From positions 1-38,355 of the forward strand of contig PHAD01000012.1 of assembly GCA_002841595.1 (NCBI GenBank): DNA of 38,355 bases, in the 5' to 3' direction. A program made the translations under genes and the position numbers. The notes beneath the pieces are model-generated. The model had not been told where the DNA came from and ran no database searches. It saw only the letters and a program-made list of their open reading frames with translations. The DNA comes from Firmicutes bacterium HGW-Firmicutes-12 (lineage in GTDB: Bacteria; Bacillota; Peptococcia; DRI-13; PHAD01). Below are positions 1-38,355 of the stretch, one piece after another (positions within the stretch are counted from its first letter, which is position 1; each line of letters opens with the position of its first letter).

Positions 1-303
1 ATCATCTGTAACTTTTATCATTTTAAGAACGTTCTTAATTTCTACTAGATCTTTATGTATCCAGCCCTCATTCCCATTATATAAGCGAACTTGTAGCCAA
101 TCCCCGGACCTTCCAAGCACGGTAAGTCCTTGACCAGCCTCCGTTTTGGTAACAATCGAATTGTTCAAACCTGCTCCTTCACGCAGGTTAACGACACTGC
201 CCGTAACAACACCCTCTTCCCCCGCCCAGACAGGAATGCTGGTAAATAAGAAGACAATAATTAGGGCAAAAAGGAACCATTTCCTCGGGTGTTTTGGTTT
301 CAC
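1..303 (-). CDS. Secreted SH3-domain protein, 3' part outside the window
   Basis: A reading frame starts at a GTG whose first base is 303, with GGAGG seven bases upstream (311-315). It stays open to the left edge, so only about 101 residues are visible. A basic N-terminus (KPKHPRKW) is followed by a hydrophobic stretch ending near VWAG, a normal signal peptide. Residues about 34-90 look like a bacterial SH3 domain: 'GSVVNLREGAGLNNSIV', then 'GDWLQVRL' and 'GWIHKDLV'. In Clostridia such domains often precede an N-acetylmuramoyl-L-alanine amidase domain, which would lie beyond the edge. Cell-wall binding outside the membrane is the likely role; the enzymatic part cannot be judged. Confidence 0.8.
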   Translation of the reverse strand, partial: MKPKHPRKWFLFALIIVFLFTSIPVWAGEEGVVTGSVVNLREGAGLNNSIVTKTEAGQGLTVLGRSGDWLQVRLYNGNEGWIHKDLVEIKNVLKMIKVTDD

Positions 304-431
304 CACACCACCTCCATAATTTATTTTTGTACACTAATGCTTAGTTTTAGCTCTTTATTCGCCCTTTATCGACTCATTCCCTTTAATTGTCCCATGGTAA
401 TATGTGGTTTTTCTTTATAAAGAAACTCCTT

Positions 432-722
432 CTACATAGACTGTACGTTCTCATATATTCTATTTATTTCTTCCTTCGAAGCAAAATAATCCAAAATGTA
501 AGCAATTATTATTATACCGATAATATTGATCATTAACCTCGTTACTGTAAATGCTCTTCCCAAAGAAGATTGCTCAAATAAAAGCATAGGTATTTTAGTA
601 GTGGACCAAGCCCCAATAAATATTAGTATATTAGAAAACTTCACACCTTTTTTCATAAATACTCCGGCTACGGGAAATGCCCCGTACAGAGGTCCCGCTG
701 CTGCAGAACCTAAAAAATTCAA
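432..722 (-). pseudogene. 5'-truncated permease remnant (ArsP/DUF318-like C-terminal half)
   Basis: The 96 residues match, from memory, the C-terminal half of a clostridial permease family of roughly 160 residues: 'FLGSAAAGPLYGAFPVA', 'GAWSTTKIPMLLFE', then a last membrane helix 'INIIGIIIIAYIL'. The frame opens after an in-frame TAA at about 753, only eleven codons before the first possible TTG start. No Shine-Dalgarno site is visible, and the N-terminal half (about 65 residues, two helices) is missing. It lies just beyond the terminator of the upstream lipoprotein gene. A decayed gene is the simplest reading; a functional short permease is unlikely. Confidence 0.6.
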
Positions 723-760
723 GCGCCTATATTGGGAGTGTGTTACTATCCTTTAGTATA

Positions 761-786
761 AAAAAAACGCGACAATCGTCGCGTTT
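761..786 (-). terminator. Rho-independent terminator of the GerMN lipoprotein gene
   Basis: On the minus strand AAACGCGAC (786-778), a 4-base loop and GTCGCGTTT (773-765) are followed by a run of T (767-761). It sits directly behind the lipoprotein stop codon at 788. Confidence 0.85.
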
Positions 787-787
787 C

Positions 788-1396
788 CTATCTTATTAGA
801 CTTGTATCCCTAACCAAGTTCTGGTTAATCTCAACATACCCTATCAAGGTACTAACCCTCTGTCCATCTACTCTCAATTCTACTTTCTCTACGCTAGCAA
901 ACTGAGTAAGAGTATTTACTATCGAATAAACAGCTAGTTTTTCCGCCGCTTCCGATGCTGGCAGTCCCGTAATCAAATCCCCACTGAAATCAACAATTGC
1001 AAGCCCATCGGACTTAACGTTAATATCCAATAATTTTGCACTCGCAGGTAGTGTTGATTCAAGTCCTGCCTGTGTTGGACCCTTAATTAATTCTTCCATC
1101 GCCGACCTTGCTATCCCCTCTACTTTGGGTATCATTCTCTCTTCTAGTACTAGTTTACCCGCCTGATCTTTAAAATATAGAGCAATTGTTTGTGTTTCTG
1201 CATTCACGGTTACAGCATTTTGCGGAGTTTCAATAATTACCGTGGGTGTCTGTATTTCCGAATCTGTCAGACTTTCTTCTTGGTTAAATCCCTGTTTTAA
1301 CGAGCTTATTTTGTCCGTCAGAAAACACCCTGTCAAACACATACTACTAAACAGTACTATAACCAAAAGGAGTACTATCTTTTTCATATCTGTCAT
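788..1396 (-). CDS. GerMN-domain lipoprotein
   Basis: A 202-residue protein with a lipoprotein signal peptide: KK, hydrophobic core, then lipobox LTGC at about residues 21-24. After a linker with Thr/Glu-rich sequence, residues about 65-195 form one GerMN (sporulation/spore germination) domain: 'TIALYFKDQAGKLVLEERMIP', 'AMEELIKGP', 'LLDINVKSDGLAIVDFSGDL', 'VEKVELRVDGQRV'. GerMN domains are found in GerM, which works at the SpoIIQ-SpoIIIAH channel in sporulating cells, and in other envelope lipoproteins. Alternative start ATG at 1387 (residue 4) gives a more usual spacing. Single-gene unit with its own terminator. Confidence 0.85.
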   Translation of the reverse strand: MTDMKKIVLLLVIVLFSSMCLTGCFLTDKISSLKQGFNQEESLTDSEIQTPTVIIETPQNAVTVNAETQTIALYFKDQAGKLVLEERMIPKVEGIARSAMEELIKGPTQAGLESTLPASAKLLDINVKSDGLAIVDFSGDLITGLPASEAAEKLAVYSIVNTLTQFASVEKVELRVDGQRVSTLIGYVEINQNLVRDTSLIR

Positions 1397-1514
1397 TTCC
1401 CCTTCCTTTCCTATATCCTTCCCTCATTACTAATACTTATATTGGAAGTACGGGAATTTATGACAACTAATACTTATGTCCTAGCCAAACATATTTGACC
1501 CTTTTTCTTTTACA

Positions 1515-1623
1515 TCAAAAACCCTGCTCTTAGAAAATGATATGCTCCCCTCTCGGCAACAGATTTTTATTATTTCATCTGTCTACCTTTAGGGGAGCAT
1601 ATCAAAACAAGCAGGGCTTTTTC
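1515..1623. terminator. Nested three-tier hairpin, probable bidirectional terminator
   Basis: Three inverted-repeat pairs are nested: CCCTGCT (1522-1528) with AGCAGGG (1610-1616); GATATGCTCCCCT (1539-1551) with AGGGGAGCATATC (1591-1603), 13 perfect pairs; and ACAGAT (1559-1564) with ATCTGT (1577-1582). T runs follow on both strands (plus: 1618-1622; minus: 1521-1516). It lies just beyond the stop of the antiporter gene (1640), so it probably ends that transcript. The size is unusual for a simple terminator. Confidence 0.6.
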
Positions 1624-1639
1624 ATAGTTTTTGTAAAAT

Positions 1640-3019
1640 TTATAAATAGAATAACAAGGTAACAATTACAAAAGTAGGTACAAGGAATACTAAAGAGTAT
1701 TTTACAATATACCCAAAGAAACTCGGCATAGTAACGCCTGCTTCTTCGGCAATTGAACGTACCATAAAGTTTGGTGCATTTCCTATATAGGTCATAGCTC
1801 CAAAGAATACGGCTCCTGAAGATATTGCTAAGAGATAAAGCGGATATTCAACAAGCAGTTTGGCAACGGCTGCTGACTCTTCCATCCCTGGATAAAACTG
1901 CCCTAACGCCGTACTAAAGAAGGTCAGATAAGTTGGAGCATTATCCAAGAAGCTCGAAAGAGCACCTGTAATCCAGAAATATTGAACTGGCTGTTGAACT
2001 GCAGCTGTGATAAAGCCTAACGCTCCGTCGTTACCGGCTTTTAAAATAGCCAGAACAGGTGCCATGGTTATAAATATACCAAAGAACAAATAAGCTACTT
2101 CTTCTATAGGTGCCCAAGTGAATTCATTCTCTTTTCTAAGTTCCTTAGGTGTAAATTTAAGAGATAAGACACCCATCAAGACAAGCAAGACAACTTGGAG
2201 TACATCCTGCCAGTTACGGTGAACACCTAAAATATTGATCTCACCAAGGTGTAATGTGCCACTCAAGAGGATAGAAACTACAATACCTACTAAGAATATG
2301 AAATTATACGCTCCAGCTAATTCTATTACTCTTCCAGAAATTGTACCAGTAGGCGTTGCATCACCCATCGGTAATATATCACCAGCATTTTGTTCTTTAC
2401 GAAGATGATAATTATCTAAGGCAATATAAATCGCTAGTAAGATTATTGCTACAACTAACATAGGTTTAAAGAGATTAAATGTCCAGAAGAACGGCACACT
2501 ATGTAAAAAACCAAGGAATAAGGGCGGGTCACCAAGTGGTGTCAAGGATCCACCAACGTTAGCTACTAAAAAGATAAAGAATACTACCATAAATGCCTTA
2601 TTTTTGCGATGTTTGTTTATTCTTAAAAATGGTCTGATAAGTAACATCGCTGCTCCGGTAGTCCCCATCCAGGAGGCTAGGGCTGCACCCACTACAAGGA
2701 AGCCCGCATTCACCAAGGGCGTACCCTTTAAAGTAGTCCGAACTAATATGCCTCCACCTACTGTATATAAGGCCCAAAGAAGTGCTATAAAAGGTATATA
2801 ATCAGCAATTAGGATATGTAGCAGTTCATAAAGTCCTGCACCACGATATACGATAAGCAAAGGAACCGCGGCTATAATAGCCCATAAAATAGAAATCTTA
2901 GGAAAATGATGATGCCATATTTTCGGGAATACAATTGGACCAAGTGCGATAGATAAGAGCATAAAAACAAAGGGTATTGATGAGTACAGCGGTAACTGAG
3001 TACCTATTGAATGTTCCAC
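1640..3019 (-). CDS. Sodium:proton antiporter (NhaD / CitMHS-type ion transporter superfamily)
   Basis: A 459-residue polytopic membrane protein with roughly 11-12 hydrophobic segments. Typical family stretches are visible: 'SWMGTTGAAMLLIRPFL' (about 115-131), 'NVGGSLTPLGDPPLFLG' (about 153-169), 'AYLFFGIFITMAP', and 'SSFLDNAPTYLTFFS' (about 355-369). The last resembles the conserved 'D/N-N-A-P' re-entrant region of ion-transporter superfamily antiporters. Such proteins exchange Na+ for H+, or in relatives carry dicarboxylates or arsenite; the substrate is inferred. The start is GTG, with GGAGGAG seven bases upstream. It stands alone, with the large hairpin at 1515-1623 behind it. Confidence 0.8.
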   Translation of the reverse strand: MEHSIGTQLPLYSSIPFVFMLLSIALGPIVFPKIWHHHFPKISILWAIIAAVPLLIVYRGAGLYELLHILIADYIPFIALLWALYTVGGGILVRTTLKGTPLVNAGFLVVGAALASWMGTTGAAMLLIRPFLRINKHRKNKAFMVVFFIFLVANVGGSLTPLGDPPLFLGFLHSVPFFWTFNLFKPMLVVAIILLAIYIALDNYHLRKEQNAGDILPMGDATPTGTISGRVIELAGAYNFIFLVGIVVSILLSGTLHLGEINILGVHRNWQDVLQVVLLVLMGVLSLKFTPKELRKENEFTWAPIEEVAYLFFGIFITMAPVLAILKAGNDGALGFITAAVQQPVQYFWITGALSSFLDNAPTYLTFFSTALGQFYPGMEESAAVAKLLVEYPLYLLAISSGAVFFGAMTYIGNAPNFMVRSIAEEAGVTMPSFFGYIVKYSLVFLVPTFVIVTLLFYL

Positions 3020-3178
3020 TTTTTTTCTCCTCCATTATTGTTTTTTAGTGTCAATTTGTGTATCAAATACTACTACAACTAGGCTACTATAAATATTACG
3101 ACAATTGAAATTTCTCCATGTGAAGTTTAGCACACAATTATACCACAGTCAAGATTTCAAAACTACCCTAACTAACTG

Positions 3179-3949
3179 TTATAACTCGCCTTCCCCTTTC
3201 AATATCGCACCTTTATGTCGATAATAAAGAAGTCCTCCAGCGATAATAATTATTAAAATACTGATTGCTTGGGCAACCCTTATACCGGGAGTCAGCATCA
3301 GGCTATCAGTTCTAAATCCCTCTATAATAAAACGACCAACCGAGTAAAGAACAGCATAGCTTAGAATAACATCACCATGCTTGATCGATGCCCGCCTCCT
3401 TAACCAGAGCAAAAATGCAAACACACCCAAATTCCAAAGTGATTCGTACAGGAATGTTGGATGGCGATATGCTCCGTCTATATACATTGCCCAGGGTATT
3501 TTATCAGGATCTACAGTATAGCCATAAGCTTCTTGATTAAAGAAATTGCCCCAGCGACCAATGGCTTGACCTAGAACTATACTTGGGGCTACAGTATCAG
3601 TTCCCTGCCAGAAATTAATATTATATTTCTTAAGAAGAAAGAAGGCCGTAATAAATGCAGCAAGTAAACCACCATGAATAGCCAAGCCGCCTTCCCAGAT
3701 AGCGATTATGTCACGAGGATAATTACTGTAATAATCCCAATTAAAAATAACATAATAGGCTCTGGAACCAATGAAAGCTGCCGGAATAGCTGCGAGCAGT
3801 ATATTCAGAAAATGATCTTGATCTATTCGTTGTCGCTCAACCTCGCGCAAAGCTAACAGTGTCCCTATAAGTACGGCAGATGCAATCAAAATACCATACC
3901 AGCGAATTTCCAATGGGCCTAGCTCAAAGGCAACGGGATTTATACTCAT
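3179..3949 (-). CDS. lgt: Prolipoprotein diacylglyceryl transferase
   Basis: Lgt transfers diacylglycerol from phosphatidylglycerol to the lipobox cysteine of prolipoproteins in the cytoplasmic membrane. The 256 residues have about seven membrane helices, a normal family length. The Lgt signature 'GRWGNFFNQEAYG' is at about residues 131-143, preceded by 'EGGLAIHGGLLAA' (the conserved H-G-G-L loop) and by 'IRWYGILIA' at the N-terminus. AGGGGGC lies ten bases before the ATG. It is followed upstream by a double-ACT gene in the same direction. Its substrates in this window include the GerMN and CapA-type lipoproteins. Confidence 0.95.
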   Translation of the reverse strand: MSINPVAFELGPLEIRWYGILIASAVLIGTLLALREVERQRIDQDHFLNILLAAIPAAFIGSRAYYVIFNWDYYSNYPRDIIAIWEGGLAIHGGLLAAFITAFFLLKKYNINFWQGTDTVAPSIVLGQAIGRWGNFFNQEAYGYTVDPDKIPWAMYIDGAYRHPTFLYESLWNLGVFAFLLWLRRRASIKHGDVILSYAVLYSVGRFIIEGFRTDSLMLTPGIRVAQAISILIIIIAGGLLYYRHKGAILKGEGEL

Positions 3950-3983
3950 GTAATTATATGCCCCCTATAAATAACTTGTCTTA

Positions 3984-4415
3984 TTAAAGTATGTATAGCT
4001 TCTCTCCACGCAAAATGGGAATTTCTATCTTCTCCAAAGTTTTCAATGCTTCTTCCGGATTTTCTGCCCGTATAATAACCAAAGCATCTTCTTGCATAGC
4101 TGTACCAATAAAGGCATAGGCATATTCAACATTAACACCTGCTTGATCAAGTTTCTCCAGAACATCGGCCAAGCCTCCTGGCTTATCGGATACCTTAATC
4201 GCTAAAACATTAGTTATACTAACTACAAATCCTTCTTTACGGAGAACCTCGTAAGCTTTATCTGGATCATTTACGATTAAACGTAGTATCCCAAAGTCTG
4301 TCGTATCAGCAATGGAAAGGGCTCTAATATTGATTCCCGCATCGCCAATAACTCGGCATACTTGGGCCAAGCGCCCTTTTTTGTTTTCTAAGAAAAGAGA
4401 AATCTGCTTTACCAT
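3984..4415 (-). CDS. Double ACT-domain protein
   Basis: 143 residues make two tandem ACT folds: about 1-68 ('KQISLFLENKKGRLAQVCRV', 'GINIRALSIADT') and about 70-143 ('VLAIKVSDKPGGLADVLEKL', 'GVNVEYAYAF'). There is no enzymatic domain, so it is probably a small amino-acid-sensing regulator. Stand-alone double-ACT proteins of this length are common in Clostridia and are often found beside phenylacetate-CoA-ligase-like genes, which is not the case here. AAGGGGG lies eight bases before the ATG. It could be co-transcribed with lgt (34 bp gap). Confidence 0.85.
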   Translation of the reverse strand: MVKQISLFLENKKGRLAQVCRVIGDAGINIRALSIADTTDFGILRLIVNDPDKAYEVLRKEGFVVSITNVLAIKVSDKPGGLADVLEKLDQAGVNVEYAYAFIGTAMQEDALVIIRAENPEEALKTLEKIEIPILRGEKLYIL

Positions 4416-4606
4416 AATATATACCCCCTTATATCTTTTTATAAACAGTATTGCTAAGAAATCTAGTACTATAAAAGATATCAGTACTTACTACACTCAT
4501 AATATTATTCAATTTTCGCCATAAAGAATAAGTTTTCCTTTATTAATACTCTATTTTTCAATATATTAAGATTGGAAATACTAAAACTAAATGGAGGTGT
4601 TTTAAA

Positions 4607-5437
4607 ATGCGTACTTTTCTTTCCTTAGTTGGTATTATAATTGGTTCAATTTTATTTGCCTTTGGTATTAATTACTTCATAATCGCCAATGGCCTAGCCG
4701 AAGGAGGCTTTACCGGTATTGCATTGATAGTTCATTACCTAACCGGTTGGTCTGTCGGTATTATTCTTGGGATCTTGAATATTCCTCTGCTATTTCTTGG
4801 TTGGTATAAATGGGGCTTTTCATTTATTTTCAAAACAATTTTTAGTGTTATATTAGTATCAGTATCAATAGATTTACTCCAAGGTCTAGCACTTAAGACC
4901 GACGACCTGCTCTTAGCTGCTATTTATGGTGGTGCAGTATCCGGAATAGGAATTGGTATTGTTCTTCGTTCTGGTGCCACAACAGGTGGCCTTGATATTA
5001 TTGCTCGTTTTCTTTATGAGAAATACAACATGAATATGGGTGCTGTCTTTTTCACTTTTGATACTGTGGTCATTAGTGTCGTAGCCATTTTCTTCGGATT
5101 AGAGATCGCCCTATATACCCTCGTAGCATTATTTATATTTAGTCAAGTAGTGGATCGTATTATTGAAGGTTTCAATGAAGCCCGCGCGGTAATTATTATC
5201 TCACAGGCCTCGGTCGCAATTACTCAAGCAATAATAAAGGAACTAGATCGCGGTGCAACTCTCATCAAAGGATATGGGGCTTATACGAGTCGAGAAAAAG
5301 ATATTCTATATGTAGTAGTTGGGAAACGACAAATTTTACCACTAAAAAGGATAGTTCAACAGCTGGATCCATACGCCTTCGTTACAGTAAATAAAGTACA
5401 TGAGGTCCTTGGAGAGGGTTTCGAAAGACCCTTTTAA
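4607..5437 (+). CDS. YitT family membrane protein (DUF161 + DUF2179)
   Basis: 276 residues. The first about 185 hold five or six membrane helices, with family stretches 'NYFIIANGLAEGGFTGIALIVHY' (DUF161) and 'LRSGATTGGLDIIARFLYEKYN'. The last about 90 form a soluble DUF2179 domain: 'ITQAIIKELDRGATLIKGYGAYT', 'KDILYVVVGKRQILPLKRIVQQLDPYAFV', ending 'VHEVLGEGF'. Biochemical function is unknown for the family. GGAGGTG is seven bases before the ATG. It is the first rightward gene and stands alone. Confidence 0.9.
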   Translation: MRTFLSLVGIIIGSILFAFGINYFIIANGLAEGGFTGIALIVHYLTGWSVGIILGILNIPLLFLGWYKWGFSFIFKTIFSVILVSVSIDLLQGLALKTDDLLLAAIYGGAVSGIGIGIVLRSGATTGGLDIIARFLYEKYNMNMGAVFFTFDTVVISVVAIFFGLEIALYTLVALFIFSQVVDRIIEGFNEARAVIIISQASVAITQAIIKELDRGATLIKGYGAYTSREKDILYVVVGKRQILPLKRIVQQLDPYAFVTVNKVHEVLGEGFERPF

Positions 5438-5474
5438 AACAAATGACTACCTTACCCTATATCAAAGCTATCTA

Positions 5475-7145
5475 TTACTTTTCCAAGAGAGCACCCATTT
5501 CTTTTAACCTATCTTGAACCCAGACAATCTGGTGGGTATCAAAACTGTTAAGGTTCTCATTATAACTAACCGCTCGAACAGCTGCAAATCCTGAGGCATC
5601 ACCTAAAACAGCTAAATTCGGCAATACTCTTAGCTCAGCCCAGGCAAAAGAAGAACAACCAACGGCATAACCTGGCAGAAGCAAGTTATCCACCTCTTCG
5701 GTCACCAGCATCTGATAAGGAAGATACACAGGGTTATAGGGTTCACCACCATCCTCCAAAAAGTCAGGACGCAGCCAACTTGTCACCGGCCATTCATATC
5801 CACCACTTCGTGTTAAATCATCTGGCTGGTAGGCATTAATGTCCATCATATAATAACCTAACCCAATCCGGCTTGGGTAGTTTTCGATATCGCTTCCTTT
5901 ATTGTTGCTTGAACCGGCTTGTTGGGTTTCAGTGGTGGTAACAGCAAAACTATGATTTTCGCTATCCTGGACCGGATGTTGCTCGGAAAGCCTGGTGTGC
6001 ACTGATTCTCTAATATATAAGACCTCACCTACTACCGGGTTTCCCATGGTATCAAGCACCAGTTCGGCTTCTTCAAAGCCGTACGTTTTATTGCCTTCTT
6101 TTACTTTGAACTGACGAAGTGTATTAATAAAATCAGGATTTTGCAAAAATTCACGTGCTGCGACCCAGGCCTTATCGACCGTCAGATGATGGGGCAAAGT
6201 TTTTTGCGGATAGCGGGCAGTCCCTTTATCTCGCATATGGGCCCTAGCATCTACATTGTAAATCAGTAGTGTATTCACCCACCACTCATCACTTCCCGCA
6301 CCATTTTGTGCAGCGTTAATCGGCTTTATTGAAAATCCTTCTTGAGCATATTTTCTATTAAATTCTACAACTAAGGGATCAGAAGCCCAGGTGTGTTTTC
6401 CACCGGCTACTCCCCAATTGCCCTTAAAATCTTGGGTGAAAGCCCACTCTCCTGTATGTTTCGGTAGATCAGGCACCTCTATACCGGTTACCTTAAACAT
6501 CAGAGTTGCCGCCTGTTGATAGGCCACATCAGCATTCTTTTCCTCTTCACTCAAGTACTGCAATGGCCAATCTTGTCTCCCTACATTTAGCGGGACTCCC
6601 GCTAACCTAGCCAACCTCCCATCAATAGAAGCATCGATAAAAACTTCACCAGAGACTAGATTTTTCCCGCCCTGCCACTTAATTAAACCATTCCTTTCCC
6701 GTATTACGGGACAAATATAAATACTATGAATTCTGTCATCCTTTACTCTGACCTGCTGAATGTCAGAACTATATATAATTTTTAGATTTGGAAAACGAGC
6801 TAAATCTCTATTTATTATCTCAGCCATTAATTCTGTACTATAAAATTGTCCTGCCTCATTATACCATCGCCCAAAAGAGCCTGTCGTTACGAGCTTGTTT
6901 TCCCAATATCTTATATCTGCAAAGTTTTGCCCACCCACAGTCCCCAAGCCTCCAGGCTTTTGTACCGGCTCAGGTATAACCAGCAAAATATCCTTATACG
7001 GTGCATACGAAGCCGCAGTACTGGCTGCAGCACACCCAGCAAATCCTCCGCCATAAATAACTATGTCATAAGGTACCATTTGCCTTGTGCTTGGAACAAT
7101 ACATGAGATTATACCTAATAAAATAACAGTAATAATTCTATACAT
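5475..7145 (-). CDS. Secreted or membrane-anchored FAD-dependent oxidoreductase
   Basis: 556 residues. An N-terminal hydrophobic stretch (about 4-18) looks like a signal peptide or anchor. The dinucleotide-binding motif 'DIVIYGGGFAGCAAASTAA' follows at about 27-45, with 'GGLGTVGGQNFADIRYW' shortly after. 'VFIDASIDGRLARLAGVPL' at about 187-205 is the second FAD contact typical of the FAD_oxidored (PF12831-like) family. The C-terminal part has 'NLLLPGYAVGCSSFAWAELRVLPNLAVLGDASGFAA', the family's closing FAD region. The substrate is unknown. AAGGGG is five bases before the ATG. No partner gene is evident; the cobT gene upstream is 35 bp away. Confidence 0.8.
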   Translation of the reverse strand: MYRIITVILLGIISCIVPSTRQMVPYDIVIYGGGFAGCAAASTAASYAPYKDILLVIPEPVQKPGGLGTVGGQNFADIRYWENKLVTTGSFGRWYNEAGQFYSTELMAEIINRDLARFPNLKIIYSSDIQQVRVKDDRIHSIYICPVIRERNGLIKWQGGKNLVSGEVFIDASIDGRLARLAGVPLNVGRQDWPLQYLSEEEKNADVAYQQAATLMFKVTGIEVPDLPKHTGEWAFTQDFKGNWGVAGGKHTWASDPLVVEFNRKYAQEGFSIKPINAAQNGAGSDEWWVNTLLIYNVDARAHMRDKGTARYPQKTLPHHLTVDKAWVAAREFLQNPDFINTLRQFKVKEGNKTYGFEEAELVLDTMGNPVVGEVLYIRESVHTRLSEQHPVQDSENHSFAVTTTETQQAGSSNNKGSDIENYPSRIGLGYYMMDINAYQPDDLTRSGGYEWPVTSWLRPDFLEDGGEPYNPVYLPYQMLVTEEVDNLLLPGYAVGCSSFAWAELRVLPNLAVLGDASGFAAVRAVSYNENLNSFDTHQIVWVQDRLKEMGALLEK

Positions 7146-7179
7146 TTTAACCCCTTGTCTATGTTTTTATAAATAAAAC

Positions 7180-8220
7180 TTAGGCTAAGTCGGCAAATGA
7201 ACCCATCTCATTTATTATTCGGCAGGAAGCATCTACTAGGTGGAAAGCTAAGGCAGCCCCTGTCCCTTCACCTAAGCGCATATTCAAAAGTAACATGGGT
7301 TCCATATGAAGCTGTTCAAAGACAATCTGAGCCCCTTTTTCCGCTGAAAGATGAGAAGGTATCATATATTGTCTAGTTAGTGGATTCAACCTCTGGGCAG
7401 CAAGCGCCGCCGTTTGGGCAATAAACCCATCTATAATGATGGGCTTTTTTTGTGCAGCCGCCCCCAAGTAACACCCTACAAGGCCGGCAATATCAAGGCC
7501 ACCAACCTTAGCAATAATATCTATTATATCTTCTGCATCGGGCTGGTTAATTGCCAAACTATTCTTAACCGCTTCGAGTTTAAGTTGAAAGGCTTTCTCA
7601 TCTTGTCCTGTACCGTAGCCAACTATCTCTTCCGGACTAATTCCTGTTATAGCAGACAAAACTGCAGCAGTAGTTGTCGTGTTGCAGATACCGGCTTCCC
7701 CAGTGCCAAAAATTCCAACCCCCTCATCAGCAAGCTTATAAACTGTCTCTATACCAACTTCTATCGCTTTGATAGCTTCCTCCTTGCTCATGGCCGGTCC
7801 ACGGGATATGTTAGCCGTTCCGTCTCTGACCTTCTTATGTAGAATATGGTCTCCGACAGTTTTACCCTTAATCCCCACATCCACTACTACTAAACGACTA
7901 TCAGCCTGTCGCGCCAGAACGCAGATACCTATTAGACCGGGCCCGGCTAATTCGGCTAATACTTTTGTTATATTTTGAGGATACGCATGAAAACCCTCCT
8001 CATAAACACCATTATCAGCAGCCATCATCACAATTGCTTTTGCCTTTATCTGCGGTAATGGGTCTCTATATATGCCCGCTAATTGTACAGCTAGTTCTTC
8101 CAGCTTACCTAGACTTCCCACTGGCTTTAAAAGTCCGTCTAGCTTTGTTCGTGCTTGGGTCATAGCGCTTTCGTCAACTGGGACTATCGTACTTATGGTT
8201 TGATCGAATAATGCAGTCAT
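7180..8220 (-). CDS. cobT: Nicotinate-nucleotide-dimethylbenzimidazole phosphoribosyltransferase
   Basis: CobT makes alpha-ribazole-5'-phosphate for the lower ligand of cobalamin. 346 residues, a normal length. Family motifs: 'LDGLLKPVGSLGKLEELA' at about 27-44, 'VMMAADNGVYEEG' , 'GIFGTGEAGICNTTTTAAV' (about 169-187), 'DIAGLVGCYLGAA', 'IIDGFIAQTAALAAQRL', and near the C-terminus 'LNMRLGEGTGAALAFHLVDA' with the catalytic Glu in LGEGTGA. ATG at 8220 is preferred over the TTG one codon upstream because GGAGAG then lies eight bases away. No other cobalamin genes are in the window and no riboswitch precedes it. Confidence 0.95.
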   Translation of the reverse strand: MTALFDQTISTIVPVDESAMTQARTKLDGLLKPVGSLGKLEELAVQLAGIYRDPLPQIKAKAIVMMAADNGVYEEGFHAYPQNITKVLAELAGPGLIGICVLARQADSRLVVVDVGIKGKTVGDHILHKKVRDGTANISRGPAMSKEEAIKAIEVGIETVYKLADEGVGIFGTGEAGICNTTTTAAVLSAITGISPEEIVGYGTGQDEKAFQLKLEAVKNSLAINQPDAEDIIDIIAKVGGLDIAGLVGCYLGAAAQKKPIIIDGFIAQTAALAAQRLNPLTRQYMIPSHLSAEKGAQIVFEQLHMEPMLLLNMRLGEGTGAALAFHLVDASCRIINEMGSFADLA

Positions 8221-8261
8221 CAATTCTTCTCTCCTAAATAATTCAAATCCAACTTTCTTCC

Positions 8262-9092
8262 TCAGATATTATTCCATTCCTTTATCAGTGCAATCTCGTG
8301 GGCATAGCCCTCATTATCATTGGGCGTCTCCAGAATAAACGATACCTTTTGCAAATCCTTATCGCTAATCACCTTTTTCAGAATATCTATTGCTAAATGT
8401 CCTTCTCCGAGCTTGGCGTGACGATCTCGTTTCGAGCCAAGAGGATACATAGTGTCATTAAAATGAAACGCCCTCAATCTATTTAGTCCAATCATCTGAT
8501 CAAATTCTTCTTTGATATCATCCCACCGCTCCAAATCATAGCCTGCGCCTGTTAGGTGGGCACTATCCAAACAAATACCTAGCTGCGAATGATAATCACA
8601 GCCCTCTAAAATGCTTTTTAGATGACCAAAGCTGTATCCAAGCTCTGTCCCTTCTCCGACCATTCCCTCGATCAAAATGTACGTTTTACTATCAATTTCT
8701 GCCAGTACATCCTTTAACCCCTGAACAACCAACTGCAGACCCCTTTCTTCTCCTTGTCCACCATGAGTACCGGGATGCAAAACAATATAAGGAAGTCTTA
8801 TTGTTTTAGCCCTAGCAACATCATCCTTAAGGGTACGAATAGAGAATTCTCTCACTCCGGGTTTAGCTGAAGCCAAGTTATATGTATAAGGTGCATGACC
8901 TACGAACGGACCGAAGCTGTATTGTTCCATTAATTCATGGGCTTTTTGTATATCATTTACATCTAGTTTCCTAGCTTGTCCGCCTCGTGGGTTTCTTGTA
9001 AAGAATTGAAATGTATTTGCCTTCATTTCAACAGCTGCCTTAACTGCTCCCAACAGACCTTGGGAAATCGAAACATGTGCGCCAATGAACAT
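8262..9092 (-). CDS. nfo: Endonuclease IV (AP endonuclease)
   Basis: Endonuclease IV cleaves DNA 5' to abasic sites in base-excision repair. 276 residues, a normal length. Zinc-binding TIM-barrel motifs: 'GAHVSISQGL' at the N-terminus, 'FVGHAPYTYNLAS' (about 62-74), 'YIVLHPGTHGG', 'ILIEGMVGEGTELG', 'LGICLDSAHLTGAGYD' (about 171-186), 'AFHFNDTMYPLGSKRDRHAKLGEG', and 'FILETPND'. The His, Asp and Glu metal ligands are all visible. GGGAG is 13 bases before the ATG, a long spacing. It is 41 bp from cobT in the same direction. Confidence 0.95.
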   Translation of the reverse strand: MFIGAHVSISQGLLGAVKAAVEMKANTFQFFTRNPRGGQARKLDVNDIQKAHELMEQYSFGPFVGHAPYTYNLASAKPGVREFSIRTLKDDVARAKTIRLPYIVLHPGTHGGQGEERGLQLVVQGLKDVLAEIDSKTYILIEGMVGEGTELGYSFGHLKSILEGCDYHSQLGICLDSAHLTGAGYDLERWDDIKEEFDQMIGLNRLRAFHFNDTMYPLGSKRDRHAKLGEGHLAIDILKKVISDKDLQKVSFILETPNDNEGYAHEIALIKEWNNI

Positions 9093-9161
9093 GATTATAT
9101 TTTTTCTCCCTTCAAGCTACTTAGCTACTCTATCTGTAGCTACTATTAGATATATTAAGCC

Positions 9162-9869
9162 TTACTTAAGGTCGTTTTGCAAGAACAAGAGAAATTCACT
9201 TAAAGCTCCTGTTTTATCAGGTTTAATATAGCTATTCCCTTTACCGATTAGATTATCAGTCACAAGGTATGTCCGAAAACCTAGTTCGCCGGCGACCATA
9301 TCCTCCTGGCTGTCATTGCCTACCATCCAACATTCCTCAGGCTTCAATTTCAACAATGTGCTTATTTCTTCAAAATATTGAGGATTTGGTTTACAAAAAC
9401 AACTTGTCTCGTAACTAGTAATATAAGACCATGGATAATCCAAAACTCCAGCCCAGCGCATTCTTTCCTCAACCGCTAATCGAGGGAAAAGTGGATTAGT
9501 TGCAAGTACTATTTGATAACCTTGCTCTAGGGCCGCTTCGACAACCTGAGGAACAACACTACTTGGTTCAGTATAACCTTTTAATTTACGAAACTCGGTC
9601 AGATAGTATTCTTCAAATACTGGGTAAGCATCTTCTTTTTTTAAGTCCAGCGGAGGTAAGAAGCTTTCCATAAAAACTTCTTCATTAGTCATCCTCCCAT
9701 TATTCCTCACCATTTTTTCGGTTGATTCCAGCAAATGTGGGACGAATAGTTTGGGATTAATCAACTTAGAGCAAAAACTCGAGATGGAGTAAATATATGC
9801 CTCAAAAAATTTCTCCATTTCTAAAGGTAAGAGCGTACCGTCAAGGTCAAATAAAATTGTCTTCTTCAA
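9162..9869 (-). CDS. HAD-superfamily hydrolase
   Basis: The HAD nucleophile motif 'ILFDLDGTLL' lies right at the N-terminus when the TTG at 9869 is used. That TTG has GGAGG six bases upstream, so it is chosen over an upstream frame extension to 9929. 235 residues. Motif II is near 'VLATNPLFPRLAVEERMRWAGV', and motifs III/IV are 'CKPNPQYFEEI' and 'CWMVGNDSQEDMVAGELGFRTYLV', with the acidic D residues that bind Mg2+. An alpha-helical cap of about 80 residues sits between motifs I and II. Probably a small-molecule phosphatase of unknown substrate. It is next to plsC, with a 70 bp gap. Confidence 0.85.
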   Translation of the reverse strand: MKKTILFDLDGTLLPLEMEKFFEAYIYSISSFCSKLINPKLFVPHLLESTEKMVRNNGRMTNEEVFMESFLPPLDLKKEDAYPVFEEYYLTEFRKLKGYTEPSSVVPQVVEAALEQGYQIVLATNPLFPRLAVEERMRWAGVLDYPWSYITSYETSCFCKPNPQYFEEISTLLKLKPEECWMVGNDSQEDMVAGELGFRTYLVTDNLIGKGNSYIKPDKTGALSEFLLFLQNDLK

Positions 9870-9939
9870 TGTAATCCTCCATAAATTTGATATAAGACCA
9901 TTATAAACAAAATTAGCCATACTAGTCATTAAATAAATC

Positions 9940-10659
9940 TTATTTACCCACTATACTTTGTTCAATAGTATTCCTAACTCTAGCAGGTATTTCGGCTGCT
10001 TGCTCCTTAGTTAATCCTATTGTTAAAACAGGGTCATGTATAATAATCTCTACATGGGCAGGCTTAATCATCATGCCGTTTTGCTCCATTATTTTATAAG
10101 AACCACGAATTGTAATCGGAACAATGGGTATCCCCGCCTTGAAGGCCAACTTCAAACTCCCTGGTTTGAATTCTCCCATAGCCTCGCCTTTACTTCGAGT
10201 ACCTTCCGGAAAAATGGCCATAGAATAACCTTCCTTAAGATATTGGATTGCCTGATTAATGACCTTAAGCGATTGTCGTATATCTGAACGATCCATAAAT
10301 ACACATCTCATATGCGTCATCCAGGTTCGAATCATAGGAAACTTGAGTAGCTCTATTTTCGCAATAAATGCCTTGGGCTTATCAATATATCCCAGAAGAA
10401 GGGGTATATCAAAATTTCCCTGGTGATTACTCACAAAGAGAACTGCTCCAGATGGGATTTTCTCCTCCCCAGTAGTCACTACAGTAACTCCTGCTAACTT
10501 AACGAGAGAACGCGCCCATTTCTTTGCAGTTTGATTAGTTATCTCGTCGATTTCAGTAGCCTTTCCCATTTTTGCTAATCGGTTTACCTTTAATAGAGTC
10601 GGTTGAAGAATTATCAGAGATATCCCAAAATAAATAAACCAGAATATTGTTCGTATCAT
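9940..10659 (-). CDS. plsC: 1-acyl-sn-glycerol-3-phosphate acyltransferase
   Basis: PlsC acylates lysophosphatidic acid to phosphatidic acid at the inner membrane. 239 residues with an N-terminal membrane helix (about 3-22). The acyltransferase HX4D motif is 'SNHQGNFDIPLL' (about 77-88), followed by 'AKIELLKFPMIRTWMTHMRCVFMDR', the substrate-binding 'IFPEGTRSKGEAMGEFKPG' (about 149-167), and 'PIVPITIRGS'. GAGGG is five bases before the ATG. Confidence 0.92.
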   Translation of the reverse strand: MIRTIFWFIYFGISLIILQPTLLKVNRLAKMGKATEIDEITNQTAKKWARSLVKLAGVTVVTTGEEKIPSGAVLFVSNHQGNFDIPLLLGYIDKPKAFIAKIELLKFPMIRTWMTHMRCVFMDRSDIRQSLKVINQAIQYLKEGYSMAIFPEGTRSKGEAMGEFKPGSLKLAFKAGIPIVPITIRGSYKIMEQNGMMIKPAHVEIIIHDPVLTIGLTKEQAAEIPARVRNTIEQSIVGK

Positions 10660-10771
10660 AATTTCCCTCGCTATCCTTTGTTTTAACCATTATATCGTAG
10701 GTGCTAAGATGGCGAAACCTTTAAAAGACTATAATTTGAATGAAGTAGTATAGTAGTATTATGCAAAATAA

Positions 10772-10802
10772 AGAAAACGCTCTCTAATAGAGAACGTTTT
10801 CT
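10772..10802 (-). terminator. Terminator-like hairpin after the 89-residue ORF
   Basis: AGAAAACG-C-TCTC (10772-10784) pairs with GAGA-A-CGTTTTCT (10790-10802) with one mismatch. On the minus strand the second arm ends in TTTTCTTTATTTT, a usable T tail. It begins just beyond the stop at 10809. Confidence 0.65.
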
Positions 10803-10808
10803 AACTCT

Positions 10809-11078
10809 TCAATCTTCTTCCGGCGCATTTTCGGGCATTTCTTTCTTCGGAAATTCATATATTCTGCATTCATTTTTTTCTATATTATCATTCTCTTGTC
10901 TTTGAACAGTTTGTTCAAAGACATCACCACTGAATAGATTGATAATCCTAGTGATTTCGTTTATACCGTTTATTTCATTCTCAACCACGAATTCGCCGGC
11001 AGGGGATTGTAAATCAGTTAAATTACTTAATAAAGCATGCAACATTTCTTTAGATAACGTAATACGCACATGCGACAT
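10809..11078 (-). CDS. Hypothetical protein, 89 residues
   Basis: I do not recognise it. The start has a G-rich site (GGGGGG) five bases upstream. The N-terminal two-thirds ('MSHVRITLSKEMLHALLSNL', 'INGINEITRIINLFSGDV') looks like an alpha/beta or helical small domain. The last 30 residues are highly charged (ENDNIEKNE, KKEMPENAPEED) and probably disordered. Divergent from the next gene; it has its own terminator. Confidence 0.6.
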   Translation of the reverse strand: MSHVRITLSKEMLHALLSNLTDLQSPAGEFVVENEINGINEITRIINLFSGDVFEQTVQRQENDNIEKNECRIYEFPKKEMPENAPEED

Positions 11079-11230
11079 ATTTTCCCCCCCAAAAAACAGT
11101 TCCTATATCATTATAGAAAGGAATTGCGTAAATGCTACTATTTGGACAAACTGATGAAAATATTTCGCCTTTAAAGTCACGAATTATACTCCCCATCCAT
11201 AGAATAAATATATTAATGGGAGGTGTTAGA

Positions 11231-12067
11231 ATGTATAAAAAGAAATTCCAGAAAGAATACCGTCTACCTCTACCAGGTAAGATCACAATTCTAGGAATGC
11301 ATATAGAAACTAAAAAGAAGCCTCAGCAAGAAGCATCGGAAAACTTGGTAACCCTAAAAGACTACTGGAATATACAGATAATCTATAGACCTTATGATAG
11401 CGATTACCAAACAAGCCCCTCTCTTTTAGAATTCCCGGTTTCATGGGAGCAAGAAATTGAATTGAGTAACTACAACTCAGGGGAAATCACGTTTACTTAT
11501 CCTAACCCCCCAAAAAGCATTTCTACTCTACTTCAGGAAGAACCTATCTCACAGTTCTTCCTAAGAATAATTATAGAAGGAACAGTTGAAGTAATAATTT
11601 CAAATAATAATCCTTCTATCCCAACAACTTCGGTTAAATATCCTACCAATGTCCCTAAAAAAATCCGTTTCAATATAAATAAGCTAAATACTAAACTAAA
11701 TTCCCTAGAAGAACAAAACATAGAATTACATGCGCAGCTTTCCAAAATGTCCGAAAGAATTTATGCCTTAGAAGAGTCAACGCCAGAAAAAGTGACTACA
11801 TACAGCAGAATAACAGGTTATATTCTGGACAGTTTTCGTTTGTTACCTTTAGCAAAAACAATTATAGAATTCCGGAAAGAAGATGAGCAAAGCCCGCCAG
11901 TAAAAATTGCATCAGATAATCGTGGGTTTTACTTTTGTGATAAACTAATACCTGGCACATACGAAATTAAAATAAAGCACCCACGCTTTTCACCGTTAAT
12001 TATTAAAGAATTCCCGATTAATGAAGGTGATAACAAATACCAAGACTTTTTATTAAATAGATTGTAA
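11231..12067 (+). CDS. Protein with coiled coil and C-terminal carboxypeptidase-regulatory-like (beta-sandwich) domain
   Basis: Start chosen at ATG 11231, where GGGAGGTG is five bases upstream; this gives 278 residues. Residues about 40-150 are an unrecognised beta-rich region. About 165-200 ('NKLNTKLNSLEEQNIELHAQLSKMSER', in part) has heptad spacing of a coiled coil. The last about 80 residues ('ITGYILDSFRLLPLAKTIIEF', 'DNRGFYFCDKLIPGTYEIKI') match the CarboxypepD_reg / transthyretin-like fold seen in many Firmicute surface and structural proteins. No signal peptide or membrane segment is visible. Function unknown; oligomerisation through the coiled coil is likely. Confidence 0.65.
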   Translation: MYKKKFQKEYRLPLPGKITILGMHIETKKKPQQEASENLVTLKDYWNIQIIYRPYDSDYQTSPSLLEFPVSWEQEIELSNYNSGEITFTYPNPPKSISTLLQEEPISQFFLRIIIEGTVEVIISNNNPSIPTTSVKYPTNVPKKIRFNINKLNTKLNSLEEQNIELHAQLSKMSERIYALEESTPEKVTTYSRITGYILDSFRLLPLAKTIIEFRKEDEQSPPVKIASDNRGFYFCDKLIPGTYEIKIKHPRFSPLIIKEFPINEGDNKYQDFLLNRL

Positions 12068-12085
12068 TGTTTTCTATTTTATTAG

Positions 12086-12132
12086 TAACAAAAAAGAGGA
12101 GTCCTCAAAAATATTGAGTATCTCCTCTTTTT
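12086..12132. terminator. Bidirectional terminator between convergent genes
   Basis: AAAAAGAGGAG (12091-12101) pairs with CTCCTCTTTTT (12122-12132), with an inner CTCAA/TTGAG pair. A and T runs on both sides suit both the rightward gene ending at 12067 and the leftward gene ending at 12132. Confidence 0.8.
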
Positions 12133-12596
12133 CATATCTTTCGACAAACAAAATTCAAAATATTTTTTCTGTAGCGTTTTAAGACTATGTAGCCAAGCCA
12201 CCATAAGATAATTGTTGCCACTATACTATTAATTATTGAACCAATTAAAAATGCTTTGCCCAACAGTAAAAAATCCTTCCAACCTACATGACTAATATTA
12301 TAAAAAAGCTTGCTAATACTTCTCTCTGCCGGTTCAATAAAAATACAGCCAACAAGTATATTCAGATAAAAAAGCAGTGGGAAAAGCGGAACTGTTATCG
12401 CCCACGCAACTGTTGCCGCTATACAATTAGTTCTGAAAAGTCTAGATAAAGCCACAGCAAAAAGGGCTCCAAAACCACTGGTTGGATAAAAATGAATGAT
12501 TGTACCCAGAGTAAAGCCGCCAGCAACGGATTTTGGAGAGTCTTGCAAGCGGCAAAGCTTAATTAAATAGTATTTTACACTTCTGCGATAATTCAC
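12132..12596 (-). CDS. DUF2062 membrane protein
   Basis: 154 residues with three hydrophobic segments. The DUF2062 pattern is clear: 'SPKSVAGGFTLGTIIHFYPTSGFGALFAVALSRLFRTN' then 'AWAITVPLFPLLFYLNILVGCIF'. The family is widespread and of unknown function. The start is GTG with GGAGG about ten bases upstream. Stands alone, sharing a terminator with the convergent neighbour. Confidence 0.8.
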   Translation of the reverse strand: MNYRRSVKYYLIKLCRLQDSPKSVAGGFTLGTIIHFYPTSGFGALFAVALSRLFRTNCIAATVAWAITVPLFPLLFYLNILVGCIFIEPAERSISKLFYNISHVGWKDFLLLGKAFLIGSIINSIVATIILWWLGYIVLKRYRKNILNFVCRKI

Positions 12597-12755
12597 CCCT
12601 TAATCTCCTCCCCAGCTATAAACAAACTTATTAGTTCTATTTTACATTCAATAAATCCTGTTTGTTTTAAAGTTTTAGAATAATATTGTTATTATTTATG
12701 GGAACGATAAAAATTAAATGTCAGATTCAAGAGCTAAGAAAGGAGTTTTTAGATA

Positions 12756-12992
12756 ATGCTATGTCCCCTTTGTAATGGGCTAGACAGAGTATTCCCCCTA
12801 TGCCCAAACTGCGAAGAGATACTTGAGGATGCTGGAATGCTAGAGAATTTCTTTGCACCATACAACCCTTATTTGGCTCAGGAAATACTTGAGGCATCAA
12901 ATAATGCTAACCACGATGAATGTATTCACCTTTTTTCCTGCCCAAAATGCGGTTATGACCAACGTCTGGCAATAAAGAAAATAGATACTTGA
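12756..12992 (+). CDS. Small zinc-ribbon-like protein
   Basis: 78 residues with three CxxC pairs: 'CPLC' (3-6), 'CPNC' (16-19) and 'CPKC' (about 64-67), the last followed by 'GYDQRL'. The first two pairs are likely to form one zinc site; the third pair may be a second half-site. AAAGGAG lies upstream of the ATG. Function unknown; the cysteine pattern is what supports it as real. Confidence 0.65.
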   Translation: MLCPLCNGLDRVFPLCPNCEEILEDAGMLENFFAPYNPYLAQEILEASNNANHDECIHLFSCPKCGYDQRLAIKKIDT

Positions 12993-13000
12993 CGTAACTA

Positions 13001-14149
13001 TCAGTTAATAATCTGGGGCAGTTCTACTAAACCAGCACCCTGTTGTTCTTTGTTCAAATAATTAAGAGTAACTGCTTTTTCTGACAGTATGCTAACAATT
13101 TGCGAAGAGGTCATTGGCCCATAATAGTTGATAACATCGGCCACTGCTCCTGCTATATGAGGCGCCGCAAAGGAGGTTCCACTTTTTTCAGCATAACCAG
13201 AACCGATCCAGGTCGAAGTTATATTTACACCGGGAGCACAAAAATTAATTTCTGGACCATGTGAAGAAAAGTCAGCAATTCTATCTTCTTTATTAATAGC
13301 TGAAACTGCTATTACCTGTGGGAAACGAGCCGGAAAGTTTACCTCTCCTCCATCATTTCCCGCAGCCGCAACCAACACTATACCACGTTCTTCTAGTGAC
13401 TGTACAGCACGCACAAAGCTTTGACTGTTTTCAGAGGTCGAAAAACTCATATTAATAATACTGACATTTCTTCTCATTAGCCATTCAAAACCCTCAATAA
13501 TATCAGAGAGATTTCCACTACCCTTTTTATCAAAGGCTTTTACTATATAAAAATCTACATATGGATTTATGCCCACCATTCCATTGGTATTGTTAGCCCC
13601 AATAACACCAGCTACATGAGTGCCATGGCCGTAATCATCCATAAAGCTTGATTTGCCATCCAGGGTACATACACCTTCACGAATGTTCTTCCGCAAATCC
13701 GCATGATTGTAGTCTATGCCCGTATCGATTATCCCTACCCTCACTCTCTTCTCATTTAATTTATTCCAGACCTGTGGAGCACCCATTCTTTTTAGACCCC
13801 AATCAATCCTCCTGACACTTTGGAAATTATTTTTTGTGGGCACCGGCTTATGCGTTTGGGGTTTTTTAAAAAAAAATGAAAATAAATCGGGATAAGGATA
13901 CGTGCTTTTTTCTACGCACAATGAAAATTGTGCATCCTCTTCCATTCTTATCTTCTCTGACATACTCCTTACTGCAATAACCACATCTTCCTCTGGAAAC
14001 TCGCAAAGAAATCCGTTTATTAGTGGTAGTTCTTTAATTATCTCACCATTGGAAATACGAAGGGCATCCCGAAGTTCAGCTAGGTCCTGAGGATCATCCA
14101 CTGATACTATCTTCCTAAGTCTGTTTTTATCTGTTCCTTTACTAACCAT
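13001..14149 (-). CDS. Intracellular-type subtilisin-like serine protease (S8)
   Basis: Start chosen at ATG 14149, with AAAGGGG eight bases upstream; 382 residues. The catalytic triad motifs are all present: Asp in 'RVGIIDTGIDYNHADL', His in 'GHGTHVAGVIGANN', and Ser in 'GTSFAAPHIAGAVADV'. The oxyanion Asn is in 'VAAAGNDGG'. About 100 residues precede the catalytic domain and resemble an inhibitor-I9-like propeptide ('VDDPQDLAELRDALRI', 'LPLINGFLCEFPEEDV'). No signal peptide is visible, which suits an ISP-like cytoplasmic protease, although non-classical export cannot be excluded. It lies 8 bp from the convergent zinc-ribbon gene. Confidence 0.9.
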   Translation of the reverse strand: MVSKGTDKNRLRKIVSVDDPQDLAELRDALRISNGEIIKELPLINGFLCEFPEEDVVIAVRSMSEKIRMEEDAQFSLCVEKSTYPYPDLFSFFFKKPQTHKPVPTKNNFQSVRRIDWGLKRMGAPQVWNKLNEKRVRVGIIDTGIDYNHADLRKNIREGVCTLDGKSSFMDDYGHGTHVAGVIGANNTNGMVGINPYVDFYIVKAFDKKGSGNLSDIIEGFEWLMRRNVSIINMSFSTSENSQSFVRAVQSLEERGIVLVAAAGNDGGEVNFPARFPQVIAVSAINKEDRIADFSSHGPEINFCAPGVNITSTWIGSGYAEKSGTSFAAPHIAGAVADVINYYGPMTSSQIVSILSEKAVTLNYLNKEQQGAGLVELPQIIN

Positions 14150-14229
14150 TTTATAGTCCCCTTTCCCTGACAATAGTATTGAAACTCTCATTACCATATG
14201 CCGAAGAAAGGTAATTCGCTACTTAATAG

Positions 14230-14258
14230 AGGACATAGAAGCTTATTATTGTTATAAT
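14230..14258 (+). promoter_or_regulatory. Possible promoter of the CapA-type lipoprotein gene
   Basis: TATAAT at 14253-14258 with AGGACA (4/6 match to TTGACA) 17 bases upstream at 14230-14235, about 30 bases before the start codon at 14288. Confidence 0.4.
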
Positions 14259-14287
14259 TAACTAAATATTATGTAGGGAGTGGAATT

Positions 14288-15520
14288 ATGCGAAAATTTT
14301 ACCTTGGATTAATTCTCCTACTCTTTTTAATAAGTTCTTCTGCATGCAACCTTTATACTGAAGCCAGTAACGAACCTAATCTTCCAGCACCTGCTCCTGT
14401 TCCAGTACTGAAAGAAGATGAAGTCTTAGTTATTTCGGCCGTGGGTGATATAATGATGCACAATACTCAATTAAAAGCAGGCTATCTTTCTACAAGCGGA
14501 GATTATGATTATTCCACTTTCTTTACGCATGTAAAACCCCTGCTTTCGGCCTCAGATCTAGCAATAGGCAACCTTGAAACAACCTTTGCTGGTGCGAAGG
14601 CCGGGTACAGTGGATATCCCCAGTTTAATTCACCCGAAATATTAGCATCAAACCTAAAAAATACAGGTTTTGATGTACTTGTAACAGCAAATAATCACTG
14701 CTTGGATAAAAGGCAAAGTGGTTTAATTAGTACGCTGGACACTTTAGATGCTGTTGGCTTATTTCATACTGGAACCTTTCGCACTCAAGAAGAACGTGAC
14801 AGTACACTCATAGTAGAGAAAAAAGGCCTAAAGATCGCTGTGTTCTCCTATACATATGGCACAAACGGTCTAAGTCCTGATAAGGATAAGCCTTACTCTG
14901 TAAACTATATTGCAACAGATAAAATTATTACTGACATAAAAAAAGCCCGGGCTGAAGATTCCGCGCAGCTTGTAATCGTCTGTCTTCACTTTGGTCTCGA
15001 ATACCAGCCCTATCCAAATGACGAACAACAGCAAATTGTAAAAAGACTTTTTGAAGAAGGGGCCGACATTATACTAGGATCACATCCCCATGTCCTTCAA
15101 CCTGCCTTTATTTATAATATAGAAGAAACTAAGGACATTGATAGTAAATTCGCTATCTATTCTTTTGGTAACTTTATATCCGATCAAAAAGGTCTCGAAA
15201 GGCTTACAAGCATTATTCTCAACCTCTATATAGGAATAGATCGGGAAAGCGGAGCACCCTATTTCAAAGAAGCCTCATATATACCTATTAGAACCAGACG
15301 CTACCGACAAGATGGAAAGTATAATTTTGAGATTCTGCCAATTGAAGCAGCTCTTGCAAGTAGCAATAGCAGACTAGAGCATTTTAGTATTCAGGAAATA
15401 AACGACTTAGAGGCTTCCCTGGAATATGTATCTAAACATCTTCAAACTGATAACCCTTTATTTAAACTTAAGCCATTAGACATCCCCTTAGAAGGCTTGC
15501 AGTTGATTAAAAAATGGTAG
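14288..15520 (+). CDS. CapA/PgsA-type metallophosphatase-fold lipoprotein
   Basis: 410 residues. Signal peptide with lipobox SSAC (about 17-20). The CapA domain begins 'VISAVGDIMMHNTQL' (about 48-62), then 'LAIGNLETTFAG', 'FDVLVTANNHCLDKRQSG' (N-x-H), 'VIVCLHFGLEYQPYPNDEQQQIVKRL' and 'GADIILGSHPHVLQP' (GSHPH), the metal ligands of this calcineurin-like fold. 'YSFGNFISDQ' follows. The family includes PgsA/CapA of poly-gamma-glutamate export, but there is no pgsB or pgsC here, so a polyglutamate role is not supported. GGGAG is seven bases before the ATG. The downstream exporter-like gene begins 56 bp later and may be co-transcribed. Confidence 0.9.
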   Translation: MRKFYLGLILLLFLISSSACNLYTEASNEPNLPAPAPVPVLKEDEVLVISAVGDIMMHNTQLKAGYLSTSGDYDYSTFFTHVKPLLSASDLAIGNLETTFAGAKAGYSGYPQFNSPEILASNLKNTGFDVLVTANNHCLDKRQSGLISTLDTLDAVGLFHTGTFRTQEERDSTLIVEKKGLKIAVFSYTYGTNGLSPDKDKPYSVNYIATDKIITDIKKARAEDSAQLVIVCLHFGLEYQPYPNDEQQQIVKRLFEEGADIILGSHPHVLQPAFIYNIEETKDIDSKFAIYSFGNFISDQKGLERLTSIILNLYIGIDRESGAPYFKEASYIPIRTRRYRQDGKYNFEILPIEAALASSNSRLEHFSIQEINDLEASLEYVSKHLQTDNPLFKLKPLDIPLEGLQLIKKW

Positions 15521-15575
15521 CAATCTTATGCTACGTAAAACTTCCTACTATAAAACCTATATAAGGAGAAAAAAT

Positions 15576-16649
15576 ATGTTAGCCGGAGCAAGAATTATTA
15601 AAACAGGAATTGCCATTACCCTTAGTATGCTGATATGTAATTATTTTGATATTCAACCTGCTATATTTGCCGGTGCTGCCACCGTGCTCAATATGCAACC
15701 ATCTTTAGGGTTAAGCTTCCATAATGCCTGGGAACAAATATTAGTACATTTTGTATCTATTAGTATAGCTATTATTCTAGGACTTACTCTAGGAAACAAT
15801 CCTTTTATAATGGGGTTAACTAGCGTCTTAGTCATCCTAATATGTCAACACTTCAGATGGCGCGGCAGTCTTGCTGGAGGGGTTATGGCCTCTATCTTTA
15901 TTCTTTCTTCACCTAGTGCTCAATTTATAGACCATGCCCTGATACGCTCTCTGGCTATCTTTGTCGGGGTAAGCGTAGCCCTAATTGTAAACTTTACAAT
16001 TGCACCTCCACGCTACCGACAACCCCTACAAAAGAAACTCCTAGAATTAAACTCTTTAGTTACAAAGTACTTTGATGACGCGGTACAAAGCTTTCTATCT
16101 TTAGATATCCCTTCTCCCGCCTTAATGGAAGAGCAGAAGAATAACGTAGAACAACTCTTTCGTGAAGTTCAAAAACTATATAAGCTTTACTATCTTGATA
16201 TTGGTGCACATACTTTTGATCCTAACAGTGAACAAGAGAAAATCAGCAAATACTATGAGGAATATCTTGCATATAATAAAGGCCTCTGGCAAAGAACTCG
16301 TGACATTCTATTCCTGTCTCAAGAAAGAAGGGAACGCCGCCAACAAGCTGGAGACCGACCTATTAGTTCAGAATTCCAAGAGATTTTAGATCTTTTATCA
16401 GAAGCTCAGACACATTTTCTATCCCAAAATGAAGAATTGAAAAATAAACTAGAAGGCCAAAATATACAACATGTGGAGGAACCGCATATCTGGAGAAAGC
16501 TTGATAAGATTTTAAATAACTGGCATAACCAGTTTCCTTCGGGCAGCTACTCCCTACACGCCTTAATTGAAATATCACTAATTACATATAAAATTCGCTG
16601 GGCCGCTAAAGAGGCAATGCAATTATTGGATAATGATTTAATACTATAA
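15576..16649 (+). CDS. Aromatic acid exporter family protein (ArAE_1 / DUF939-like)
   Basis: Start chosen at ATG 15576 because AAGGAG lies seven bases upstream; 357 residues. Four to five membrane helices fill residues about 5-145 ('GARIIKTGIAITLSMLIC', 'PAIFAGAATVLNMQPS', 'RWRGSLAGGVMASIFI'), the ArAE_1 pattern. The C-terminal about 200 residues are soluble, helical and charged. Related to FUSC-type efflux proteins; substrate unknown. It is followed by a strong bidirectional terminator. Confidence 0.8.
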   Translation: MLAGARIIKTGIAITLSMLICNYFDIQPAIFAGAATVLNMQPSLGLSFHNAWEQILVHFVSISIAIILGLTLGNNPFIMGLTSVLVILICQHFRWRGSLAGGVMASIFILSSPSAQFIDHALIRSLAIFVGVSVALIVNFTIAPPRYRQPLQKKLLELNSLVTKYFDDAVQSFLSLDIPSPALMEEQKNNVEQLFREVQKLYKLYYLDIGAHTFDPNSEQEKISKYYEEYLAYNKGLWQRTRDILFLSQERRERRQQAGDRPISSEFQEILDLLSEAQTHFLSQNEELKNKLEGQNIQHVEEPHIWRKLDKILNNWHNQFPSGSYSLHALIEISLITYKIRWAAKEAMQLLDNDLIL

Positions 16650-16656
16650 GAATACG

Positions 16657-16706
16657 TGTAAAAAAGCATTAATTTGAAGATTACTTCAAATTAATGCTTT
16701 TTTTGT
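16657..16706. terminator. Strong bidirectional terminator
   Basis: A 19-bp near-perfect stem: arms 16661-16679 and 16684-16702 with a 4-base loop, flanked by A and T runs. It serves the rightward exporter gene and probably the leftward sulfur operon ending at 16790. Confidence 0.85.
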
Positions 16707-16789
16707 ATCTCATTTAACTACTTATCTGATCATTTCTGCATTATCTAATTATTACAATATGATAAGCTAAGTTATCAACAAGTGTAGAT

Positions 16790-17269
16790 TTAGATGAATA
16801 AGTTAACTCTAGCTTCATCAGCATCTCCTAAATAGGTTGCTACGCCAGCAAACTCTAAACCATCCATCAGTTCCTCTTCTTTAATCCCCATAACATCCAT
16901 AGACATAGTACATACAACCATTTTTACCCCTAGTTCCTGAGCTGATGAAATTAATTCTGGGAGAGTATTAACATTTTTATCCTTCATTATTTTCTTCATC
17001 ATTACAGCACCCATGCCACCAAAATTCATTTTAGACAGACCTAACTTTTTAGCGCCCCGGGGCATCATCCAACCAAACATTCCCTCAAGAAAATTCTTTT
17101 TTACTTTAATCTTCTCAGGTTTGCGCAAGATATTCAGTCCCCAGAAGGTAAAGAACATGGTAACTTCATCGCCCATAGCTGCTGCCCCATTCGCTATAAT
17201 TAATCCTGCCATAGCTTTGTCGAGCTCGCCGCTAAACATGATGATTGTCTTCTTATTAGACTCCCCCAT
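16790..17269 (-). CDS. DsrE-family protein (DsrE_2-like)
   Basis: Start chosen at ATG 17269 with AGGAGGG six bases upstream; 159 residues. The fold pattern is 'KTIIMFSGELDKAMAGLIIANGAAAMGDEVTMFFTFWGLNIL' and later 'ELISSAQELGVKMVVCTMSMDVMGIKEEEL', with Cys in 'VVCTMS' as the likely sulfur-carrying residue. DsrE-like proteins pass persulfide sulfur between carriers. It is the last gene of the operon arsR-CoA-disulfide reductase-tusA-dsrE and starts 13 bp after the tusA stop. Confidence 0.88.
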   Translation of the reverse strand: MGESNKKTIIMFSGELDKAMAGLIIANGAAAMGDEVTMFFTFWGLNILRKPEKIKVKKNFLEGMFGWMMPRGAKKLGLSKMNFGGMGAVMMKKIMKDKNVNTLPELISSAQELGVKMVVCTMSMDVMGIKEEELMDGLEFAGVATYLGDADEARVNLFI

Positions 17270-17282
17270 AATCAACCCTCCT

Positions 17283-17507
17283 TTAGTTTTTCTTAATAGT
17301 AGCGGAGATAACATTATTTTCTTCTTTTAATTCAACTAGGTCGCAGCCTGTTTTTTTGCACCAAGCCATAACATCTTTTTTAAAACCCTGATCTGTAACC
17401 TCAATCTTGATAATATCTCCAGGTTCAGCTGTCTTACTTTGATTAAACAGTTTTACAATCGGTCCAGGACATTGTAATCCCCTTGCATTGATTTCATATT
17501 CTGCCAT
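17283..17507 (-). CDS. TusA-family sulfur carrier protein
   Basis: 74 residues. The TusA/SirA motif is at the N-terminus: 'NARGLQCPGPIVKLFNQ' with the CPxP cysteine at residue 13. The usual beta-alpha-beta pattern follows ('DIIKIEVTDQGFKKDVMAWCKKTGCDLVEL'). It carries sulfur as a persulfide. GGAGG is nine bases before the ATG. It lies between the CoA-disulfide reductase and dsrE, which supports a sulfur relay. Confidence 0.92.
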   Translation of the reverse strand: MAEYEINARGLQCPGPIVKLFNQSKTAEPGDIIKIEVTDQGFKKDVMAWCKKTGCDLVELKEENNVISATIKKN

Positions 17508-17524
17508 CTTAAAAAACCTCCTTA

Positions 17525-19189
17525 TTAATTTAAATCATAACAATAACAATCGATCCCACCATCCATGATACGCAAATCATTACATCCAAGCTTTCTTAAC
17601 CTATGCTGACTCAGATAAGCCCTTTTACCAACTTTACAAGCTATAACTACTCTTTTATTTTGAGGTATTTCATCTTTTCTTGCTTCTAGTTCATCTTCCG
17701 GAATATTAATTGATCCGGGGATAGCCTTTAGAAAATGTTCTGCTTCGGTACGAACATCAAGTACTTCAATCTCATTATTCTCTACGGCTTTTTTCAAATC
17801 GCGTGGATTAATACCCTTGTACTTTCCTTCAATTTTGTTTCGTAATACATTAGCTGCAAGTATAGTACTACTCATTGCCATGGAGAAAGGCGGAGCATAC
17901 GCTAAATCCAACCTGCTTATTTGTTCTAGTGTTCCTTCAAAGGAAATAGCTGTTGCTATTATATCAATTGGCTTATCTACAATCCCTTCACCAATGATTT
18001 GTGCTCCTAATATTCTACCATTTGTGCTGTCTGCTATGAGTTTTGTATTAATTTGTCTATATCCCGGGAAATAATGCGCTCGATCATTACCTGGTACTAT
18101 AACTGACTCAACTTTATAGCCTTTTTCTATAGCCTGCTTTTCGGTTAAACCGGTGCGTGCGGCATTCAAATCGAAGAGTTTAACTATGCTAGTCCCTAAT
18201 ACCCCGGGAAGATAATCTGCTTTTTCTTTAACAATATTCAGCCCCGCAATTCGACCGGTCTTGTTAGCTGTTGAACCCATCGCAAACCAAACCTTTTCCT
18301 TTGTTATAAGATGTGTATTTTCTGTACAGTCGCCGGCCGCATAAATTCCAGGTATATTCGTTTCCTGATATTCATTTACAGCGATAGCACCTGTAGGGCC
18401 TATCTCAATACCTGCTTCTTTTGCTAAAGCTACGTTGGGCTTTACCCCTCCAGCCCAGATAACAAGCTGCGCCGGAAGCTCTTCTTCGCCAATTTTTACG
18501 CCGCTGACTTTCCCTGTTTCATCTCCGACAAAGCCACTGACACCCACTCCAGTCCTTATATTCACGCCATTTTCAATTAGATAATTCTTTACATATATAG
18601 ACATTTCCTCATCATACCCGGGAAGAATTAATGGAGCAAATTCTACTATTGTTACATTTACACCCCGGTGATGAAGATTTTCTGCTGCTTCCAAGCCTAT
18701 AAAACCAGCACCTACGACTATCGCATCTTTAACTTTACCTGCATCAACTAGCTTTCGCACAGCTTCTGCATCGGTCGGTGTCCTCAAAGTATGAATATTC
18801 GCCAATTCTCGCCCATCAAGTTTAGGCAAAACCGGTGATGCACCCATTGCCAAAACAAGAGAGTCGTAAGCCATTGTTTTAATTTCGGCTTTTACCTTGT
18901 TATCATATGTTATTGTTTTAGCTTGAGGATCAATTTTTGTAACCTCATGTTCAGTTAAAACAGTTATATCCTGATCTCTGTCAAAATCTTCTGCCGTTCT
19001 CACAACTAACTCTTTTCTCTCACTAATAATTCCACCAACATAATAGGGCAAACCACATCCTGCGTAAGAAATATCCTTTTCCTTAGTCAGTATTATTACT
19101 TCAAGCTCGGGGTTTTCCCTTTTCGCCTTGCTGGCAGCTTTTGTACCGGCAGCAACTCCTCCGATAACTATAAGTCTTTTCTTCTCCAC
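17525..19189 (-). CDS. CoA-disulfide / persulfide reductase with C-terminal rhodanese domain
   Basis: 554 residues. Residues about 1-440 are a flavin disulfide reductase: FAD motif 'IVIGGVAAGTKAASKAKRE' , the redox cysteine in 'ISYAGCGLPYYVGG' (Cys about 44), NAD(P)H motif 'AIVVGAGFIGLEAAENLHHRGV' , and FAD-contact 'GIYAAGDCTENTHLI'. A dimerisation domain follows. Residues about 460-554 form a rhodanese domain with active loop 'IACKVGKRAYLS' (Cys about 525). The family (CoADR-RHD, related to Npsr) reduces CoA disulfide, CoA persulfide or polysulfide with NAD(P)H. The start is GTG, with GGGGTG six bases upstream. The gene is 11 bp from arsR. Confidence 0.92.
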   Translation of the reverse strand: MEKKRLIVIGGVAAGTKAASKAKRENPELEVIILTKEKDISYAGCGLPYYVGGIISERKELVVRTAEDFDRDQDITVLTEHEVTKIDPQAKTITYDNKVKAEIKTMAYDSLVLAMGASPVLPKLDGRELANIHTLRTPTDAEAVRKLVDAGKVKDAIVVGAGFIGLEAAENLHHRGVNVTIVEFAPLILPGYDEEMSIYVKNYLIENGVNIRTGVGVSGFVGDETGKVSGVKIGEEELPAQLVIWAGGVKPNVALAKEAGIEIGPTGAIAVNEYQETNIPGIYAAGDCTENTHLITKEKVWFAMGSTANKTGRIAGLNIVKEKADYLPGVLGTSIVKLFDLNAARTGLTEKQAIEKGYKVESVIVPGNDRAHYFPGYRQINTKLIADSTNGRILGAQIIGEGIVDKPIDIIATAISFEGTLEQISRLDLAYAPPFSMAMSSTILAANVLRNKIEGKYKGINPRDLKKAVENNEIEVLDVRTEAEHFLKAIPGSINIPEDELEARKDEIPQNKRVVIACKVGKRAYLSQHRLRKLGCNDLRIMDGGIDCYCYDLN

Positions 19190-19200
19190 CTATAACACCC

Positions 19201-19488
19201 CTATTCCTCAAATATTTTTTCAACTATTCCTTTTATTCTGGGATCTGAAACAGTATAAATTATCTCTTTACTCCTTCGTTCTCCCTTGATAATTCCTTTT
19301 CTTTTCAGTACCGCTAGATGCTGCGAAATAATAGGCTGTGGTAAATTAAGACACTCCTGCATCGTTGTAACATTGCATTCTTCACCTAATAAACCAGCCA
19401 CTATACATAACCTGATAGGGTGTCCCAATACCTTCAATATTTCGGCCTTGTCTTTTAGTTTTGTGTAATCTTGCACAATCATCACCAT
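19201..19488 (-). CDS. ArsR-family repressor of the sulfur operon
   Basis: 95 residues with a winged helix: 'EILKVLGHPIRLCIVAGLL', recognition region 'LNLPQPIISQHLAVLKRKGII', wing 'GERRSKEIIYTVSD'. There are two cysteines in 'EECNVTTMQECLNLPQP'. In persulfide-sensing relatives (BigR/SqrR/YgaV type) paired cysteines form a tetrasulfide; here the two lie close together near the recognition helix, so the comparison is suggestive only. No metal-binding CVC motif of classic ArsR is seen. It is first in the operon and is expected to respond to sulfane sulfur. Confidence 0.88.
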   Translation of the reverse strand: MVMIVQDYTKLKDKAEILKVLGHPIRLCIVAGLLGEECNVTTMQECLNLPQPIISQHLAVLKRKGIIKGERRSKEIIYTVSDPRIKGIVEKIFEE

Positions 19489-19519
19489 ACATATGCCTTT
19501 TTTATTTATTTATTTATGT

Positions 19520-19564
19520 ATATATATTATACTTTATATATATAGTACTCCATATATATAATAT
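19520..19564 (-). promoter_or_regulatory. Promoter/operator region of the arsR sulfur operon
   Basis: An AT-rich inverted repeat TATATATA (19537-19544), 8-bp spacer, TATATATA (19553-19560) sits 49-72 bases upstream of the arsR start. A minus-strand TATAAT is at 19531-19526. This is a plausible site for ArsR autoregulation. The -35 is weak, and AT-rich sequence makes chance palindromes common. Confidence 0.4.
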
Positions 19565-19677
19565 TTGCAATATGTTTTTTGCTTTTTTATCTTTTATTTA
19601 TAGTTACATTAGTTAAACTATCCAAAAAACCAAAAAAAATAAGTCTGCAAAAGATAAACTTATTATTCTTATCAAAA

Positions 19678-19706
19678 TTGACAATTCAATGAGACCTGCT
19701 TATAAT
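19678..19706 (+). promoter_or_regulatory. Consensus promoter of tRNA-Thr
   Basis: TTGACA (19678-19683), 17-bp spacer, TATAAT (19701-19706): a perfect sigma-A promoter. The tRNA begins 20 bases after the -10 box. Confidence 0.9.
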
Positions 19707-19725
19707 TGAAATGTGAAAATTTCAT

Positions 19726-19800
19726 GCTGATGTAGCTCAGTGGCAGAGCAGCTGATTCGTAATCAGCAGGTCAGGGGTTCAAATCCCCCCATCAGCTCCA
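19726..19800 (+). tRNA. tRNA-Thr (anticodon CGU)
   Basis: Full cloverleaf: acceptor GCTGATG (19726-19732) pairs with CATCAGC (19790-19796). The D arm is GCTC/GAGC. The anticodon arm is GCTGA/TCAGC with loop TTCGTAA, giving anticodon CGT. The T arm is AGGGG, loop TTCAAAT, CCCCC. The discriminator is T and CCA is encoded. The first T-stem pair is an A-C mismatch (A19773 with C19789, standard positions 49-65). The 3' half is the attachment site of the element; the partial copy at 33583-33637 has G at the matching base. It reads ACG threonine codons. Confidence 0.95.
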
Positions 19801-19809
19801 TAGGATAGA
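19755..19809 (+). repeat. attL: direct repeat overlapping the tRNA 3' half
   Basis: 55 bp identical to 33583-33637 except A19773 versus G33601. It starts in the anticodon arm and runs through CCA and TAGGATAGA. The intact tRNA is on this side. Confidence 0.93.
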
Positions 19810-19814
19810 TTACT

Positions 19815-19845
19815 CCTGCAACAAATTGCAGGTTTTATTATTTTT
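19815..19845 (+). terminator. Element-borne terminator behind the tRNA
   Basis: CCTGCA (19815-19820), 6-base loop, TGCAGG (19827-19832), then TTTTATTATTTTT. It lies inside the element, six bases past attL, and so ends the host tRNA transcript with element DNA. Confidence 0.75.
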
Positions 19846-19870
19846 CCGGGCAATGCTACTCATGAGGCTT

Positions 19871-19891
19871 TTGGGTACTATTTGGGTACTA
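19871..19891. repeat. Left copy of a terminal direct repeat (candidate integrase arm site)
   Basis: Two copies of TTGGGTACTA separated by one T. The identical 21 bp recur at 33447-33467 near attR. They lie 61 bp inside attL and 115 bp inside attR respectively, positions suited to arm-type sites of a tyrosine integrase. Confidence 0.65.
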
Positions 19892-19988
19892 CGAGGTAAA
19901 AAGTACATTAAAAAAGATAAGCGGCTTTTAATGATAAGCTCTTATCTTTTTCTATTTTGCTATAACATTAGCTCATTATTGTTACCTA

Positions 19989-21056
19989 TTATATATATCT
20001 CTTTACTACTTCCATCAACTTATCTTTGTAATTATATATATCATCAATACTTGAAATATTATATTTTATTCCCTTCTTATTCTCATCAGGTATAGTAATA
20101 CTCTTCTGTTCATTTCCAATGGTAATTCTGCAAATCCATCTCCATGTATTGTTATCTAATAAAACCCCGAAGTACGATTCCGTATCCTTATATGTGATAT
20201 TGTGCTTTGGAGGGATAGCACCTTTGAGGAGGCTTTTCACTATAAAAAATCCTTCAAGTTCCTCCATGGTTGTATTTATCTTTGTTTCTACCTCTTCGTT
20301 TTCCTCAGGCATATCCTTATTGTTGTTCTCATCTTCTTTTTGCGCTTGCTTTTCCAGAGCTGCTTTTATTCTTTCATTCATAATCTCATTAATAAACTGA
20401 TTGAATGATTTCTTGACTGTATCCCTATATTTATCAATAACATTTTGCGTCTTACGACCTACAAATATTTCACTAAGTAAATATCCAACAAAGCTGTCAG
20501 TAGGATTTTCTAATTGTTGTGACAATAACTGTTTAATCTGGTTTGAATATTTTAATTCCGAAGCAGAATTAAATATTACATTCAAATCAAGTCTGCTCTT
20601 TTGAAACTTTTTAAGTTCCGAGACCAGGCTTTCTTTTATATCTAATAGATTTAATTCAAGAAAAGGTTTATTGTCCATTTTATTAGTCTCATCTAGATCT
20701 GTATAAAAACGATATATAACTCCATTAGTAAGAATAGCAAATTTAGCAGTGGTAGTTGCAAAATATCTATATAATTGAGAGTCATGTTTCTCAAGCTTCT
20801 CTCCACACCATTTTGCCTCTATAAGAATGATAGGCTTGCCGTTTTGTAAGATAGCATAATCCACTTTTTCACCCTTTTTTATACCTGTATCTGCAATAAA
20901 TTCCGGCACAAATTCATTAGGATTAAAAATGTCATAACCTAATAGTTGAAAAAAGGGCAATATCAATGATGTTTTAGTCGCTTCTTCCGTCTTAATTTGG
21001 TCAATAAGTTTATCAATTCTTGTTGAAAAACTCCTAAGCTCATCTTGAAATTCCAT
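19989..21056 (-). CDS. HsdR-N-type nuclease-domain protein (PD-(D/E)XK)
   Basis: 355 residues. Residues about 25-165 match the N-terminal domain of type I restriction HsdR-like proteins (HSDR_N/HSDR_N_2): 'TKTSLILPFFQLLGYDIFNPNEFVPEF', then the nuclease core 'KVDYAILQNGKPIILIEAKW' giving D66, E80 and K82 of the D-ExK site, then 'QLYRYFATTTAKFAILTNGVIYRFYTDLD'. A Lys/Glu-rich linker at about 225-260 precedes an unrecognised C-terminal domain of about 90 residues. No helicase, methylase or specificity gene is nearby, so it is not a complete type I system. AGGAGG precedes the ATG. It is the leftmost gene of the element and downstream of the HEPN-like gene, which suggests defence or cargo function. 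Confidence 0.8.
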   Translation of the reverse strand: MEFQDELRSFSTRIDKLIDQIKTEEATKTSLILPFFQLLGYDIFNPNEFVPEFIADTGIKKGEKVDYAILQNGKPIILIEAKWCGEKLEKHDSQLYRYFATTTAKFAILTNGVIYRFYTDLDETNKMDNKPFLELNLLDIKESLVSELKKFQKSRLDLNVIFNSASELKYSNQIKQLLSQQLENPTDSFVGYLLSEIFVGRKTQNVIDKYRDTVKKSFNQFINEIMNERIKAALEKQAQKEDENNNKDMPEENEEVETKINTTMEELEGFFIVKSLLKGAIPPKHNITYKDTESYFGVLLDNNTWRWICRITIGNEQKSITIPDENKKGIKYNISSIDDIYNYKDKLMEVVKRYI

Positions 21057-21179
21057 CTTAATTCCTCCTTAAACTTACAATCAGTCTTTGCTATATTTGG
21101 TGCGCGCACCCCAAACCCTTGCCCCACACACCTATATGGGAACACATAGTTAACCAAAGTACAACATCCCCTAGTTTTA

Positions 21180-21797
21180 CTAGATTGGATCTCCAGATAA
21201 GTAATCATCTACAATATGATAAATAAAATCAAAAACTTCATATAATTCATCAAGTACAGATTTGAGATTTTTATAGTCCACAAATTCATTCTCGGTAAAA
21301 TATAGTTTTCCTTTCTTGTCCATCAAATAACGCCAAACATCAGCTTTATTATCTATACCTTGTAATTCAATTAATAAATGTTTTATTTCATCAAAGTCGA
21401 TATTATTTGTCGTGTATTTGCGAAACGACTCCTTCTTATATTCTTTTACTCCTTCAATAAATGAATTACTATTGAATGCATCAATTACTTCGGCTTTTAT
21501 AATATCAAACAACTTGAGCAGATCATGATTCGCATCAGGTATTTTCCCATAAAACCGAAAATAAATATGCTTTAGACTAAGCTCTAAAGAATGTCTGTAA
21601 CAGAAAATTATGGGGAAAATGTATGTATCAAGCGTTTTTATATCTCCCTTAGACCCTTGAAATAAAGCTATGTCTACAAGATTATCGGCTGCTTCCTTAT
21701 ATCCTTCTCTGAGGCCAAACAATGATAAATCCCCGTCTTGCCACCCGTAATATGCTCGTGAGTCCGGATTATTTCCTTTAATAAAGACCTTCTTCAA
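21180..21797 (-). CDS. HEPN-like helical protein, possible defence component
   Basis: 205 residues from the TTG at 21797, which has GAGGAG eight bases upstream; the GTG three codons earlier overlaps that site. It is mainly helical. 'FCYRHSLELSLKHIYFRF' (Arg68, His77) and 'NHDLLKLFDII' (Asn90, His91) match the pattern of a large group of uncharacterised HEPN-like proteins with the R-H-x-x-E-L-x-L-K signature. A ribonuclease motif (Rx4-6H) is not exact, so catalysis is unproven. It shares direction with the nuclease-domain gene 123 bp downstream and has its own upstream element at 21853-21886. Confidence 0.6.
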   Translation of the reverse strand: MKKVFIKGNNPDSRAYYGWQDGDLSLFGLREGYKEAADNLVDIALFQGSKGDIKTLDTYIFPIIFCYRHSLELSLKHIYFRFYGKIPDANHDLLKLFDIIKAEVIDAFNSNSFIEGVKEYKKESFRKYTTNNIDFDEIKHLLIELQGIDNKADVWRYLMDKKGKLYFTENEFVDYKNLKSVLDELYEVFDFIYHIVDDYLSGDPI

Positions 21798-21852
21798 ATC
21801 ATTCACTCCTCAATGCATACAGCACTATATATGAGTTTCTATGGTTTTTATA

Positions 21853-21886
21853 AATCTCCTTCGGGGAAAAGGTCGAACTATGTCGA
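21853..21886 (-). promoter_or_regulatory. 34-nt upstream element, copy 1, with tandem Spo0A-box-like repeats
   Basis: 30 of 34 bases match 24046-24079. On the plus strand it carries AATCTCCTTCGGGGAAAA, then GGTCGAA, CTA, TGTCGAA (7+3+7; the last A is 21887). Tandem 0A boxes with ten-base periodicity have that layout. It lies 55-90 bases upstream of the HEPN-like gene. Confidence 0.45.
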
Positions 21887-22002
21887 ATGAAAGATAATTA
21901 TCAGAACAAAACAAAAGATCCCCTTTTTCAGGTGTATAGATATATTATCAGGAGTATTAAATTGATCTAACCATGTGAAACTCAAAATTTAATTAGAATT
22001 TT

Positions 22003-22040
22003 CCATAAAAAAAGAGGCTGGCTTCCCGACCTCTTTTATG
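22003..22040 (-). terminator. Terminator of the excisionase/106-residue operon
   Basis: Minus strand: AAAAGAGG (22037-22030), a 12-base loop, CCTCTTTT (22017-22010), then more T to 22005. It sits directly behind the stop at 22044. Confidence 0.8.
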
Positions 22041-22043
22041 TAG

Positions 22044-22364
22044 TCAGCTTAGTACTCTATTTTGCTTCACATCAGGATCAAATCCCATATTCATGCATTC
22101 TGTAACTCCATCAATTATCCCTTGTTTATATGCTTTTTCTGCAAGAAAAATGTAATATGCAGTATCATCTATCTCAAATTCCAAAGCTTCCTTTGATTTC
22201 TCATTGCTCAAACCGGTCCTCAATGTTTCAAGCTTTATACAGCTATCTTTGTAAAGACGCTTCCCTTTAAAAGTTCTTCTTGCTTCTTCAAAAATAGCTT
22301 CACATCTATCCATTATAAACACTTTATAAGTATTTTCTTCCTTAGAGTTATGAGTAGTTTTCAT
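22044..22364 (-). CDS. Hypothetical element protein, 106 residues
   Basis: Not recognised with confidence. Helical and charged, with a pattern of 'EFEIDDTAYYIFLAEKAYKQGIIDGVTECMNMG' near the C-terminus that recalls small phage/ICE proteins of the DUF6809 type. Its ATG overlaps the stop of the excisionase-like gene as TAATG, so the two are translationally coupled. A terminator follows directly. Confidence 0.6.
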   Translation of the reverse strand: MKTTHNSKEENTYKVFIMDRCEAIFEEARRTFKGKRLYKDSCIKLETLRTGLSNEKSKEALEFEIDDTAYYIFLAEKAYKQGIIDGVTECMNMGFDPDVKQNRVLS

Positions 22365-22585
22365 TAATACTTCCCCTCCTCATCTCTAATTCTTTGAATA
22401 CGGTTTTCCCACCATTCATGGAACTCCTTAGCCGGTATAGCTACTCGTCCTTCTATATGTACATATGGTATCTTTTTTTGCCTGATCATTTCGTAAATAT
22501 TACTTCTTGATAAAGTAGTCATATGTGCGATTTCAGGTACAGAATAAGCTATTTTAGGTACATTCAATTCTTTTTTCTTTGTCAT
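22364..22585 (-). CDS. Excisionase-like helix-turn-helix protein
   Basis: Start at ATG 22585 with AGAAGGGG upstream; 73 residues. 'YSVPEIAHMTTLSRSNIYEMIRQKKIPYVHIEGRVAIPAKEFHEWWENR' is the MerR-like winged helix of the excisionase/HTH_17 family. It may bend attachment-site DNA as a recombination directionality factor, or be a regulator. Coupled to the 106-residue gene. A second excisionase-like protein lies just upstream at 22742-22912. Confidence 0.8.
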   Translation of the reverse strand: MTKKKELNVPKIAYSVPEIAHMTTLSRSNIYEMIRQKKIPYVHIEGRVAIPAKEFHEWWENRIQRIRDEEGKY

Positions 22586-22741
22586 ATTAAAACCCCTTCT
22601 TTTGTTATACTTTTTGTTATACTTTGGTGTCACTTTTAGTTGCCGAAGGGATTTTATTATGATATCTTTAATGTAAGAGTAATCCCTTCGGGATTTTTCA
22701 TGTATAAGGAAGCTAATTCTCTTGGTCGGGGAGTAGCTTTC

Positions 22742-22912
22742 TTATTCTTTTTCCTTGTCTTTTAACCACTTTAAAACCACATCCTTTTCAAACCTAACTT
22801 GTCTGCCGACTTGTAAAAATGGCATTCCCTCCTTTCTCCAGCGATATGATGTCATAACACTGATTTTAAGCCATTTACATAGTTCCTCTTGAGTTATTAA
22901 CTCTGATGACAT
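22742..22912 (-). CDS. Second small excisionase-like HTH protein (56 residues)
   Basis: ATG at 22912, stop at 22742; GGAGG is at 22923-22919, six bases upstream. The protein reads MSSELITQEELCKWLKISV then 'MTSYRWRKEGMPFLQVGRQVRFEKDVVLKWLKD', a HTH_17-type fold (LTQEEL..WLxI, W..R..GMP, VGRQVRF). It is too short for routine gene calling. Its presence next to another excisionase-like gene makes the true excisionase uncertain. Confidence 0.8.
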   Translation of the reverse strand: MSSELITQEELCKWLKISVMTSYRWRKEGMPFLQVGRQVRFEKDVVLKWLKDKEKE

Positions 22913-23038
22913 TATCTACCTCCTTTTCTAATTTCTAATCTATCATAGCACAACATTACATAACATTCAAGATGCATATTACTCAATGTATTATTTGCTG
23001 ATAAAATCAACCTTTTTCTTTAAATTCACCTAACAAAA

Positions 23039-23066
23039 ACGCTTCTTAGGATGTCCTATGAAGCGA
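23039..23066 (-). terminator. Terminator after the 92-residue membrane protein
   Basis: Minus strand: CGCTTC (23065-23060), inner AGGA/TCCT, GAAGCG (23045-23040), then TTTTTGTT. It lies 50 bp beyond the stop at 23116. Confidence 0.7.
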
Positions 23067-23115
23067 TAAAACTAGTGTAATAATGGTGTCTTAACTATTT
23101 CAAATACGACCTGAG

Positions 23116-23394
23116 CTAAAACGTTCCTGATTTTTTACATAAAATAGTATATTCCTTTTGGATCACATCGTATCTTTTTATTGTTAGACCGATGCTAAAT
23201 AGTATTAATCCAATTATAAACGGTATTATTGTAAATTTACTTGTAGCTTCTTTAGTAACCATATCTATTGTTGATATTGAATTAAAATAAATACCCGCTA
23301 AAAGAAATACCCAACGAAGCCATTTTATAATAGTTAATATAGGCCTGCCTATGCAACCAACAATTAAACCTTCTATGTTATAGAGTAAATCCAT
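23116..23394 (-). CDS. Small two-helix membrane protein
   Basis: 92 residues from ATG 23394, which has GGGAG eight bases upstream; the GTG three codons earlier would overlap that site. Two hydrophobic segments: about 20-40 ('IIKWLRWVFLLAGIYF') and about 56-74 ('FTIIPFIIGLILFSIGL'). No recognised domain. It lies between YjcQ and the excisionase-like genes and has a terminator behind it. Confidence 0.55.
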   Translation of the reverse strand: MDLLYNIEGLIVGCIGRPILTIIKWLRWVFLLAGIYFNSISTIDMVTKEATSKFTIIPFIIGLILFSIGLTIKRYDVIQKEYTILCKKSGTF

Positions 23395-23536
23395 AATTAT
23401 CACTCCCGCTTCTCAAAATGTTTTAAATTGCAGTGGGAATGCCTCTATACTTTATAGCCTAACTCCGTACTTCTTATCAACACTTCTTGTATCTTTAAAC
23501 TACATTTATTTTGCAATTAGTATAACAACCATTCCA

Positions 23537-23929
23537 TTATGGCTTATTCATCTCGGCTAAAGTCTTTGCAGCTATATCTTTTATCTGCTCCCATCCCCAT
23601 TCAGCAGCAGATCCCACAATTTTTTTGACCTTTTCTTTTCCTGTTAAACTTTTCTCAATTTTTAATTTTTCTTCAACATATTGTATACCATAAGCAGTCA
23701 TCTTTATTCTATCAGTCCATACCACTAATGGAATTGTACTATTTCCATTTTTACTGTATTTAACATTACTAATAAGCATTTCGTTATCTAGTTTTTCGAT
23801 AGCTATCATAAATACATCATGATTTAATCCAAGAACATCTGCTCTTATACTTTTTTTCATATCAGGTAAGTCTTTTTGATATTCTGTATAAATTGCCATT
23901 AACACTCTTTGCTTTGCATCTAATTCCAT
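23537..23929 (-). CDS. YjcQ-family phage-type protein
   Basis: 130 residues from ATG 23929 with AGGGGGG upstream. 'QRVLMAIYTEYQKDLPDMKKSIRADVLGLNHDVFMIAIEKLDNEMLI' matches the winged-helix-like YjcQ family, followed by 'MTAYGIQYVEEKLKIEKSLTGKEKVKKIV'. The family is common in Firmicute prophages and has no proven role. A terminator-shaped hairpin and several operator-like palindromes lie in its leader, so its expression is probably controlled. Confidence 0.7.
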   Translation of the reverse strand: MELDAKQRVLMAIYTEYQKDLPDMKKSIRADVLGLNHDVFMIAIEKLDNEMLISNVKYSKNGNSTIPLVVWTDRIKMTAYGIQYVEEKLKIEKSLTGKEKVKKIVGSAAEWGWEQIKDIAAKTLAEMNKP

Positions 23930-23972
23930 TTTATCCCCCCTTAAAAACTCTTCATTACGCAATGAAAAATAA

Positions 23973-24001
23973 AAGCTACTGCCGTTTCCGGTAAGTAGCT
24001 T
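23973..24001 (-). terminator. Terminator-shaped hairpin in the yjcQ leader (possible attenuator)
   Basis: Minus strand: AAGCTACTT, CCG, GAAA tetraloop, CGG, C, AGTAGCTT, then TTATTTTT. It ends about 35 bases before the yjcQ ribosome site and has no gene immediately upstream on that strand, which points to attenuation. Confidence 0.6.
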
Positions 24002-24045
24002 GATTTATGCATGCAGCATTAATATTTCATTCTATAAATTTCATT

Positions 24046-24079
24046 AATCTCCTTTGGGGAAAAAGTCGAATGATGTCGA
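24046..24079 (-). promoter_or_regulatory. 34-nt upstream element, copy 2, with tandem Spo0A-box-like repeats
   Basis: Same layout as copy 1: AATCTCCTTTGGGGAAAA, then AGTCGAA, TGA, TGTCGA(T). Four differences from 21853-21886. It lies about 120-150 bases upstream of the YjcQ start. Confidence 0.45.
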
Positions 24080-24382
24080 TGAAATTATTTTTCTTTACTA
24101 GTGTTTAACACACTACAAGCAAACGTAGTGATATCAAGCAAAGTCGTGTTTAACACTGTACTTCCTAAAATAATAAATAATGCTATGGAATATAAAAATT
24201 CCTTCACTAAAATTATTTAAATAAAATTCCTTTTGGTGGCCCACTTCCTTATAGCATTCCTTTTTCCCTATACCCTTTTCTCCAAACAAAAATTGCGCCA
24301 AAAGAGGCGCTGGATAAGCTAATTCACACGTTTACATGCCTTTATACCGTATGAATATTGATGACTGTACGTATTATTTCTC

Positions 24383-24754
24383 CTAATGGATGTATGATTT
24401 GACGTATGAACCTATATCTAACTGACTGCAATTGTAAATATAAGATAACCTTAATATATACTCTTCTCGTAGTCTATTGCAATAATCCACTCTATCCTGA
24501 AATGCTACATCCTGCTTGTCTAGTTCCTCCTGCAAAGCTATATTAGCAGACCAAACAAATCGTTTCCATAGGTCGCTATTAAGCGATACCCCTCTTTTTG
24601 TCCAATCCTGTTTTTTATCTTCTAGATAATTTGCATATGCATTTCGTATATTAGCCTTAGATGCATCAATATTTACCTTGTCTTTTGCTAGCTGTTCACG
24701 GATGATATTATCGATTTGTATAGCTATACTCTTCATCTTTGCTATTTCCGCCAT
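24383..24754 (-). CDS. Hypothetical element protein, 123 residues
   Basis: Not recognised. Predominantly helical and charged, with 'RNAYANYLEDKKQDWTKRG' and 'VDYCNRLREEYILRLSYIYN'. It overlaps the end of the upstream 236-residue gene by 47 bp, so the two are probably coupled. An ATG six codons in is an alternative start with a better-placed purine-rich site. Position next to a Gp27/TerS-like protein hints at a packaging or virion-related role, but nothing in the sequence proves it. Confidence 0.55.
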   Translation of the reverse strand: MAEIAKMKSIAIQIDNIIREQLAKDKVNIDASKANIRNAYANYLEDKKQDWTKRGVSLNSDLWKRFVWSANIALQEELDKQDVAFQDRVDYCNRLREEYILRLSYIYNCSQLDIGSYVKSYIH

Positions 24755-25418
24755 TATATATATTTTGCTGCTCTACTATCTTAGCCATGCGCGGGTCTTT
24801 TGCTATTCGCTGCAATGCTGCCTTATATACCTCTTCTCCGGCTTCTTCCCTAATGTTTTCCAGTAACCGCCTTATAAACTCCTGGATCAATCCATATTCG
24901 TATATTTTCTCTTGAAGCTTAGTAAGAAACTCATTATTGGACCTGACTTCCTTGTTGATGGTAGCCAGATCGTCAAGCTGTTTACTGAACTCTTTGCGCA
25001 CATATTTAAAATATCCGTCGACAAGTGATACCATCTCATCGGATTCTGCATCTTTTAGGATATTTTCTATCCGCTTGAAATACTCCTCGGCCAGCTCCGG
25101 TAAGTGCTCTAACTCATCCATCTGCTCAAACATCTTTTTGCTGACCTTGAGCTGCGATTGGATGATGTCATAATTAGCTGTAACGGTTTTAACAATCCTT
25201 GATTTGCTTTGTTTGATTATAGCTGCTTGCCTAGCAGGTAACCGATTAAAGTATCTTGATATTGCCATAGCGGATATTTTATCTTTGATACCCTGTTCCT
25301 TAAGGTTATCGCTACACTTTGTTGCTATATCAACGCATGAGATTTTCTTGTTTTTCTGACGTAACTCAGCTATAAGCGGCTCTAAGCTATATTTTTCGAT
25401 TTTACCTTCTGGAGGCAT
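24708..25418 (-). CDS. Long helical protein with N-terminal HTH (Gp27 / small-terminase-like, tentative)
   Basis: 236 residues. GGAG is seven bases before the ATG. Residues about 10-60 ('LEPLIAELRQKNKKISCVDIATKCSDNL', 'ISAMAISRYFNRLPAR') look like a helix-turn-helix followed by a linker, the plan of phage Gp27/DUF3486 and some small terminase subunits. Residues about 65-215 are nearly all helix with strong charge patterns ('LEHLPELAEEYFKRIENILKDAE', 'FIRRLLENIREEAGEEVYKAAL'), suggesting coiled-coil oligomers. If it is a TerS-like protein it would redirect a helper phage's packaging motor, as in PICIs. Other possibilities are a partition or regulatory protein. Confidence 0.5.
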   Translation of the reverse strand: MPPEGKIEKYSLEPLIAELRQKNKKISCVDIATKCSDNLKEQGIKDKISAMAISRYFNRLPARQAAIIKQSKSRIVKTVTANYDIIQSQLKVSKKMFEQMDELEHLPELAEEYFKRIENILKDAESDEMVSLVDGYFKYVRKEFSKQLDDLATINKEVRSNNEFLTKLQEKIYEYGLIQEFIRRLLENIREEAGEEVYKAALQRIAKDPRMAKIVEQQNIYNGGNSKDEEYSYTNR

Positions 25419-25574
25419 GTTAACACTCCTTTTAGATTAATATTCAATATAACACAAAATTTTTATATTTAATGTGTTACAGAAAATTTGGCTTCCATCT
25501 AAATTGTCATAACGTTAAAACCAAAATGTAATGATAGGTGTTTATTACTTAGTTGCACCTACACCACCGCTTTC

Positions 25575-26807
25575 TTACTTTGTCGTTCCTACTCCGTACA
25601 TCCACTCATACCATGGCCGTTCCTGCATATCTTTCAACATGGCCTCTCCTGCTAATTGATTGGCCGTCTTTGTAGTAGTATTAGTATTAGTTATCGCACC
25701 AGCCTTGTAGATAGTGTCGACAATCTTAATCAGATCAGATAGCGTAACATTATTTCCGAATTTGCTGTAATTCTTATAAATAAAATCCTTGACATCATCA
25801 GCAGATATGCCGTCCTGTTTCATCTGATATATCTCAGAAGTCGCCTGGTTTATAACCTCATTTTTAGTCTGTGTGGTCGTTGACTTAATAACAGTCCCAT
25901 CATTCGCTTTCTGCGTCTGTTGTTTTGCTTCTAATGTTGGCTCTCCGTTATACATGCCAGTTATCTCAGCTTCTTTGTATTTAGATAACGCCTGCTCAAG
26001 CTCATAATTTTTATTCTTAAGCTCTTGATCTGCCTGGCTTTCCTCATAAGCTTGCTTCATACCGAATAGTGACATCAAATTACTAATATTGGACTGGTTT
26101 TCCTTATATATTCTATCTGCTTCCACTTCAGCATTGGACTGATCTACCTGCATTAAATCCTGGGCAGCACTGGCTATAGCACTTTGTTTTTGAGCCTCAT
26201 AAGAACCTAATTTTTCTCCAAGCCGGCTTAATAGAAGCGGACCAGTGATACCGGATTTTTCTGCTTGTATTTTAAGCTGCCGCTGAAGCTCATTCGCTCC
26301 CTGGTCATATAGTGGATTATAACGATCTTGAGCCATTTTAGTAGCATCCTCGTAGGAGAGGTTATTCTTACCTGTAGTAGGTTGACTATAAGCTGACATT
26401 ATTACATTTCTTAATTGTTCCCACGGGTCCTGAGTAGCACCAATTACACCCACACTACCAACTCCACTACCTAATGCATACGATTGCCCGTCATAGGTAA
26501 AATACTGGCCCCCCTGCTGATCTGTTTCAAGTGTGCCACCATACGGATTGTTCTCATCAGCTATTCTATACTGCTGTCCATTTGACACGTACCATTGTGA
26601 GCCATCATCCTCATTCTTAATAGTGCCACCATAAGTAGGAGTATTGACAGTGCCGCCGCTAGATACGTTACTGCTTGTAGTTGTCTTGCCTGCTGTTTGC
26701 GAGGCCATTGAGGTAAGTTGAACACTAGGGTTTCTGGCCTGCACTAATTTAGCTTGATCTTCATCATACGTTGCTCCGGTCACAGGGTTTTTATAATAAG
26801 TTGCCAT
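25575..26807 (-). CDS. Internal-virion / ejection-protein-like protein with two Tyr/Gly-rich repeats
   Basis: 410 residues from ATG 26807, with GGAGG eight bases upstream. After 'YYKNPVTGATYDEDQAKL' and a Ser/Thr-rich linker, two related about 30-residue repeats occur: 'YGGTIKNEDDGSQWYVSNG' and 'YGGTLETDQQGGQYFTYDG' (each followed by QQYRI or QSYAL). Residues about 150-280 ('SYEDATKMAQDRYNPLYDQ', 'SGITGPLLLSRLGEKLGSYEAQKQSAIASAA') match, from memory, the helical pattern of internal or head-tail-junction proteins in Firmicute phages. The C-terminus has Thr/Asn-rich linkers and ends 'WYEWMYGVGTTK'. No signal peptide. It is the only structural-like gene in the element. Confidence 0.55.
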   Translation of the reverse strand: MATYYKNPVTGATYDEDQAKLVQARNPSVQLTSMASQTAGKTTTSSNVSSGGTVNTPTYGGTIKNEDDGSQWYVSNGQQYRIADENNPYGGTLETDQQGGQYFTYDGQSYALGSGVGSVGVIGATQDPWEQLRNVIMSAYSQPTTGKNNLSYEDATKMAQDRYNPLYDQGANELQRQLKIQAEKSGITGPLLLSRLGEKLGSYEAQKQSAIASAAQDLMQVDQSNAEVEADRIYKENQSNISNLMSLFGMKQAYEESQADQELKNKNYELEQALSKYKEAEITGMYNGEPTLEAKQQTQKANDGTVIKSTTTQTKNEVINQATSEIYQMKQDGISADDVKDFIYKNYSKFGNNVTLSDLIKIVDTIYKAGAITNTNTTTKTANQLAGEAMLKDMQERPWYEWMYGVGTTK

Positions 26808-26835
26808 ATTAAGCACCTCCATGCTTATTTATTAT

Positions 26836-27561
26836 TCATCTATTATTAAATAATCGATTTTCAATATTGACTATATTTAATACTGTTCTTTCTGTACTTG
26901 ATGTGTGTGTCAACCTAAAGTTTAAAAGCCCTGTTCCACAATATGAAGTTGCTTCCCAATAGTCGTTCGTCCATTCACGCCAGACATGTAATAATAACCT
27001 ATTCATCCTGTCACGCCCTAGCCTTAATTCTTTTTTAACTTCTTTGACTGTCATTCCAAAAGCCAACGCAAGCTCACTAGTTGAACACTCATATCCATAG
27101 TGTTGTTCTGTTAAACAAGCTCGTCTTTCCGGAAGCTTGCTTAACGCTTGATCCAACTTAGCCCTTAAATATTCTATCTCCACACCCCTAGCCGAATCTT
27201 CTATATTAGGGTCTTGTACACTATCTATGCGTTCTTTAGTATTACCTTCTCCATCCTCAAACGGTTCATTAAGTGTTAGAGCTTCTTTGCATCCATGATA
27301 ACGCCTATATCTTTGTAGATGCCTGATTAAAACCTTTCCAAAGTAACTACTAAACATATATCCTCTTTCATAATCATATCCAGCAGCGGCCTTAATGATT
27401 GCAAAAAATGCTTCCTGTTCAAAATCTTCGAACTCTTTCTCGTCAGCCGCCACACTGTTACATATCTTCTTTATCAAACCTAAATTATTCTGATAGAGCT
27501 TTAACACTGCTGTCTTATCACCTGTTTTCGCCCTTTTAACAAGCTGTTCATTATCACCCAT
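26836..27561 (-). CDS. Sigma-70-family RNA polymerase sigma factor of the element
   Basis: 241 residues from ATG 27561 (nine bases from GGGAGGGGG; the ATG two codons earlier is too close). Region 2 is at about 30-95: 'DFEQEAFFAIIKAAAGYDYERGYMFSSYFGKVLIRHLQRYRR'. Region 4 is at about 140-190: 'LDQALSKLPERRACLTEQHYGY' and the HTH 'STSELALAFGMTVKEVKKELRLGRDRM'. No region 1.1 or 3 is evident. A tail of about 50 residues ('GTGLLNFRLTHTSSTERTVL') resembles the tails of prophage sigma factors. It sits between replication genes and virion/packaging-like genes, the place of a late-gene activator. It could drive the genes at 24383-26807 or a helper's promoters. Confidence 0.85.
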   Translation of the reverse strand: MGDNEQLVKRAKTGDKTAVLKLYQNNLGLIKKICNSVAADEKEFEDFEQEAFFAIIKAAAGYDYERGYMFSSYFGKVLIRHLQRYRRYHGCKEALTLNEPFEDGEGNTKERIDSVQDPNIEDSARGVEIEYLRAKLDQALSKLPERRACLTEQHYGYECSTSELALAFGMTVKEVKKELRLGRDRMNRLLLHVWREWTNDYWEATSYCGTGLLNFRLTHTSSTERTVLNIVNIENRLFNNR

Positions 27562-27622
27562 TGCCATCCCCCTCCCAAGCACGTTATAATTAACGTGAGC
27601 AGGCCCGAAAGGGGTCTTTTTT
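27562..27622 (-). promoter_or_regulatory. Palindrome and possible ribosome-site-masking leader of the sigma gene
   Basis: The palindrome CACGTTATAATTAACGTG (27580-27597) lies just upstream of the sigma ribosome site GGGAGGGGG. Further upstream in the transcript, CCCCUUUC (27614-27607) can pair with GGGAGGGG around the palindrome stem (six canonical and two G-U pairs), or alternatively form a local CCC-UUUC-GGG stem. Confidence 0.35.
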
Positions 27623-28372
27623 TTATGAAGTTTTGTTTCGCCAGCTTTTGCCTTCTAATTTAACTAACTTACACATTTCCCTCAGTCGATCAGCTGTGCG
27701 CTCTCCAATTCGCTCGGTATGTTCAGCGGGCGCAAAGTTCGAAGTTATAATTACAGGCAGCTCGCGCTCATATCGAAAATTAATTAGCGTAAATAACCGT
27801 TCCAGGGCAAATTCCGTTGAGCGTTCTGCCCCTAAATCATCTAGAACCAAAATAAAGCTATTTCGCATTTTATTCTCATTATTAACGGTACATCCTTTTC
27901 CATTAAAACTTTCGCGTATTTCATTCAAAAGATCTGGTACAGAAATCATAAAGCCGGCTAAGCCTCTGCTGTAAGCAATTTTAAGGATTGCTGCCGCTAA
28001 GTGTGTCTTACCTGTTCCAGGTCGACCATATAAAAGTAAGCCATCGTTTGAAAAAGGATTAAGCCGACTTGCATATTGTTTGCAGATTTCATATGCTTCC
28101 CTATTCTCCGCTGTGACCTCAAAGTTATTAAAGTCTCGGTCTCTCCACTTGCCATTTACAGCTCCTTTTAATTGTCGCTCATTTTCGTTAGATAATAAGT
28201 GCTGGCACTTCCCCCATGATGCTTCCGCATTTTCGCCGTACATTTCAATTGCCTCGTTACTTGGAGGATAAGGCCGCCATCCTTTGGTAGGCATACTGCA
28301 ATATTCAAGTCCTGAGCAAATTGGGCATTGCTTGTCTGCTAAAAGCAAGATACTCGAAGTTACATTATTCAT
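27623..28372 (-). CDS. DnaC/IstB-like AAA+ helicase loader
   Basis: 249 residues. Walker A 'LLYGRPGTGKTHLAAAIL' (about 113-130), Walker B 'FILVLDDLGAERSTEF' (about 172-187), sensor-1-like 'VIITSNFAPAE' and sensor-2-like 'ERTADRLREM'. An N-terminal region with 'CPICSGLEYC' may bind zinc, as in several DnaC-type loaders. Expected to load the host DnaB-type helicase at an origin opened by the upstream replication protein. GAGGTGAAAT precedes the ATG; the gap to the O-type gene is 12 bp, so they form one operon. Confidence 0.88.
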   Translation of the reverse strand: MNNVTSSILLLADKQCPICSGLEYCSMPTKGWRPYPPSNEAIEMYGENAEASWGKCQHLLSNENERQLKGAVNGKWRDRDFNNFEVTAENREAYEICKQYASRLNPFSNDGLLLYGRPGTGKTHLAAAILKIAYSRGLAGFMISVPDLLNEIRESFNGKGCTVNNENKMRNSFILVLDDLGAERSTEFALERLFTLINFRYERELPVIITSNFAPAEHTERIGERTADRLREMCKLVKLEGKSWRNKTS

Positions 28373-28384
28373 ATTTCACCTCAC

Positions 28385-29137
28385 TCAATCTATTGCCCAT
28401 TCATCTCGGTATCCATTGATAGGTTCAATCTCATTGGTAATTATGTAATCCAAAAATGGCTTGTTTGGACCTAAAAATGTAGATCCATGCTTAATATACT
28501 TATACTCTGTTTTACTCCGTTTGCACTCTGCAGCATAGGTTTGGGCTGCTTTGATTATACTTTCGGGTTGCTCCCCTTCCTTAAGCCGAGTGTTCCAGGC
28601 CTTAAAGGCAGCAATCTTTTCAACTTTACGGGGATAAAATGACCAAAACTTTTCAAAATCATCTTTATATATTATTTCTTTAGATTTTGTTTTAAATCTT
28701 TTTTCTTGGTGGTCTTTTTCGACCGCTGTTTTTTGTCTAATTAGACCACTCATTTCGGTCTTATCAGACCTATGGTCTAGTTTATCCTCTGGTCCGTTTC
28801 GACCACTATTCTTTTTAGACCACTGTTCATAATTTTTATTAAACGCAAGTTTCCGGGACGTATTTTTTGTTGGTTTCTCAATCTCTTGAATTATTCCAAG
28901 CTCGATAAGTGTTTTTAATTCTCTTCTAACCTGTTTATTTTGACTCGTATTTAATCCTAAGGCTCTCATCAAAAAGGTAATAGAAAACTCATGATTTTTT
29001 CGATTAAACCCGTAACAATATCTCCAAATAGTGAGAATAATTCTCATTTGGGTTCCATTTAGCGGCCACTTCACAAGTTGTTCTATGATCTCATTCGCGA
29101 CAGGTGTATACCCGTTTTCCTTCTGTGGGTTTGCCAT
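28385..29137 (-). CDS. Phage O-type replication initiator / replisome organiser
   Basis: 250 residues from ATG 29137. Residues about 5-105 form the winged-helix Phage_rep_O domain: 'GYTPVANEIIEQLVKWPLNGTQMRIILTIWRYCYGFNRKNHEFSITFLMRALGL'. A charged linker follows at about 105-160. The C-terminal region 'FEKFWSFYPRKVEKIAAFKAWNTRLKEG' to 'FLGPNKPFLDYI' is the short domain seen at the end of many phage replisome proteins and probably contacts the helicase loader. Together with the DnaC-like gene it gives the element its own replication start. The origin probably lies in or near this gene; no clear iterons were found by eye. Confidence 0.85.
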   Translation of the reverse strand: MANPQKENGYTPVANEIIEQLVKWPLNGTQMRIILTIWRYCYGFNRKNHEFSITFLMRALGLNTSQNKQVRRELKTLIELGIIQEIEKPTKNTSRKLAFNKNYEQWSKKNSGRNGPEDKLDHRSDKTEMSGLIRQKTAVEKDHQEKRFKTKSKEIIYKDDFEKFWSFYPRKVEKIAAFKAWNTRLKEGEQPESIIKAAQTYAAECKRSKTEYKYIKHGSTFLGPNKPFLDYIITNEIEPINGYRDEWAID

Positions 29138-29157
29138 AAATTCCACGCTCCCCACAA

Positions 29158-29397
29158 TCAGCCATGAATTTTTCTTAATTCACCATAGGTCTTTTGAGGC
29201 TCATCAGTTTTCACGCTCTCCTCCATACTCTTTTTGAGATGTGCATTGAGCAAATCAATGTCGAAGAGAATTTTTCCTCTTTTTGAGTTTCCTACACGAA
29301 CATGTGGATACCTTCCTGATTTTGCACCTGTTCTTAATTCATGCGCAGAAAGACCAGTAACTTTAGCAGCCTGTTTCAAGGTAACAACGCTCGCCAT
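29158..29397 (-). CDS. Small HTH DNA-binding protein (excisionase/HTH_17-like)
   Basis: 79 residues from ATG 29397, with AAGGGGGC six bases upstream. 'VTLKQAAKVTGLSAHELRTGAKSGRYPHVRVGNSKRGKILFDIDLLNAHL' is an excisionase-like winged helix with a Gly/Lys-rich wing. It overlaps the Cro-like gene by 35 bp and is the second gene of the early operon, so it could be a regulator or the excisionase. It ends 20 bp before the O-type replication gene's start. Confidence 0.75.
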   Translation of the reverse strand: MASVVTLKQAAKVTGLSAHELRTGAKSGRYPHVRVGNSKRGKILFDIDLLNAHLKKSMEESVKTDEPQKTYGELRKIHG

Positions 29398-29617
29398 ACT
29401 CAAGCCCCCTTTCTTTAGCCACCTCGAACACATCATCAAATGTGCATCCCAAACTCTCTGTAATAGCTTTTGCGGTTGGAGCCGAAACACTTCTTTTTCC
29501 CATCAGTAATTGGGAAACGTAGCCTTGGGTAACTCCTATTTTTTTTGAAAAGGCCGCCTGGGTCAATCCCGCCTTGAGGATTAATCTTTTAAGATCCCTG
29601 GTTTTTACTGTAATCAT
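29363..29617 (-). CDS. Cro-like XRE-family regulator
   Basis: 84 residues from ATG 29617 (GGGGG eight bases upstream). HTH_3 fold: 'LKRLILKAGLTQAAFSKKIGVTQGYVSQLLMGKRSVSAPTAKAITESLGCTFDDVF'. It is the first leftward gene from the switch and divergent from the longer repressor, the place of Cro in lambda-like switches. Its start codon lies within operator-like motif 1 (29610-29626). Confidence 0.85.
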   Translation of the reverse strand: MITVKTRDLKRLILKAGLTQAAFSKKIGVTQGYVSQLLMGKRSVSAPTAKAITESLGCTFDDVFEVAKERGLEYGERCYLETGC

Positions 29618-29662
29618 TATTATCACCCCCATGATTTAATTTATCACCATCGCCTCAAGGCA

Positions 29663-29691
29663 ATTATACTGTGATAAATTTTATTACTCAA
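29663..29691 (-). promoter_or_regulatory. Leftward early promoter
   Basis: Minus-strand TTGAGT (29691-29686), 17-bp spacer, TATAAT (29668-29663). The operator-like copy at 29671-29687 fills its spacer, so binding would block it. Confidence 0.7.
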
Positions 29692-29704
29692 GTAAAACTA
29701 TTCT

Positions 29705-29733
29705 TTGACATAATATTACTAGGGTGATATAAT
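29705..29733 (+). promoter_or_regulatory. Rightward repressor-integrase promoter
   Basis: TTGACA (29705-29710), 17-bp spacer, TATAAT (29728-29733), a perfect consensus. The operator-like copy at 29724-29740 covers the -10 box, consistent with autorepression. Confidence 0.85.
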
Positions 29734-29774
29734 TTATTACGGGAATAAGACTATACGATAAGGATGAAGAACGT

Positions 29775-30473
29775 ATGAATCAATTTAATAATTCAAAGGT
29801 ATCAAAAAGGTTGAAGGAACTAAGGGAAAGCCAAAATTGGTCCCAGAGTGAACTAGGCGAAAAACTAAATGCGATTCTAAAGGACACCATGAACCTTGAG
29901 GGAGAAAACGGAAAGCAAACCGTTTCACAATTAGAAAGAGGTCGTAAAATTACAATCGAAATAGCCTTTGCTTATGCAAATATTTTCGGCAAGTCTGTTG
30001 ATTTTATTTTAGGGAGATCGGATGAGTGGCAACCAGAATATAAAGATGTAAAAGAGCTGACTGGACTTACTGATGAATCGATAGAGTCTCTTAAAAAAGC
30101 TAACGAATCACTGAAAATCCCTTTAACTAGAACAGTAAACGCACTTATTCAGGAAGGTAAAACACTTTCTATGATTTCTCGTTATTTGTTTTATGAGCCA
30201 CAGTCCCATCTTAGAAACATCAATAACACTGATGCGGAATTTTGTCAGCCAATATATATGGTCCGCCCCAAAAATCCTAATGAATTTCAAAAGTTTAAAG
30301 ATCACTTAAACGCCATAGACTGCCCTCTTCCACCTAATTTTGAAGGACCTATTTTTGAAACAGATACCTATTCAATAAACAGAGATCAGATTAAAAACAT
30401 TATTCTCTTAGAAATACAGGTTGCTTTAAAAAACATGCTAACCGAAATGAATACACGAAAGGGCGGTGAATAA
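29775..30473 (+). CDS. C-repressor-like XRE-family regulator
   Basis: 232 residues. The HTH_3 domain is at about 8-80: 'SKRLKELRESQNWSQSELGEKLN', a longer loop, then 'QTVSQLERGRKITIEIAFAYANIFGKSVDFILGRSD'. The C-terminal about 150 residues are not recognised. There is no visible LexA-type Ser-Lys autoprotease signature and no ImmA-like metalloprotease gene beside it, so induction is probably not by simple RecA-driven cleavage. In PICIs the equivalent repressor is released by helper-phage proteins; that would fit but is inference. It is co-transcribed with the integrase (2 bp gap). Confidence 0.85.
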   Translation: MNQFNNSKVSKRLKELRESQNWSQSELGEKLNAILKDTMNLEGENGKQTVSQLERGRKITIEIAFAYANIFGKSVDFILGRSDEWQPEYKDVKELTGLTDESIESLKKANESLKIPLTRTVNALIQEGKTLSMISRYLFYEPQSHLRNINNTDAEFCQPIYMVRPKNPNEFQKFKDHLNAIDCPLPPNFEGPIFETDTYSINRDQIKNIILLEIQVALKNMLTEMNTRKGGE

Positions 30474-30475
30474 TA

Positions 30476-31870
30476 ATGGCATCCATCGAGCACCGCGGAG
30501 AAAACTCTTACCGAATAACCGTGTCAGCCGGCTATGATAGTGAAGGTAAAAAAATTCCTAAAAGAAAGACTGTAAAGCTTGATCCGAAACTGACTACAAA
30601 ACAGAAAGAAAAGGAGCTTCTGCGCCAGGCTGCAGAATTTGAATTAGAGGTTGAACGCGGTACCTACCTGAACGGTGGAAAAATCACATTTGCCGAATTT
30701 GCAGACCGCTGGGTCCGTGAATATGCTGAAAGAGAACTTGCTCCTAAGACCGTTCATGGATATAAATACCTTCTTAAACGCATCCTTCCGGCCATGGGTC
30801 ATATTAAGCTCAGTAAATTACAACCGGTACACTTAATGGAGTTCTATTCAAATCTGAAAGAGCTAACCCGGGACGATACAAAATACATCGCGCTGCCTGA
30901 ATTGGCAAAGTTAATAAGCGATAGCAACATAAACAAAAAAGAACTAGCTGATAAATGCAAAATCAACACGCGTACTATCAACAGCATTCTAAAAGGAAAT
31001 GCTACAACAGAGCCTATCGCAACGGCCTTAAGTATATGTCTTGATAATAAAATAAAGAACCTTTTTACACCTAAAAGCCAACCATCTCCATTATCTGATG
31101 AGCTTATAAAACATCATCACCGGCTAATCAGCTCCATCTTGACCAGTGCCGTTCAGTGGCAGTGTATTATAAGCAATCCGGCTGAACGAGTGAAACCCCC
31201 ACGAGTAGATAAAAAAGAAGCTGCCCATTATGATGAGACAGTAGCAGAAAGGATGCTAATGCTCCTTGATAATGAACAGCTTAAATATAAAACTATGATA
31301 TATATCACTATCTACTCCGGTTGCCGTTTAGGGGAACTGTCCGGCCTAGAATGGTCTGACGTGGACTTCGAAAACAACTTACTACGCTTTCGTCAAGCTT
31401 CTCAATATATTCCCGGGCAAGGTACATTCACTAAGGCCCCTAAGAATGATAGCAGTATAAGGGTTATTTCTATGCCTCTGGTGGCTATGTCATTGCTTAG
31501 GCAATACAGAGTATGGCAGAATGAAGAACGTCTCAAGTGCGGCGATTTATGGCAGGATCATGACCGATTATTTACGCAGTTGAATGGTCTGCCAATTCAT
31601 CCCTCCACTCCATCGAAATGGTTTAGTTCATTTAGACAAAAATATGGCCTTCCTGACCTTAAATTTCACGGTTTAAGGCATACTAATGCAACTCTTCTTA
31701 TAGGTGAAGGTGTTGATCCTCAGACTGTTGCTAAACGCCTTGGGCACGCCAAGACTACCACCACAACAACAGTATATTCACACTTCTTGAGGAAACCCGA
31801 CCAGGGAGCAGTGGCTAAACTGGAAAACCTTTTTGGGAAAAATAAAAAGGATGAGAGTAAAAAGGCATAA
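30476..31870 (+). CDS. Tyrosine integrase with an inserted XRE-type HTH
   Basis: 464 residues, about 60 longer than typical. An AP2-like arm-binding domain lies at about 1-65 and a core-binding SAM-like domain at about 70-245. That domain is interrupted at about 138-198 by an XRE-like HTH: 'ALPELAKLISDSNINKKELADK' and 'INTRTINSILKGNATTEPIATALSICL'. The catalytic domain has R284 (SGCRLGE), a Lys near 320-323, H398-x-x-R401 (HGLRHTNATLL), H424 (LGHAKTT) and Y434 (TVYSHF), all expected residues. It integrates the element at tRNA-Thr. The start follows GGCGGTG; the gene is co-transcribed with the repressor. Confidence 0.95.
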   Translation: MASIEHRGENSYRITVSAGYDSEGKKIPKRKTVKLDPKLTTKQKEKELLRQAAEFELEVERGTYLNGGKITFAEFADRWVREYAERELAPKTVHGYKYLLKRILPAMGHIKLSKLQPVHLMEFYSNLKELTRDDTKYIALPELAKLISDSNINKKELADKCKINTRTINSILKGNATTEPIATALSICLDNKIKNLFTPKSQPSPLSDELIKHHHRLISSILTSAVQWQCIISNPAERVKPPRVDKKEAAHYDETVAERMLMLLDNEQLKYKTMIYITIYSGCRLGELSGLEWSDVDFENNLLRFRQASQYIPGQGTFTKAPKNDSSIRVISMPLVAMSLLRQYRVWQNEERLKCGDLWQDHDRLFTQLNGLPIHPSTPSKWFSSFRQKYGLPDLKFHGLRHTNATLLIGEGVDPQTVAKRLGHAKTTTTTTVYSHFLRKPDQGAVAKLENLFGKNKKDESKKA

Positions 31871-32067
31871 TAAAAATACCTAAAATATTTTGTAATATAA
31901 ATAGTTTTTCAGAATTCTAAGAAATTCTTAGCATTTAATAACATACGCTTCAATTAATGAATATATTAACTATAAACGTGGCATACTACCATAAAACACA
32001 TTTGACGTTAAGTTGACAATCGGTTACATTTAAGGTAGCTCATCTGCCATGTGTAGAAGGAGTAACA

Positions 32068-32100
32068 ATGCCGCTCTTAAAGAGCGGCATTAGCCTTTTT
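32068..32100. terminator. Hairpin inside the 3' end of the 165-residue gene
   Basis: ATGCCGCTC (32068-32076), 5-base loop, GAGCGGCAT (32082-32090), then TAGCCTTTTT on the plus strand. The last codons and stop of the leftward gene (stop 32077-32079) lie in the hairpin. The T tail suits rightward transcripts from the integrase side; leftward termination is less certain. Confidence 0.6.
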
Positions 32101-32574
32101 ATAAACTAAATATTCCTTATTTAGTTTATTTTTTTGGTGGTCTCTATCAACTATATAAGCAGTCCAAAGCAAGATATATCCTGATCGTTTAGCAAGAACA
32201 ACAAGATAATCCTTTTCAACACACCAAATAAGAATACGTTTATCCCCTTTTCTTTCGTTTTCCCATATTCTTATGTAATCACAACCACAGTTTTCTATCG
32301 ATGGCTTAGGCCATCTTATTCTTTCACATCGACGCAAGTCAGGAGTTCTCTGATCCTCGTTACTTCCTTCAGAAATTATATGCCAAAAAGTACATTCTTT
32401 ATCTTTTAGTAGTGGATGACGTTTCATCCCGATTTTTTGTCCGTTAAAACATACTTTGTTAATTATAAAATCATTTTTAAATATTTCGTATATTATAGTT
32501 AAATATTTATCCCAATTCCCGCCATATTTCTCAAATGGCTCTAGCTCAGGAAGCCATTCATAGCTTGTCTCCAT
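32077..32574 (-). CDS. Uncharacterised partner of the DUF3800 protein, 165 residues
   Basis: No named domain assigned. Distinctive conserved-looking stretches: 'VCFNGQKIGMKRHPLLKDKECTFWHIISEG', 'PDLRRCERIRWPKPSIEN', 'IRIWENERKGDKRILIWCVEKDYLVVLAKRSGYILLWTAYIVDRDHQKNKLNKEY'. From memory, small proteins with the 'LRRCERIRWP' and 'DYLVVLAKR' pattern occur in many bacterial accessory regions. The His/Asp/Arg-rich motifs could form a nuclease site, but this is a guess. Its ATG comes 4 bp after the DUF3800 stop, with GGGGGAATAG as ribosome site, so the pair is one transcriptional and translational unit. Confidence 0.6.
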   Translation of the reverse strand: METSYEWLPELEPFEKYGGNWDKYLTIIYEIFKNDFIINKVCFNGQKIGMKRHPLLKDKECTFWHIISEGSNEDQRTPDLRRCERIRWPKPSIENCGCDYIRIWENERKGDKRILIWCVEKDYLVVLAKRSGYILLWTAYIVDRDHQKNKLNKEYLVYKKANAAL

Positions 32575-32578
32575 AACT

Positions 32579-33283
32579 CTATTCCCCCTGTGCGCTCCAC
32601 CTAAACAAGTTAAATTTATTTTCTCTAAGTAAAGTAGATTTAGTTAATGAGTATCCTGTTCTAATCTTTATGCGCTTAATTATCTCAAGCTTTGCTGGGC
32701 TACTATAAAGACCTCTATTCACATAAGAAACAGCACCAATTAGTAAATCAGTTAATTGAAGAATATGTGACTCTTCCGACCTAATTAACTGTACTTTTTC
32801 TACAATACTTTGGGAGAAATCATACATGTTATTGCTTATTACTTTATGTAAAAAATGTATCCGATTTCCACCTCTGGTATCCTTAATATCCAGATATATA
32901 TGATACTTATCTTTTGGGTTAAAGATAGCTTTAAGTAAATCAAAATACATTTTATAATACCACTCATCATGGGTTTGTCCAAATAACTCATGATTTAGCT
33001 TAGATTTGTCCGGTACTATAAGCCCACGAAAATGAAGGTTCTCATTATCAAAGAAATAATCTATCACATCCAGATATAACTGTATCTGGCTAGGAGATAC
33101 TTTTGTCCATTTGATTTCAAATGAATTTTGAAAACCATTTCTTTGCTTAATCTGCTTTGTTCTTTCATGTATTTCTGAAACTTGTTCCTTAGGACACCAA
33201 ACTGCCCCTAAAACCATTGCTATCTGATTATCATTCTCTAGATGACAACTCTCATCGCAATATACATTGTATAATGTTACCAT
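32579..33283 (-). CDS. DUF3800 protein (RNase-H-like fold)
   Basis: 234 residues from ATG 33283 (GGAG eight bases upstream). DUF3800 pattern: acidic start motif 'VYCDESCH' (Asp10, Glu11), 'SFEIKWTKV', 'YYKMYFDLLKAIF', 'YHIYLDIKDTRGG' and 'ILQLTDLLIGAVSYV'. The Asp/Glu residues fit a metal-dependent RNase-H-like fold; activity is unproven. DUF3800 proteins are frequent in defence-type and mobile regions. First gene of a two-gene unit between the integrase and attR, a normal cargo position. Confidence 0.8.
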   Translation of the reverse strand: MVTLYNVYCDESCHLENDNQIAMVLGAVWCPKEQVSEIHERTKQIKQRNGFQNSFEIKWTKVSPSQIQLYLDVIDYFFDNENLHFRGLIVPDKSKLNHELFGQTHDEWYYKMYFDLLKAIFNPKDKYHIYLDIKDTRGGNRIHFLHKVISNNMYDFSQSIVEKVQLIRSEESHILQLTDLLIGAVSYVNRGLYSSPAKLEIIKRIKIRTGYSLTKSTLLRENKFNLFRWSAQGE

Positions 33284-33446
33284 AATTTGCACTCCATACG
33301 TTAGATTTACTATTTATTATTCAACAAATCGACAATTTAACCTCCCACCGTAATTAATTGTTTTCTTATTAGCTATTATTTGAAACTACATAATAAATGT
33401 ATAAGTTAAAAACTACCCATTTCTCTAAGACCGTACTTATATAAAA

Positions 33447-33467
33447 TTGGGTACTATTTGGGTACTA
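33447..33467. repeat. Right copy of the terminal direct repeat (candidate integrase arm site)
   Basis: Identical over 21 bp to 19871-19891: two TTGGGTACTA units separated by one T. Same orientation as the left copy. Confidence 0.65.
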
Positions 33468-33582
33468 TAAACAAAAGAAATGACAAATATTTACCTCAAA
33501 TCGCAACATGCATAAATGGACAAACTTATCATTACCAAGGACTAGTCCATTTTGCAAAAAGCTACAAAAAACCTAGAGCCCA

Positions 33583-33637
33583 ATTCGTAATCAGCAGGTC
33601 GGGGGTTCAAATCCCCCCATCAGCTCCATAGGATAGA
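33583..33637 (+). repeat. attR: partial tRNA-Thr copy
   Basis: Repeats the tRNA from the anticodon arm to CCA plus 9 bp, with G33601 where the intact tRNA has A19773. There is no 5' half, so it is not a functional tRNA. Confidence 0.93.
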
Positions 33638-33644
33638 AATGATT

Positions 33645-33675
33645 AAAAGCCTTGATATCAAGGCTTTTATTTTTT
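33645..33675 (+). terminator. Original chromosomal terminator of tRNA-Thr, now displaced
   Basis: AAAAGCCTTGA / TATCAAGGCTTTT perfect stem (33645-33668) followed by ATTTTTT. It lies seven bases past attR, where the tRNA's native terminator would have been before integration. Confidence 0.8.
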
Positions 33676-33765
33676 GCTAAAAAAGCAGTTGATTTTATTT
33701 TTGTTAGTTTAGACAGGTCTGATTGTGCCTTATTTCTTTACAATTGTCTCTATGCTAAATTTGAA

Positions 33766-33790
33766 ATAAAAAAAGAGGCCTAAAGCCTCC
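33766..33790 (-). terminator. Terminator of the DUF2283 operon
   Basis: Minus strand: GAGGC (33789-33785), 5-base loop, GCCTC (33779-33775), then TTTTTTTA. Next to the stop at 33791. Confidence 0.85.
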
Positions 33791-34033
33791 TCAAACATTC
33801 AACATTTTAAAATTGTAACGAGGTAATATATAACTTAGTTCCTTTATGTCTCTTTTTTTATAATCCATTATTACTATTCCTGTTATCCTCTCATCATCAA
33901 CTGCACGTTTAATTACTATTCCAGGGTAATCTTCATCATCAAAAGCGGGAGCAAAAGAGGATAGGAATATATGAAGTACATCATGATCTGCATCATACTT
34001 CACTTGTTTATTATTTATGTTTTTTTGAGTCAT
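33791..34033 (-). CDS. DUF2283 protein, possible antitoxin
   Basis: 80 residues from ATG 34033 with GGGGG about ten bases upstream. 'VKYDADHDVLHIFLSSFAPAFDDEDYPGIVIKRAVDDERITGIVIMDYKKRD' is the DUF2283 pattern (YD...D.L.I...P..........I....D....I.GI.I.D). DUF2283 proteins often pair with small toxins such as DUF4258. The gene overlaps the upstream nuclease-like gene by 23 bp and closes a three-gene operon. Confidence 0.75.
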   Translation of the reverse strand: MTQKNINNKQVKYDADHDVLHIFLSSFAPAFDDEDYPGIVIKRAVDDERITGIVIMDYKKRDIKELSYILPRYNFKMLNV

Positions 34034-34382
34034 AAATAATTTTCCCCCTTTCCTGTTTAAGACTCCTTTTAATTGTCCACGTAACAACTTCTTGTGGATC
34101 TCTGTCTGTTTCAATACAAACTACTAAAGCCTGCATATGATCCATTTCTTCTAAAGATATTATATCCATATACAACAGTCTCTTATTTTCTTCATAGTTT
34201 CTATCATAATATATGTACCAAGGAGATGATATTGTGTCTCTAACAATATTAACAACTTTTTCAAGATATACTCTCTCTTTTTCTCCATGATCATCTATTA
34301 GATGTTTATGAAATGTACTTTCTTTTAGAACAACGACATTATCTGTTATTGGACTTGTTGTTGTCCAAGTAAACTTATTCAT
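34011..34382 (-). CDS. Small nuclease-like protein (PBECR/RelE-like, tentative toxin)
   Basis: 123 residues. The order of elements recalls PBECR-type (Barnase-EndoU-ColicinE5-RelE-like) phage nucleases: 'STFHKHLIDDHGEKERVYLEKVVNIVRDTISSPWYIYYDRNYEENKRLLYMDII', then 'ALVVCIETDRDPQEVVTWTIKRSLK'. That is a His-containing helix, a 'P-x-x-I-Y-Y-D' strand and a terminal 'VVTWTIKR' strand. This assignment is from pattern memory. It is flanked by DUF3467-like and DUF2283 genes, so a toxin role with one or both neighbours as antitoxin is plausible. The ribosome site is weak (TAGGG). Confidence 0.5.
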   Translation of the reverse strand: MNKFTWTTTSPITDNVVVLKESTFHKHLIDDHGEKERVYLEKVVNIVRDTISSPWYIYYDRNYEENKRLLYMDIISLEEMDHMQALVVCIETDRDPQEVVTWTIKRSLKQERGKIIYDSKKHK

Positions 34383-34411
34383 ATATTATACCCTACCTAA
34401 TTAAATATTAC

Positions 34412-34711
34412 TCATTTTTTAATATTCAGACAATTAGTAAAGTTCTCATGAGCACGTTCTTTGTTATCTTCTAAAACTTTATTCATAATATCTACGACTT
34501 TACAAAAGTGGGTCCATGTTAATGCTATTCTTGAAAATAGTTTAGCTTGTATAATTTCCTCAGTCTCACCTGGTGATTTTTGTAAATAATTAATAATTAC
34601 ATTGTCAGCATTTGCTTCTATTTGTACCATATCTGAGAAAAGAGTTTGTATTGTAACTTCATCTGCAGTTATTTGAACTTGTTTTTGTTTTTTCTCTTCT
34701 ATTTCTACCAT
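34412..34711 (-). CDS. DUF3467-like small protein
   Basis: 99 residues, with AGAAGGGGG seven bases before the ATG. 'LFSDMVQIEANADNVIINYLQKSPGETEEIIQAKLFSRIALTWTHFCKVVDIMNKVLEDNKE' fits the DUF3467 layout (Y/F-S-N-x-V-x-V, a beta region, then R-I-x-x-S/T-x-x-H-x-K-x-L-x-x-x-L). Function unknown. It is the first gene of the operon that ends with DUF2283. Confidence 0.6.
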   Translation of the reverse strand: MVEIEEKKQKQVQITADEVTIQTLFSDMVQIEANADNVIINYLQKSPGETEEIIQAKLFSRIALTWTHFCKVVDIMNKVLEDNKERAHENFTNCLNIKK

Positions 34712-35032
34712 ATTAATACCCCCTTCTTATGGTGAATTTCTATAAATTATCTAATTATCCTTTGTTGAAAATACTATACTTTTGTCGTAAAATGTCTTTT
34801 TTTCGCAATTCCAATAATTAGCATTATATTAACTGTTTTTTTCTGGTTCAAAAATTTCAGGACATTTATCATAGGAATAGATATTGGTGGATTTGTTTAT
34901 TTTACCATTTGCAAAAATGTCTTACTACCAACATCCTAGATTCAAGTCATAAAGGGTCCAACTTAACCTCATCAAAACATTAAGAATAATAGTAAGTTAA
35001 AGAAACGACAGGTTAAATTAAAACGCATGAGT
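34712..35032. other. Intergenic region without a recognisable feature
   Basis: 321 bp, AT-rich. It should contain the promoter of the three-gene operon and the end of the subtilase transcript, but I see no consensus promoter or clear terminator hairpin. Confidence 0.5.
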
Positions 35033-38000
35033 TTATTTTACAACCGTTACCATCTTATTGGATGGGAACCATGTTACTTTTGCTCCAAGATATTCAGAGA
35101 CATATCTTAAAGGAACCATGGTCCTGCCGTTGATAATTATGGGAGGCATATCTTGACCCGGCAGCTTCACGTCAACAGTCATTTTGAGTCCTCTATTCCC
35201 CAGCGTGTAGGTTACTGTCCGTGTTTTTTCGTCCCAATCCAGCTGAGCTCCCAGAGCCTCACCAATGAAACGCAAAGGTACCATTGTACGGTTACCGATT
35301 ATTCTGGGCGGAACATCTATCTTCTTATAATTTTGGTTTATCCTTACCACATCAGCACCTACAAAAAAGCTCATAGTTTTGATTTTTGGCGTCCACATAA
35401 TGGAATACAGACTAAACCTCTCCGTATAAAAGGTAAAGGTCTTATTAGCCGGATTATAGAACCCTCCTAATCTTACAAATACCGTATTCCCCTGAGCGTC
35501 TTTTTCCAGTCTAACGCCGCATAGTTCATTAATCATGCCTTCAGTAAGATTAAGACCAGAAAGATCGAGTGTAACGCCTACCGGTTCAGTAAAATTCTCA
35601 ATCTTTTGCGTATCGATAGTACCATTTTCCGTTGTATCTATTTGGGCCGATAGATCAAATATCTGTCCTCCAATGACAAATATGCCTGTGCTTTGGCCCC
35701 ATTCGGAGCTTTCTAAAATTCGATCTCTTCCTTCTTCTGTCAAAGGATTAACTCCAATTCTTACAGTTGAGTTTTCACCTGATACACTCAAATTCGAGGT
35801 AGCTATATTTACCTGAACACCCTCATTGGCTACAATAATGGGCTTATTTAAGCTCATCAACTGACTAACGACTGATCCAGATATATTTGCTGAGTTGTCA
35901 CTGCTGCCTGTAACATCTACCTTTGCTGAGCCTGTTGTCTGCAGGGATTCGTTTATCTTTTTGTCATCAGCTGTAACAGGATTGCCAATTCCCGGATATA
36001 CCTTCTCAAGTTTTGATGGTTGTGTTTGTACGGGGGGTTGTGCCGGTGGTGCTCCACCACCACCACTGCTTCCTCCTCCACCGGTATCAGCTTGAGCCCG
36101 GGTAACAGTTATAGTGTACTCCTTGGTGGTTATACCATCTTGAGCGGTTACTATAATACTAATTACATTATTACCAACATCTAGAGACACAGTATTATCA
36201 GTAACCCCTTCAGAAGCCCCATTCTTCTTGATAACATACGAGGCATTGGCATCTGCTTTGGTAGGAGTAACCGTTAAACTGCTGACACTATTGGCTACCG
36301 ATACAGCATAGGCTAAGGTCCCTGATTGAAAAATCGGAGAGAGGCTACCTGAGCTGATAGTTAAACTACTAAGATCCGCATTGCTAGAAGGTGTATTGAT
36401 ATAAGAGAACTCACCAATAAGCTCATTTGCCCCAGTCTTAACAGCGATATTTATCCCATCATTCAGATCGACTTGAGCTGGAATTATCATAGGAAAAGTC
36501 ATTTTACCATATACATCGGTAATTGCAGTTTTTAGAACAGTCCTATCTGAATTAACAGCTGCATCATCATGCACAGTATATACCTCTGTGGTATCAAGGA
36601 TGTTGTTAATAACTGTGACGACAATATTTAATGTTTTTTCTGTTAGGAAAATAAGGTTGTTTCCAACATCTTTTACGGTAACAGTAATGTTCCTAGTAGC
36701 ACCTTTTGTTAAGGGTGCATTTATTTCTGCTGAGGAATTTGCAGCCGAGACTTCCCCTCCAGAACGATATATTACAACCTGATAGGTCTTTGTGGCAACA
36801 CCATCTTCAGCTGTCACCATAATGTCAATTGTGTTTTCACCTACAGCCAGATTGACTGTCACCAGATCACCGCTCGCTACTGGTACCGCATCGATTGTCA
36901 ATGTCGCTCCGGCATGACTTGTTGCCGAGGTAATATCTATGCTGCTTATATTGTTATTCGCATATACTTCATAATTCAAACAGTCCTGAGAAAACCCAGG
37001 TTCTAGAGTACCTTCGCTCAAGGTTATACCGTTCAAGTAGGCATTGTTACTGGGAGGTGCGGTAAAGGTGATGTTTTTCTGTGTAATCAAGCCCGCTTCT
37101 ATGGCTGATGCAGTTACATTAAGATAATCATCTATCTTATCAGTCAAACCGAAAGCTATTCTAAATGTGCCCACAGTTGCCGATGATACTTGAAATGTGG
37201 CATGCCCTCCTATATCAGTTTGCATCAATCTATGGTCAGCATTAACAATCCAAGTAGATGAGGCGTTGGTAAAATTAAAAATCCCTTCATGGGCAACATA
37301 TAGCCAATTATAGCCAGCAGCATTATTGGCTGTATCATTTAAGTCCACTGTTACTGTCATGCTATCATCATTTATTCTAGCACTGTATTTATCAAAATCT
37401 ACTATTGATGTATTTTTATTAGCTAGAGGGGAAATTGTTATACTATTTGCACTTACGGCAGACATATTATTAGCACCATCTACTGCATATGCCTTGTAGA
37501 TACCGGGTATCAAACCTGAAGTTGATACATTTACAGGTGTACCTGGGTGCTGCATATAACTATAATTTCCAAAATTGTTTTGCTCTACGGCAAATTCCAA
37601 ATCAACCACAGTAGCCTGCGGCTGATTCTGTTCAACTATATACACACGACCTAATTCACTACTCGTAACTGCAACGCTATCGGCCAACCCATTTGTCATG
37701 GTTATTGCATTTACCGATACGGTTGGCGGTGTTATATCGTTACCGTTAAAAGCATGTAAAGCGTCGGCTCTTCCATATCCATAAACATAATCAAACCCCG
37801 CACTGCCTAAATCCACTGCAGAACCGGTCAGCATGCTCTTTATTTCCGAAGCGCTCTTAGCGGGACAGAGCCCCTTCAAAAGCCCTGCAATGGCAGCAAT
37901 ATGTGGAGCTGCCGCACTGGTACCGTAAAATGGATTAGGAAATCCTCCTGCGCCTGATACTGTCACTGCATCGATTCCGCAGATGTCAGGCTTTGCTCGT

Positions 38001-38355
38001 TGGCCACTTAGGAGTGTTACCGGTCCCCAAGAGGAATAGTTTGCTATTTCGTCCTGATTGATATCAGTAGAATTAATTGCCCCTACAGCTATTACACCTT
38101 CAACAGCCGGATGTCCAAAGATCGAATCTGCAGATGTTGTATTAATACTAGAAACAGAAGCTCCATTTTCCGGGTCTAGGTAAATTTCCAGTGTTTTATC
38201 CACACCTATATTCTTATAAACAGAAATCGCTACCACAATCTCTTCACCGGTTTCATTAGTCCAACGAAAACTATCTATGGGGTCATCATCACCATCTTGT
38301 ACAGTAATTGTCTCCCCAATATAGGAATAATTATTAGTAACATCAAATAACCTGA
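35033..38355 (-). CDS. Large surface subtilase with cadherin-like and copper-amine-oxidase-like domains, 5' end outside the window
   Basis: The frame is open through the right edge, so the start shown by a GTG at 38236 is not the true start; about 1,107 residues are visible. It begins inside an S8 peptidase domain: 'NYSSWGPVT' and the catalytic Ser motif 'GTSAAAPHIAAIAGLLKG' at about 146-163. The Asp and His motifs must lie upstream. After beta-rich regions there are two cadherin-like beta-sandwich repeats ('NAYLNGITLSEGTLEPGF', 'NADLSSLTISSGSLSPIF'). A Gly/Pro hinge ('GGGGSSGGGGAPPAQPP') follows, and finally two copper-amine-oxidase-N-like units ('GNRTMVPLRFIGEALGAQLDW', 'NGRTMVPLRYVSEYLGAKVTW'), common in Clostridial surface proteins. 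Secreted or wall-associated protease. Confidence 0.9.
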   Translation of the reverse strand, partial: RLFDVTNNYSYIGETITVQDGDDDPIDSFRWTNETGEEIVVAISVYKNIGVDKTLEIYLDPENGASVSSINTTSADSIFGHPAVEGVIAVGAINSTDINQDEIANYSSWGPVTLLSGQRAKPDICGIDAVTVSGAGGFPNPFYGTSAAAPHIAAIAGLLKGLCPAKSASEIKSMLTGSAVDLGSAGFDYVYGYGRADALHAFNGNDITPPTVSVNAITMTNGLADSVAVTSSELGRVYIVEQNQPQATVVDLEFAVEQNNFGNYSYMQHPGTPVNVSTSGLIPGIYKAYAVDGANNMSAVSANSITISPLANKNTSIVDFDKYSARINDDSMTVTVDLNDTANNAAGYNWLYVAHEGIFNFTNASSTWIVNADHRLMQTDIGGHATFQVSSATVGTFRIAFGLTDKIDDYLNVTASAIEAGLITQKNITFTAPPSNNAYLNGITLSEGTLEPGFSQDCLNYEVYANNNISSIDITSATSHAGATLTIDAVPVASGDLVTVNLAVGENTIDIMVTAEDGVATKTYQVVIYRSGGEVSAANSSAEINAPLTKGATRNITVTVKDVGNNLIFLTEKTLNIVVTVINNILDTTEVYTVHDDAAVNSDRTVLKTAITDVYGKMTFPMIIPAQVDLNDGINIAVKTGANELIGEFSYINTPSSNADLSSLTISSGSLSPIFQSGTLAYAVSVANSVSSLTVTPTKADANASYVIKKNGASEGVTDNTVSLDVGNNVISIIVTAQDGITTKEYTITVTRAQADTGGGGSSGGGGAPPAQPPVQTQPSKLEKVYPGIGNPVTADDKKINESLQTTGSAKVDVTGSSDNSANISGSVVSQLMSLNKPIIVANEGVQVNIATSNLSVSGENSTVRIGVNPLTEEGRDRILESSEWGQSTGIFVIGGQIFDLSAQIDTTENGTIDTQKIENFTEPVGVTLDLSGLNLTEGMINELCGVRLEKDAQGNTVFVRLGGFYNPANKTFTFYTERFSLYSIMWTPKIKTMSFFVGADVVRINQNYKKIDVPPRIIGNRTMVPLRFIGEALGAQLDWDEKTRTVTYTLGNRGLKMTVDVKLPGQDMPPIIINGRTMVPLRYVSEYLGAKVTWFPSNKMVTVVK

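Follow-up and report, generated by a model that had tools for sequence, protein, structure and literature searches.

Satellites of the SaPI type hijack packaging through the small terminase subunit (TerS), and the well-studied satellites take whole tails from their helper. PICIs possess a specific att site and their own integrase, which lies beside the repressor on one strand with the remaining genes divergent from the pair; accessory genes stand beside int and after terS, terS is present in some members, and genes for capsid, portal and large terminase are lacking (PMC6092414). Their replication relies on a primase/Rep module followed by an origin in which an AT-rich region lies between two sets of iterons (PMC6092414). 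The cf-PICIs have both terminase subunits, portal, capsid and connectors of their own and borrow tails (PMC10690885). In PLE11, reported in Nature in 2026, a satellite-encoded tape measure protein replaces that of the helper; the tape measure protein is the functional counterpart, in long-tailed phages, of an ejection protein (PMC12987554). PLE has a lytic long-tailed phage as helper and supplies its own tape measure, chaperone and hub proteins, the incorporation of which was shown (PMC12987554).

The island described here occupies 19755-33637 (13.8 kb) of a 38-kb window, that is, of the whole stretch of DNA analysed. Judged from its sequence, it is very probably a satellite, and it would be of the TerS type, PICI-like in its working and without the PICI replication module. 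It resembles the SaPIs and Gram-positive PICIs with TerS in size, a specific att site with its own integrase, its own replication and TerS, and the lack of capsid genes (PMC6092414). The genes for CI and the integrase lie side by side on the + strand, those from Cro to the cargo are divergent on the - strand, and accessory genes lie next to int and, at the opposite end, after terS. Capsid, portal and large terminase genes are absent and one ejection-type virion gene is present. In contrast to PICIs, the island has an O-type initiator and a DnaC loader with iterons within the initiator gene, and because its replication module differs, it is not strictly a PICI. On top of the PICI gene set, it encodes a sigma factor and a protein of the ejection type, and its TerS family is unrelated to named families.

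Like the cf-PICIs, the island has some virion genes of its own, although it has TerS alone of the genes that characterize them (PMC10690885); identity with a cf-PICI was rejected, as the set of own capsid, portal, connectors and both terminase subunits was not matched by Pfam or PHROGs. PLE11, with its own tape measure protein, is the closest precedent. Both elements bring their own version of a protein that guides DNA delivery, the remaining virion coming from the helper (PMC12987554), whereas the island matches short-tailed phages, combines the ejection-type protein with TerS and a sigma factor, and would likewise incorporate that protein. The initial annotation had proposed a satellite of undescribed layout, equipped in addition with a sigma factor and perhaps with an ejection protein. 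The proposal fits all findings and is strengthened because TerS was identified, while the novelty of the layout needs qualifying, since tape-measure satellites were reported in 2026 (PMC12987554).

Integration site and att ends

The island is integrated in a tRNA-Thr (CGT) gene identified by ARAGORN (19726..19800, + strand). The left att core (19755..19809, +), composed of the tRNA 3' half and 9 further bp, is a direct repeat of the right att core (33583..33637, +). These 55-bp repeats, previously described as exact, do stand at both ends and share 54 of 55 bases, with a single A/G mismatch. The 21-bp sequence TTGGGTACTATTTGGGTACTA occurs exactly twice across the window, once inside the left end (19871..19891, +) and once inside the right (33447..33467, +), and for a 10-bp half of it alone about 0.07 chance matches are expected; both copies are putative arm-type integrase sites. 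As far as sequence can tell, both att ends (attL and attR) are intact, with matching putative arm sites. The ORFs of the island are undamaged and tightly spaced.

Lysogeny switch, integrase and replication genes

Gene families were assigned by Pfam, PHROGs and NCBIfam, and defence genes by PADLOC. The integrase, divergent repressor/Cro switch, O-type initiator, DnaC-like loader and sigma factor that had been read from the letters alone were all recovered by these family searches. The tyrosine integrase (30476..31870, +) matches Phage_integrase (9e-23) and phrog_1 (2e-65), and carries an additional HTH segment at about residues 143-188 (Pfam HTH_26, 9e-4). The CI-type repressor (29775..30473, +; HTH_3 1e-10, phrog_8 2e-15) and the Cro-type regulator (29363..29632, -; HTH_3 6e-13) are separated by the switch region (29632..29774), which has repeated operator-like sequences and promoter motifs on both strands, TTGACA-17-TATAAT on the + strand (29705-29733) and TTGAGT-17-TATAAT on the - strand (29691-29663). 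As candidates for excision, two HTH proteins match phrog_66, a mixed excisionase/regulator family: an excisionase-like HTH_17 protein (22364..22633, -; Pfam 5e-11, phrog_66 excisionase 1e-9) and a second one (29158..29490, -; phrog_66 4e-5, HTH_17 0.002), the true start of which probably lies downstream of that of the longest frame.

The O-type replication initiator (28385..29155, -) is matched by Pfam Phage_rep_O (3e-16) and by PHROGs, and contains iterons with repeats GGTC..GACC (28707..28831, -) that constitute the probable replication origin. The DnaC-like helicase loader (27623..28372, -; phrog_50 8e-54) is 53% identical to DnaC of a podovirus-type prophage (G001, L008/L009). This prophage also shares the N-terminal domain of the 415-aa protein described below; it differs from the island in being a complete phage, which possesses genes for large terminase, portal and capsid and a gene of 3015 residues, and in having a TerS from another family.

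The sigma-70 family factor (26836..27582, -) is 248 aa long and has regions 2 and 4 (Pfam; phrog_351 2e-22; NCBIfam TIGR02937 2e-19). On balance, it is somewhat likely to act as the late activator of the island itself. Most sigma matches in other genomes were housekeeping or sporulation-like, covered region 2 only and were set aside; a sigma factor with regions 2 and 4 was not found in the G001 prophage.

A P4-like satellite was also considered and rejected after looking for a P4-type primase, an AlpA-type regulator and a capsid-size gene: no primase family was matched, and the AlpA match of the 89-aa HTH protein scored 18.3 bits, below the Pfam cut-off of 21.

Small terminase, 123-aa protein and ejection-type protein

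The 236-aa protein (24708..25418, -), noted initially for its HTH and coiled coil, is almost certainly a TerS, as argued by homology to proteins that adjoin a large terminase. Its relatives in phages (the G233 prophage and IMG/VR loci) are 28-47% identical and all lie directly upstream of the large terminase gene; identity is 46% to the TerS of L112 and 31% to that of G233. Direct searches with the 415-, 236-, 248- and 123-aa proteins, variously against IMG/VR, GTDB contigs, INPHARED phages and PLSDB plasmids, returned no relatives, and a degenerate pattern search for YNPLYDQG gave unrelated contigs only. The G233 relative, once found, was used to make a two-sequence profile for further search. 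In the predicted model (pTM 0.31), an HTH at the N terminus is combined with long helices; the fold search gave weak HTH matches and no significant match in the PDB. Weak Pfam matches to the T7 capsid assembly protein and DUF445 were taken as coiled-coil noise. No named Pfam or PHROGs family matched this TerS family; therefore, satellites carrying it would escape profile-based finders, and the alignment built in the present analysis provides a handle for detecting further members.

The end of terS is overlapped by the gene of a 123-aa protein (24383..24754, -), the last before a terminator-like hairpin (24310-24295). Profiles and structure prediction had been suggested for the 410-, 236- and 123-residue proteins; homology pointed to TerS for the second and to a relative in a prophage for the first, and the third matched no family.

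The first of these proteins (25575..26822, -) measures 415 aa if translation starts at the first ATG, or 410 aa if an internal ATG is used. It had been called virion-internal-like, in keeping with its N-terminal domain, which shares 37-44% identity with a protein encoded at the ejection-protein position of a podovirus-type prophage, while the C-terminal part has weak similarity to known phage proteins. Gene position and this one shared domain suggest an ejection role, and the podovirus counterparts appear to be carried inside the particle and injected. A match in G350 was rejected as a chance match, as it lies inside a DNA polymerase III-like gene.

Proposed life cycle and alternative explanations

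The island is probably a phage satellite of a podovirus; in keeping with this, one podophage (L120) encodes a TerS relative as well as a protein in the ejection position. The life cycle of the island would run as follows. Infection by a related short-tailed phage, or the induction of one, would release the island from CI repression, after which it would excise and replicate from the O/DnaC origin. The sigma factor, positioned like the late activators of such phages, would turn on the genes of the 415-aa protein, TerS and the 123-aa protein. Under the guidance of TerS, the large terminase of the helper would then act on satellite DNA and fill helper capsids with it, and the 415-aa protein would be built into the particles, replacing or standing beside the ejection protein of the helper, and serve the delivery of satellite DNA. 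We infer that the island is mobilized by a helper; no helper prophage was found in the draft assembly of its own genome, and the helper may be a passing phage.

Chances are about even that the 415-aa protein is present in particles. It may instead stay out of DNA-delivering particles and hamper the helper, for instance by acting as a dominant-negative ejection protein, in line with PICI-encoded Tai systems that block helper tail assembly (PMC11364771) and with Rta of PLE11, which acts on the helper tape measure protein (PMC12987554). The strong conservation confined to the N-terminal domain would suit a docking part with an altered body. However, the protein is full length (415 residues vs 416 and 399 in phages) with a similar overall make-up, and PLE tape measure proteins are incorporated in satellite virions (PMC12987554), so a satellite with a purely interfering protein is unlikely.

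A podovirus prophage remnant, in which the structural genes were deleted and the sigma factor, TerS and one ejection-type gene were left by chance, is quite improbable. All three late genes and DnaC do have relatives among podovirus-type phages, and a second copy of the exact island was found in neither genome nor phage searches. In phages, however, TerS precedes the ejection-position gene by 12-14 kb, an interval that holds the genes for large terminase, portal and capsid, whereas in the island the 415-aa gene comes before TerS and the two adjoin. Simple prophage deletion therefore does not account for this reversed order, and the ORFs are intact, with complete att sites, switch and replication module. 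Full prophages with capsid and terminase genes as relatives had been named as the finding that would overturn the satellite reading; single-gene relatives do occur in full phages, in a different order, and no full prophage with the layout of the island was found, an outcome that favours the satellite reading.

As had been stated initially, the families for large terminase, portal, capsid, tail and conjugation proteins in Pfam, PHROGs, NCBIfam and PADLOC have no match among the island ORFs. A conjugative element was rejected on the conjugation families, and a complete prophage on the lack of large terminase, portal, capsid, tail and lysis genes (Pfam, PHROGs). An integrative defence island, spread by general transduction or another element, would suit the PDC-M04 genes, the HsdR-N nuclease and the unseen helper, but is hardly credible, as relaxase/conjugation families are unmatched and TerS and a virion-type protein are useless outside phage packaging.

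Related designs

If the satellite reading is true, a satellite adapted to podoviruses and equipped with an ejection-type protein of its own would make the takeover of DNA delivery general and independent of tail type, and its own late sigma factor would allow it to time packaging without the activator of the helper. Comparable designs, in which a tape measure protein takes the place of the ejection-type one, were seen in G188 (L134) and G022 (L064), the latter without an identified TerS. Tentatively, and with the odds rather against it, the three may belong to a satellite class of this part of the Firmicutes that forms chimeric particles with satellite-owned delivery, by means of its own late sigma factor, TerS and a DNA-delivery protein matched to the tail type of the helper (an ejection protein for short-tailed and a tape measure protein for long-tailed helpers); within it, the island would be the one with a podovirus as helper, and G188 and G022 those with long-tailed helpers.

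Cargo and remaining small genes

Several small genes lie between terS and the left end, all on the - strand: a YjcQ-like phage protein (23537..23962; Pfam YjcQ 6e-6, phrog_3675 1e-7), a predicted membrane protein of 95 aa from a hydrophobic ORF (23116..23403), a small HTH_17 DNA-binding protein (22742..22912; Pfam, PHROGs) and a 106-aa protein with no family (22044..22364). Cargo had been expected at both ends and is found there. At the left, it consists of a 208-aa protein with no family (21180..21806, -) and a 355-aa HsdR-N type nuclease (19989..21056, -; Pfam HSDR_N 6e-16), which matches the phrog_4225 endonuclease over its full length (2e-133). At the right stand two defence candidates, PDC-M04B (32077..32574, -; PADLOC 8e-69) and PDC-M04A, a DUF3800 protein (32579..33292, -; PADLOC 1e-96, Pfam 2e-11), whose genes are adjacent with 4 bp between them. 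Although beside int, this M04A/B cargo is also on the - strand.

Small terminase and ejection-type protein

The 13.8-kb island in tRNA-Thr(CGT) (19755-33637) encodes a 236-residue protein (24708-25418, minus strand), which the initial annotation described as an HTH-plus-coiled-coil protein; it is real, and its relatives, which precede large terminase genes, identify it by homology as a small terminase (TerS). Family libraries gave no name for it, and a genome search found one relative (E 7e-30), in genome G233. Its gene overlaps the beginning of one for a large terminase, after which come portal, capsid, and tail sheath genes. A two-sequence profile of these proteins retrieved IMG/VR relatives, with the large terminase next in each; the closest, in phage locus L112, shares 46% identity over 228 residues. 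The 14-sequence alignment, in which some loci are closely related to one another, shows 28-47% identity to the island protein and 25 invariant columns. The phages carrying these relatives have several tail types. Portals of phrog_156 occur in L112, in the podophage L120, and in a podovirus-type prophage of G001, whose genome belongs to the same order as the island host, and the L120 capsid is of the G001 type (phrog_1357).

The 415-residue protein (25575-26822, minus strand) shares 37% identity (E 2e-25) over residues 17-167 with a segment of a 416-residue protein encoded by the G001 prophage, and the run DGSxWYVSNGQQYRIADE is nearly unchanged between them. In G001, the capsid and internal-virion-protein (phrog_511) genes precede this gene and a 3015-residue gene follows it, a position that in podoviruses belongs to ejection proteins. 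At the matching place, L120 encodes a protein of 399 residues, weakly similar to the island protein and including the motif TGxYxGxPT; therefore, TerS and the ejection-type protein could both have come from a single phage lineage. From position and homology, we infer that the 415-residue protein enters virions. The 3015-residue ORF of the G001 prophage (L008:4359-13406), immediately after the ejection-type gene, probably encodes a large injected protein, and a 439-aa ORF made mostly of MNAVAASATA repeats (L008:17690-19009) lies between the capsid and ejection-type genes.

Late unit, gene order, and helper

The sigma factor (26836-27582, minus strand; 248 aa) has regions 2 and 4 and matches phrog_351. 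It is separated by 13 bp from the 415-residue gene, which is followed after 156 bp by TerS and then by a 123-aa gene (24383-24754, minus strand), with a terminator-like hairpin (24310-24295) at the end; the island sigma is predicted to drive the three genes. L120 has a sigma-like gene immediately upstream of TerS. The palindrome-like GTGTTTAACAC occurs twice in exact form (24101-24111 and 24146-24156), both times in the 420-bp gap that follows the 123-aa gene, and nowhere else in the window; it could be an operator or packaging-related site.

The ejection-position gene follows TerS by 13.8 kb in G001, whose TerS is of a different family from that of the island, and by 12.5 kb in L120. The island order is reversed, with the ejection-type gene first and adjoining TerS; therefore, deletion alone is insufficient, and a simple prophage remnant is improbable. 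The island was confirmed as initially observed, and its reading as a satellite is supported and strengthened by TerS and by this gene order. No helper prophage was found in the draft assembly of its own genome; the phrog_2 scan missed the large terminase of the G001 podovirus, and the helper may be a passing phage.

Similar elements and known satellites

Two further elements were reached via sigma searches. The putative 11.4-kb island of G188 (L134:4787-16188) carries integrase, repressor, primase, sigma, ArpU-type regulator, and TerS (phrog_51). Next come a protein of 272 residues, a head-tail adaptor (phrog_615), a protein of 141 residues, and a lone tape measure protein (phrog_1068); no gene for large terminase, portal, or capsid was seen inside the flanks. 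The putative island of G022 (L064:about 10400-19000) combines an integrase and a repressor with sigma, a region-4 regulator, and a single tape measure protein of 571 aa. Together they suggest, without proof, a recurring satellite design in which sigma is combined with a lone DNA-delivery protein.

Vibrio PLE satellites use a tape measure protein of their own to build chimeric tails, and tmp genes are also present in other putative satellites (Mathur et al., 2026, PMC12987554); if the ejection-type reading is true, the island would be the short-tailed-phage version of the PLE arrangement. In Pseudomonas, the satellite AH14b has genes related to tail-assembly genes of the helper (PMC4936722). 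Searches of open PubMed Central papers turned up none linking satellites to a late sigma factor or ejection protein, which is weak evidence of absence, as most preprints and subscription papers fall outside that scope. The cargo comprises a PADLOC defence candidate, PDC-M04A/B, adjoining int, and an HsdR-N nuclease (phrog_4225) with an unnamed 208-residue protein past TerS, a placement like that of PICIs, which are stated to keep their accessory genes close to int and past terS (PMC13376191; PMC6092414).

Switch and replication module

The CI-type and Cro-type genes are divergent, and the region between them has a perfect sigma-70 promoter on the plus strand, a 10/12 promoter on the minus strand, and repeated near-palindromic operator-like sequences. 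The minus-strand early unit consists of Cro, an excisionase/HTH-like gene, a Phage_rep_O initiator (28385-29155), and a DnaC loader (27623-28372). Iterons of the form GGTC...GACC lie within the initiator gene, the same arrangement as in lambda-type origins. Over 230 residues, the loader matches the DnaC of a G001 podovirus-type prophage at 53% identity, and a second such prophage in G001 contains a stretch with 63% identity to the C-terminal part of the initiator across 82 residues. Because its replication module differs, the island falls outside the PICIs proper.

Island ends and integrase

The tRNA-Thr gene occupies 19726-19800, and 33583-33637 repeats its 3' half plus 9 bp; the 55-bp att repeat annotated as exact is present but contains one mismatch. 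One copy of the 21-bp TTGGGTACTATTTGGGTACTA lies inside each end (19871-19891 and 33447-33467), with no further copy anywhere in the 38-kb window, and the pair are putative arm-type integrase sites, which have this form of paired short direct repeats next to the two att cores. The integrase (30476-31870, plus strand) is a clear tyrosine recombinase, and a Cro/C1-type HTH segment (HTH_26, residues about 143-188) is inserted between its SAM-like and catalytic domains.
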